Assembly: GCA_015061665.1 (NCBI GenBank)
Contig: SUWC01000014.1
Coordinates: 1-51,654, forward strand
Direction of reading: 5' to 3'
Source: Lentisphaerota bacterium
Lineage (GTDB): Bacteria; Verrucomicrobiota; Kiritimatiellia; RFP12; UBA1067
DNA: 51,654 nucleotides
Shown one piece after another: positions 1 through 51,654 of this stretch. The position numbers were made by a program, and so were the translations under genes. The notes below the pieces were generated by a model. The model was not told where the DNA came from and did no database searches. It saw only the letters and a list, made by a program, of their open reading frames with translations. The number at the start of each line of letters is the position of its first letter. The first letter of the stretch is position 1.

Positions 1-785
1 CAATGCCGTCTTCGCGCGTCGGCTTGACGCCTGCGACTGCATATAGCATCGCACCTCTTTTCACCTTTCCGGCCTTGTCGTATTCACCGCGAACCTCGAA
101 AACGCCGTCCTTGTCGGCCTTGGGCTTGCCGTCCACGCCGAAATACGACTCTCGCGTCACATTGCCGTCCGCATCGTATTCATCGCGTACTTCCGCAATG
201 CCGTCTTCGCGCGTCGGCTTGACGCCTGTGACTGCATATATCACCGCACTTCTTATCATCTTTCTGGCATTATCGTATTCCCTACGAACCTCGAAAACGC
301 CGTCCTTGTCGGCCTTGGGCTTCCCATCCACGCCGAAATACGACTCTCGCGTCACATTGCCGTCCGCATCGTATTCATCGCGTATTTCCGCAATGCCGTC
401 TTCACGCGTCGGCTTGACGCCTGCAACTACATATATATCCGTATACCGCTTTATTTTCCCGTCCTTATCGCATTCCATCCGAACCTCGAAAACGCCGTCC
501 TTGTCGGCCTTGGGTCTTCCATCCAAGCCGAAAAAAGACAGCTTCGCCACATTGCCGTTCTCGTTGAATTCAGTGCGTTTTTCCGCAATGCCGTCTTCAC
601 GCGTCGGCTTGACGCCCGCGACTGCATATATCAGTGTGTTCCCTTTCTGCTTTCCATCCTTGCCGTATTCAGTCCGAACCTCGAAAATGCCGTCTTTGTC
701 GGCCTCGGGTTTCCCGTCCACGCCGAAATACGACTCTCGCGTCACATTGCCGTCAGCGTCGTATTCGCAACGCGTTTCCGCAACC
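1..785 (-). repeat. Tandem 195-bp coding repeats
   Basis: The same junction word recurs at 3, 198, 393 and 588, exactly 195 bp apart. Two of the units (roughly 1-200 and 200-395) are nearly identical in DNA, while the unit around 400-590 has diverged more. This pattern fits recent unit duplication or gene conversion inside the gene. Confidence 0.9.
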
Positions 786-844
786 CCAGAATTGCAGATG
801 AGCAACGCAACCAAAAAAGCGCCTGCTATGTTAATTCTTGCCAT
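1..844 (-). CDS. Secreted 65-residue-repeat protein, C-terminus beyond window
   Basis: The gene starts at the ATG at 844, six bases after a GGAGG ribosome binding site (850-854), and is still open at the left edge. The first 22 or so residues (MARINIAGAFLVALLICNSG then VAE) form a signal peptide. The rest is a tandem array of 65-residue units containing YDADGNVTRESYFGVDGKP, then KDGVFEVR, then GVKPTREDGIAE. Units recur every 195 bp without indels, so the array is in frame throughout. The unit style (YD..GN, YF..DGKP) recalls the short beta repeats of RHS/YD-like and other surface proteins, but I cannot assign a named family. It is probably exported and rich in beta hairpins (inference). It has its own promoter and a long structured leader upstream. 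Total length is unknown because the end is missing. Confidence 0.85.
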   Translation of the reverse strand, partial: MARINIAGAFLVALLICNSGVAETRCEYDADGNVTRESYFGVDGKPEADKDGIFEVRTEYGKDGKQKGNTLIYAVAGVKPTREDGIAEKRTEFNENGNVAKLSFFGLDGRPKADKDGVFEVRMECDKDGKIKRYTDIYVVAGVKPTREDGIAEIRDEYDADGNVTRESYFGVDGKPKADKDGVFEVRREYDNARKMIRSAVIYAVTGVKPTREDGIAEVRDEYDADGNVTRESYFGVDGKPKADKDGVFEVRGEYDKAGKVKRGAMLYAVAGVKPTREDGI

Positions 845-1204
845 TGACACCTCCATTACTCCGCATTTTTCATCTCGGCATCACCACCCCTGCGGCACGG
901 GACAGCTCGGCCTCGTCTCCCTCGGGCTTGCGCCCTGGCAGACACCGGAAAAGGCGGAAAACGGAAACCTCCTCCGGTGCATCGCAAGAGGCGCCTGAGA
1001 GAGCCCGTAAAGATACACCGAAGGAGGTGAAACTGCAGTACGAGGGCAGTTACCCTTCTTTTGCGTCTTTCCGGTGAAGTTTCTCAGGCTTTCATCCGAC
1101 GCGTCCCATGTCCGCAGGGATGGCGGCGCGCTCGGTGATCGCGCCCTACCGTTCCCCGCACGGGAAATCTGTTTTGCCGACGAGGAGACTTGCTCCCCGA
1201 CTGC
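845..1204 (-). ncRNA. Long structured 5' leader of the repeat-protein gene (possible cis-regulatory RNA)
   Basis: About 360 nt separate a strong promoter from the ATG at 844, with no gene between. Read on the minus strand, the leader can form several hairpins: a 7-bp stem at 1181-1199, an inverted repeat at 1152-1166, a perfect 6-bp GC stem at 1125-1145, and a GGGC-GCAA-GCCC hairpin with a GNRA loop at 924-935. A long-range 8-bp pairing joins 1082-1089 to 993-1000 and encloses an AACTGC/GCAGTT hairpin. I do not recognise the class. It could be a riboswitch-like leader or an independent small RNA. The strand is chosen from the promoter. Confidence 0.45.
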
Positions 1205-1210
1205 GCCAAT

Positions 1211-1219
1211 ATTATAGCA
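1211..1219 (-). promoter_or_regulatory. Extended -10 promoter TGCTATAAT
   Basis: The minus strand reads TTGCTATAAT, a consensus -10 with the TGn extension. No good -35 is visible, as is usual for extended -10 promoters. Transcription would begin near 1204 and read through the leader into the repeat-protein gene. Confidence 0.6.
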
Positions 1220-1354
1220 AAAAATCGGACCTGCGGACGAAAAATTCTGCGCTGAGCGGAAAATTCCGCCCGCAGGCCTATCCGGGCTCTCTCAGCCGGA
1301 CACTCCTTGTGAGCATACTACTATACGAGCAACCGCGGCAAATCTGACAAGAGA

Positions 1355-1386
1355 AGTTGAAAGGTTGAATAGTTGAACGGTTGAAA
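1355..1386. repeat. Four tandem copies of an 8-mer (RGTTGAAN)
   Basis: The four units are AGTTGAAA, GGTTGAAT, AGTTGAAC and GGTTGAAA, in perfect register. It is non-coding and its function is unknown. Confidence 0.85.
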
Positions 1387-1446
1387 GCATGATGCTGCAC
1401 GTGACTATGAATATACATTGATGCCAATTGAAATACAACTACATCC

Positions 1447-1469
1447 GTTCCGTCGCGGAGCGACGGAAC
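1447..1469. repeat. Perfect 10-bp inverted repeat, 3-nt loop
   Basis: GTTCCGTCGC and GCGACGGAAC flank GGA. The hairpin would be very stable in either RNA orientation. No T-run follows on either side, so it resembles a REP-type palindrome more than an intrinsic terminator. It lies downstream of the sigma-factor gene. Confidence 0.75.
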
Positions 1470-1569
1470 CCCCTGTAGAGCACAGGCGCGACAGAACCAC
1501 CTGCGGCCGGCACAGCAGTCGGCCCTCCCGGGAATATGTCACCTATGAATCAAGGAGAGCCCCACAAGC

Positions 1570-1609
1570 AAAACACTGCAAAGAAGGTCAGACCTGCCGT
1601 GCAATGTTT
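1570..1609. repeat. 40-bp palindromic element, copy 1
   Basis: This is a near-perfect palindrome centred on AGGTCAGACCT. A second copy at 33761-33800 matches at 36 of 40 positions. Here it spans the 3' end of the sigma-factor gene, supplying its last codons and its TGA stop. It may be a small dispersed element or a bidirectional terminator. Confidence 0.8.
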
Positions 1610-2214
1610 GGAGCATCCATTTCGGCAAGCACCTGCGCAACCGCCTCTCGGAGCCTCGCGGTGAGGCGCTTGCGAATCTGGTATAGGTTGTCGCTGGTGA
1701 GGCCGTGGAGCCGCGCAACGGTTTCGGTGTCCTGACCTTCTATGGCACTCGCGACAAACGCCGCGAAGTGCTCCGGACGCACGTCCGGCTTGATGCGGCG
1801 AAGCGCCTCCTCCATCGCCGCCTGCTGCCACTCGCGCTCCTCGAAGTCTTCGTCCTCGGCTGAAGCGGCGGATTTCGCCTCTTCCCAGAAGGCGGACTTT
1901 AGCTCTGCGTCGCGTTTCCCGGACCGCAGCCTGTCGTTGACCCGCCAATGGACGAGTCCGGACAGATACGACCTGAAGCGCCCCTTCGCGCGGTCGTATT
2001 CAAACGTCGGCAAGTTGCGCGCGAGATCTGCGAAGACGGTCTGCACGATGTCGTCCGCATCGGAGTCGTTTAGTCCCTTCGATCGCGCAATCGAGAATAC
2101 GAATCCGGCGTAGAGGTCGAAGAGCCTCTGCCACGCCGCCTCGTTTTCAGTGTTTGCGACGGCCCTCAGCACGCTGGAGCGCGTCGATTCGTTGTTGAAG
2201 TGCCTGTAGATCAT
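1588..2214 (-). CDS. ECF-type RNA polymerase sigma factor
   Basis: A 208-residue sigma-70 family protein. Region 2 is visible at about residues 25-100 (FDLYAGFVFSIARSKGL, then DADDIVQTVFADLARNL). Region 4, at about residues 150-195, has the helix-turn-helix LTSDNLYQIRKRLTARLRE. The start at 2214 (MIYRHFNN) is chosen because the longer open frame upstream overlaps the kinase and has unrelated composition. It lies 23 bp behind the kinase gene, so the two are probably co-transcribed. Sigma factors next to membrane Ser/Thr kinases are common in PVC bacteria, where kinase signalling is thought to control the sigma factor. That link is inferred here. No anti-sigma factor is present. The final codons fall inside a palindromic repeat. 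Confidence 0.85.
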   Translation of the reverse strand: MIYRHFNNESTRSSVLRAVANTENEAAWQRLFDLYAGFVFSIARSKGLNDSDADDIVQTVFADLARNLPTFEYDRAKGRFRSYLSGLVHWRVNDRLRSGKRDAELKSAFWEEAKSAASAEDEDFEEREWQQAAMEEALRRIKPDVRPEHFAAFVASAIEGQDTETVARLHGLTSDNLYQIRKRLTARLREAVAQVLAEMDAPNIARQV

Positions 2215-2237
2215 TTTCCGTCTGCTTTCGATTGTTC

Positions 2238-3725
2238 CTAATACGACCAGCCGCCTTCGATGCGGATAGATTGTTCGTCCCCGAAATCTCCTCCCAATTC
2301 GGCCCAGGTACGATCCGGCCTCCACCCTTCCTCCCCAAATATCATGCCACCGATCTCAAATATCTGTTTCTCAAAGGCCATCCCTTCTTTAAGAAGTTTC
2401 TGCGCGGACGCGAGTTGCTCCTCCACGGTCTGGCGTGTGGAACCATCTACTGTTTTGGTTGCTGTTTCAAAGTTCTTCGCCAGCCGATAAAACCTCACCA
2501 AGAGGCTTCTCATCTGTGTCCTCAACTTTAAAAGCTCGATCTGAACCTTGCTCAGGTTTTCTTTCCCGCTTCCATCACGAGCGTCATCAATTTTATCTTG
2601 CAAAGCGGCGCACAGTCTCCCGCTGACCCTGTAAACATTCAGCGCCTCGTCTGTGGCGACTTTAAACCAATCGTTTGCTTTCTGGATATAATTCGCCAGT
2701 TTCACTTGATCCTGAAAATCCCTAATGGGCCTGAGTTCCGCAGACTGTTTGGCGATTTCATCCTTCGCCCGTCGGATGACATTGATGGATGACGCAACGA
2801 TTAAGACGCCACCGACCAGAATCAGTGCGAGTGCGACTTTAGCAACACGCGACCCGACAATGGCCAAAACCGCCATCTTCCGGCGAAGGTTTTTAAGGTC
2901 TTTGAGCAACGCCTTGGCGGACTGATAGCGGCGGGAGGGCGTGGGATCGGTCGCCTTGTTTAGGATGCGCCACCATGCGGGGAAAAGCGGCGCGCCCGTA
3001 TCGGCCTCCAGCGCGGGGCCCTTGTCTATGTCCTCGATCTGACGTCCGAAACTTGCGGCCTTGAGCGTGAGACCAAGGCTGTAAACGTCGCTCGCGGCGT
3101 CCGTAAACTTCTCGGGCGGAACATATCCAGGCGTCCCGACGAGCGACGCCGCCTCGGACTCCTCTACGACGAGGCCTGGATCGGAAAGTACGGGCTTCCC
3201 ATTCACATAGAGCACGTTCGCAGGCTTGATGTCGCGATGAAGGAGATGGTGCCTCTGAAGCGCGGCAAGCCCCTTCGAAAGTGAGATGGCTAGATTGACG
3301 CATTCCTTCAAGGGAAGCGCCTTCTCACCCCTGATGACGCTGGCAAGGGTCTTCGGACGGTAATCCGCCGCCGATTCGGAGTCGCCGCCGAATTCGTTGT
3401 CCGCGAGGTCCATCACCGCATAGAAGCCCCAGTCAGTTTCGACGAGGTCCCGCATTCGGACGAGTCCTTCCTGTGACGGGATCGCGCGATAGAGCTTCGC
3501 ACCGCGCAGTTCGCGCGAATAGCGTTCGGGATCGACGGCATCGCGTCGGCAAACCTTTACTGCCGCACGCTCGCCGTCTGGGGCGACGGCAAGATAGACC
3601 ACGCCGTACGCGCCGCGGCCGATCTCCCGCTCGAGCCACCAGCTCCCGCAGGAGAACATCCGAGAACTGTTACGAGTCACAAGGTTTCTTGGCAAAATTG
3701 CATCATCGGCATCTATTTTACACAT
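2238..3725 (-). CDS. Membrane Ser/Thr protein kinase (Hanks type)
   Basis: A 495-residue protein. The kinase domain covers about residues 28-280: glycine loop GRGAYGVVY (36-44), ATP-binding lysine in AAVKV (K57), catalytic HRDIKPAN (D165), and PPE of the P+1 region near 203. The metal-binding DFG is replaced by DPG (SDPGLV, 182-184). The aspartate is kept, so activity is possible. A single transmembrane helix lies at about 286-312, followed by a helical, coiled-coil-prone extracytoplasmic part with no recognised sensor domain. The ATG at 3725 overlaps the end of the radical SAM gene by 13 bp and has an AAAGG site upstream, which suggests coupled translation. A later ATG at 3659 lacks a ribosome binding site. 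The kinase probably acts with the sigma factor encoded next (inference). Confidence 0.9.
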   Translation of the reverse strand: MCKIDADDAILPRNLVTRNSSRMFSCGSWWLEREIGRGAYGVVYLAVAPDGERAAVKVCRRDAVDPERYSRELRGAKLYRAIPSQEGLVRMRDLVETDWGFYAVMDLADNEFGGDSESAADYRPKTLASVIRGEKALPLKECVNLAISLSKGLAALQRHHLLHRDIKPANVLYVNGKPVLSDPGLVVEESEAASLVGTPGYVPPEKFTDAASDVYSLGLTLKAASFGRQIEDIDKGPALEADTGAPLFPAWWRILNKATDPTPSRRYQSAKALLKDLKNLRRKMAVLAIVGSRVAKVALALILVGGVLIVASSINVIRRAKDEIAKQSAELRPIRDFQDQVKLANYIQKANDWFKVATDEALNVYRVSGRLCAALQDKIDDARDGSGKENLSKVQIELLKLRTQMRSLLVRFYRLAKNFETATKTVDGSTRQTVEEQLASAQKLLKEGMAFEKQIFEIGGMIFGEEGWRPDRTWAELGGDFGDEQSIRIEGGWSY

Positions 3726-5305
3726 CTTTTGCCTTTCGTTGAATTTTCACGCGCCATGCGGCGCTGCTTCGCCTTCCACCACGAAGCGGGCCTGTCGAGT
3801 CCGCGCCCTTCCATGAAATTGTAGAGCGCGAGATTAAGGACCTTGCCGATGCGGTCCCAGTCAGGCGCGCCAGGCTCGTCGAACGGTATCTCGTTGACCG
3901 CGAAGGTGCGCCCCTTCCTGCGCTTCGGGGGCAGCGGGACAATTCCGAACTCCTCGGGCGACCTTGCGACCGGCGAGTGGCACGTCAGCGCGAAGCGGTG
4001 CCAGAAGGCGCTCTGGACGAGTCCGTCGGCAACTAGTCCGCGAACGTAGTCCAGCGCTCCCATCGCCTCTGCTTCGGTCTCCGTCGGAAAGCCGTACATG
4101 AGATATGCGTGGACCATTATTCCGGCCGACTTGAAGTTGCGCATCGCCGCGCGCGCGCTCGCAAGCGTTATGCCCTTGTTCATCAGGGCGAGAAGCCTGT
4201 CGTCGGCGCATTCGAGTCCGCCCGTCACGGCGATGCAGCCCGCCTTCGCCATCAGGCGGCACATCTCGCGCGTGTAGCTTTTGTCGAAGCGGATGTTGCC
4301 CCACCATTCGCACTTCAGTCCGCGCCGCAGTATCTCATCGCAGACGCGCCGGACGAGCGCAGGCGGCATGGCCTCGTCGACGAAGTGGAAGCCGCCGCCC
4401 AGTTTCTCCATCGCGTCGACGATCTCGTTCGCGGCAGGCTGCTCGAAGCAGTTTATGTAGGGGAGTATCACGTCGCAGAAAGCGCATTTGTGCCAGTAGC
4501 ACCCGCGCGCCATCTGGAGCTTGCGCCAGCGTCCGACGCTCCACAGTCGGTGCATCGGGTTTTCCGTCTCGACGACGTCGAAGTACTCGCTCCAGTAGAC
4601 GCCGGAGTAGTCGGGGCACACAAACGGCGGCGGTTCTGACGCGGACCTGCCGTCGGACACGACGCGCTCCATCGGCGCGTAGCCTTCGTCGAACAGGAAC
4701 TCGTCAAAGTACTTCCGGGGGCGCGGATCGTCCATCTCGCGCAGCTCCGTGGAGACATATCCCCCGCCGAGGACGAGCTTTACGCCATTGCAGTTGCGTC
4801 TGATCCAGCGCGCGATCTTGAACGCGCCGACGACGGTGCCGGGGAAGGGACACGTTACGCCGACGATGTCGGGGCGCGTTTCGTCCATCGCCTCCGCAAG
4901 CCTGCGCTCCAGCGGAGCATCCATTACGCCGCGTCTGCGGACAAGCCGCTCGACCTCGCCGAAGTCCGACGCCGCCGCGCCTATGCGCTCGGCATAGCGC
5001 GAGAAGCCGAATCCGGGGTCCACGTTGTCGCGGATCCAGATCGCGAGCTCGTCGATGTACGCGCTTGCGTCAACCTTCGCCTCTGGCGGTGCGTCGCCGG
5101 AAAGAAGCTCCAGCAGTTCGTCCGCATCGTCGCCTCCGTGTTCCGTAAGGATGTCGCGAACGACCTTGATGGAGAGGTCGCGCTGCTCCACCGCGTAGCC
5201 GCGGGAGCGGAGGTACCCCGCGAGGTGCATCGTCGCGGGATACGGCGTGTTCGTCTGGACGAACGGCGGCGTCAGCAGGAGAAGTCGGTGACCTTTCCTC
5301 TTCAT
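3713..5305 (-). CDS. B12-binding-type radical SAM protein
   Basis: A 530-residue protein. The N-terminal part (about 7-220) resembles a cobalamin-binding Rossmann domain (RLLLLTPPFVQTNTPYP, then PDIVGVTCPFPGT, then LVLGGGYVSTE) but has no DxHxxG motif, so any B12 would bind without a histidine ligand. The radical SAM core follows with ARGCYWHKCAFCD, giving cysteines 269, 274 and 277 in a C-x4-C-x2-C spacing seen in this subgroup instead of C-x3-C-x2-C. The substrate is unknown. Many relatives are methylases or rearrangement enzymes acting on lipids, peptides or natural products. It starts 3 bp after the yejE-like gene ends and overlaps the kinase gene, so it sits in the middle of an operon joining peptide uptake and signalling. 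Confidence 0.85.
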   Translation of the reverse strand: MKRKGHRLLLLTPPFVQTNTPYPATMHLAGYLRSRGYAVEQRDLSIKVVRDILTEHGGDDADELLELLSGDAPPEAKVDASAYIDELAIWIRDNVDPGFGFSRYAERIGAAASDFGEVERLVRRRGVMDAPLERRLAEAMDETRPDIVGVTCPFPGTVVGAFKIARWIRRNCNGVKLVLGGGYVSTELREMDDPRPRKYFDEFLFDEGYAPMERVVSDGRSASEPPPFVCPDYSGVYWSEYFDVVETENPMHRLWSVGRWRKLQMARGCYWHKCAFCDVILPYINCFEQPAANEIVDAMEKLGGGFHFVDEAMPPALVRRVCDEILRRGLKCEWWGNIRFDKSYTREMCRLMAKAGCIAVTGGLECADDRLLALMNKGITLASARAAMRNFKSAGIMVHAYLMYGFPTETEAEAMGALDYVRGLVADGLVQSAFWHRFALTCHSPVARSPEEFGIVPLPPKRRKGRTFAVNEIPFDEPGAPDWDRIGKVLNLALYNFMEGRGLDRPASWWKAKQRRMARENSTKGKRCVK

Positions 5306-5308
5306 GCG

Positions 5309-6472
5309 CTATTCCAGGCGGGAGCGCTGGCGCGGGTCGAACGCATCGCGCAGCCCTTCGCCGACAAGAACGGTCAGCAGCATGACGACGAATAGCGCGA
5401 GCGCGGGGAAGAGGATGAGCCACCATGCCCAGCGGAACTGCTGCGCCTCCTGCATCAGCTCTCCGCAGCTCGGCGTCATCGGAGGGAGCCCGAAGCCGAG
5501 GAAGTCGAGGGCCGCGAGCGATCCGATCGCGCCCATGAGCAGGAACGGGAAGAGCGTTATGAGAGGAGTCAGCGCATTGGGCAGGATGTGCGAGAATATG
5601 ATTCGCGCGGCGGAGAATCCCTGGCATTTCGCCGCCTCGACGAACGTGCGCGACCTCAGTCGGAGGAACTCGGCGCGCATGTAGTAGCTAACGGCGATCC
5701 AGTTGAATATTCCGTAGCAGATCAGAAGAACCGTGAAGCTGCGACCGACGGTCGAGCCGATGAAGATCATGACGTAGAGGAACGGCATCGCCGACCATAT
5801 TTCCGTGAAGCGCTGGCACATGATGTCCGTCGCACCTCCGAAATAGCCCTCTATCGCGCCGATGACGAGCCCGAGGAACATCGCCCAGAACGCGAGGACG
5901 AGCCCGAAGACGAGCGCGATGCGCATTCCGTGGACCACGCGCGAATAGACGTCGTGTCCGCCGGCGTCGATGCCGAACGGATGCTCGCGGCACGGGCGGA
6001 ACGGGAAGCTGATCTCAAGCGGAGGGAGCTCGGTCTCAGTCACAGCAGGAGGCTGAAGGGGCTCGAAGTAGACGCGCGCATGAGACGCGCCGACCTTGAC
6101 GGACACGTCGTAGTCCTTGGAGAACGCCTCGCGGGCGGACGACGCGAAGTCGGCGCCCGACGACTTGCACGAGGCGGCAAGCTCCTCGACCTTGGCGCGG
6201 ACGTCTTCCGGCCCCTCGAATTCCTGAACCGAGCCGTCGAAAGACAGGTTGCATCGGGCCGTCTTTATGTCGTACGTCTTCACTATCTCGGGCTTGCGGT
6301 ACTTCTCAAGCGTCGCGGTATCGACGACGGCGCGCGGGTCGCACGGGCATACGAAGTCGGCAAGCATGCAGAAGACGAAGATCGCGCAGAGCCCGAGGAG
6401 GGACCACCATGCGCGGCGGATGCGCCTGAAGGAGCGCCAGCGTTTCTTTGCGAGGGGCGATATGCTGAACAT
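5309..6472 (-). CDS. yejE: YejE-like peptide ABC transporter permease
   Basis: A 387-residue inner-membrane permease of the oligopeptide/microcin C type. The N-terminus (SPLAKKRWRSFRRIRRAWWS) and the C-terminal block (ALDFLGFGLPPMTPSCGEL) match the YejE pattern. A first TM helix at about 24-42 is followed by a periplasmic insert of roughly 110 residues, then five further TM helices. The EAA loop is EAAKCQGFSAARIIFSHILP. It pairs with the YejB-like permease, whose stop lies 12 bp upstream. No ATPase (YejF-like) or solute-binding protein (YejA-like) is present in the window, so these must be encoded elsewhere or the transporter borrows them. The gene symbol is given by similarity of pattern only. 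Confidence 0.85.
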   Translation of the reverse strand: MFSISPLAKKRWRSFRRIRRAWWSLLGLCAIFVFCMLADFVCPCDPRAVVDTATLEKYRKPEIVKTYDIKTARCNLSFDGSVQEFEGPEDVRAKVEELAASCKSSGADFASSAREAFSKDYDVSVKVGASHARVYFEPLQPPAVTETELPPLEISFPFRPCREHPFGIDAGGHDVYSRVVHGMRIALVFGLVLAFWAMFLGLVIGAIEGYFGGATDIMCQRFTEIWSAMPFLYVMIFIGSTVGRSFTVLLICYGIFNWIAVSYYMRAEFLRLRSRTFVEAAKCQGFSAARIIFSHILPNALTPLITLFPFLLMGAIGSLAALDFLGFGLPPMTPSCGELMQEAQQFRWAWWLILFPALALFVVMLLTVLVGEGLRDAFDPRQRSRLE

Positions 6473-6484
6473 CGGCGTGTCTCC

Positions 6485-7543
6485 TTATTTCTTCGAGAAG
6501 TCGATCCTCGGGTCGATTACCATGTAAAGGACGTCGGAAATCAGGTTTCCGACGAGCTGGAAGCTTGCGGTGAGCGCGAGCAGCGCGAGGAAGACGGCGT
6601 AGTCGCGTCCGATGAGGGCGTCCCAGGAGAGACGCCCCATGCCGGGGATCTCGAAGATCGTCTCGATGATGATGGATCCCGCGAAGAGGAGCCCGATCAT
6701 CGAGCCCAGGCCCGTCGCGACGGGGATGAGCGCGTTGCGGAAGGCGTGGAGCCAGATGGCGCGCATGCGCGTGCCGCCCTTCGCTATGACCGTGCGGACG
6801 TAGTCCGAGGCGATCTGGTCCAGAAGCGAGTTCTTCATGAGAAGCGTCAGCATCGCGAACGAACCCGCGACGTAGCAGCAGATCGGAAGGACCATGTGCC
6901 AGGCGCGGTCCGCGAACCACGTCCAGAAGCTCGGGTCGACGTCGAAGTCGCTGGACACGCCTCCAAGAGGGAAGACATTCCACAGTCCATCGACCGTTCC
7001 GCAAAGGAACATCTTGAGCATCATCGCGAAGGCGAAGCTCGGAATCGCGTACGACACGAAGACGACGAAACTGGACACCGCGTCGAACGCCTGCCTGTGG
7101 CGCAGCGCCTTTGCTATCCCGAGCGGAATGCAGATGAGATACGTAAGCAGGAACGACGCGAGGCCGAACCAGATGGAGATCGGGATGCGGCTCTTGATGA
7201 GCTGCCAGGCCGTCTTGTTGGGATAGTCGTAGCTTGGCAGCTTCATTCCCATCCTGTTTACGACGAGCCAGTCGTAGTACTGCCTGTAGATCGGCTTGTC
7301 GAACCCGAACTGGGCCTCGAGCTGCTTTCGGTACTCCTCGCCGATGTGCGCAGCCCCGGCGGCTGACGCGCCCGCGCCTTCGCCAGCGGCACCCTGGGCG
7401 GCCATTCCCTTCATGCGCATCATGCGCATCTCAACCGGCCCTCCGGGCAGGAAGCGGGTCAGCGTAAAGCAAACGATCGTGATCCCGATGAACGTCGGAA
7501 TCACAAGTAGAAGCCTTCGGGCGAGATATGCAAGCCTGTCCAT
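6485..7543 (-). CDS. yejB: YejB-like peptide ABC transporter permease
   Basis: A 352-residue inner-membrane permease and the first gene of the minus-strand operon. It opens with MDRLAYLARRLLLVIPTFIG, typical of DppB/YejB proteins. A periplasmic segment rich in Met, Ala and Gly follows (about 40-75), then FGFDKPIYRQYYDWL. The EAA-like loop precedes FRNALIPVATGLGS, and the protein ends with VIDPRIDFSKK, as in YejB. About six TM helices are expected. It should form the translocation pore with the YejE-like subunit and import short peptides. An extended -10 promoter lies 32 bp upstream of its start, divergent from the DUF2723 operon. Confidence 0.85.
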   Translation of the reverse strand: MDRLAYLARRLLLVIPTFIGITIVCFTLTRFLPGGPVEMRMMRMKGMAAQGAAGEGAGASAAGAAHIGEEYRKQLEAQFGFDKPIYRQYYDWLVVNRMGMKLPSYDYPNKTAWQLIKSRIPISIWFGLASFLLTYLICIPLGIAKALRHRQAFDAVSSFVVFVSYAIPSFAFAMMLKMFLCGTVDGLWNVFPLGGVSSDFDVDPSFWTWFADRAWHMVLPICCYVAGSFAMLTLLMKNSLLDQIASDYVRTVIAKGGTRMRAIWLHAFRNALIPVATGLGSMIGLLFAGSIIIETIFEIPGMGRLSWDALIGRDYAVFLALLALTASFQLVGNLISDVLYMVIDPRIDFSKK

Positions 7544-7574
7544 GGGGGTTCTCCTGCGCTTTCAGAACAATGCT

Positions 7575-7583
7575 ATTATACCA
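7575..7583 (-). promoter_or_regulatory. Extended -10 promoter TGGTATAAT for the yejB operon
   Basis: The minus strand reads TATGGTATAAT, a perfect -10 with the TGn extension, about 32 bp before the yejB-like ATG. A weak -35-like TTGGCC lies 19 bp upstream at 7600-7605. Confidence 0.6.
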
Positions 7584-7639
7584 TAAATCTCCATGAATGG
7601 GCCAAAGTCCCGCAAGGGCAAGCAAACCCACCCGCGTTT

Positions 7640-7648
7640 TGATATAAT
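7640..7648 (+). promoter_or_regulatory. Extended -10 promoter TGATATAAT, near-leaderless start
   Basis: TGATATAAT ends only 11 bp before the ATG at 7660, so the transcript would carry a leader of a few bases and no Shine-Dalgarno site. A second TATAAT at 7654-7659 abuts the ATG but is too close to serve this start. Confidence 0.55.
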
Positions 7649-7659
7649 ATACCTATAAT

Positions 7660-14786
<7,127 letters not shown>

Positions 14787-14793
14787 CAATCGA

Positions 14794-15603
14794 ATGAAGA
14801 CCTCCATCCTGACCATCGCCCTCATGTCGGCGCTTTGCGCAAGCGCCTCTTGGTACTGGCCCTTCGGCGGCGACGACGAACCGGCCGAGCCACGCCTCTC
14901 GGAGCTAATGCGCCCCGCGACGGACATCATCGACCAGGCAAGCGACCTCGCCGAGGAAGGCAAGGTCTCCGAGGCGGTCGAAGAGTACCGCAAGGCCCTG
15001 GCGGAACTCGCCCGCATCGAGCTCGAAAACCCAGAACGAGCCGAAAGGCCCGAGTTCGCGACGCTGCGCAACAAGCGCGCCTACGTGAGCGCGGCAATCG
15101 ACTCGCTTCTCCTAGAGCAGGCAAAGCGCAACGCGAAGCCCGTCGCAGTGACTGACACGACCGAGCTCGAGAAGAAGTTCAAGAAGATGAAGGAGGAGGA
15201 AGAGGCCTTCAAGTCGGGCCGGATGCCCGAGACGACGGCCGAGCAGAAGAAGGACGACCGCAAGGCCAAGCTTCTGCTCGCCCTTTCCGACATATCGAAG
15301 AAGGACTACGAGTCCGCGAAGCTGACCGTGAAGGAAATCCTCTCGACGCGCCCGAACGACGCCGCCGCGCTCAACCTGCGCGCACGCATCGAAAGCGAGA
15401 TGGGCGACTCCGCGGCGGCGGAAATGACGCTCACGCAGTGCATTACGTCCAATCCGACCAACCCCCACGCATTCTACAACCTCGCCAAGCTCATCTTCAG
15501 GACGCGCGGCGAAAAAGGCAGGGCGGCGGCGCGGCGCTACTACGAGCGCAGCTGCGAGTGCGGGGGCGAGAAGGATCCCGACTTCGAGTCAGAACTCTAC
15601 TAG
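14794..15603 (+). CDS. Secreted TPR protein
   Basis: A 269-residue protein with a short signal peptide (MKTSILTIALMSALCASAS) followed by WYWPFGGDDEP. One helical repeat lies at about 45-75 (ASDLAEEGKVSEAVEEYRKA), a charged linker with a coiled-coil stretch (LEKKFKKMKEEEEAFKSG) at about 125-145, and two or three TPRs at about 155-260. The last TPR contains NPHAFYNLAKLIFRTRGEKG. It starts 7 bp after the beta-galactosidase stop, so it is in the same transcript. TPRs bind proteins, and a role in assembling or recruiting periplasmic partners is a reasonable inference. No enzymatic motif is seen. Confidence 0.85.
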   Translation: MKTSILTIALMSALCASASWYWPFGGDDEPAEPRLSELMRPATDIIDQASDLAEEGKVSEAVEEYRKALAELARIELENPERAERPEFATLRNKRAYVSAAIDSLLLEQAKRNAKPVAVTDTTELEKKFKKMKEEEEAFKSGRMPETTAEQKKDDRKAKLLLALSDISKKDYESAKLTVKEILSTRPNDAAALNLRARIESEMGDSAAAEMTLTQCITSNPTNPHAFYNLAKLIFRTRGEKGRAAARRYYERSCECGGEKDPDFESELY

Positions 15604-15621
15604 CCCCGCAGAAGGATCGGC

Positions 15622-16788
15622 ATGGCGATAATACTGCATGTCGATATGGACGCGTTCTTTGCGTCGGTCGAGCTTCTCGCGCACCCGGAATGGCGCGGGA
15701 AGCCGCTTGTCATAGGGTCCGGACCCCACGAGCGCGGCGTCGTCTCCACCTGTTCGTACGAAGCGAGGAAGTTCGGCGTCCGCTCGGCAATGCCGTCCCG
15801 AACCGCCTACCAGCTGTGCCCCCACGCAATATTCGTGCCGCCTCACATGAAGGAGTACAGCCGCGTCTCAAAAATGGCATTTGAGGTCTTCTCGCACTAC
15901 ACGCCGTATGTCGAGGGGGTTTCTGTCGACGAGGCGTTCATGGACATAACGGGAAGCGTGCATCTCTTCGACGGAGAGACCGACGCCGAACGGGCTGTCG
16001 CGCTCGGCGAGGCGCTCAGGGCGGAAATCAAACGCGTGTGCGGAGTCACCTGCTCGGTGGGAATCGCCCCCAACCGCCTTCTCGCGAAGATCGGCTCGGA
16101 ACACCACAAGCCCGATGGACTAACCCTCATGCCGTTCGAGGCTGCGGCAATCGCGAAGTTTCTCGCTCCGCTGCCCGTCGGCACACTCTGGGGCGCGGGG
16201 AAGAAAACCGTCGAGGCGCTGAAGCCTTACGGCATCACCACATGCGGCGACATCCAGCGGCTTGGACGCGGCAACCCGATAGTTCCCGACTCCCTCGTAG
16301 ACATGGCGTTCGGACTTTCCGACGACCACGTCCAATGGGAGGAGAGCGACGAAAAGTCCGTCTCGCACGAACACACGTTCTCCGAGGACGAGACGAACCG
16401 CGATGCCGTCCGCGAAAGGCTCATACGGCTTGCCGCCGAAGTCGGACACCGCTTCAGGCGCGAAGAGCGCTGGGCTCGGACGGCCAAGCTCAAGCTGAGG
16501 GACGCCGACTTCCGCACAGTCTCCCGCCAGATGCCGTTTTCAAGGCCTGCGCGCGACGACATCTCGTTCCGAGAGGCCGCGCTCGCGCTCTTCGACCTGG
16601 AATGGCCCGCTGGGGGCAGCAGGCGCCACACGAGCGTACGCCTCGTCGGGTTCGGCGTAACGAACTTCACCTCGTCTCCGGACGACGGTCCGATGCTGTT
16701 CGAAGACGCCGAAACCACCTCGCGCAAAAAGCGCGAAAAGCTGTCCGAAGCCCTCGACAGGCTGCGCGGCAAGGGCCTGATGCGATAA
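15622..16788 (+). CDS. dinB: DNA polymerase IV (Y family)
   Basis: A 388-residue translesion polymerase. The N-terminus IILHVDMDAFFASVE carries the first metal ligands (D8, D10), followed by YEARKFGVRSAMPS and the second catalytic motif SVDEAFMDIT (about 100-109). CSVGIAPNRLLAKIGSEHHK is the conserved palm block. The thumb and little-finger domains follow to the end. There is no obvious C-terminal beta-clamp motif of the standard form. It bypasses DNA lesions with low fidelity in the cytoplasm. It sits 18 bp after the secreted TPR gene, an odd companion for exported carbohydrate genes. No LexA-type operator was seen nearby, so it is likely transcribed with the operon. Its stop is 1 bp from the convergent transglutaminase-like gene. 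Confidence 0.95.
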   Translation: MAIILHVDMDAFFASVELLAHPEWRGKPLVIGSGPHERGVVSTCSYEARKFGVRSAMPSRTAYQLCPHAIFVPPHMKEYSRVSKMAFEVFSHYTPYVEGVSVDEAFMDITGSVHLFDGETDAERAVALGEALRAEIKRVCGVTCSVGIAPNRLLAKIGSEHHKPDGLTLMPFEAAAIAKFLAPLPVGTLWGAGKKTVEALKPYGITTCGDIQRLGRGNPIVPDSLVDMAFGLSDDHVQWEESDEKSVSHEHTFSEDETNRDAVRERLIRLAAEVGHRFRREERWARTAKLKLRDADFRTVSRQMPFSRPARDDISFREAALALFDLEWPAGGSRRHTSVRLVGFGVTNFTSSPDDGPMLFEDAETTSRKKREKLSEALDRLRGKGLMR

Positions 16789-16789
16789 A

Positions 16790-19700
16790 TCAGTATAGCT
16801 TCTTGCCGTAGACGAGGATCTTGTTGAGGTGGAAGAAATCCTCCTTCGCGTCGGGCCTGCGCGCGACCCGGACAAGTTTCGCGCGCGGCGAGGCGTTCCT
16901 CAGGTCGAAGCGGTATGTGGACTTCAGCTGGTCGTCAGACGCAACGCGCTGCCACGTCGAGCCGTCCTCGGAAACCGAAACCTCTATCGGCACTTGGCGC
17001 GAGGCGTTCACGCCGCCGAAGCGGTTCTCCACGACGACGCCGAGTATCGTGGAAGGCCCCTTGAGCATGACCTCCGCCCACGGGGACTTCTCCTTGTCCG
17101 TATGGAAAGCGCCCTCGCCGCACGGCGTCTCGTCTATGCAGAAGGCGTAGCGGTCGGGATGGTCGAAGCCGCTCGTCGTGGACGTGCGGAGCAGCCCAGA
17201 CGAGCTCAGCAGCTCGCCGCCGAAGTCCGCTGCGGGATACGCATCGCCCCCGCCCTTCTTCGGCGACATCTTCTTCTGCATGTCGGCCATCTGCCGGAAC
17301 GCGTCGAGGTTGCCGCTCCTGCTGGCGGACAGGATGAGCGGCGAGAAGTCCAGGTTGCCGCCGCCGCCATTCTTTGTCTTTGACGAAAGGACCTCCATGA
17401 GACAGGCGTTGAACTTGTCCGCCCCCGCCTTCGTCTTCATCATGCTGTCCGCCCCCCAGCCCATCGTCTGGGAGAAGTAGTTCTCCGTTCCGTACTGCGC
17501 CTCCAGCATAGCCTTGAGGACTCGCATGCGCAGCGCCTCGTCTCCGCCGAGGAGGTCGCCCCACTTGGCCAGCACGACTCCAAAGTCCGACTCCTCCTCC
17601 AGCTTCGACGGACTCTGCTTCAGCAGCGGCGCGAAGTCCACCAGATCTTCGACCAGCGCCTCCTTTCCCTTCTCCTTCACGACCCGCTCGAAGTACGGCG
17701 TCAGGATGTCCCACAGCGGCTCGCGTCCGTACTTCATGCCGCGCGCGCATCCGCGCACCCAGACGCGCAGCTTGTCCAGCGGCATGTCGCTGCGCATCAG
17801 CGACTCCCCGTAGGCGTGCCACGCGCCGTAGTGGTCGCGCTTGGCCGCGCACGCATGGCGGTAGAAAAGCTCCGTCGTCTTTGCGTCCTTCTTGGACTCG
17901 TCCGCAAGCGTCGCGAGGGCGAGCATGCGCTCCGCGCCAAGACGAGACTCCCTGTCGCCGCCGTAGGTCGCCTCCAGCGCGGGATTGTACTGCCAGGGAT
18001 GCTTGTTCCAGAAGCACATGTGCATCTGGGAATGCCCTGTCACGCTGTAGTTGAGCACCCACTTGCCGGACGGCAGGCGGCGCGAGTAGGCGCAGTGCCC
18101 AGGCTGGCCCACCGTCGTCGAGGGAAGCCCGTGCGCGTTCGCCGTCGCGCTGCCGAACTTCGAGAGCTCGCCGCAGACGCCTCCGACTATCTGCGAATAG
18201 CGGCGCTTCGGCCACTCGCCGGCAGTCGCCCACGCCTTGTAGTAGTATGGACCGTGCACCGAGTCGCCGAAGCAGTTCTTGAGCCTGTACTCGATCATCC
18301 ACGGCGTTCCGCCGTAGTTGTTGATCGGCATGTTGACGAACTTCTCGATGTGGCGCTGCTGCGCGGCCAGATTGTCGCATCCTGCGGTTGCGTGGCCCGC
18401 ATGAACGGCGAAACGCCATTCGTAGACGCCCTGCGAGTAGGCGGTCTTGTGAAGACGCCCCGCAAGCGCGGTCGCGCGGTACGCGTCCAGCACGTCCGCA
18501 AGCCACGCCTCGTCCTTGTCGGGATATACGATCGCAAGCGCCGTCATGAATCGCCGCCCCTCGTTGTTGGCGAACTTTTCGTTCTCGAACGGAACCCACC
18601 TGCCGTTGTCCTGAAAGACGAGGGACTCAAGCGCAAGTATCGCGCGAGCGCCCGCGCCCGGCCCCGTCCCAGCCTCGCACCAGGCGTCCGTGGAGTTCGC
18701 CGGGAATGTTCCGCTCCACGCGAAGTCCTCAAGCCACTCGCGGTCCGTCATGAACGCCTTGACAAACGGCAGCGCGCCGCGCCTGTTCACAAGCTCCTGC
18801 CAGCCGCTCTGCCCGATCAGACGGAGCGCCGCATACCGGGCGATGTCCAGCTTCTGCTGCTCGGTGAGCTTCGCGCCTGGCTTGATGGTCGCTATCGCGC
18901 CCTTGTACTTCTCGAGGGGGAAGGACGGCTTTGCGCCGCCGACGTTGCCGCTCGGGCGTTCGCGCACCGGCGCGGAAGGAAGGCCCTTCGACTCGATCTT
19001 CTCGCCGTCCATCATCAGGCGGCCCATGGCGAACTGTCCCCAAAGGGTGTCGCGCCCAAGGGCGAACACCTCCTTCATGAGGGTCTTCTGCGCGGCCGTC
19101 AGCGGCTTGTCCGTTCCGTTCGCCGAAAGCGCGTACTGCATTATCTTGACGAACTGCTTCTGGGCGGGGGAGAAGTGCTTGTCGGGGACGGACTTTACTG
19201 CGTTTACAAGGCCGTCCGCGGACGCGCCTGCCGCGCTTCCGGCCTTCGCCTCGGTGACGCGCTGGACCATCGCCACCATCTTGTAGTCGTCGAGCTCGAA
19301 GTGCTTGAGCCATCCGTAGCGATCGCCCGCATCCAGCTTGCAGAGCTCGTCCCACTCCTTCCTCCATCCGTGTTCGCCGGTCGTAAGCTCCTTGAAGTGG
19401 AACTGGCCCATCATCGGCGCCAGGATGTCGAACGCCTCTCCGTAGCAGTCCGCGGCCTCCTCACCCTTCAGCGTCGCGGCCTTCTTGAAAAGAGCCTCGG
19501 CCTCGTCCTTCTTCTTCGTCTGCCGCGCCACGGCCTTGGCGAGCTTGTCGGCGTCGAGCCCCTGCGGAACGTTCTCTATCTGGGCGTAGACGCGCATCTG
19601 CGGCGTGAAGCACGTTATCGCCGGATAGCGCTTGGTCGCGATGTGAAGCGACTTGACGGACTCGTTTGCCGCCTTCACGGCGTCCGTCGGACTTTCCATC

Positions 19701-19924
19701 TCGTCCCAAACCCCGCACGCGAACTGCGCACCCGTCTTGGACCGCTGGAACTCCTTCCCGCAGAACACCTTTCTGACCGCTTCGCCGCTCACGCACCAGT
19801 CGCTTCCGACCTGGAGCACGAGCGCGCCCTTGCGCGAGCGCATCGCCTCGTTTTCGAGGCTAGGAGCCGCGCCTGCCGCGGCGACAAGCAGCGCCGACAG
19901 TAAAACAGCCAGTAAGTTGCGCAT
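16790..19924 (-). CDS. Large secreted protein with transglutaminase-like core and F5/8-type C-terminus
   Basis: A 1044-residue exported protein with signal peptide MRNLLAVLLSALLVAAAGAA. Residues about 30-120 look like a thioredoxin-like fold (ALVLQVGSDWCVSGEAV) in which the usual CxxC is CVSG, so it is probably not a redox enzyme. A helical region follows (about 130-420). A transglutaminase-like core is suggested by GGVCGELSKFGSATANAHGL (C584) and by PGHCAYSRR (H610) followed by KWVLNY. The final 150 residues resemble a discoidin-like domain (EVSVSEDGSTWQRVASDDQ). The substrate could be peptide bonds or cell-wall crosslinks, but this is unproven. It shares a TAATG overlap with the lipoprotein gene upstream, so the two are translationally coupled. 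Confidence 0.75.
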   Translation of the reverse strand: MRNLLAVLLSALLVAAAGAAPSLENEAMRSRKGALVLQVGSDWCVSGEAVRKVFCGKEFQRSKTGAQFACGVWDEMESPTDAVKAANESVKSLHIATKRYPAITCFTPQMRVYAQIENVPQGLDADKLAKAVARQTKKKDEAEALFKKAATLKGEEAADCYGEAFDILAPMMGQFHFKELTTGEHGWRKEWDELCKLDAGDRYGWLKHFELDDYKMVAMVQRVTEAKAGSAAGASADGLVNAVKSVPDKHFSPAQKQFVKIMQYALSANGTDKPLTAAQKTLMKEVFALGRDTLWGQFAMGRLMMDGEKIESKGLPSAPVRERPSGNVGGAKPSFPLEKYKGAIATIKPGAKLTEQQKLDIARYAALRLIGQSGWQELVNRRGALPFVKAFMTDREWLEDFAWSGTFPANSTDAWCEAGTGPGAGARAILALESLVFQDNGRWVPFENEKFANNEGRRFMTALAIVYPDKDEAWLADVLDAYRATALAGRLHKTAYSQGVYEWRFAVHAGHATAGCDNLAAQQRHIEKFVNMPINNYGGTPWMIEYRLKNCFGDSVHGPYYYKAWATAGEWPKRRYSQIVGGVCGELSKFGSATANAHGLPSTTVGQPGHCAYSRRLPSGKWVLNYSVTGHSQMHMCFWNKHPWQYNPALEATYGGDRESRLGAERMLALATLADESKKDAKTTELFYRHACAAKRDHYGAWHAYGESLMRSDMPLDKLRVWVRGCARGMKYGREPLWDILTPYFERVVKEKGKEALVEDLVDFAPLLKQSPSKLEEESDFGVVLAKWGDLLGGDEALRMRVLKAMLEAQYGTENYFSQTMGWGADSMMKTKAGADKFNACLMEVLSSKTKNGGGGNLDFSPLILSASRSGNLDAFRQMADMQKKMSPKKGGGDAYPAADFGGELLSSSGLLRTSTTSGFDHPDRYAFCIDETPCGEGAFHTDKEKSPWAEVMLKGPSTILGVVVENRFGGVNASRQVPIEVSVSEDGSTWQRVASDDQLKSTYRFDLRNASPRAKLVRVARRPDAKEDFFHLNKILVYGKKLY

Positions 19925-20718
19925 TACGTCCCCCTTTCATCCATTGTCGCCGATTCGGGCTCCTTCGCGTCGTGCGCCGCCAGTATCGCGGAAACACGGT
20001 CAAACGGCTTCTTGGTGAGTAGTCCAAGCGTCTTGGCGCGAAGGTCCATCCTGTCCGCCGGCGGAGCGGACATGAACCCGAAGAAGTTGAGTATCTCCTC
20101 GTCGCCCGCGGAAAGGGCAAAGGAGTCCAGCTCGGCACGGACGGCCGGATGGTTCTGCGCGATGCTGCGGACGGACCACTTTGCCGTCTCCGCGGTTATG
20201 TCGACGGAGATCATGCCGTCGAGGCTGCTGCGGCTCGGCAGGTGGTTCATCGCGCCGCGCTCGATTATGCGCCGCGCAGCCTCCGCGTCGCCGGTCGCGA
20301 AGTAGTAGCCCCAGATGAAGTCGAGGTGAGCAGGCTGCAGGTCCTCGCGCGGCGGCAGCGCGTCGGTGTACTTCTTTCCCGCAAGCGCGTTTTCGATCGG
20401 CTCTGCAAGGCCTGGATGCCGCCTGGCTGCGCGCGAAAGTTCATTGGAGTGCGCGCTCATGGACGAAGCGACGCCGAAAACGAAGCCTATTACGGGCATG
20501 TTCGCGCCGGCGTCGGCGGACGATATGCGCTCCAGCGCAGGAAGCATCCGCATTGCGGCGTCGAAGTCGGGATCAAGGTAGAAGTACATCATCCTGCCGG
20601 CCTGCGCGCGGTCCTCGGCAGTAGGCGCGCCCACGGCGCCTCTGTCGCCCGTGGCGCAGCCGCACAGAACGGCGGCGACGGCAAGAGGAAAAATGGTATG
20701 GATTGCAAAACACTTCAT
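19924..20718 (-). CDS. Lipoprotein of unknown function
   Basis: A 264-residue protein with a lipoprotein signal (MKCFAIHTIFPLAVAAVLCG then C at 21). The rest is helical with TPR-like spacing (GYYFATGDAEAARRIIERGA), but I recognise no named family. Its stop overlaps the ATG of the large transglutaminase-like gene (TAATG), and that gene has a GGGGG-type ribosome binding site within the lipoprotein's last codons. A promoter ends six bases before the ATG, so the mRNA is probably leaderless. It likely anchors to a membrane and works with the coupled secreted protein (inference). Confidence 0.8.
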   Translation of the reverse strand: MKCFAIHTIFPLAVAAVLCGCATGDRGAVGAPTAEDRAQAGRMMYFYLDPDFDAAMRMLPALERISSADAGANMPVIGFVFGVASSMSAHSNELSRAARRHPGLAEPIENALAGKKYTDALPPREDLQPAHLDFIWGYYFATGDAEAARRIIERGAMNHLPSRSSLDGMISVDITAETAKWSVRSIAQNHPAVRAELDSFALSAGDEEILNFFGFMSAPPADRMDLRAKTLGLLTKKPFDRVSAILAAHDAKEPESATMDERGT

Positions 20719-20724
20719 ACTAAG

Positions 20725-20754
20725 ATTTTACCATCCCATCCCACGCAAAGTCAA
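20725..20754 (-). promoter_or_regulatory. Sigma-70-type promoter giving a leaderless mRNA
   Basis: On the minus strand TTGACT (20749-20754), an 18-bp spacer and TGGTAAAAT are followed after six bases by the ATG at 20718. The predicted start of transcription coincides with the start codon. The -35 box overlaps the stop of the upstream gene. Confidence 0.6.
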
Positions 20755-23012
20755 TACCCCGCCCTCCAAGAGGTACGGCCAACATTTAAACTTACCCACA
20801 AACCCTGAGTTCCGGAATTTCCACCTTGGGGAAATGCCGCCGAACCTTCGCGACCGCTTCCGCTTTTTTGGGGAACTCCAATCTTTAGCAAATTGGCGCG
20901 GTCATTCAGCATAACCAGATACTGGCTTTTTTTGCATGTGTTGACATTTGTCATTTCCTTTCTACTGACAGCCCCCCCCTGTAGCGACGTGAAGACAATC
21001 GGCTTCCCGTCGAGGCGGAAGGCGTACTTCTGCGTGTCGCCGTCTGCCGACGAATCGACGGCGGCTGACTTGATATCTTTCGCGCCCTTCCGATAGTCGT
21101 ACTTGCCATCTTTGCCGACGCTCCAGGCGACGCCAGTCAAGGCGTCGTATTGGATCGGGGTACCAGATTTGCTCCACGGGTCTCTTGGAACGCCCGCGAG
21201 ATAGTCTGGCGCAAGCGCGTCGAGCGTCGGCGGATTCTCGCCGCCGTGCGCCCTGCGCCACTTCTCTGCCGCGATGACGAGCCGTGGGCGAATGCGGTTC
21301 ATGGTATCCTCTTTAAAATACCTGGCGGCAAGGGGAAGGAATCTCCAATCTGCCCCGCGCCAATTTGGCACAAGCCACCTGACATAGCCAGCAGCGCGAT
21401 CGCTTGTCTCGGAAATGAGATGTTCCGGCAAGTCCCCATTGGCAAGGACTGCACGGACAACCTCGGCCAAGCGAAAAATTGTCTCGCGACGATGGACGGC
21501 GAACCTGAAATATCCCGGCCAACGCCATAAAAGGCGCTGAAGGCCTGTCAAGCGACTCTCATCCCCAAGATCGGGGTACATCTGGTCATAAAGCTGAACG
21601 ACACTGTCCCCATCAGCGTCACGAAGCCATTCAATGAATTGCAAGTAGAAGCTTACCATGTCCGCCCTTAGCGCTCGTGCGAAACACGAAGCCGCATTCG
21701 CATCGTCCGCATCGAGGACTTTGCGAAATATTTCGAGGTTTGCGTCTGATGCACGCGCCATTGCGACAGCGTCACACATCTTGCGATATGAGTTCTTCTT
21801 AATCCAGATGCCGACCTGATAATCGAGCATCGTACAGGGAGAGCTCAGAACCTTCTGTCCCAAGGAGTTGATACTCCGCATTGCGGACACCGCCGTCTCA
21901 ATGTCGCCGTTTTCCAGCGCGGCCTGGCCCCTCAATGCGACAAGCTGCGTAAAGCGGAAAGCCCATCTATAATCCGGCAAATAAGGATTGAACGGAGACC
22001 ATGCCGCCTGCCTTTTTATTTTAACCTCCCTGTGCCAGGTCAACCACTCGTTGTTGCAAAACTTCTCGCGCGACAGCGCCGCCTGGAATGCATCGAAGAA
22101 CTTGGCGTTGTCGGCGAGAATCTTCTCTGCGCGCTTAGGAGATGCCGGATTGCGCCGTACCTCCGTTCGTTTTGCGCCATCTTCGCTATTGAAGGGATCG
22201 CCGTAATATTTGACAAAATCGTTGTCCGAGATCTCCTGCGACGAATCGCCATCCGACTTTTCATTCTCTTGATCATTGCCCGCGACAGTGTAAAGGTTCG
22301 TCAGTGTCGTAAGCGCCACATACGCATTCTCCTCGTCCGGTATGTCACGCAGCTCAAGCCGCAGTTCCGCCTCGTTGGGTATCGTCCAGTCGCCCCACTC
22401 GATCCCGCCGATGTAGAAGTAGATCGTGAGCAACGCCGCCAGCACAACGGGGGATGCGACAAGCCAAATTAGGAACTTGAGACGTCCGCTCATGGCCTTC
22501 TTCAATCCCGCCTTCTTCAACGCGGCGACGAATTCCTTCCGCTCCACTCCGTGCCCCTGCCAGTCCGGGATGCACTGTACCTCGAACGGCAGGTTTCTAC
22601 CATACAGGTAAAGGGCTTTTTTATCAACTCTAAACTTCTTCGCCACATTGTTCCATGGCGAAGAGAATTGAGTCTCCCCGATCGTGAAGGCAAGCCCATC
22701 ATCCGTTAGCCGATATTCGATCTTGTGCGTCTTGCGCTGACGGTAGGCACGTCTCGGAGCCTGAACGAGCATTCTGTCTAAAAGAAAGAAGCAGACAAGG
22801 AAGATACCCGACCCAAGGAGCGCGCTCACAGCACACTTGCAAGGGCTGTAAAAAGGGTCAAGCAGAACAAAGCAGTAAAAGATTGTCCCCACCAGCCAAC
22901 CCACCGACAGGATTGCAGACCACAGGCGCAAATCCCTAAGGAATCCCCATTGACGCAGGAATAGCCGGACCGTTTCCTTCTCACTTTTCTCAGTTGTGTA
23001 AGTCAGTTCCAT
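20751..23012 (-). CDS. Membrane protein, YcxB-like N-terminus plus GspG-like motif (paralog 1)
   Basis: A 753-residue protein with no named family as a whole. Two TM helices (about 33-50 and 62-82) precede a YcxB-like domain at 97-170 (EYRLTDDGLAFTIGE). A third TM helix ends in YFYIGGIEWGDWTIPNEAEL, a block shared by all three paralogs here. A long helical region follows. At about 572-645 there is RPRLVIAAEKWRRAHGGENP, then PRDPWSKSG and WSVGKDGKYDY. This pattern resembles the C-terminal end of the major pseudopilin GspG (P.DPW....Y....S.G.DG). A run of eight G (20972-20979, minus strand) lies just after the last shared residues, and the final 70 residues have no counterpart in the paralogs. 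The family may be linked to the secretion operon (inference). Confidence 0.75.
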   Translation of the reverse strand: MELTYTTEKSEKETVRLFLRQWGFLRDLRLWSAILSVGWLVGTIFYCFVLLDPFYSPCKCAVSALLGSGIFLVCFFLLDRMLVQAPRRAYRQRKTHKIEYRLTDDGLAFTIGETQFSSPWNNVAKKFRVDKKALYLYGRNLPFEVQCIPDWQGHGVERKEFVAALKKAGLKKAMSGRLKFLIWLVASPVVLAALLTIYFYIGGIEWGDWTIPNEAELRLELRDIPDEENAYVALTTLTNLYTVAGNDQENEKSDGDSSQEISDNDFVKYYGDPFNSEDGAKRTEVRRNPASPKRAEKILADNAKFFDAFQAALSREKFCNNEWLTWHREVKIKRQAAWSPFNPYLPDYRWAFRFTQLVALRGQAALENGDIETAVSAMRSINSLGQKVLSSPCTMLDYQVGIWIKKNSYRKMCDAVAMARASDANLEIFRKVLDADDANAASCFARALRADMVSFYLQFIEWLRDADGDSVVQLYDQMYPDLGDESRLTGLQRLLWRWPGYFRFAVHRRETIFRLAEVVRAVLANGDLPEHLISETSDRAAGYVRWLVPNWRGADWRFLPLAARYFKEDTMNRIRPRLVIAAEKWRRAHGGENPPTLDALAPDYLAGVPRDPWSKSGTPIQYDALTGVAWSVGKDGKYDYRKGAKDIKSAAVDSSADGDTQKYAFRLDGKPIVFTSLQGGAVSRKEMTNVNTCKKSQYLVMLNDRANLLKIGVPQKSGSGREGSAAFPQGGNSGTQGLWVSLNVGRTSWRAGY

Positions 23013-23043
23013 TGACTACGCCTTTCTTACCACCTCTTTGCTG

Positions 23044-25803
23044 TTACTGGTTTCCAAAATCCCAGCCCTGTTTCTTCATCGAGTCAATGATTCTCGCCAG
23101 GGTACCTTTGTCAGTCATGTTGTCGAATGCAGACTTTTCAGGGACGTAGCAACCCAAGGAATGCCCATTCTTGCTGCGCGTGCTGGACGTGAAGCAAATC
23201 TGCGTGTCACCTGTTGATTGGTATCGCACCCAAGTTCCAATATACCTGTGACCCGTGGAAGTTGATGTGATTTCGCAAATGGCACGCCCCGTACCAGCCG
23301 GCAGGCCGTTGCCATCGCCAAAGCATCCGAGGACATACGCATAATCCATGCCATTGCGCAGCACAAGATATTGGTAATAGCATGGCTTTGAACACCTGCC
23401 CAACAGGTCTTGGTAATCAATATCGAGGAGTTTCCCCCAATGCCTGCTCGTCGAATCCTGACTCTTTTTATGGTCAAGGACCATCAGCTCTTTCAGTGGC
23501 GGCCCGCGGCTTGGAAAAGCACACACCGCCATCTTGTAAACACGCGCTTTAGATGGGGTGGCTGATACCGTCGCCGCCGTTTCAGAATCTACGGGAACCC
23601 AGGTCTCGATTTGAGGCGCGGAGACTTTTCCTGTGTCTTTTCCTTTTGCGACATCGTTTGTCGCGATGCAGGGAAGAACGCCTTTCTCGTATTGATATAA
23701 ACCAATCTTCGTGCGGAGGATGGCAATGACGGGAATCGCCTCGGCGGCGTATTGCGATTGCGTGGTGGAATCTGGATTGTCTTTCACGATCTGAGGCCTC
23801 ACCGGATGTTTTGTTACGCCCCCTACGTTATCGGGTTTACTATTTACCGGCTTCCCGTCAAGGCGAAAGGCATATTTTTGCGTATTGTCATCCACAGACG
23901 CTGTGTTTCCAGCGGCAGCAAGCTTCTTCGCGACTTCTCGGTAGTCGTACTTGCAGTCTTTGCCGACGCTCCATGCGACGCCAGTCGAGGCGTCGTATTT
24001 GATCGGTTCTCCAGACTTGCTCCACGGATCCTTTGGGACTGAGGCGAGATAGTCCGGCACAAGCACGTCAAGCGACGGCGGATTCTCGCCGCCATGCGCC
24101 CTGCGCCACTTCTCCGCCGCGATGACGAGATGAATTTTAATACAGCATAGGCTACGCTCTCGGAAAAATTGCTCAAACGAAGGACAAAGCGAATCCACTA
24201 GAATTCTACCTGCCAGATTGGGGGTAAACACCACCCACCATTCTCGCGGTTTAATTTCTGGCTCCTCATGGGCAATGATGGAACGGAAATATTCAGTCGT
24301 TCGAAAAACCATCTCTCGGCGATGAAATATGAACCCGAAAAGGCCTGGCCATCTAGTACCCGTTTTCAATGTCTCTCTGTATTTTCGGGCAAAATCCTCC
24401 AACTGCACATTGCACGCCCAATCATTCTTTGGCAAGTCGCAGACCCATTCGAGCGTTCTGACGTTGAAAGCGAGTTCTGCCTTTATCGCTCGTGCCCAGC
24501 ACAACTGGGCACTTGCCTCGCTGGCATCCACCATTCTGTCGAATAGCGCGAGAACCTCTACCGGTGTCTTGCCCATAGCAATGGAATCACGCATCTTTTT
24601 GTAGGAAATCCTCTCAATCAACACGCCAACAAGATATGCGACTATCGATTCGTTGTTGACCATGACAAGTTGGCCCAAGGCGTGGATCTCGCTTATAGCG
24701 GAAACGGCGGATTCGACATCACCCTTTTCGAGTGCAACTTGCGCCCGCAACTCGATTAGTCGCACGAAATCAATAAGAGGCTTGTAAGGTAGCAAATAGG
24801 CCCCACTTGGCGGCTTGCCTTCCCTTGCCCTTTTTGCGTCCTCTAGTCGAGCGTCCGTATTCACGAAATATTTAAACGACAATGCCGCACGAAACGCATC
24901 AAAGAACTTAGTGTTCGCGGCCAGGATCTGCTCTGCACGCTTCGGAGAAGCCGGATCGCGACACACGAGCGCCCGCTCTTTCTTGTTCTCACTATTGAAG
25001 GGATCGCCGTAATACCGGACAAAATCCTTATCAGAAACCGCCTTCACCGAATCGCCATCCGACTTCTCTTCTTGATCATCGTCCGCGACATGATAGAGAT
25101 TCGTAAGTGACATGAGCGCGATATACGCATTGTCTTCGTCGGGTACGTCGCGTTTTTCGAGCCGCAGCTCCGCCTCGTCGGGGATCGTCCAGTCGCCCCA
25201 CTCGATTCCGCCGATGTAGAAGTAGCATGTGATTAAGACAAAAGTGACAGCCAACCCCATAAGGGATTTGAGCCAACCACTAATCATCTTCTTCAGCCCC
25301 GCTTTTTTCAGCATGGCCACAAGTTCTTTCCGCTCTACGCCATGTCCCCTCCACTCGGGAATGCACTGTGCCTCGAACGGCAGATCCTTGCCATAGAGGT
25401 ATATGGCCTTTCTGTCGATTCTGAATTTCTTCGCCACCTTGTTCCAAGGCGATGAGAACGTTGTCTCTCCAACTGTAAAGGCAAGTTTGTCGTTCGTCAG
25501 GCGGTATTCCACCTGATTCGTCTTTCGCTGGCGGTAGGCGCGTCGAACTTTCTGCACAACGACCCGATCGACGATGAAAAAGCAGAACAGAAAGAACAGT
25601 GTGCCAAGGATAGAGATTAAAAATTCGGTGATGTTGATACGACCTCCATCACGCATGATAAGCAAGTAATATATGGCCCCCACGGGCCAAAGTACCGACA
25701 GGGTTGCGAAGAACTCGCGCAATCCCTTCAGGAATCCACGGCGGCGCAAGAAAAGCTTGGCCGCTCCCTTTTCGTTCATCTCTGTTTCATAGACTAGTTC
25801 CAT
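23044..25803 (-). CDS. Membrane protein, YcxB-like plus GspG-like with extra pilin-like C-terminus (paralog 2)
   Basis: A 919-residue paralog of the gene downstream, with the same layout: two TM helices, a YcxB-like domain (EYRLTNDKLAFTVGE), a third TM helix ending in CYFYIGGIEWGDWTIPDEAE, helical core, then RRAHGGENPPSLDVLVPDYL with PKDPWSKSG and WSVGKDCKYDY. It continues for about 230 more residues. These begin SQYAAEAIPVIAILRTKIGL and YQYEKGVLP, a pattern reminiscent of pilin or pseudopilin globular domains without the prepilin signal. Several paired cysteines suggest an exported, disulfide-bearing domain. The start at 25803 follows AAGGAG. It lies 31 bp upstream of paralog 1. Function is unknown. 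Confidence 0.75.
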   Translation of the reverse strand: MELVYETEMNEKGAAKLFLRRRGFLKGLREFFATLSVLWPVGAIYYLLIMRDGGRINITEFLISILGTLFFLFCFFIVDRVVVQKVRRAYRQRKTNQVEYRLTNDKLAFTVGETTFSSPWNKVAKKFRIDRKAIYLYGKDLPFEAQCIPEWRGHGVERKELVAMLKKAGLKKMISGWLKSLMGLAVTFVLITCYFYIGGIEWGDWTIPDEAELRLEKRDVPDEDNAYIALMSLTNLYHVADDDQEEKSDGDSVKAVSDKDFVRYYGDPFNSENKKERALVCRDPASPKRAEQILAANTKFFDAFRAALSFKYFVNTDARLEDAKRAREGKPPSGAYLLPYKPLIDFVRLIELRAQVALEKGDVESAVSAISEIHALGQLVMVNNESIVAYLVGVLIERISYKKMRDSIAMGKTPVEVLALFDRMVDASEASAQLCWARAIKAELAFNVRTLEWVCDLPKNDWACNVQLEDFARKYRETLKTGTRWPGLFGFIFHRREMVFRTTEYFRSIIAHEEPEIKPREWWVVFTPNLAGRILVDSLCPSFEQFFRERSLCCIKIHLVIAAEKWRRAHGGENPPSLDVLVPDYLASVPKDPWSKSGEPIKYDASTGVAWSVGKDCKYDYREVAKKLAAAGNTASVDDNTQKYAFRLDGKPVNSKPDNVGGVTKHPVRPQIVKDNPDSTTQSQYAAEAIPVIAILRTKIGLYQYEKGVLPCIATNDVAKGKDTGKVSAPQIETWVPVDSETAATVSATPSKARVYKMAVCAFPSRGPPLKELMVLDHKKSQDSTSRHWGKLLDIDYQDLLGRCSKPCYYQYLVLRNGMDYAYVLGCFGDGNGLPAGTGRAICEITSTSTGHRYIGTWVRYQSTGDTQICFTSSTRSKNGHSLGCYVPEKSAFDNMTDKGTLARIIDSMKKQGWDFGNQ

Positions 25804-25879
25804 GGTTCGCTCCTTTTCCTGACATTACCTTGCATAGCCTTTTTCTCGCTCATCTTTTGTTACTTCGTTTTGCATGCCC

Positions 25880-26446
25880 TCATCTGTCGGCAGCTGGCAG
25901 AGCATGGATGTTGAGCGCACGATCACCCACGGCACGAACACAATACCGAACCTGCTTCTTGTCCATGTAGAAGGAATCGACCGAAAGCGAGTAGGAGCCA
26001 AGGTCGGAATCTGAATTCCTGCCCTCGTTGGTTCCGCCAGGAATGAAAGCCATCCCCAAATCCGGTCCCGCCGTCACGGTCGCCACGAAATTGCTCTGCA
26101 CGTGGCCCGGCCAGTCCGCGCCCGCATCCCATTCGATATGCTTGTTGCGCCCGGGCGTCACGTCCGCGCCTACATCGCCGCGCAAGGTCGAAAGCGCCGG
26201 CTTGTCGCCGCCGCCTTCGATGGAAACGGACACGTCGAACACGCCACCCTCCCCCGCAACAAGATCGTAGTAAACGTCCACGATGTCAGATTTCGGCCGC
26301 TGCCGCGCCTGCACATTAGCTATCGTCGCCGCCCCCGCAGCGCATGCAAATGCCAACAGACACATGGCTGCCAACTGGCATTTAACAACTGATTTTGATC
26401 TCGTCCCTCGCCCTTTCGGTTTGTTCTGGCAGATTTCACTGTTCAT
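25880..26446 (-). pseudogene. Truncated formylglycine-generating-enzyme-like secreted protein
   Basis: A 188-residue remnant. After an exported N-terminus (VVKCQLAAMCLLAFACAAGA) come IANVQARQRPKSDIVDVYYD, DVGADVTPGRNKHIEWDAG and MAFIPGGTNEGRNSDSDLG, ending at SLSVDSFYMDKKQV. These match the N-terminal beta domain and the opening of the catalytic domain of PVC proteins in the SUMF1/FGE-sulfatase family. In intact members several hundred more residues follow 'MDK.EVT'. Here the similarity stops there and a short unrelated tail leads to a stop. The protein therefore lacks the whole active site. I call it a pseudogene, although a secreted beta-domain fragment could still be made. Confidence 0.7.
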
Positions 26447-26469
26447 ATTATGCAGATTGCCTTCTTGTT

Positions 26470-28692
26470 TTATTTCTCACGGACAATGACGCACAGGAGT
26501 TCTCGGTTTGGACGCATGGTGGAATCCAACAACCGGAACACGACTCCCTTTCCGTCAAGAAAACTGTCAACCATCAAATACGAGGCAGACTTGGGCAGCT
26601 TGATGGCATCCCCCGGCCAGAAGTGGCGTTTGCCGAGCATAAGGCACCCTGGAGGCGGCGTAGGGGAGATCGTGTCAATACGGGAGAAGTCAGGCCAAGG
26701 ACCGCGCGGCAATTTGCCTTCTGGCGGTTCGTCGCCGTATAACGCCTCAAACCATACGCACCTGTCGCTTATGCTTATAACCCTGTAGCCACATTTGCCC
26801 TTGCTTGGGGAGATCACCGCCCCTTCGGCAAGACCCTTCTCCATTCCCGGAATGAAAACCGCCGCATCGTACTTCCCAGGAACGGCCGAACGGCAGCTTG
26901 CTACAGGAACCAGCCAAATGGGGCAGACATTCACATCGTAGAAAATCGGCTGTGCACCATTGTACGAAAGGCCGATTCTCCCCTCTCCCGAAATATCGTC
27001 AGCAGTAACCAGAAAACCGTCCGATAGCGGTTTTACGGATGCTATCCTCCCTGTTACATCGTCCTCCGGCTCCCTGATCAGCGCAAGTTTACTTCTGATC
27101 CGATTTGCGCCCATCTTGATTTCGTCCGAGAGAGACAGTTTCCAGGAAATCCGCGCCCTTTTGGCCGGGTTTGGATCCATCCGCACAATCTGGAAAATGC
27201 CATGATCATGACCTTGCTCCGCCGCCTTGCGATACCACTTCACGGCCTCTGCCTTGTTCGTCTCAACTCCTTCACCATACTTGTAGCAGAATCCAAGATT
27301 ACATTGTGCGTTAGCATGTCCCTGCTCCGCCGCCTTGCGGTACCACTTCACGGCTTCCGCCTTGTTTGTCTCAACACCGTCACCATACTTGTAGCAGAAT
27401 CCAAGATTGTATTGTGCGCTGGCATTACCTTGTTCCGCAGCCTTGCGGTACCACTTCACGGCTTCCGCCTTGTTTGTCTCAACGCCTTCGCCGTTATTGT
27501 AGCAGAAACCAAGATTGTTCTGTGCGCTGGCATTACCCTGCTCCGCCGCCTTACGGTACCATTTCACGGCTTCCGCCTTGTTTGTCTCAACGCCGTCACC
27601 ATACTCGTAGCAGAAACCAAGATTGTATTGTGCGCTGGCATTACCCTGCTCCGCCGCCTTACGGTACCATTTCACGGCTTCCGCCTTGTTCGTCTCTACG
27701 CCCTCGCCATACTCGTAGCAGAGACCAAGACTGTATTGTGCGCTGGCATTACCCTGCTCCGCCGCCTTACGGTACCATTTCACAGCTTCCGCCTTGTTCA
27801 TCTCTACGCCCTCGCCATACTCGTAGCAGCGACCAAGTTGGTTCTGCGCTAACTCTGATCCACCAAACCCCTGCTCGGCCGCCTTACTATACCACTTCAC
27901 CGCCTCTGCCTTGTTCGTCTCGACACCTTTACCATTCTCATAGGTAATGCCCAATAAGCATTGTGCAGTAGCATCCTCCTGTTCTGCCGCCTTGCGGAAC
28001 CACTTCACCGCCTCCATCAGGTCTTGCCCCACTCCTGCTTCATTCACATATTTCAAGCCCAAGTCCACTTGCGCAATCGGACATCCCTGTTCCGCCGCCC
28101 TGCGATACCATTTTACAGCCTCTATCTTGTTCGTCTCAACGCCTATGCCTGCGTCATAACACGATCCTAAGCAGTATTGCGCAATCACATACCCCTGTTC
28201 CGCCGCCTTGCGAAACCATTTTACCACCTCCAACATATTAGTCTTGACACCTTTACCTGCATAATAGCACTTCCCCAGACTCAACTGCGCATCAACATCA
28301 CCATCTTCTGCGGCTTTAGTGGCCCAAGTCACGAATCGGGAATAGCACTCTGCGGCCTTGACGGAGTTTGATTCGACGCCCCAGCCCCGTTCGTATCCAC
28401 GTCCAACAAGTCCGAGCGCACGCTCGTCACCCTGTCCTACGACCTTCTTAGCATAGACAAACGCCTGCGGCAAGTCTTTCACGACCCCATGGCCATCCAC
28501 TAACGCAGTTGCATACAGATACTGCGCCTCCGCGTCGCCCGCATCGGCTTTCACCTTGTATTCCTTCACAGCCTCGGGAGTGAAGGTTGGATTCAACGGA
28601 AATCCAATTGCCGACGAAGCAAGCAGTCCAACGACTGATATCAACATCGACCTGCAGTGTAGAAACATGTACCTCGTGTGTCTGATTTTCAT
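26470..28692 (-). CDS. Sel1-repeat protein fused to a secretion-operon-type C-terminal domain
   Basis: A 740-residue exported protein (signal sequence SMLISVVGLLASSAIG). It has twelve Sel1 repeats of 36 residues from about 45 to 500, typically AEQGNASAQYNLGFCYEYGD followed by GVETNKAEAVKWYRKA. Repeats 8-12 are almost identical. From GIFQIVRMDPNP on, about 240 residues are clearly homologous to the GspC/PilP-like protein encoded at 38908-39936: both have WLVPVASCRSA, GAVISP, KCGYRV, CVWFEA, WPDFSR, PTPPPG, FWPGDAIKLP and end LLCVIVREK. The Sel1 protein lacks that protein's N-terminal TM helix. Sel1 repeats mediate protein contacts, so this may be a soluble periplasmic partner of the secretion machine (inference). 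A TTAGGAG site precedes the ATG. Confidence 0.88.
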   Translation of the reverse strand: MKIRHTRYMFLHCRSMLISVVGLLASSAIGFPLNPTFTPEAVKEYKVKADAGDAEAQYLYATALVDGHGVVKDLPQAFVYAKKVVGQGDERALGLVGRGYERGWGVESNSVKAAECYSRFVTWATKAAEDGDVDAQLSLGKCYYAGKGVKTNMLEVVKWFRKAAEQGYVIAQYCLGSCYDAGIGVETNKIEAVKWYRRAAEQGCPIAQVDLGLKYVNEAGVGQDLMEAVKWFRKAAEQEDATAQCLLGITYENGKGVETNKAEAVKWYSKAAEQGFGGSELAQNQLGRCYEYGEGVEMNKAEAVKWYRKAAEQGNASAQYSLGLCYEYGEGVETNKAEAVKWYRKAAEQGNASAQYNLGFCYEYGDGVETNKAEAVKWYRKAAEQGNASAQNNLGFCYNNGEGVETNKAEAVKWYRKAAEQGNASAQYNLGFCYKYGDGVETNKAEAVKWYRKAAEQGHANAQCNLGFCYKYGEGVETNKAEAVKWYRKAAEQGHDHGIFQIVRMDPNPAKRARISWKLSLSDEIKMGANRIRSKLALIREPEDDVTGRIASVKPLSDGFLVTADDISGEGRIGLSYNGAQPIFYDVNVCPIWLVPVASCRSAVPGKYDAAVFIPGMEKGLAEGAVISPSKGKCGYRVISISDRCVWFEALYGDEPPEGKLPRGPWPDFSRIDTISPTPPPGCLMLGKRHFWPGDAIKLPKSASYLMVDSFLDGKGVVFRLLDSTMRPNRELLCVIVREK
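27215..27835 (-). repeat. Near-identical 108-bp Sel1 repeats
   Basis: Five to six consecutive units of 108 bp are almost identical in DNA, encoding the 36-residue Sel1 unit ending VKWYRKAAEQG. Outer repeats (27850-28560) are much more diverged. This suggests recent expansion from the centre of the array. Confidence 0.85.
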
Positions 28693-28748
28693 TTATTCTT
28701 TTCTCCTAAGAAGATTTTCCAATCTACTGGGGCCCACGTGATACCTAA

Positions 28749-28774
28749 CCACGGATTGCACGGATTTCACGGAT
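28749..28774. repeat. Short repeat of 9-mers ATCCGTGNN
   Basis: On the minus strand three units ATCCGTGAA, ATCCGTGCA and ATCCGTGGT follow each other. The first unit supplies the TGA stop of paralog 3, which suggests that the element ended that gene by insertion. Confidence 0.7.
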
Positions 28775-30854
28775 GGGGTTCTCGCTGACTATGGCGCAGA
28801 GAATCGAAGCCGATAGGCTGCGCGTCTAGGCGAAAGGCGTACTTTTGCGTGTCGCCGTCTGCCGACGAATCGACGGCGTCGGGCTTGCGTTCTTTCGCGA
28901 CTTTCCGGTAGTCGTACTTGCCTTCCTTGCCGACGCTCCATGTGACGCCGGATTCCGCGTCGTATTTGATCGGGCCGCCGGACTTGTCCCACGGGTCGGC
29001 GGGAACGGCGGCGAGACAGTCCGGCACGAGCGCGTCAAGCGCCGGCGGGTTCTCGCCGCCGTGCGCCCTGCGCCACTTCTCCGCGGCGAGGACGAGACGG
29101 GGGCGAATACGATCAAGACTGCCGCTCTTGGCATATGGATTCAAAAAAGGACATAACGAACAAACCCAAAAATTGCCTGCAAAATTCGGCAATAATGGAT
29201 TGCGCGGCATCTCATGTAAAATCATCTCCATCAGATCATCATCCCCCGCCAACATGGCGCGATCAAGCATGGCTTGGCGATATAGCAACTCACGACGATG
29301 GAAGGAAAATTTGGCGAATCCAGGCCCATTGGTCAGTATACGACACAAAAGCGAAGGCGACGTTATGTTTCCACGCTCGTCAAAGTTGCGGAACAACAAA
29401 GCACCAATGATCTGAGTGGGATGATCGCAAATCCATTCCACTCTTTCGGAATGACTTGCAGCTTCGACCGTTAGCGCGCGTTTCCAGGCCGTCGGCGCAT
29501 TCGCCTCGCTCACGGCAACCATCTTACTGAAGCGCTCAACAACTTCGTCAGTGGCCTTGCCCATTGCCACGACGTCACACATCTTCCCGAAGGAAATCTT
29601 ATCAATCAAGACTCCGACCAAATATGCGACTAGCGATTCATTATTGACCATGACAAGTTGACCCAAGGCGTGGATCTCACCTATGGCGGAAACGGCGGAT
29701 TCAACTTCGTCGTGCTCCAATGCAACCTGCGCCCGAAGCGCTACGAGTTGCGCAAACTCAATAAAAGGCTTGTAAGGCGGCAAATAGGACACCCATGGAT
29801 TCTTTCCTTCCTTCCTCCTTTTTGCGTCCTCGAGTCGCGCGTCCGTATCCACGAAATATTTAAACGACAATGCCGCACGGCAGGCCTCGAAGAACTTTGC
29901 GTTGTCGGCGAGTATCCTCTCTGCGCGTATAGGCGAAGCCGGATCGCTACGCACCGCCGCCCAATCTTCCCAACCCTCGCTATTGAGGAGATTTCCGTAA
30001 TACTTGACAAAACACTTGTCAGAAACCACCTTCGCCGAATCGTCACCCGACTTCTCATTCACTTGATCATTATCCGCGACGTGATAGAGATTCGTAAGTG
30101 ACATGAGCGCGATATACGCATTGTCTTCGTCGGGTACGTCGCGTAACTCAAGCCGCAGCAAATCCTCATTGGGAATCGTCCAGTCGCCCCACTCGATCCC
30201 GCCGATGTAGAGGTAGACCGTGAGCAACACGGGGAATACGGACATCCATCCAACAGTGTAAAGCACAAACTCCTTTTGTCTGCTAAGCGAAATGGACGGA
30301 TGCCGAATCATAAACGCATCCAGCCTCCTCGCAAGACAATTCTTGAAGCGTCTCATTTTCTTTGCTTTGCGTTCCGGCGTCATGTGCGTGAAACGCCGCC
30401 TCCAGAACAAACACTCTAACGAACATGCAAATGCGGTTATGGCCGGCAGGCAAACAAGGAACGACAATTCACATACATCTAATACACCGGCAGCCCAACT
30501 CCCAGACGCGTGCCATACCTTGTACAACATGGTCAGCTGAATCAGCACGAACGGGGCTGTAAATGCAGCCAATACACGTTGCTTTACCTTGGAAAGCTTC
30601 ATGTGGGCCAGAACAAGGGGTGGCAAGCACCAAATTAAAGGAACAGCTGCCAAAACCAAAATATTAAAATCCCAATCATAACCGAAATGTCTGCCTGCAA
30701 GCATGATTATTCCCGCGCACGGCAAAAATTCCAACGGAAGCATAATGACTTCAATCAGCCTGTTGATCGCCTGCCAATGGTCAAACTCTTCCATTGCCTT
30801 GGAGCCCTCGCCAAAAGGTTTGCAGTTCGGCTTGTTTTCTTCTTGCATTGACAT
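28767..30854 (-). CDS. Membrane protein with shared core but different N-terminus (paralog 3)
   Basis: A 695-residue protein. The start at 30854 (MSMQEENKPN) follows AGGAG by eight bases. Longer open sequence upstream has no support. The N-terminal part has about four hydrophobic helices (LPLEFLPCAGIIMLAG, ILVLAAVPLIWCLPPLVLA and two more) and no YcxB-like domain. From VYLYIGGIEWGDWTIPNE onward it matches paralogs 1 and 2 through the helical core and the GspG-like end: RPRLVLAAEKWRRAHGGENP, then PADPWDKSG and WSVGKEGKYDYRK. It ends shortly after QKYAFRLDAQ, where a dispersed repeat provides the stop. Module exchange at the N-terminus suggests that the core carries the conserved function, which is unknown. 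Confidence 0.75.
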   Translation of the reverse strand: MSMQEENKPNCKPFGEGSKAMEEFDHWQAINRLIEVIMLPLEFLPCAGIIMLAGRHFGYDWDFNILVLAAVPLIWCLPPLVLAHMKLSKVKQRVLAAFTAPFVLIQLTMLYKVWHASGSWAAGVLDVCELSFLVCLPAITAFACSLECLFWRRRFTHMTPERKAKKMRRFKNCLARRLDAFMIRHPSISLSRQKEFVLYTVGWMSVFPVLLTVYLYIGGIEWGDWTIPNEDLLRLELRDVPDEDNAYIALMSLTNLYHVADNDQVNEKSGDDSAKVVSDKCFVKYYGNLLNSEGWEDWAAVRSDPASPIRAERILADNAKFFEACRAALSFKYFVDTDARLEDAKRRKEGKNPWVSYLPPYKPFIEFAQLVALRAQVALEHDEVESAVSAIGEIHALGQLVMVNNESLVAYLVGVLIDKISFGKMCDVVAMGKATDEVVERFSKMVAVSEANAPTAWKRALTVEAASHSERVEWICDHPTQIIGALLFRNFDERGNITSPSLLCRILTNGPGFAKFSFHRRELLYRQAMLDRAMLAGDDDLMEMILHEMPRNPLLPNFAGNFWVCSLCPFLNPYAKSGSLDRIRPRLVLAAEKWRRAHGGENPPALDALVPDCLAAVPADPWDKSGGPIKYDAESGVTWSVGKEGKYDYRKVAKERKPDAVDSSADGDTQKYAFRLDAQPIGFDSLRHSQREPHP

Positions 30855-30889
30855 TTCTTTACTCCTCTCACGTTGATTATCTTCTTTCC

Positions 30890-32089
30890 CTATTTCATAA
30901 TTCTCAGAAATGCACTCTGGGCAGTGCCGTCGCCGGGGGTGACGGCAAAGGTCATCTTGCCGTTCGCGTCCGTGCCGAGGACCTCCACCTCCGGCGTCAG
31001 CTTCGCCGCGCCGTTCCAGTCGCGAAGGTCGCTCGTCGCCTCGAACATCGCCGCGACCTTCGCGGGATCGACGGTAGATGCAGTCCCGCAGTTCGTCTGA
31101 ACAACGGTGACAATCATTCCGATTCCCCAACTGCCAGTTTTCACGGACAACTCGACGATTTCCAATTCCGGAACGACGTTGCCCTCGTCGTCAATCAGAA
31201 CCACAGAGACATCTCGCCCCGCCGACGCAAGCGCCGCCACGACTTTTTCTCTTGATGATTGAGCAACCCGAACTTCCTTCAGGTTAGGCAAAGTCCCAGA
31301 AAATGTGTTCGCCGCCACGCTGTCGAAGTCCCCAAGCAGTGTCAGTCTCTCGACCTTAGAACAGTTCCACGAATACAGTGTGTCGGTGCTTTTTCCGAAC
31401 AAACTGGCGTTGATGCTCTTCTGGCCTTTGTCGTTGAATGTCAGGTTCGTGACATTGTTTGCATAAAAGTAATCGGCAACCTTCATGACCGGTATTGAAA
31501 GCTCGCGCAAATTCATCGGACCGGACATGCGGGAATATTGAATCTTTGTGTCGCCCTTCAGCACAATCGAGACCAGGCTTGTACACGCCTGGAACGCCGT
31601 ACAGGAAATGTTAGTGACTGATTCGGCGCATATGAATGTTCGCATCAATGAATTCGTCGCAAAAGCCTTGTCTTCGATATCGACAACACCCTCCGGAACC
31701 TCTACAGAAGTGATTTGCGTGCAGCCCTGAAACGCCTTGCGTCCGATCTTTGTCACAGGCAGCCCGCCAAGTGTCGACGGGACGACTATGTCGCCTTTTA
31801 CGAAAAAGGGGTAATAGCTTCCATTTTCGCTTATCTTTGCGGACACGGCGTTACACGGGAAAGCGCGTCCCATATAGCTGTTGTATTCCCAGCTGAAAAG
31901 CATCGCCCTGCCGCTGTCGACAATGTATCCGTACCTTACGCCGTCTACATTCTCGTAATTCCGCTCAGGTATCGGGAAATACGGATTTCCTCCGTCCATG
32001 TAATCGAACGTCTCTGCGGTAGCGGCACCGCAGGCGAGGCTTGCTGCGACCAGAAAAACGAATCGCCTGATATCTTGCAATGTTTTCAT
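30890..32089 (-). CDS. Secreted BspA-like leucine-rich repeat protein
   Basis: A 399-residue exported protein (MKTLQDIRRFVFLVAASLAC). LRR_5-type repeats cover about 110-290 (LGGLPVTKIGRKAFQGCTQI, TSVEVPEGVVDIEDKAF, ITNISCTAFQACTSLVSIV-like). The last 50 residues (FEATSDLRDWNGAAKLTPEV to AQSAFLRIMK) form a C-terminal module also seen, out of frame, in the pseudogene at 34.6 kb. Similar 'W...F.V...AQS.F.RI' endings are common in PVC exported proteins. The ATG at 32089 overlaps the stop of the previous gene as ATGA. BspA-like proteins are usually surface proteins that bind host or matrix partners. It is a candidate cargo of the secretion operon (inference). Confidence 0.85.
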   Translation of the reverse strand: MKTLQDIRRFVFLVAASLACGAATAETFDYMDGGNPYFPIPERNYENVDGVRYGYIVDSGRAMLFSWEYNSYMGRAFPCNAVSAKISENGSYYPFFVKGDIVVPSTLGGLPVTKIGRKAFQGCTQITSVEVPEGVVDIEDKAFATNSLMRTFICAESVTNISCTAFQACTSLVSIVLKGDTKIQYSRMSGPMNLRELSIPVMKVADYFYANNVTNLTFNDKGQKSINASLFGKSTDTLYSWNCSKVERLTLLGDFDSVAANTFSGTLPNLKEVRVAQSSREKVVAALASAGRDVSVVLIDDEGNVVPELEIVELSVKTGSWGIGMIVTVVQTNCGTASTVDPAKVAAMFEATSDLRDWNGAAKLTPEVEVLGTDANGKMTFAVTPGDGTAQSAFLRIMK

Positions 32090-33204
32090 TTTACAAGTTT
32101 GATGCGGTAGAAGCGCATGGGGCGGTTTGTGTTGACGTCGATCACGGACATGGTTCCGTAGGGGTACGAATTGTACTCGTACATCGTGTGCGGCACGAGA
32201 TTGCTCCACGCCGGCGGCGCAAGACGATCCGTGAACTGCGGCATGTAGCCCTGGTAGTAGCGCGTGTCCCATTCAATGCGATACATTCCGTTCGGGGTGT
32301 GCTGCAGCCCCAGCACCGGCAACTTGTCATTCACGGCCGGGTTGAAGCCCACCATCACCTCGTCGCCATCTATCATGCCGTCATGATCGGTATCGTCTTC
32401 GAAAGGATCCGTCCCCCACTGGCTTTCTCCGGCATTGTCAAGTCCGTCGTTGTCCTGATCGTCCGCGGCAGAATTGCCAAGTTTGCCGAAATACTGCCAT
32501 TCCCAGGCATCGGCAAGGCCATTCCCGTCCATATCCGCAGACTCGTCGCTCTCCAGGCAGATTTCCACATCCGCAAGGACTGGAGCGGACGCGCCGTCCG
32601 AAACATAGCTGCCTGCCGGCTCCCAGTCCTCCCGCGCGCCGTTCGCGTTGACGTCCGCCCAGGCGTCGATGCGGAACGCCGCGCCGGACGCGACGGCGTT
32701 GGTGAAGGTGAACGCGGCCGGACAGCCCGCCGCCGCGAACGCGCGGCAGACCCGGGACGTCGCCGCATTGCCGGAGATGAAGTCGAACGCATTCGAGGCG
32801 GAAAGGATCGCGAACACCTTGCCGACCAAGGGCGTTCCGCTGACGACCGTCCCCGAAACGGTGACGGGGAAGCTGTTGGTCGCAAGTGGATCCGAGCCCG
32901 CCGCGACCTCAAGCCCGTCGCCGAAGCCGTCGCCGTCCCAGTCGGCGCGTACCGCGCTCGTGTTAAGAAGTATCTCCTCGTCACCGTCCGAAAGGCCGTC
33001 GCCGTCCGTGTCCGAAACGGCGGGGTCGGAGCCGATCGCCGCCTCGGACGCGTCCGCCAAGCCGTCGGAATCGGAATCGACCGCCTCGACGATCCTCGCC
33101 TTCGCATAGACGACGTGCAGGGCGGACGCGGTGTCCGCTTGCGTGGACATCGCAATCGCCTCGACGGCAAGCATTATGGCGAAGATGTTTCTCAAGAATC
33201 TCAT
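32086..33204 (-). CDS. Secreted protein with thrombospondin type 3-like calcium repeats
   Basis: A 372-residue exported protein (MRFLRNIFAIMLAVEAIAMS). Residues 27-40 read SALHVVYAKARIVE, a motif also found at 27-40 of the protein encoded at 33802-34578. Two clusters of acidic repeats follow: DSDSDGLADASEAAIGSDP and DTDGDGLSDGDEEILLNTS at about 43-105, then DNDGLDNAGESQWGTDPFED and DTDHDGMIDGDEVMVGFNP at about 245-285. These are typical calcium-binding thrombospondin type 3/EF-like repeats. Between them lies a beta domain with an EDWEP segment. The end MRFYRIKLVK is the usual PVC C-terminal finish. Its stop overlaps the LRR gene start. Function is unknown. It is a likely surface or extracellular structural protein. 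Confidence 0.85.
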   Translation of the reverse strand: MRFLRNIFAIMLAVEAIAMSTQADTASALHVVYAKARIVEAVDSDSDGLADASEAAIGSDPAVSDTDGDGLSDGDEEILLNTSAVRADWDGDGFGDGLEVAAGSDPLATNSFPVTVSGTVVSGTPLVGKVFAILSASNAFDFISGNAATSRVCRAFAAAGCPAAFTFTNAVASGAAFRIDAWADVNANGAREDWEPAGSYVSDGASAPVLADVEICLESDESADMDGNGLADAWEWQYFGKLGNSAADDQDNDGLDNAGESQWGTDPFEDDTDHDGMIDGDEVMVGFNPAVNDKLPVLGLQHTPNGMYRIEWDTRYYQGYMPQFTDRLAPPAWSNLVPHTMYEYNSYPYGTMSVIDVNTNRPMRFYRIKLVK

Positions 33205-33233
33205 CGTTTGTCTTCTGTCTTTTGCCTTATGTC

Positions 33234-33821
33234 CTACTGCATTGCCGGAATCTTTCCGGTCCTCGCCGGACGTGGCGTGACGCGCTCGAGCCCGCGCACC
33301 TCTCCCTTCGCGACGTTGAGCCGGATGCGCGAGTAGAGTCCCACCGACCCCATGCCGCCCACGAGCGCCTGCGCGTGGAGCCAGAACTCGAGGTGCCTGC
33401 CGCGCAGCGACTCGTCGTTGGGCAGCGTGATGACGACCATCGTCTCGCTCTCGCTGTGCGGCGGAATCTTGAACGTGCGCGGCTCGACCGCGATCCAGCT
33501 GAGGTTCGTGACGGGCGAATAGACCGGCTGGCCGGGGAGACGCTGGCAGTACGTCGGCACCATGGGCGAGACGACCGCGTTGAGCGTCGCGGACGAGTCG
33601 TTCCGAAGCGCGTAGTAGCCGCCGTTCGGAAGGCGCAGCCCCACCGGCACGCCCAGCGGCACGTCCTCCAGCGTGACGCTGGAGACCGTCGCCGCCATCG
33701 TGGGCTTATCGCGCGGCTTCTGCTCGTCGGTTTCGGTCACGCATCCGGCGAGCACCACGCAAAACGTTGCAAAGAAGGTCAGACCTGCTTTGCAATGTTT
33801 GTCATTCGACTGCACGGCCAT
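33234..33821 (-). CDS. Lipoprotein, function unknown
   Basis: A 195-residue lipoprotein with lipobox LAGC preceded by KAGLTFFATFCVV. The mature part starts CVTETDEQKPRDKP and looks all-beta (YYALRNDSSATLNAVVSP, TFKIPPHSESETMVVITLP), somewhat like surface Ig-type domains. No family is recognised. The start at 33821 overlaps the upstream gene by 20 bp. Other starts inside the signal sequence are possible. Most of the signal peptide is encoded by the second copy of the 40-bp palindrome (33761-33800), so the element and the lipoprotein signal coincide. The gene sits between two exported proteins that share an N-terminal motif. Confidence 0.7.
   Translation of the reverse strand: MAVQSNDKHCKAGLTFFATFCVVLAGCVTETDEQKPRDKPTMAATVSSVTLEDVPLGVPVGLRLPNGGYYALRNDSSATLNAVVSPMVPTYCQRLPGQPVYSPVTNLSWIAVEPRTFKIPPHSESETMVVITLPNDESLRGRHLEFWLHAQALVGGMGSVGLYSRIRLNVAKGEVRGLERVTPRPARTGKIPAMQ
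33761..33800. repeat. 40-bp palindromic element, copy 2
   Basis: It is 36/40 identical to 1570-1609 and palindromic around AGGTCAGACCT. It begins 1 bp after the stop of the gene ending at 33802 and encodes much of the lipoprotein signal peptide (KHCKAGLTFFA region). Confidence 0.8.
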
Positions 33822-34578
33822 GCTCCCACAGCGGGAACGCCGACGCTTCCACGCAGAAGGTGAAGAGGAGGTTCGCTCCATTTGTCCGGCCGCGCGGCGC
33901 CCAGAACTTGAGGTCGAACGTCAAGTAGTCACCTGCATCAACATAGCCCATGTAACCGGCGACTTCGCGTCCTTGCACATTCTCCTGCGCCTCGGTTGAC
34001 CAACCGCTGCCAGTAGTATACCTATGGTCGAGCGAGTGCCACGTCGGCACCTTAGCCATGGTATCTGTCGTGAATGCAAGGTGGTAAGAGTATTCATAAT
34101 TCCACCTGCGCAGTTCGTTCGGCGAAATGGCAGGAAAGTAGAGCATGTTAAATTCCGCGCCCCCAACAAACGTTTCTTTTACTACATTATCCCAGGCGTT
34201 TGTACCGCTGCTGGATTCATTAGTATCTGTAAATTTCGCGTACCAATCTCCCGTCGTCACATAAAAATACGCGCCGACGTTGCCTTCGTTGTGCGCCGTA
34301 AAGCGTCCAGGCCCGCCTTCGCCATGCCAAGAATCCGCAACGCCTCCGGCAGGGACGTTGCCAACGTTCCAGTAGGTCAGAGGATTGCCCTTGTTGTCAT
34401 AATATCCTTCCGTTGGCGGAAGCGTGACGGACACGATCTGTGATCCATTTTCGCCACCCTCTGTAATCATCGCCTTGCAATAGACGACCTGCAAGGCGGA
34501 CTCGACGCCATACGCCACACTGGCCCCCGCGAAAATCGCGGCGGCAAGCACGGCTCGTTTGATCTGCATCGCTTTCAT
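33802..34578 (-). CDS. Secreted protein of unknown function sharing the SALxVVY motif
   Basis: A 258-residue exported protein (MKAMQIKRAVLAAAIFAGAS, then VAYG). Residues 27-40 are SALQVVYCKAMITE, matching SALHVVYAKARIVE at the same positions in the protein encoded at 32086-33204. The rest is rich in aromatic, Gly and Asn residues (WHGEGGPGRFTAHNEGNVGA, YFYVTTGDWYAKFTD) and looks like a beta-sandwich. No family is recognised. The start has AAAGGAAAC upstream. It follows the broken LRR gene by 21 bp, in the stretch downstream of GspE. Its position and motif make it a candidate secretion substrate (inference). Confidence 0.8.
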   Translation of the reverse strand: MKAMQIKRAVLAAAIFAGASVAYGVESALQVVYCKAMITEGGENGSQIVSVTLPPTEGYYDNKGNPLTYWNVGNVPAGGVADSWHGEGGPGRFTAHNEGNVGAYFYVTTGDWYAKFTDTNESSSGTNAWDNVVKETFVGGAEFNMLYFPAISPNELRRWNYEYSYHLAFTTDTMAKVPTWHSLDHRYTTGSGWSTEAQENVQGREVAGYMGYVDAGDYLTFDLKFWAPRGRTNGANLLFTFCVEASAFPLWEHGRAVE

Positions 34579-34599
34579 GTGTTTTGTTTCCTTTCTTGG

Positions 34600-35030
34600 T
34601 TATCTATGAATTCGCATGAATGCACTCTGGGCAGTTCCGTCGCCGGGGGTGACGGCGAAGGTCATCTTGCCGGGATAATAACGCCGGTAAGGCCTTTACA
34701 AAGCGCAAAAGCGCCTTTGCCGATGCCCTTCACGCCGTCCGGAATCGTCACTTCCGCAAGTCCGCCGCAGGCGGCGAAAGCCAGGTCTCCTATGTCCGTC
34801 ACGGGAACGGGACTGTCCCCGAGTTTCGAGGGAACGGTGATCGCTCCTGACGTGGACGTGGGTATCGCGGCCTTGTACGACGGGTCGAATACCGCAGCGC
34901 TTCCTGCATTCAGGACGTACGACCACTCGATTCCGTCGACAACCTGGGTATAGGCGCACGCCCTGATTGCCGGCAACGCCGCAGCGGCAGCTGCGGCCAG
35001 TTGAAGCACTGCCCATTTCACGCGGTTCAT
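34600..35030 (-). pseudogene. Broken BspA-like LRR gene with out-of-frame C-terminal module
   Basis: The gene starts at 35030 in an ATGA overlap with the gspE stop. It encodes a signal peptide (MNRVKWAVLQLAAAAAAALP) and about two LRR_5 repeats (AFAACGGLAEVTIPDGVKGI), then stops at 34662. Immediately across that stop, in another frame, the DNA encodes GKMTFAVTPGDGTAQSAF then MRIHR and a stop at 34600. This is almost the C-terminal end of the intact LRR protein at 30890-32089. The simplest reading is an internal deletion that joined the LRR part to the C-terminal module out of frame. The 122-residue product could still be exported. Confidence 0.8.
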
Positions 35031-36862
35031 GTGTTTTTCACCTCCTCGTCGTCGGATATCGAAGTTAGCGAGATGGATTCCATTTCGGCGATCGACGTGA
35101 GTCCGGAGCAGATCATTTCGACGCCGTTCTGCATCATCGGCCTGTAGCCGTGCGCCATGGCGACTTCGACAAGCTGGCGGGAGCTCATTCCCTTTTCGAT
35201 GGCCTTTACGAGCATCGGACTTGACGGCGCCATTTCCATTACTGCGATTCGCCCGTCGAACCCCGACCAATTGCAGTACGCACATCTCGAAGGCTCGTAT
35301 ACCGTCGACATCTCAACGAGGAAACGATCTCTGTATTCAGTAAAGCGGCTGGCATTCACTTTCCGCTCCAGGTCTTCGCCTGTGAGCTGGTTTGTCTTCC
35401 CGCACCGGCTACAGAGCCGGCGAACTAAACGCTGGGCCTGCGTCATGCGCAGGGTCGACCCTATGAGGAACGGCGAAATGCCAAGGTCCTTTAGGCGGTC
35501 GATCGCGCCAAGGGCGTCATTTGTGTGCAGCGTGGCTAGGATCAAGTGTCCAGTAAGCGCAGCCTGGACGGCTATCTGCGCCGTCTCAGGGTCGCGGATT
35601 TCGCCGACCAGAATGATGTCGGGGTCCTGGCGCAGGAGTGCTCGGAGCATCTTAGCGAAAGTCACGCCTGCGGCGTCGTTCGTCTGCGTCTGGTTCGCAC
35701 CCGGAATCGTGTATTCGATAGGGTCTTCGATTGTCGCTATGTTCTTCTTGTCACCGAAAACGTCGTCGGAAAGAAGGTGCATCAGCGCGACGTTGAGTGT
35801 AGAAGTTTTACCTGATCCGGTCGGGCCAGTAACAAGGACTATTCCATCGCGGGTTCCCAGCGCTTCCTCGAACTGGCGCCGAAGTTTGGCGTCCCAGATC
35901 GTTCCTGCGAGGCCTGCCTTGGCGAGCTTTTTCAGCCGTCCTGGATCAAGAAGTCGCATGACCATCTTCTGTCCAAACGCGACAGGAATCGTCGAGATAC
36001 GGACGTCTACAAGCCTCTCTACGCCGCTGTCGGTGTAGGATATGCGGACGCTGCCGTCCAACGGTTTGCGGCGCTCTGATATGTCCATACGGCTCTGCGC
36101 CTTAACCCACGTCACAATCTGGACGAGATCGGCTATCGGGACGCGCCGCTGCAGAATCTCGAGGATGCCGTTAACGCGCAGGCGGATTCGGCCCACGCCG
36201 TTGTCCATCGGCTCAATGTGAATATCTGAGGCTCCTCGGTTCAGCGCCTCGCGGAACCAGGCCCTGGCCTGCATGATGACGCCGGTCTCGCCTGGCTGGA
36301 CATCCACGGAAAGCGGCTTAGCGACTTCCGCTTCATCGATGCCTTCGCCCCTAATCTCAATGCGGTAGTAAATGAAGTCGATGACTCGGTTCACGACGGA
36401 GGAATCGACGCGAACCAGCCGCACGGAGACGGGGCGCAATATCTTGTCGGCCAAAACGGCGACGAGATTGCGGTATACGTCGCTTGGCATGTACGGCGTG
36501 GCCGCAAGGGATGCATTGCGCTCGTTTATGAGTACGTACAGCGTTTCGGCACCGGAATCGTCTCCGTCGGACGCAACGCCTAGCGGTATAAATCCACAAC
36601 GCGTCATCACAGAAACGGACTCGTTGTCGGTTTTGTTGAAGTCCGTCATGAAGCCGTAGTCGACGACGGCCTTAAGAAGTTCGTCGCCGTTCGCCCCGGG
36701 CGCGACAGACGGATTCCCTTGCCGCTCCTTCTTAAGATCGACATGGTTGAACATCTCGGCGTTTATCGCACCGTTCATGACCTTGATCTTTGTAATTCGG
36801 AAAACACCGGATTTAGCGGCGGTTTCACGGGGCACCCCCCATCCTCCTGTCCATGCGCACAT
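35027..36862 (-). CDS. gspE: GspE/PilB-type secretion ATPase
   Basis: A 611-residue cytoplasmic motor ATPase. The N-terminal domain (about 1-230) resembles the GspE/PilB N-terminal region that docks to the inner-membrane platform. The catalytic domain has Walker A VTGPTGSGKTS with K352, Walker B DIILVGEIRD, the His box LATLHTNDALGAIDRL, and a tetracysteine zinc motif (LCSRCGKTN and CAYCNWSG) typical of the GspE/PilB class and absent from PilT. The start at 36862 overlaps the previous stop as TGATG and has AAAGGAGG upstream, a strong site. It would power pseudopilus assembly. It is the last machine gene before the exported proteins. Confidence 0.92.
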   Translation of the reverse strand: MCAWTGGWGVPRETAAKSGVFRITKIKVMNGAINAEMFNHVDLKKERQGNPSVAPGANGDELLKAVVDYGFMTDFNKTDNESVSVMTRCGFIPLGVASDGDDSGAETLYVLINERNASLAATPYMPSDVYRNLVAVLADKILRPVSVRLVRVDSSVVNRVIDFIYYRIEIRGEGIDEAEVAKPLSVDVQPGETGVIMQARAWFREALNRGASDIHIEPMDNGVGRIRLRVNGILEILQRRVPIADLVQIVTWVKAQSRMDISERRKPLDGSVRISYTDSGVERLVDVRISTIPVAFGQKMVMRLLDPGRLKKLAKAGLAGTIWDAKLRRQFEEALGTRDGIVLVTGPTGSGKTSTLNVALMHLLSDDVFGDKKNIATIEDPIEYTIPGANQTQTNDAAGVTFAKMLRALLRQDPDIILVGEIRDPETAQIAVQAALTGHLILATLHTNDALGAIDRLKDLGISPFLIGSTLRMTQAQRLVRRLCSRCGKTNQLTGEDLERKVNASRFTEYRDRFLVEMSTVYEPSRCAYCNWSGFDGRIAVMEMAPSSPMLVKAIEKGMSSRQLVEVAMAHGYRPMMQNGVEMICSGLTSIAEMESISLTSISDDEEVKNT

Positions 36863-37629
36863 CAGCGGCCTCCTTTCTCGCCAATGACAATACAGAGAAT
36901 CGTCGCTACCACATGGCGTTTCTCGTCGAGCATCTTGAACAACACGCCATCCGGTGGCAGAAACGAATCGAGCATCAGCCAAACACCGGTCGAAAACAAG
37001 AAAGCGTCACGCGGGACATACCTTCGTGATCCCCGCAGAAGGCTTTCGCCGTCTATGCGAGTGAACGCAGGAAACCTGACGAATCCCATCGGGCTGTCCT
37101 CCTCGGCGTTATCGACGACCCTGAACCACGCAGCCCGCTCGCCTACAAAGAGCAGTTCGTATCCGCAAAGCTCATCCGAAGGCGCAATAACAAACCCTTC
37201 TTCAAGGGGGCGCTCAAGGCACGACAGGAACACATACCCCTTCTTGCCCGTCGCAGGATCAGCCGGCGTACACGAAGAGACTGGAACCGCCCAGATCTTG
37301 CGCACCAACTTCTCTTCCTCCACGAACGCAATCTCGGCAACAACGCGCGGCGGCTGCGAGATCAAGATATCAGGACGTCCATCTGCCCACCGCGCGAATT
37401 CCTCCAACACCAGTCTGTATTTCTCCCAGTCGACGGCCTTTACGGACGGACTGCTGGCGTTGCCAGCGGGTGATGGCGAAAACCAGCCTGCAACCGTTTT
37501 CCTTGCCGGAAAGCTATACAACATCGTTGCCTCGCCGATCTGCTCTACTGCGAACGGAACGAGCAGCACAACGAGCGCGAGCATTGCGGCGACGAACGCG
37601 CCATTCTTCGTAATGTCCTTGAACTGCAT
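36862..37629 (-). CDS. GspC/PilP-like inner-membrane protein, short paralog
   Basis: A 255-residue protein with one N-terminal TM helix (VAAMLALVVLLVPFAVEQIG) followed by EATMLYSFPARK. This N-terminus is nearly the same as that of the 38908-39936 protein on the other side of gspF. The periplasmic part keeps WAVPVSSC, GFVIAPSDELCGYELLFVGE, AAWFRVVD, FTRID and the end LCIVIGEK, but it lacks about 90 residues of the long paralog. The beta-rich segment (PLEEGFVIAP...GYELLFVGERAAWF) is reminiscent of GspC homology region/PilP domains that connect the platform to the secretin, by position and pattern only. ATG at 37629 lies 2 bp after the gspF stop. A TTG at 37635 is an alternative start. Confidence 0.75.
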   Translation of the reverse strand: MQFKDITKNGAFVAAMLALVVLLVPFAVEQIGEATMLYSFPARKTVAGWFSPSPAGNASSPSVKAVDWEKYRLVLEEFARWADGRPDILISQPPRVVAEIAFVEEEKLVRKIWAVPVSSCTPADPATGKKGYVFLSCLERPLEEGFVIAPSDELCGYELLFVGERAAWFRVVDNAEEDSPMGFVRFPAFTRIDGESLLRGSRRYVPRDAFLFSTGVWLMLDSFLPPDGVLFKMLDEKRHVVATILCIVIGEKGGR

Positions 37630-37631
37630 TC

Positions 37632-38906
37632 TCAACTTGCTGCGGATTTCGACAATATGATGAGCGTCTTGTACACGCCGATGATCACAGGTCCGATCAT
37701 CGCGCCCAAGAGTATGATCATGACAGGGGTCAGCATGTCCATCGTACGCCGCAAGAGAGCCTTCGCCTGCTCTTCGTAGAAATCGACGATCGGACGAGTC
37801 ATCTCGGCCAGTTTCCCCGACTCCTCTCCTGCCCTGATCATCTGACGCACGAGACCAGGATAGACATCCGCCTCCTGAGGACTGCTTATCGCCGCTGAAA
37901 GGCTTACGCCCTTTGTCACGATCTGATCGTGTATGCGCCCCAGGCTATCTTCAATAAGCGCGTCATCAACCGTACCCTGGATAAGGAGCAGTGAATCGGA
38001 AATCTGTATGCCCGTCTCGTGGTTGGCGGAAAGCATGTCGAGGAACCTGACGAGCGCGAACTGGTAGAGAAGAGGCCCAATCATCCAGACTCGACGCTGG
38101 AGTCTGGTAAGCGCTATGCGCGTGGCATGGTATTTCATTCCTATGCGCCACATGAAAACCATACCTGCAGCGGCAAGCGGCGGGTACACCAGGCAGGCAG
38201 GGTGCTCGTATATGTAGAACAGCAGCCTGATCGCCGCAGGAAGCTGACTGTAAACCTTGGCGATGTCTTTCGCTCCGACGATTTCCCTGAGAAGCGGCGG
38301 TATCTTCATCGAAATGACCGCGCCTACCGCAAAGAACACTATCATCGCGATTGCAGGATACGTCATGGCGGAAATCGTCTCGCGCTTTGTTTCGACCGCG
38401 CGCTTGAATGTCGTTATCAGCCTGGCGAGCGAATCGCCAAGTCGTCCGTTCGCCTCGCCAATGCGCACCGTCTCGCGCATAAGGCGAGGGAACGCCTTGA
38501 CGCATCGCGGATCGCTCATGGCCGTCGAAAGGTCGTCCCCCGTCCTAAGCAGCTCCTGCACAACGACAAGTCGCTTCCTAAACCACGGATTCCCCTCCTC
38601 TTCAATGCACATCTCGACAATCTGGAGCATCTGGACGCCCGCCATGTAAAGCGCACGCATGACTTCGCAGAACATGCAAAGCTCGGCAGTCGACACGCCA
38701 AGTCGTATCCTGAGCTGCAGTTTGCCCGTGAGCATCCTGTTGAGCCTTGCCATCACGCCGCCGTTTTCGGCGCTCCGTATGAGAAGCACCTCCCAGCCCT
38801 TCCCTTCACACTCGGCCCTAAGGTAGGATTCGCCGAAGCTCTCCATAATGGTCTGCTTCGGCTTTGGATTGCCCGCTTCGCGATATATTACGCCGTATTT
38901 TGCCAT
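37632..38906 (-). CDS. gspF: GspF/PilC-type inner-membrane platform protein
   Basis: A 424-residue protein with the two repeated GspF domains. The first covers about 70-190 (LCMFCEVMRALYMAGVQMLQ, FPRLMRETVRIGEANGRLGD), followed by TM helix AIAMIVFFAVGAVISM. The second covers about 270-390 (LVRFLDMLSANHETGIQISD, PGLVRQMIRAGEESGKLAEM), followed by a final TM helix (MIILLGAMIGPVIIGVYKT). It forms the cytoplasmic-membrane platform on which the ATPases turn. It sits between two paralogous GspC/PilP-like genes with only 1-2 bp gaps, so the three are made together. Confidence 0.93.
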   Translation of the reverse strand: MAKYGVIYREAGNPKPKQTIMESFGESYLRAECEGKGWEVLLIRSAENGGVMARLNRMLTGKLQLRIRLGVSTAELCMFCEVMRALYMAGVQMLQIVEMCIEEEGNPWFRKRLVVVQELLRTGDDLSTAMSDPRCVKAFPRLMRETVRIGEANGRLGDSLARLITTFKRAVETKRETISAMTYPAIAMIVFFAVGAVISMKIPPLLREIVGAKDIAKVYSQLPAAIRLLFYIYEHPACLVYPPLAAAGMVFMWRIGMKYHATRIALTRLQRRVWMIGPLLYQFALVRFLDMLSANHETGIQISDSLLLIQGTVDDALIEDSLGRIHDQIVTKGVSLSAAISSPQEADVYPGLVRQMIRAGEESGKLAEMTRPIVDFYEEQAKALLRRTMDMLTPVMIILLGAMIGPVIIGVYKTLIILSKSAAS

Positions 38907-38907
38907 T

Positions 38908-39936
38908 CTACTTCTCTCTTACGATGACACACAGAAGTTCTCTCACGGGGCGCATCGCCGAATCAAGCAGGCGAAACACTACAGCCCTTCCAGCGAGGAA
39001 ATCGTCGACCATGAGATACGTCTCTGAACTTGGAAGCTTTATGGCGTCGCCTGGCCAAAAGCAACGGCTCTTTCCGAAGATGAGCCGCCCCGGCGGGGGC
39101 GTGGGAGCCATTGTGTCCACACGCGAGAAATCGGGCCAAATACTTTGAGGCAACTCGTTCTGCGGTGGTTCCGCGCCGTAGAACGCCTCGAACCAGACGC
39201 AGTAGTCGCTGATGCTGAGAACGCGGTATCCGCATTTGTCCTCACCGGGAGAGATTACGGCCCCCTCGGGCAGCCCCTTGTCCATACCGGGGAAGAACAC
39301 CGCCGATTCGTAGCGGCCTTTCATGGCCGAGCGGCAGCTTGCAACGGGGACAAGCCACATGCGGCGAAGCTTCACGTCGTAGTAGACGGGCGGAAGTCCT
39401 TCGTACGACAGGCCGATCTTGCCTTCGCCGCGAACTCCATCGACCGTAACGAGAAACCCCTTCTCGCCGCCTCCAAGCGACTTCACGGAACCGATCCTCC
39501 CGGACACCTTGTCCTCTGGTTCGCATATTAGGGTCAGTTTGTTGCCAACCTGGGCTGCACTGAGGTCCAGCTTGTCCGTGAGAAGCTGGAGCTTCCAGGA
39601 AAAGCGAGACTCCGTTGCGGGGTTTGCATCGGCCCTGACTATCTGGAACACATCGGGCCTGACGATGGAGATTTTGATTTCGGGGCGTCCGTCAACCCAT
39701 TCGGAGAACGCCTGAAGATCCTTCAGCTGGCGCTCCCAGTCGACTTTAGCAGGCGCCTTCGACGCTTCTTGGCCATTGTCGGACGAAAAGAGTCCCTTGA
39801 CCCATTTCGTCGCTGGAAAACTGTACAGCATCGTCGCTTCGCCCACCTGTTCGATCGCGAACGGAACGAGCAGCACGACAAGCACGAGCATCGCAATGAC
39901 GAGGACGCCGCTTTTCTTAAGATCGCCAAAAGTCAT
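38908..39936 (-). CDS. GspC/PilP-like inner-membrane protein, long paralog
   Basis: A 342-residue protein with N-terminal TM helix (VIAMLVLVVLLVPFAIEQVG) and EATMLYSFPATK. The periplasmic part starts near residue 75 (WVDGRPEIKISIVRPDVFQI). It contains SGRIGSVKSLGGGEKGFLVT, WLVPVASCRSA, GAVISPGEDKCGYRVLSISD and YCVWFEAFYGAEPP, ending LLCVIVREK. From DVFQIVR to the end it is homologous to the C-terminal domain of the Sel1 protein at 26470-28692, and it is a fuller version of the short paralog after gspF. By position and TM topology it is likely the link between platform and secretin, as GspC or PilP. That is an inference and the domain may be new. It overlaps its upstream neighbour as ATGA. Confidence 0.78.
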   Translation of the reverse strand: MTFGDLKKSGVLVIAMLVLVVLLVPFAIEQVGEATMLYSFPATKWVKGLFSSDNGQEASKAPAKVDWERQLKDLQAFSEWVDGRPEIKISIVRPDVFQIVRADANPATESRFSWKLQLLTDKLDLSAAQVGNKLTLICEPEDKVSGRIGSVKSLGGGEKGFLVTVDGVRGEGKIGLSYEGLPPVYYDVKLRRMWLVPVASCRSAMKGRYESAVFFPGMDKGLPEGAVISPGEDKCGYRVLSISDYCVWFEAFYGAEPPQNELPQSIWPDFSRVDTMAPTPPPGRLIFGKSRCFWPGDAIKLPSSETYLMVDDFLAGRAVVFRLLDSAMRPVRELLCVIVREK

Positions 39937-41453
39937 TCCTTGTCCTCCACTCCGTTTTTATCACCATCCACCTGCACGGGCGTTACATTTTTCACGGGAA
40001 GAAGTCCCTCAAGCACGGCTCCTGCCACTTCGCCGTCGGGCGCGAAATCAATCTTCGCCGATTCAAGTGCATATCCTGGTCCAAGCTCGAGCGCGCGCCT
40101 TGCGCAGTCCGCAACCTTGGCGAGCGAAAGCCTTTCCTGTGATGGATTCCCTGCATCGGAGCGCATTTTATCGACATCCCTTTCAACTCTGGCACCAAGG
40201 TAGAGCGTCCATCGCACCCATGTGAACTCGAACCGATCCCCGCCCTTCACAAGAACGGACGGCTCGCAAGGCTCCAATTCTCGGAACGTCGCCTTGGCGC
40301 GCGTGATTCCGGCGGCGGCAGCAACTCGGTCATGCAAATCCGCCACGACGAGAGGCTCGTTGAACACATCTTTGCGGTCATACGCCTCGATGAGCGGCTC
40401 GAGTCTTCTTTTGCAATCTTCGCGACGCTTGTCGAGGAACGTTTTGAAACGTTTAACGCCGTCCGAAACTTCACTCAGCGCAATAGTGCGTGACTTTAGA
40501 TACGAGTTGTCCAGCTCCCGGAAACGCTGCCATGGGAGTCTCGCATCGCCGACCTTGTCCCAGACTGCCCTAAGCCCACGTCGTCTTTTGACGTCGCTGT
40601 CAGGAAGCGTCTTGCCCGCCGCCATAGCGTCATTCTCCAATACCTTGTCAACAGCATCGAACCATCCTGGAATGTTGATGGCCACCTTGTAGTCCGGCAA
40701 TTTCCTCTTGTCGACCTTCAGCTGCAGATCGACGTATTTCGTCATAAGCGACTGCGCGGTATTCGGCGGCGCTGCAGGGCCCTCGTCTTTCGATATCTTT
40801 GCCGTCTGCACCTTTTCGCGCAACTTCTTGATTTCGCCCACGCAGTCCGAGAGCGATTTCTCCTTCGCAGGAAACTTCATGGAGTCTGCAAGGAAAAATC
40901 TCGCTGAGATGTCGAGTTCGTCTACCCAGACGAGATGCTCCTTTTTTATTCCCTGCAAATCGACTTTGTTGCCTACGACATCCACCGCCGACGTTATTGT
41001 GCAGGAGACTTCCGCCGCGATATTAGTCGCCTGCGCGGCTTTGTCGCCGGGGCGGAATACATATACGCCGTCTAGCCTGCACTCCCCCCCCGTATTGAGG
41101 ACCCAACGGAGAGGACGGAACCCCTTCCCGGGTCGCCGCGAATCGGGCAAAGCCATTGCGTTGAGGAAGTTCGTCGGATGATTGTCGACCCACACAAGTC
41201 GCACGTAGCGGTCCATCACGAAATACTCCTTTTCCGCCTCGCTCCATGCTGCGTCCATCTCCTCTATTGGACGGGTCACGGCTTCGTATTCCGCCAGGCG
41301 CATGTTTAGCGTTGGCGAATTGTATATTCTGAAACCATCGTACACCTCCCACACGGCGACAGCTATGGCCGCAATGAGAAGCATCCGAAGACAGAACTTT
41401 CGCCTGCTTCGCCAAGCGTACTGACGCGATGTAAAATCAATACTGTATGCCAT
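39933..41453 (-). CDS. PilN/GspL-like membrane protein with large periplasmic part
   Basis: A 506-residue protein. The start at 41453 (MAYSIDFTSRQYAWRSRRKF) is chosen because it lies one base after the previous stop, and the longer frame overlaps that gene. A short cytoplasmic tail is followed by one TM helix (LRMLLIAAIAVAVWEVY, about 21-37). A long periplasmic region follows with helical segments (EMDAAWSEAEKEYFVMDRYV, IKKLREKVQTAKISKDEGPA). The N-tail, TM and coiled region recall PilN or the C-terminal half of GspL, and it follows a PilM/GspL-like gene. The length is more than twice that of PilN. A run of eight G (41085-41092, minus strand) lies in the coding frame near residue 121. Placement as an assembly-platform component is inferred from context. 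Confidence 0.65.
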   Translation of the reverse strand: MAYSIDFTSRQYAWRSRRKFCLRMLLIAAIAVAVWEVYDGFRIYNSPTLNMRLAEYEAVTRPIEEMDAAWSEAEKEYFVMDRYVRLVWVDNHPTNFLNAMALPDSRRPGKGFRPLRWVLNTGGECRLDGVYVFRPGDKAAQATNIAAEVSCTITSAVDVVGNKVDLQGIKKEHLVWVDELDISARFFLADSMKFPAKEKSLSDCVGEIKKLREKVQTAKISKDEGPAAPPNTAQSLMTKYVDLQLKVDKRKLPDYKVAINIPGWFDAVDKVLENDAMAAGKTLPDSDVKRRRGLRAVWDKVGDARLPWQRFRELDNSYLKSRTIALSEVSDGVKRFKTFLDKRREDCKRRLEPLIEAYDRKDVFNEPLVVADLHDRVAAAAGITRAKATFRELEPCEPSVLVKGGDRFEFTWVRWTLYLGARVERDVDKMRSDAGNPSQERLSLAKVADCARRALELGPGYALESAKIDFAPDGEVAGAVLEGLLPVKNVTPVQVDGDKNGVEDKE

Positions 41454-41454
41454 G

Positions 41455-42396
41455 TCAGCAACCTCCCTGAAGCGCCATGCCGAAGGCGATAGGCGCAATG
41501 TCGCGATTGGACAGTATGGGGCCAGCGACAGCCTCTGTCATATCTATCTTGTCGATCGCGTTTTCATCCCAAAGGTCCCAGTGCTCGAACGAGCTCACGT
41601 GCGTTTCCTTCACGGCGACGACGAGAGGATCAATCGTCCTGTCCTGCACAACGGCTGGATGCTGGCGTGTAAAGTAGTCAATCCACCCCTGCATGCGCGC
41701 AGCAATCACATCCGGGGACGCATCGTCGCCATCCATACGCGGAAGCAGCACCTCGTCAATGTACTTCCAGTCGTCCATTAAGACCGCACGGTAGACGCTG
41801 CGTCCCTTCAGAAGCACAAGCCTGAACGGATTAGCTCTGCGCTTCTCAGCGGGATACAGCGCGAGATATGCGTTTGCAAGGGCAAGTGCGGTGGAGGCTA
41901 TGTGGGGACGGCTTATGCCCATCGTCGAGTACCAATAACGGTAGTCACGATTCACCGACTCCTTGATCGCACCCGCGCCGACATTGTGCTCCGCAGGAAC
42001 GACTCTGCCGCCGTCTATCTCCTCTCCCTTCATGCAAAGACCGCCGATGACAACTGTATCTTTGACGAACCTGCTCTTTATCTGTGTGACGAAATAATCG
42101 GACTTGCCGCTTTTCGTGGCAAACTCCCCTGCTGGCATTTCGATGGTGCGCGTCGTCTCTACCTGAAGCCCGCCCTGTTCACTCGGAGACGCCCAGAAAT
42201 GACGGGCCCCAGTCAGCTTAGAGAGTTTTTCCGCAAACATCGGATCGCCAAGTTCGCCGTCAAGCGACCAGCCGATGGACAACTTTCCGCCCTTGCCGGC
42301 GGAAAGCCCAAGCGCCAGGCACTTCGAGCCCTGGACGCCGCAACCCACTACATGTCCCCTGGGTCGAAAATCGCAAGTTCTAGTTAATATTTTCAT
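41455..42396 (-). CDS. Putative PilM/GspL-like cytoplasmic assembly protein
   Basis: A 313-residue soluble protein. The start at 42396 overlaps the end of the first PilT gene by 17 bp and has AAGGAG upstream. It opens MKILTRTCDFRPRGHVVGCG then QGSKCLALGLSAGKGGKLSI, a pattern compatible with the first strand-loop-strand of an actin-like ATPase domain. Later FRLVLLKGRSVYRAVLMDDW and NRDIAPIAFGMAL are also consistent with a PilM/GspL fold. Residue-level motifs are weak, so the assignment rests mainly on its place directly before the PilN-like gene, as in pilM-pilN and gspL-gspM pairs. It could equally be an unrelated system-specific protein. Confidence 0.5.
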   Translation of the reverse strand: MKILTRTCDFRPRGHVVGCGVQGSKCLALGLSAGKGGKLSIGWSLDGELGDPMFAEKLSKLTGARHFWASPSEQGGLQVETTRTIEMPAGEFATKSGKSDYFVTQIKSRFVKDTVVIGGLCMKGEEIDGGRVVPAEHNVGAGAIKESVNRDYRYWYSTMGISRPHIASTALALANAYLALYPAEKRRANPFRLVLLKGRSVYRAVLMDDWKYIDEVLLPRMDGDDASPDVIAARMQGWIDYFTRQHPAVVQDRTIDPLVVAVKETHVSSFEHWDLWDENAIDKIDMTEAVAGPILSNRDIAPIAFGMALQGGC

Positions 42397-43489
42397 GCTT
42401 GGCCTTCTCCTTCTGCTCGAATTTGGCCGTACGTATCGCAAGCTTCAGGTCTGTCGGCCTGTTGCTGAACGACACTGCGTCCTCTTCGGTTATGTCGCCG
42501 CGCAGCCATGCGTCGTACAGCGACTGGTTCTTTGAGATCATCCCGTGCGCAGCGCCGTCCCTTATGGCGTCGTCTATGCGGGCGATCTCGCCTTTCTTGA
42601 TGAGTTCGGAAATAAACGAAGTGTTTACGAGCACTTCCTGTATGCAAACGCGGCCTTGCCCGCTCGCCTTGCGCACAAGGCTCTGACTGACGATTCCGCG
42701 AAGCGTCACGGAAAGCTTGAGCCGTATCTGAAGCTGCTCTTCTGGCGGGAACGTGTTGACAATGCGGTCTACGCTCTGCTTCGCGTCGTTCGTGTGCAAC
42801 GTCGATAAAACTAGATGCCCGGTCTCGGCTGCCTGCGTGGCGATCTTCATCGTCTCGGCGTCTCGCATTTCTCCGACAAGAATGACATCTGGGTCCTGAC
42901 GCAATGCGCGCCTAAGCGCTTCTGCAAAACTAGACGTGTCAATGCCTATCTCTCGCTGGTTTATCAGGCACTTTATGTCGTCGTGGACGAATTCAATCGG
43001 ATCTTCGACCGTAATGATGTGCTTGGATTCAGATTCGTTGATCTCCCTGACCATCGCCGCAAGCGTTGTCGACTTTCCGGATCCAGTCGGGCCAGTGAGC
43101 AGGACAAGCCCCTGCGACTGGTGTGCAAAAGTCTTAAGAGTCGGCGAAAAGCCCAACTCATCGAGCGACTTAACATTTCGCGGAATCTGCCGCATGACGA
43201 TTCCGGGATGCCCCATCCGCATGAATATGTTGACGCGGTAGCGGTCGGGCTGAACTTCTGGCTTATACGAAAGATCAAGTTCGTTCTCGTTCTCGAACCG
43301 GGCGACGAGTTTCGGACCCATCATCTCTGAAATGAGGGCGCGCACCGCCTCGTCGGTCAGAACCGCTTCGTCATCGAATTCGGCAAGTAGTCCGTCAACA
43401 CGCGAAATAGGCCGTCTCCCGACCTTGATGTGCAGGTCGGACGAACGCCTTTCGGTCATTTCAAGAAGAAGTTTGTCTATATGTTTCAT
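42380..43489 (-). CDS. pilT: PilT-like ATPase 1
   Basis: A 369-residue ATPase of the PilT class. The N-terminal PAS-like region starts SSDLHIKVGRRPISRVDG. Walker A is LTGPTGSGKSTTL (K139), Walker B DVILVGEMRD, His box LSTLHTNDAKQSVDRIV. There is no zinc tetracysteine motif, as expected for PilT. The C-terminal box SFISELIKKGEIARIDDAI corresponds to the AIRNLIRE region needed for retraction. PilT proteins retract pili. Here the gene lies inside a secretin/pseudopilin operon, overlaps the second PilT gene as ATGA, and overlaps the PilM/GspL-like gene by 17 bp. Confidence 0.92.
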   Translation of the reverse strand: MKHIDKLLLEMTERRSSDLHIKVGRRPISRVDGLLAEFDDEAVLTDEAVRALISEMMGPKLVARFENENELDLSYKPEVQPDRYRVNIFMRMGHPGIVMRQIPRNVKSLDELGFSPTLKTFAHQSQGLVLLTGPTGSGKSTTLAAMVREINESESKHIITVEDPIEFVHDDIKCLINQREIGIDTSSFAEALRRALRQDPDVILVGEMRDAETMKIATQAAETGHLVLSTLHTNDAKQSVDRIVNTFPPEEQLQIRLKLSVTLRGIVSQSLVRKASGQGRVCIQEVLVNTSFISELIKKGEIARIDDAIRDGAAHGMISKNQSLYDAWLRGDITEEDAVSFSNRPTDLKLAIRTAKFEQKEKAKHENIN

Positions 43490-44682
43490 TTCTTCCCCCA
43501 GCTCATGAATCCTGTTTTTTTCTCAGGAGCGGCAACGGGCGCAGCAGCACCATTCCCCGTTACCTGCTCCACATGCTTCGTCGCCACTGAAGACTGCGCC
43601 GCGATGCCGCCTTTCGTCTTGAGATACTCTTCGAGGATGTGCGGACGGTTGGCCGCCGACATAGCGCATTCAACGTCTATCACACCCTCTAGAACCTTGT
43701 TTGCAAGCGACAGCTCAAGCGGGCACATCCCCTTTGCGATTCCCGTCGCTATTGCACCGGCAAGTTGGTGGGTCTGGTTGTCGCGTATGAGATGCGCAAT
43801 CGCAGGATTGGTTATCATAATCTCCCGTGCGGCGACGCGACCCTTCCCGCCGATCTTGGGGAGGAGCGTCTGGCAGACCACAGCGGCAAGCACGCCGCCT
43901 AGCTGAGTCCTCACCATTGCCTGCTGCTGCGGCGGGAACACGTCGATCACACGATCCACCGTCTGGGGCGCGTCAGTAGTATGGAGCGTCGCAAAGACAA
44001 GGTGCCCTGTTTCCGCAGCAGTAAGCGCAAGCGATATCGTCTCCAGGTCGCGCATTTCGCCGACAAGTATTACATCAGGGTCTTCACGGAGCGCCGAGCG
44101 CAGCGCGTTTGCAAAGGATTTTGTATGCGCGCTCAGCTCGCGCTGGCTGATGACGCATTTCTTCTCCTGGTAGACAAATTCAATTGGGTCTTCGATTGTC
44201 AGGATATGCGATGTATCCCGGGCGTTTATCATGTCCAGCATCGTTGCAAGCGTCGTCGTCTTGCCCGACCCCGTCGGACCCGTGACAAGCACCAGTCCGC
44301 GCGGCAGCTTCGTAAGCTCCTGGATCTGCGTCTCAAGCCCGATCTGCTCCGGAGTCAGAATCTGGTAGGGAATCAGACGGAACACGGCGGCTAGTCCGCG
44401 GTTCTGGCGGAACATGTTGACACGGAAGCGAATCGGATGCGTCGCGAGCCGCATCTCGTACGAGAAGTCGATTTCCCAGTTCTTGTCGATCTCGAGGCGC
44501 TGGTCGTCGCGCAGGATGCTGTAAAGAATTGACTCGCTCTCCTCGGGCGTCACGGTATCGTATTCCTCCATGCGCACGATTTCGCCGTGTATTCGAAGAC
44601 ACGGACGTCTCTGAGGCGCGATGTGGATATCGGACGCTCCACGTTCATCGGCTTGAGCCATTATTTCAAGTAGATCTATCAT
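43486..44682 (-). CDS. PilT-like ATPase 2
   Basis: A 398-residue ATPase. The start at 44682 (MIDLLEIMAQADERGASDIH) overlaps the previous stop as ATGA. Walker A is VTGPTGSGKTTTL (K141), Walker B DVILVGEMRD, His box FATLHTTDAPQTVDRVIDVF. The AIRNLIRE-type box is present as NPAIAHLIRDNQTHQLAGAI. The protein ends in an Ala/Pro-rich tail (GNGAAAPVAAPEKKTGFMSW). It is a close PilT homolog with its own tail, distinct from the first. Two PilT ATPases plus one GspE in one operon suggest that the filament is both extended and retracted (inference). Confidence 0.92.
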   Translation of the reverse strand: MIDLLEIMAQADERGASDIHIAPQRRPCLRIHGEIVRMEEYDTVTPEESESILYSILRDDQRLEIDKNWEIDFSYEMRLATHPIRFRVNMFRQNRGLAAVFRLIPYQILTPEQIGLETQIQELTKLPRGLVLVTGPTGSGKTTTLATMLDMINARDTSHILTIEDPIEFVYQEKKCVISQRELSAHTKSFANALRSALREDPDVILVGEMRDLETISLALTAAETGHLVFATLHTTDAPQTVDRVIDVFPPQQQAMVRTQLGGVLAAVVCQTLLPKIGGKGRVAAREIMITNPAIAHLIRDNQTHQLAGAIATGIAKGMCPLELSLANKVLEGVIDVECAMSAANRPHILEEYLKTKGGIAAQSSVATKHVEQVTGNGAAAPVAAPEKKTGFMSWGKK

Positions 44683-45551
44683 GCCGTAACCTCCATCCAG
44701 ACTATAAAGAATGCAATCTGCAAGAGATAGAAGAAATAGAACAGCCCGGCATACGAAAGCCACCCCAATTTGGTCTTAAGCCCAAGCCAGCAGAACAAAT
44801 AGCCTATTGCCGTCGTAGTCAGCGCAATTCCAGCAAGGCGTAGCATCGTAAAAGCCGAGAGCCTGTATGGAAATAGAATGTAGTGAAGCCTGTCGCCAAC
44901 ATCAAGCCTGTCGATCGACTTCCCGCCCTTTGCGATTTCAACAGTCCTTTTGTATATACCAACGGGCCATGCGAAGCCATGTTCGATTCCAAACCAGAAT
45001 TCTTTCCAGACCTCGACCGCCCATTCAGACATCCCCTTTTCGTGAGTCCTGTTGGGCCACTTCTTCTGTTCCGCATCGACCTGACCCTTTAGGCTCTTCT
45101 GCCATTTCTCATTCCGAAGCGTAGGGGAAATCCCCTCTAGTTCGCTCCTCCACCGCTCTGCCGTCTCGCCAAGGCGATGCATGGCCTGGACCTGATTTAT
45201 CTCCAAGTCAAGTCCGCGGAAATCCTCCCTCTTCGCCGCGAATCGTCTATCCCATCTGCTTGTCGTGCCTATTAGCACCGGGATGTAGCGCGAAACCGCT
45301 TCGGACGCTCCGCCAAGAGACATCATCGTAAGCGTTTCACCGACTTCGTCGCGCATTTTTTCGATGTCCGAGTGTATTCCCTGCGTCCGCATCATGAAGA
45401 AGCATCCAGCAATCGCCGCTACAAGCGCCACGGCATTGGCGATGATGACGATGCGCCAGACGCGCCGACGCTTCGCTCTAGCGAGGTCGGTCGCAGCCAC
45501 ATCGTCGTGTAAGCCGGGCTGCCACGATTTTCTGTCGTATCCGCCCGTCAT
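44679..45551 (-). CDS. Three-TM membrane protein of the secretion operon
   Basis: A 290-residue protein with one TM helix near the N-terminus (WRIVIIANAVALVAAIAGCF, about 32-52), an extracytoplasmic middle part of about 175 residues, and two TM helices at the end (MLRLAGIALTTTAIGYLFCW and SYAGLFYFFYLLQIAFFIVW). I recognise no family. It is coupled on both sides by ATGA overlaps, between a GspK-like pseudopilin and the second PilT gene, so it is probably a dedicated component of the machine. It does not look like GspM, GspN or PilO, which have a single TM. Confidence 0.75.
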   Translation of the reverse strand: MTGGYDRKSWQPGLHDDVAATDLARAKRRRVWRIVIIANAVALVAAIAGCFFMMRTQGIHSDIEKMRDEVGETLTMMSLGGASEAVSRYIPVLIGTTSRWDRRFAAKREDFRGLDLEINQVQAMHRLGETAERWRSELEGISPTLRNEKWQKSLKGQVDAEQKKWPNRTHEKGMSEWAVEVWKEFWFGIEHGFAWPVGIYKRTVEIAKGGKSIDRLDVGDRLHYILFPYRLSAFTMLRLAGIALTTTAIGYLFCWLGLKTKLGWLSYAGLFYFFYLLQIAFFIVWMEVTA

Positions 45552-46903
45552 CGGCTCTTGTTCCTTTCATATTCCAGTTCGTCTCGCCGAAACCCTCTAT
45601 TCTCCGTTCCGTGCGTGTCGTAGGTAAGCACAGTGTAGCTCCTTCCGGAGCGCGAGTACTCTCCAAGTTTCTGCGCAACCGTCGCTCGATTGGTGACATT
45701 GTACGGATGCTCAAGAAAAATATCGCACTGATAGGCTGGCGTAACCTTGAAATCCGTAAAGGAGTCTACGTCAGAAGGCCCCATCTGCGTACCGTTGCGC
45801 GAGCTCGACGCCGCCTCGACCTCGAATACCGCACGCAAATCCGGCGCTATGACCTTGCCATAATCGTTTGTCCATATTCCGTCCGAAAAATACCTGTACG
45901 CGCCTTCTGATATCTGCTCGCAGTCGGAGAACGTGCATCCGCTCGACGTTCCGCCATCGTTGCTTATGTAGAACACGCATATTCTCCTGTCCGCAAGCTG
46001 CATGCCCATTTGGCAGAGCGACGGACGGTTCGTCATGTTCACAAGAAGTCTCTTGGTTACCGACGAGCCGTTGCAGCGGTACTCGTAGATTGACATTTCA
46101 GCATTGTTGTTGTCCGTGCCGGCTGCGTTGCCCACGTCGGAATTAACTATTCCAAACGGGCTTATCTGAAAGACGAGTGCATACTCGCCAGACCTCGAAA
46201 GAGGCCAGCCATGCCTGGCCCCCGCCCTTTCCGACGTATTTGTTGTCTCGCGGACCAGGCACAGGCGAATTATGTCATTGGTAATCCCGCTGACGTAGCC
46301 TCGTGGCAAGAAATAATACCGCCGGCCATAATCCTCCTGAATCCATCCGCCGGTGTCGCGCATACCTATGTTGACCCACCATTTCACCGGACCGTCCGCT
46401 GTGTTCGTCGCTGCAGAATCTGTAAACCGCATGTTCCACAGGCTACCGGACTTTATGTTTTCAACGGGGAACCCCCCGTCCTCAGAATTTGTCCCGTATT
46501 CATAATCGGGACGCGAACAGTATTGGTCTACACCTACATCAATCGAAAACAACCTCTCGTTCGTCCTGCTGTTGCTGATGTCGAGATGCCGCTCATCCGC
46601 GTAATCCGGGAATATCTGATCCACCGGCTTTACCTGGACGCCAAGATCACGTTCGCTACCAGTATAGTACCTGTATGCCTTGCCATTGCCTGTGATCTCG
46701 ACATCCGTCCTTATGCAGTTCAATGCGGACCGCACCGCGTACGTCTTCTCGAGTTCGTGCTGCCGGTCGATGCGAAGCTGGCATTGATAGCGGAAGAGAA
46801 GCAACGCTCCGGCACCGAACAAGAGTCCGATTGCCGTCAGTATAAGCACAGTGACAAGGATGAATCCGCCACGCGCGGATTGCACGTGCCGCATATGTGT
46901 CAT
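45548..46903 (-). CDS. GspK-like pseudopilin
   Basis: A 451-residue prepilin-like protein. The ATG at 46903 overlaps the previous stop as ATGA. The leader MTHMRHVQSARG is followed by GFILVTVLILTAIGLLFGAG, a type III signal with cleavage after the first or second G. The usual glutamate at +5 is replaced by threonine, and that loss of E5 plus the large globular domain are the marks of GspK, the tip pseudopilin of type II systems. The body contains YCSRPDYEYGTNSEDGGFPV and several paired cysteines. It probably caps the pseudopilus. The assignment to GspK is by features, not alignment. Confidence 0.75.
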   Translation of the reverse strand: MTHMRHVQSARGGFILVTVLILTAIGLLFGAGALLLFRYQCQLRIDRQHELEKTYAVRSALNCIRTDVEITGNGKAYRYYTGSERDLGVQVKPVDQIFPDYADERHLDISNSRTNERLFSIDVGVDQYCSRPDYEYGTNSEDGGFPVENIKSGSLWNMRFTDSAATNTADGPVKWWVNIGMRDTGGWIQEDYGRRYYFLPRGYVSGITNDIIRLCLVRETTNTSERAGARHGWPLSRSGEYALVFQISPFGIVNSDVGNAAGTDNNNAEMSIYEYRCNGSSVTKRLLVNMTNRPSLCQMGMQLADRRICVFYISNDGGTSSGCTFSDCEQISEGAYRYFSDGIWTNDYGKVIAPDLRAVFEVEAASSSRNGTQMGPSDVDSFTDFKVTPAYQCDIFLEHPYNVTNRATVAQKLGEYSRSGRSYTVLTYDTHGTENRGFRRDELEYERNKSR

Positions 46904-47523
46904 TTCCAATTCCACAGACGCACCACCCTTCCTGCCGTTGCCGTCTTCCATTCATATTCGCCATCTTCGCCCTTTACGCGATAACGCGCCTCAACCTCCA
47001 GATATCCGAGCGCCGCGTCCGACGTCTGCCCGCCGTCTTCTTCCCAAATGCTGCCGTTGAGAGGAACTATAGTGCAACGAGTCAAGTCGCCCGCCAGCGG
47101 CAAAAGCGCCGCGTTTCCGTTCGCGACGCGCGAAACCTTGCGAACAAGCTCGCCGCCCTCGAATCCTTCAATGTCAATGTTTACCGTATGGTTCGTAGGA
47201 TGGACAAACGACTCGAGTCTGGCTACACGTGTGACAAGTCCAGTCTCTAGCGAAACACCGCCCGTCTCCCATCTGTAGGCCACGGACGAAACCCCGCCGC
47301 TTGCGGAAAAAGACGAGCCTATGGACATGAAATCCGCGAAGGCTGCGCACACATCGGAAAGCTTCTCGCGAACGTATGCGTCTTCACGTTCGCGCTCCTG
47401 TATGCCGAGAAGCTTCACGAAAAGAACGCCAACGGACGCGGCAACGATGGCGACAATAGTAGTTGTCGCCATCAGTTCCACGAACGTGTAGCCTTTTCTA
47501 GCTTTGGGCATACATCTCTCCAT
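46900..47523 (-). CDS. Minor pseudopilin (GspH/I/J class)
   Basis: A 207-residue prepilin. The leader MERCMPKARKG precedes YTFVELMATTTIVAIVAASV, with E at +5 after the cleaved glycine. The globular part contains MSIGSSFSASGGVSSVAYRW and ends in a beta-rich segment (YEWKTATAGRVVRLWNWK). The start at 47523 has AAAGGGAG eight bases upstream. A second ATG at 47511 follows GGAGAG and would give a shorter leader (MPKARKG), so the exact start is open. The stop overlaps the GspK-like gene. It would join the pseudopilus tip complex. Confidence 0.82.
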   Translation of the reverse strand: MERCMPKARKGYTFVELMATTTIVAIVAASVGVLFVKLLGIQEREREDAYVREKLSDVCAAFADFMSIGSSFSASGGVSSVAYRWETGGVSLETGLVTRVARLESFVHPTNHTVNIDIEGFEGGELVRKVSRVANGNAALLPLAGDLTRCTIVPLNGSIWEEDGGQTSDAALGYLEVEARYRVKGEDGEYEWKTATAGRVVRLWNWK

Positions 47524-47528
47524 GATGT

Positions 47529-48062
47529 CTACTCCCTTTCAATCTTCCAAAGGCATACCGGCAAAGAGAAGAACTGTCGTCCCGCATCGGCTAGATTGCC
47601 GTTCCCCTCGTACAGCCGACCGACAAGCCAGTTGTTGTTTGGCCATTTTAGAAACCTGCTCGCGTTAGGAAGGTCTTTTTTAGCCATAACGCAAAGCTGG
47701 TATCCAATCGGCGAAACATCGCCGTCGAAGACTTTGTAAACTGTGCCTAAATCTCCCGATTCGAATGCTACCCTGTTGATGTTCCTTTCCATTTTCATCC
47801 GATACACGCCCGCACCAGGATTGACGTTCCTGTATTCATGCATAAAGGCGTCCATCATGCCGACCAAGCGCTCAACCGCCTCGCGGCGGCGGGCCTCCTT
47901 GCGGGCGGATTGGATGCCTATTATTTCCAGCCACGCAAGGCAGACAAAGGTCAGAATCAGCATCGAAACAAGAAGTTCCACAAGTGTAACGCCGCATCTG
48001 GCACGGAATTTGCCATCCCGTTCAGCAGCTGCGAACACATTGTGGAGCTTCTTTCCGGCCAT
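47529..48062 (-). CDS. Minor pseudopilin (GspI/J/PilV class)
   Basis: A 177-residue prepilin with a long, positively charged leader (MAGKKLHNVFAAAERDGKFR, then ARCG). The mature N-terminus is VTLVELLVSMLILTFVCLAW with E at +5. The globular part is about 120 residues (MMDAFMHEYRNVNPGAGVYR, RFLKWPNNNWLVGRLYEG). It starts 4 bp after the secretin stop with a GGAGGAA site, and is followed after 5 bp by the next pseudopilin. No GspG-type major pseudopilin with its DPWG end is found in the operon within this window. Confidence 0.82.
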   Translation of the reverse strand: MAGKKLHNVFAAAERDGKFRARCGVTLVELLVSMLILTFVCLAWLEIIGIQSARKEARRREAVERLVGMMDAFMHEYRNVNPGAGVYRMKMERNINRVAFESGDLGTVYKVFDGDVSPIGYQLCVMAKKDLPNASRFLKWPNNNWLVGRLYEGNGNLADAGRQFFSLPVCLWKIERE

Positions 48063-48066
48063 TCAG

Positions 48067-50373
48067 CTATTCCTCCGTTACAGGCTTCACCTCTGTGACC
48101 GCCCCCTCTTCTGAGGGCGCGGCAGATTCTTCTTCCGAAGGGACTTCCCCTTCATCGTCTTCTTCAAAGGGCTTTACGGCGCGTTCACGATACAGGTCCG
48201 TGATGAAACCCTTCGTATCCTTGAGGGAATACGGACCTCCGATGGGTGTCGCCTTGAGGTCGCGTCCCGAATTAGCAGAGACGGATTCCATCTCGCTTAG
48301 CGCATTTTCCTCAAAGCCGGTGAGGTCTTCGTCTTCGAGTATCGTCGGTCGAATCATGACAATGAGATTCCGCTGCCTCATTTTTGTCGTCTTGCTTCTG
48401 AAGAACCAGCCAAGCAAAGGTATGTCGCCAAGCCAACGGACCTTCGTCTCGACCACTTCCTCGGAATTGTCGATGAGTCCGCCGAACATCAATGTCGCGC
48501 CGCTGGGAACCGTGGCACGCGTATCCATCTCGTGCATCTTCAAGGGATAGTTGAAATACTCCGTCCCCTCGAAGTTGAATGTGACCGCAGGCTGCTTTGT
48601 CACGACCTGGGGATGCACGGTCAGCCTGACAGACGAACCCTTCTCTGTGATTTCCGGCGACACCCACATGAGAATGCCACTTCTTATCATTAGCCATTCA
48701 AGGCTCATGGTATCGCGCCCGCCGGCAGTTGTAGTCGTGTAGTTGCTCTCGGGATCGGGAACGGGATCGACCTGCGATACCTGGATAGCAGCCTCGCTGT
48801 GGTCACCTACGACTATGACCGGGCTGGACAAAAGCTTCGAGTTGTTCCGCTCGCGGATCAACTGGATTACCGTGCTGAAATCCAATCCCTCAGTCCGCAT
48901 CCACACCTGCCCGCCGTCACGGATCTTGAATCCCGTCGCGGCTGCTGTCGCCGCGCCTGCGATCGATCCATACAAAGGCACAAACTTCTCGAACCCGGAC
49001 CATTGAATTCCGTCAATGTCTCCATCTCCGTCTGCATCATTGTCGGTATCCAGCTCGAATATGATCGCCTCGATCAGGATCTGTTTTTCCTTGATGTCGA
49101 AAAGCTTGATCTTTTCCTCGATGTTGGCGATGTTTTCCTCAACGTCGTAGGCAATAATGGCGGGGACCGTACGCGGCCTGACAAGCTTGTCGAAAACCTG
49201 CGAGGTCGTATCGCTCATGCCGGACTGGCTGCCGGAACTCGTCTGGATGCGGGCGTTGAGATTCTTGACTATCTCGGTGTTGTCGTCCTTCTTCCGCGTC
49301 GCCTGGAGCGAAGCATTTGGATGCTGCAAAAGGCCCTTTATCTTGAGGACGCGTTCGACAACCGCCTCGGGGTCGGCGTGGTATAGACGAATAACCTTGG
49401 CGGTCAAAGGCTTCTTCGCGACCTCGTCCTGCTCCCACTGCGCAAGCTTTGCGCGCTTGGCTATGCGGACGACTCCACCTACCTCGACAAAGTCGTAGTC
49501 GTGGGGGTTGAGGATTTCGCGGAGCACGATTCGCCATTCGACCTGCTGCCCGTTCGTATCGAACGTCGTGCGCTTGACTTGTGACTGCGAAGCTTTCGCG
49601 TTATCGCTCGCCTTACCCACCTGATCGGCAGTAAGAGCCCCTTCGGCTCCTATTGACTGCGCTGGAACGTACAGATCGCCAGCCTCCATGTAGTCGGTCG
49701 TTATCGTGACGTCCGCCTTGACCGACACGTCGCGTATTGCGCTCCTGAGGTCCATGCCGCCCTCGGTCTCGTTCGTTGTGAAAAGAATCGGCGTGCGGTT
49801 TGCGGCAAGTCGCTCCTGGGCAAGCTGCTTGTGCTTGACGTCAACTTCATCCGAAAGTCCGAAAAGAACAAGCTCGCCGTCTTCCGTGAAGTTGTATCCG
49901 ACAGGCGTGAGCAGCAGCCTAAGCGCCTTTCTCCACTCGACCTCGTAGCTCTTGCCGTCGCCGAGCTGCTGGTAGGGCATGACGAGTTTTTCGACGCCAT
50001 TGGTGCTTACGGTTCCGACCTGCTTTCCAGCCTGGACGAGTATGTTGCGGACAGCCTCCTCAAGGGTCCTTGCAATGTCGGAACTGGGAGGGATGACCAT
50101 GCCTTCGATAGTCAGCGCCTTCACATTGGCCATTTGAGACTTCGACTCGACATGGGCATTGGCCTCTGTGGCGCTCGCAACAAGTGCATCTGCAGAGACC
50201 GAGACCATTTCAGGCTTGGTGCCAAGCTCGACGGGAGCAACAACAACGGCGTTTTCCGCATCATCTTCAAGACCGACTACGTTTATGGTCTTGGGCTCAA
50301 CGGCCTGGGCAAAGAGCATGGTCGCAGACATTGCAACCGCTCCGCATCCGCCTATCATCAGGGACAGTTTCAT
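48067..50373 (-). CDS. gspD: GspD/PilQ-type secretin
   Basis: A 768-residue outer-membrane secretin with signal peptide (MKLSLMIGGCGAVAMSATML). Periplasmic N-domains fill about 80-430, including two stretches of STN/N0-like pattern (VEWRKALRLLLTPVGYNFTE and VEWRIVLREILNPHDYDFVE) and an N1-like segment (TAKVIRLYHADPEAVVERVL). The secretin core is at about 450-690, with KEKQILIEAIIFELDTDNDA and the hallmark GATLMFGGLIDNSEEVVETK followed by WLGDIPLLGWFFRSKT. An acidic DNDADGDGDID insert lies at the start of the core, likely binding calcium. The C-terminal tail is Glu-rich, with no clear S-domain. It starts behind GGAAGG. Confidence 0.93.
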   Translation of the reverse strand: MKLSLMIGGCGAVAMSATMLFAQAVEPKTINVVGLEDDAENAVVVAPVELGTKPEMVSVSADALVASATEANAHVESKSQMANVKALTIEGMVIPPSSDIARTLEEAVRNILVQAGKQVGTVSTNGVEKLVMPYQQLGDGKSYEVEWRKALRLLLTPVGYNFTEDGELVLFGLSDEVDVKHKQLAQERLAANRTPILFTTNETEGGMDLRSAIRDVSVKADVTITTDYMEAGDLYVPAQSIGAEGALTADQVGKASDNAKASQSQVKRTTFDTNGQQVEWRIVLREILNPHDYDFVEVGGVVRIAKRAKLAQWEQDEVAKKPLTAKVIRLYHADPEAVVERVLKIKGLLQHPNASLQATRKKDDNTEIVKNLNARIQTSSGSQSGMSDTTSQVFDKLVRPRTVPAIIAYDVEENIANIEEKIKLFDIKEKQILIEAIIFELDTDNDADGDGDIDGIQWSGFEKFVPLYGSIAGAATAAATGFKIRDGGQVWMRTEGLDFSTVIQLIRERNNSKLLSSPVIVVGDHSEAAIQVSQVDPVPDPESNYTTTTAGGRDTMSLEWLMIRSGILMWVSPEITEKGSSVRLTVHPQVVTKQPAVTFNFEGTEYFNYPLKMHEMDTRATVPSGATLMFGGLIDNSEEVVETKVRWLGDIPLLGWFFRSKTTKMRQRNLIVMIRPTILEDEDLTGFEENALSEMESVSANSGRDLKATPIGGPYSLKDTKGFITDLYRERAVKPFEEDDEGEVPSEEESAAPSEEGAVTEVKPVTEE

Positions 50374-50406
50374 GTTTGTTTCCTTCCTGTTTGTTAATTC
50401 GGATCG

Positions 50407-51654
50407 TTACTTCCAAGTTCCTTCCGCCGAGTTCCAGTGGTAGTACGGCAAAAGCGCAAGTCGGCTAACCTCGAGATAAGCCGCACTGTTCGTGCCAAGC
50501 AGCGAGGCAGCCGCCGACTTCTCGGACTCCGAAACGGCGAAGTCCTTGTTTGTATCCGCCTCGTTGAAGAGCAGTCCCGAGACGAAGAACTCATTGGCAT
50601 TGATGAATGCGGCAGGATTCCAGCGCTTCCAATGGTAGACGCAGACACCTGTGATCTTCACCGCTTCGCCTGGATCAAACACCTCGTCGCGATTTCCTGT
50701 GCGGCGAAGCGCAGCCTTTACCTTCGCCGTCAGTTCTACATAGTCGTATCCGTCCGGCATCGTGCCGGTCGGCGAGTCAATGTAGAACGTCTTGTCTACA
50801 GAAGTCTTCTCCCCTTCGCCTGCCGGTCCTGGCTTAAGCTCGACCCAGTAGCCGTACTCGGGATCTACTTCGCCGTCGCCTTCGTTCTTTACATTGAGTT
50901 CAAGGTCGATTAAGCCTGTGTTCCAATTCAGCTTCCCTGATATCGCCGTCGTGATAAGAGGCGCAACATCGATAACCGTCAAGTCGCCAGGGTCTATTTC
51001 TATCAGATAGTTCTGCGCCTTAGCTCCGTCAAGGCTCGCGACGTCAATCCAGATTTCGTCAGCATAGGGTCCGGCGTCGTCCCGCGTTGGCTCTGATGCG
51101 TTCCACACTGTATTCGTGTAGTCAACGTCCGTCGCAAGTCCGGTTCCGCCCGTTATGTCGGCAACCGTGTCGTCTGCCTGGAGTTGTCCGGAGAAGTCCG
51201 CAAAGCTGTTCGCAGGACGCGGCTTGCCGACTTTCCAGGAAACATTGTTGACCGCAATTGTCAGTGTCGCCTGAGTAACGGTGAGTGTTCCGTTCGAGAA
51301 GGCGATTTCGTAGTTGTTTGTATCAATCCCGGTCACTGGATAGAACGGAACAATTTCTTCTTCGTATTCACCAGCATCAGTTCCGTCGTCAGCGGCCTTC
51401 ACGCTGGATATGTAGACGGACGTCACCTGCTCACCGTTCTGAAGCTCCCCGCTCACAGTAAACTCCGTACCGTCAAATGTCAACACTTCCCCGTATACCT
51501 TTTCCGCGTCGTTAGCGATGATCGTAATCGCGGCTCTAGTTATGTTAAGCAGTCCGTCCACATACGTGATCTCGTAGTTGCCGAGTCCCGTGCCCTGCGC
51601 GTTCGACGCGACGATCGGATAGCCCTCGGCCTTGTACGGAGCCGAGGCAGCAGC
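50407..51654 (-). CDS. Secreted MBG-repeat protein, N-terminus beyond window
   Basis: The open frame runs through the right edge, so only the last 415 residues are seen. MBG-type beta repeats are evident: ITRAAITIIANDAEKVYGEV with NYEIAFSNGTLTVTQA, then ATLTIAVNNVSWKVGKPRPA with NYLIEIDPGDLTVIDV. A preceding partial unit has NYEITYVDGLLNI. Then comes a beta domain (LNWNTGLIDLELNVKNEGDG). The C-terminal 80 residues have an EF-hand-like DTNKDFAVSESE and end YYHWNSAEGTWK. MBG repeats form long surface stalks or adhesins. It is directly upstream of the secretin gene (33 bp), so it is probably an early gene of the operon and a candidate substrate (inference). Total length is unknown. Confidence 0.85.
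   Translation of the reverse strand, partial: AAASAPYKAEGYPIVASNAQGTGLGNYEITYVDGLLNITRAAITIIANDAEKVYGEVLTFDGTEFTVSGELQNGEQVTSVYISSVKAADDGTDAGEYEEEIVPFYPVTGIDTNNYEIAFSNGTLTVTQATLTIAVNNVSWKVGKPRPANSFADFSGQLQADDTVADITGGTGLATDVDYTNTVWNASEPTRDDAGPYADEIWIDVASLDGAKAQNYLIEIDPGDLTVIDVAPLITTAISGKLNWNTGLIDLELNVKNEGDGEVDPEYGYWVELKPGPAGEGEKTSVDKTFYIDSPTGTMPDGYDYVELTAKVKAALRRTGNRDEVFDPGEAVKITGVCVYHWKRWNPAAFINANEFFVSGLLFNEADTNKDFAVSESEKSAAASLLGTNSAAYLEVSRLALLPYYHWNSAEGTWK

Follow-up and report, generated by a model that had tools for sequence, protein, structure and literature searches.

In Akkermansia, from a related group, the genes Amuc_1098-1102 form a type IV filament/pilus locus with a secretin. Two papers, in the passages we compared, describe the type II secretion system (T2SS) as having arisen from a type IVa pilus (T4aP) by losing its retraction motor, PilT (PMC6668835, PMC10191384), and the T2SS protein PulL as the counterpart of a PilM-PilN fusion (PMC10191384). 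One of them makes GspC mandatory in its final T2SS model, and its generic model of the type IV filament superfamily consists of an ATPase, a platform protein and a major pilin (PMC6668835). The window, the whole 51,654-nucleotide stretch analysed here, contains a T2SS-like operon with two PilT-family ATPases, which would make it possible to ask directly whether a secretion pilus can be retracted, what benefit retraction brings, and whether a motor, once lost, can return in the form of a cassette.

As originally predicted, the genes form one run of overlapping frames: 13 tightly spaced genes occupy positions 50373-35027 of the minus strand, with intergenic gaps of -17 to +5 bp, in the order D-PP1-PP2-K-TM3-T-T-M-N-P-F-P-E and with open frames in 13/13 (Table 1). 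PilT1 starts at the ATG at 44682, although searches were run with a start at 44688.

Table 1. Coordinates of the operon and of other genes of the window
Feature	Position	Strand	Basis or remark
Adhesin-like protein, C-terminal part (MBG_2 repeats)	50407..51654	-	Runs off contig end
Secretin (GspD-like)	48067..50373	-	Pfam Secretin; best NCBIfam GspD
Prepilin PP1, GspI-like	47529..48062	-	N_methyl; GspI best in hhalign
Prepilin PP2, pilin-like in general	46900..47523	-	N_methyl; hhalign
K-like large protein, one N-terminal TM	45548..46903	-	Conserved in L040, L125
TM3, three-TM protein without known family	44679..45551	-	Recurs in L040, L125
PilT1, PilT-family retraction ATPase	43486..44682	-	TIGR01420; PDB PilT 3jvu; motifs
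PilT2, second PilT-family ATPase	42380..43489	-	TIGR01420; PDB PilT/PilU; motifs
M, no TM, PilM position	41455..42396	-	Conserved in L040, L125, L132
N, bitopic, PilN/GspL position	39933..41453	-	N-terminal TM in three copies
Pa, bitopic linker, full-length copy	38908..39936	-	Relatives in L040, L125
GspF/PilC platform protein	37632..38906	-	Pfam T2SSF; L040 49%
Pb, shorter linker paralog, without the middle domain of Pa	36862..37635	-	Alignment with Pa
GspE/PilB assembly ATPase, tetracysteine motif, very long branch	35027..36862	-	T2SSE; trees
Signal peptide (by eye), Sel1 repeats and third copy of linker C-terminal domain	26470..28692	-	
Multi-TM (by eye) protein, C-terminus matching G189 prepilin head domain	23044..25803	-	
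Paralog of 23044-25803 without pilin-head domain	20751..23012	-	Alignment
Paralog of 23044-25803 whose true start is probably downstream	28767..31130	-	Alignment

Profile searches bore out the predicted mixture of T2SS-like components with PilT: the secretin, two prepilins, GspF, GspE and both PilT-like ATPases were backed by family profiles, whereas K, TM3, M, N and the linker proteins matched no family of Pfam or NCBIfam. The secretin matched Pfam Secretin (107.7 bits, E 6.1e-31), with GspD as its best NCBIfam model (151.7 bits, below the cut-off of 351) and PilQ at 98 bits (below its cut-off of 284); its match to the model for Akkermansia Amuc_1098 spans just 66 residues (49.8 bits, cut-off 750). 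An assembly ATPase and a platform protein, as in the generic superfamily model, scored above the Pfam cut-offs (GspE, T2SSE, 346 bits; GspF, T2SSF, 138 bits). In NCBIfam, their best models were those of the T2SS, both under the cut-off, for GspE (372.7 bits, cut-off 630; PilB, 368.2 bits, cut-off 676) as well as for GspF (139.6 bits, cut-off 424; PilC, 134.4 bits, cut-off 700). GspE contains the tetracysteine motif and intact catalytic motifs, and GspF resembles that of the related locus L040 (49%). With respect to the Tad pilus, the TadA-family model gave 42-52 bits with all three window ATPases, below its cut-off of 373.

Two of the three pseudopilins originally predicted are N_methyl prepilins. 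PP1 (24.6 bits) has GspI as its top hhalign match, at 30% probability; PP2 (22.9 bits) matched GspG (87%), GspJ (85%), GspH (79%) and GspI (51%) over 29-43 columns, and its highest hhalign score was with the major subunit GspG, not GspJ, over 29 columns. The assignment of PP2 as a tip component is thus unsure, and it could itself be the main filament subunit. The third protein, K, is not confirmed as a pseudopilin, with no Pfam or NCBIfam family and weak top profile matches (GspK 19%, GspJ 16% in hhalign), but it is conserved in L040 and L125, including a C-terminal TYDTHGT motif. In these hhalign comparisons, as in those of the GspG-type loop below, an rplD stretch served as a control. The predicted protein of three TM segments and no known family is present, with no Pfam or NCBIfam family and a best PDB match of E 0.029, although a simple hydropathy scan gave two segments in the window copy and three in each of two relatives. 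Its counterparts are at the equivalent position in L040 (28%, E 5e-14) and, in place but inverted, in L125 (E 6e-8).

The names PilM- and PilN-like fit by topology but not by sequence. M has no TM and is conserved in L040, L125 and L132; N has a single N-terminal TM in all three copies, with weak similarity to those of L040 (E 0.006) and L125 (E 0.001). No Pfam, NCBIfam or profile match supported PilM for M or PilN for N, and no sequence match to PilM, PilN, PilO or PilP was found in the operon, although the topology of M, N and P fits. The linkers Pa and Pb flank GspF, as predicted for a duplicated pair, and they matched no family and no profile, including GspC; a fold-level relation is possible. 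They show 42% over the gapped alignment, with 58% in the first 91 residues and 33% in the C-terminal 157, and L040 has one linker copy only, between N and E. The family is larger than a pair, however, because the window has three copies, the third fused to Sel1 repeats in 26470-28692 (Sel1 E 2.6e-119) and aligning with Pa along 247 aa at 66% (E 1.7e-118).

PilT1 and PilT2 reached 435 and 432 bits with TIGR01420, above its cut-off of 319. PilT1 matched the solved PilT 3jvu with 362 bits, and PilT2 matched PDB PilT and PilU with 293 and 260 bits; the PilU score is higher than that of PilT1 (218 bits), yet PilT2 is closest to PilT and was not considered a true PilU. The catalytic motifs are intact in both, PilT2 having an altered C-terminal LIRE-type motif, and in all four genomes with the system. 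A recent duplication in place was rejected, with a single T1+T2 clade giving a p-AU of 0.00015 and a log-likelihood 61 lower, in a test whose group was not blind, having first been met in a quick tree. As judged from these phylogenies, PilT1 and PilT2 are ancient separate paralogs. The quick tree comprised 108 rows of 320-420 aa, without 11 double-domain fusion loci; of the loci with numbers beyond the range L040-L142, it kept 12. For the careful tree, 33 of these rows were selected, including the two PilTs of the window.

In the careful tree, each window PilT is sister to one member of a tandem PilT pair from a single contig of an Armatimonadetes MAG (L042, VGFD01000001.1), which has the same two clades, order and adjacency. 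Unlike in the window, kinase-type and regulator ORFs (by eye) precede that pair; no secretin, pilin or other match to the E. coli gsp or window machine was found in the 11 kb examined, and the contig ends inside PilT2. Six PilT tandem-array loci likewise contained no other machine match except one GspG-like ORF (L051). The window's own genome has another pilus locus, on contig C36, with an assembly-type ATPase, PilT and a second assembly-type ATPase, so that three motor ATPases in one run, taken originally as unusual, are not so in this group; the unusual feature is the presence of two PilTs within a single T2SS-like operon. An origin of the window PilTs in the C36 locus found no support, as neither grouped with its PilT (L120) in either tree.

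In a quick LG tree of 54 rows, with two PilT outgroup rows, GspE grouped with E. coli GspE, HofB and others (support 92). The T2SS placement was lost in a mixture tree of 24 rows, where GspE was beside L151 (91/87) on a branch of length 2.62; the rows dropped between both trees include the long branches L140 (HofB), L122, L163, L117 and L109. AU tests rejected neither T2SS (0.186) nor T4aP (0.541) nor a third class group (0.301), so that GspE could be attributed to neither of the first two and no T2SS origin is claimed. Hence, the suggested merged lineage is only half supported: the two PilTs have a history of their own, but AU tests decide nothing for GspE.

The system was found in four genomes, MAGs belonging to a single class, and the proposed phylum specificity was too broad; the GspE clade is present in 3/345 class genomes searched. 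The gene order recurs in two relatives, L040 and L125, which conserve D-PP1-PP2-K-TM3-T1-T2 and M-N-P (N being weakly similar), and partly in a third, L132 (T1-T2-M); E and F are present in L040 and on L189. The position of the PilT pair is identical in the three genomes with both sides seen and consistent in the fourth, and no GspE relative lacking PilTs was found among the 345 genomes. In genome G068, T1-T2-HK-RR-M lie on a contig of only 4935 bp, which perhaps explains why its GspE was not found in this search. Three relatives carry a histidine kinase and a response regulator within the operon, placed between T2 and M; these genes, the adhesin-like gene before gspD, the Sel1-fused linker and a prepilin in genome G189 are additions to the original prediction. 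Its missing major pilin agrees with the window operon, where Pfam and NCBIfam gave no match to GspG or another major-pilin family (with PP2 as possible subunit), but not with G189, where a classic prepilin follows gspE-gspF. The head domain of the latter matches the C-terminus of the window protein 23044-25803 (phmmer E 1.4e-11; alignment over prepilin residues 40-237), and therefore a main subunit is not necessarily missing from the filament. A GspG-like prepilin is also encoded on contig C163 of the window's own genome.

The adhesin-like gene is co-oriented with the operon, 33 bp upstream of gspD, and its product matches MBG_2 (E 2.8e-16). Its C-terminal domain of ca. 186 aa is common to the protein encoded upstream of gspD in L040 (37%, E 2e-29), which contains a Cna_B repeat in place of MBG_2; this link comes from two genomes, in both of which the contig ends within the adhesin gene. 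In its own genome the domain retrieved itself and two weak matches (E 0.046 and 0.49), the former a seemingly unrelated, kinase-like sequence by eye. A role as genome-wide sorting signal was thus not supported, and the domain is apparently not a general secretion signal, because no clear second copy occurs in the genome.

With the T2SS, using E. coli K-12 gspC-O as yardstick, the locus shares a secretin, a tetracysteine assembly ATPase, a platform protein and pilin-type proteins whose order may be I-J-K-like; next to the operon, it also has a client that is probably a surface or secreted protein. It differs by the two PilTs, by the gene order (C-D-E-F-G-H-I-J-K-L-M-O in the T2SS) and in lacking, within the operon, a recognisable GspC, GspL or GspM and any match to the GspG family, PP2 being pilin-like with no definite subtype, with GspD, GspE and GspF all under NCBIfam cut-offs. 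With the T4aP (PilB/PilT/PilU, PilMNOP, PilQ) it shares a PilT near the solved ones, a second PilT-family motor and, by topology, separate M and N proteins; it differs in that M, N and P are unrecognisable by sequence, no major-pilin family matches in the window operon, and the matches to PilQ, PilB and PilC models are all below cut-off.

The original observation is thus partly confirmed and its interpretation partly supported. We consider that there is about an even chance that the locus encodes a type IV filament machine of divergent type, linked to an adhesin and equipped with its own retraction motors. In such a machine, GspE and GspF would polymerise a short filament, capped by PP1-PP2-K as a GspI-J-K-like tip and retracted by PilT1 and PilT2, with M-N-P coupling the motors to the secretin; the main subunit might be PP2, a protein encoded elsewhere in the genome (the C163 prepilin) or a G189-type pilin. 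The client would be the adhesin, recognised via the shared C-terminal domain, which the filament would push out and might then retain or pull back in. The PilTs have intact catalytic motifs and good matches among solved PilT structures, which makes retraction of the filament plausible; we infer retraction, secretion and the identity of the client from sequence, and the neighbouring gene suggests a client to assay. It is rather doubtful, although conceivable, that this is a distinct type IV filament subtype, an adhesin-dedicated secretion device with an internal pilus retracted by two motors and under two-component control (genes seen in relatives). If so, an adhesin could be extended through the secretin and reeled back, which is not described for any T2SS in the literature passages compared.

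A divergent T4aP with its major pilin elsewhere (after gspF in G189), that is, an ordinary retractable surface pilus whose T2SS-like look reflects divergence, is a less likely alternative. PilT characterises the T4aP and has been lost from the T2SS, and separate M and N are T4aP-like because PulL corresponds to a PilM-PilN fusion, according to the passages compared (PMC6668835 and PMC10191384 for PilT; PMC10191384 for PulL); GspE is compatible with a T4aP PilB, and G189 supplies a prepilin. Nevertheless, a T2SS model was the best in NCBIfam for secretin, GspF and GspE each time, with small margins for the last two, no major-pilin family matches in the operon, and the genome already has an assembly-ATPase and PilT locus, C36, with whose PilT neither window PilT groups.

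The overlap of the PilT frames in mid-operon, their position, identical in three genomes and consistent in the fourth, and the lack of a PilT-less GspE relative among the 345 class genomes make it unlikely that the PilTs (in relatives, with kinase and regulator) are a passenger cassette in a T2SS-like machine, serving the other pilus of the genome or a regulatory role rather than this filament, even if the pair has its own phylogeny and similar pairs and arrays occur apart from other machine genes, as in the 11 kb of L042 and the six tandem-array loci (save the GspG-like ORF in L051). A decaying or silent locus, which the rare and patchy distribution and the long GspE branch might suggest, is highly improbable in view of the 13/13 open frames and of the intact PilT motifs in all four genomes. 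The adhesin-linked, retractable filament machine is the reading we prefer.

Elsewhere in the window, 20751-23012 and 28767-31130 are paralogs of 23044-25803 (53% over 691 and 58% over 482 aligned columns). For a GspG-type loop in the three, hhalign gave 42.6% over 23 columns when the genome's own and E. coli GspG were aligned together, against 9.1% and 4.7% with each GspG alone and less than 1% with four minor pilins and nine other proteins; Pfam gave no match, and such a loop is only a hint. A V-V-Y-x-K-A motif follows the signal peptide in both 33802-34578 and 32086-33204, and the DNA searched yielded no further convincing instance of it.

The operon comprises 13 genes spaced by -17 to +5 bp, and Pfam and NCBIfam assigned families to a secretin, two prepilins, two PilT-family ATPases, GspF and GspE. 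This bears out the original prediction of a secretin, two PilT-like ATPases, GspF and GspE in one gene run; likewise, GspF does sit between two paralogous linkers (Pa and Pb), followed by GspE. Neither database matched the large K-like protein (K), the three-TM protein (TM3), M, N, Pa or Pb; relaxed Pfam scans of the copies in relatives and comparisons of M, N, the linkers, K and TM3 with solved structures gave no credible match. The proposed PilM- and PilN-like naming of M and N has no support from sequence, with no family and no credible structure match. TM3, which had been singled out as being of unknown family, has no family match and keeps its position in two related contigs, CAMNCG010000044.1 (L040) and contig 139 of genome G189 (L125; the same as JAQULY010000139.1, from a Kiritimatiellae MAG, by equal matches). 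By membership tests with current profiles, the operon would be classed as neither T2SS nor T4aP.

The order of K, TM3, M, N and the linker is kept in L040 and L125, and M is additionally present in L132, a contig of genome G068. Similarity of M, K, TM3 and the linker to both contigs reaches E 2e-7 or better, with the TM3 match in L125 spanning only 59 residues and its gene inverted in place. Because N matches only at E 0.001-0.007, its conservation is judged chiefly from gene position and topology. Between PilT2 and M, the contigs L040 and L125 (by Pfam) and L132 (read from its sequence) encode a histidine kinase and a NarL-type response regulator, for which the window has no space. L040 has a single linker between N and GspE, with GspE before GspF, whereas the window has linker-GspF-linker and then GspE. 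A second G189 contig (L189) carries GspE and GspF of the window's clade; behind them come a 297-aa prepilin of classic type (N_methyl, 21.5 bits; cut-off, 21.2) and a large protein that bears an apparent signal peptide. As L125 ends within the linker gene and L189 starts just before GspE, the two are likely adjacent. In that G189 linker (L125:2-721), a cysteine-rich stretch with many C-x-x-C and C-x-C replaces the middle domain.

All three ATPases have intact residues in the Walker A, Walker B, Asp-box and His-box motifs, and the tetracysteine motif is present in GspE and absent from both PilTs. Against solved structures, PilT1 scored 362 bits with PilT (3jvu) and 218 with PilU (9n32), and PilT2 scored 293 bits with a PilT and 260 with a PilU; PilT1 is close to solved PilTs, and PilT2 is a more distant member of the family. 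In a mixture-model tree of 33 PilT rows, the PilT1 copies of the four holders grouped together (100/99), and their sister was one of the PilTs on L042, a contig labelled Armatimonadetes (100/98); PilT2 formed a clade of its own (100/100), sister to the neighbouring L042 PilT (99/98). A single clade of both was rejected (p-AU 0.00015). Because of these sister relationships and this rejection, the tandem has the look of an ancient unit common to these bacteria and at least one Armatimonadetes-labelled lineage, through descent or transfer. The 11 kb searched on L042 contain no secretin or pilin match, but this contig ends within PilT2. The GspE branch was very long (2.62), and tree tests did not decide its origin. 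Tandem arrays of three to four PilT genes were also seen in L048, L050, L051, L061, L068 and L071, five of them labelled Armatimonadetes, Armatimonadota or Hebobacteria and L071 Bacillota; besides these, the sole nearby ORF resembling an E. coli gsp protein or a machine protein of the window was GspG-like, in L051. Published models place PilT loss as a step in T2SS origin (PMC6668835, PMC10191384), and PMC6711533 stresses that extension ATPases are also able to retract.

Three pseudopilin-like proteins had been proposed; two stand as prepilins by family (PP1 and PP2), and the third, K, has no family. In profile comparisons with E. coli proteins, where five non-pilin controls gave 0-1%, PP1 was nearest GspI (30%), K weakly nearest GspK (19%) and GspJ (16%), and PP2 was pilin-like in general, matching GspG (87%), GspJ (85%), GspH (79%) and GspI (51%) over 29-43 columns. 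The trio would fit a tip complex of the I-J-K type, with K as its weakest part and with PP2 scoring highest to the major subunit GspG. N_methyl sites number 20 across the genome (18 above cut-off, two in the operon) and include a GspG-like prepilin on another contig, C163 (52.5 bits against E. coli GspG), so that the main subunit may be supplied in trans. For this machine, we infer assembly, retraction, a client and their coupling.

This operon exists alongside other filament machines in the genome. The genome has ten T2SSE matches (three in the window), eight secretin matches (seven above cut-off, two being pieces of one gene; one in the window) and ten T2SSF matches, mostly two per gene (two in the window). 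Its contig C36 (L120:8672-13173) encodes three consecutive motors, a PilT between two assembly-type ATPases, an order recurring in many relatives.

The large genome searches scored the best few candidates per genome. PilT2 retrieved the window clade in 3/288 class genomes (E <= 1e-100) and 2/387 phylum genomes (E <= 1e-110). PilT1 added G189 (60% identity, E 9.3e-148) among 58 relatives including the own genome, and its best match in 34 other same-genus genomes reached only E 7.7e-99. At E <= 1e-95, GspE hit three genomes in the 345 of the class that were searched, namely the own genome, that of L040 and G189; G068, which has the PilT pair on a 4935-bp contig cut at both ends, was not among them. 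With TM3, the own genome was the sole match among 145 phylum genomes. These absences are soft, because roughly one in two class genomes is <90% complete or >5% contaminated. Searches of an open-access library for Kiritimatiellota with type II secretion, and for PilT with GspE and Verrucomicrobia, returned no paper; among the papers listed for Kiritimatiell- with secretion system or type IV pil, none is on such a system by title, and none of the papers listed in a wider search mentions Kiritimatiell-. This is not proof that the system is undescribed.

From the homology and nearness of a downstream linker copy and a paralog family (Table), the system's parts probably extend to ~20.7 kb, well outside the predicted 35027..51654. 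The Sel1-linker protein might attach to the machine from the periplasmic side. Residues 40-237 of the G189 prepilin, its head domain, resemble the C-terminus of paralog 23044-25803 (E 1.4e-11); the rest of this paralog is a multi-TM protein, and a motif scan of it gave no prepilin signal. A short DPW stretch with a faint likeness to GspG occurs in all three paralogs, one of which has this pilin-head-like C-terminus. The gene 33 bp upstream of gspD, inside which both the window and L040 end, has a terminal domain conserved in L040 (37% over 186 aa), preceded by differing repeats, MBG_2 in the window and Cna_B in L040. The BspA-type proteins are possible surface proteins. The motif A-L-[QH]-V-V-Y-x-K-A directly follows the apparent signal peptide in two proteins that are unlike in other respects.

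Table. Operon and neighbouring features in the window
Feature	Coordinates	Remark
Operon	50373-35027	minus strand
Sel1 repeats and third copy of linker C-terminal domain	26470-28692	66% to Pa
Paralog family of multi-TM proteins	20751-23012, 23044-25803, 28767-31130	53-58%; no Pfam family
BspA-type leucine-rich-repeat proteins	30890-32272, 34662-35285	adjoin operon
Proteins sharing the motif after the signal peptide	33802-34578, 32086-33204
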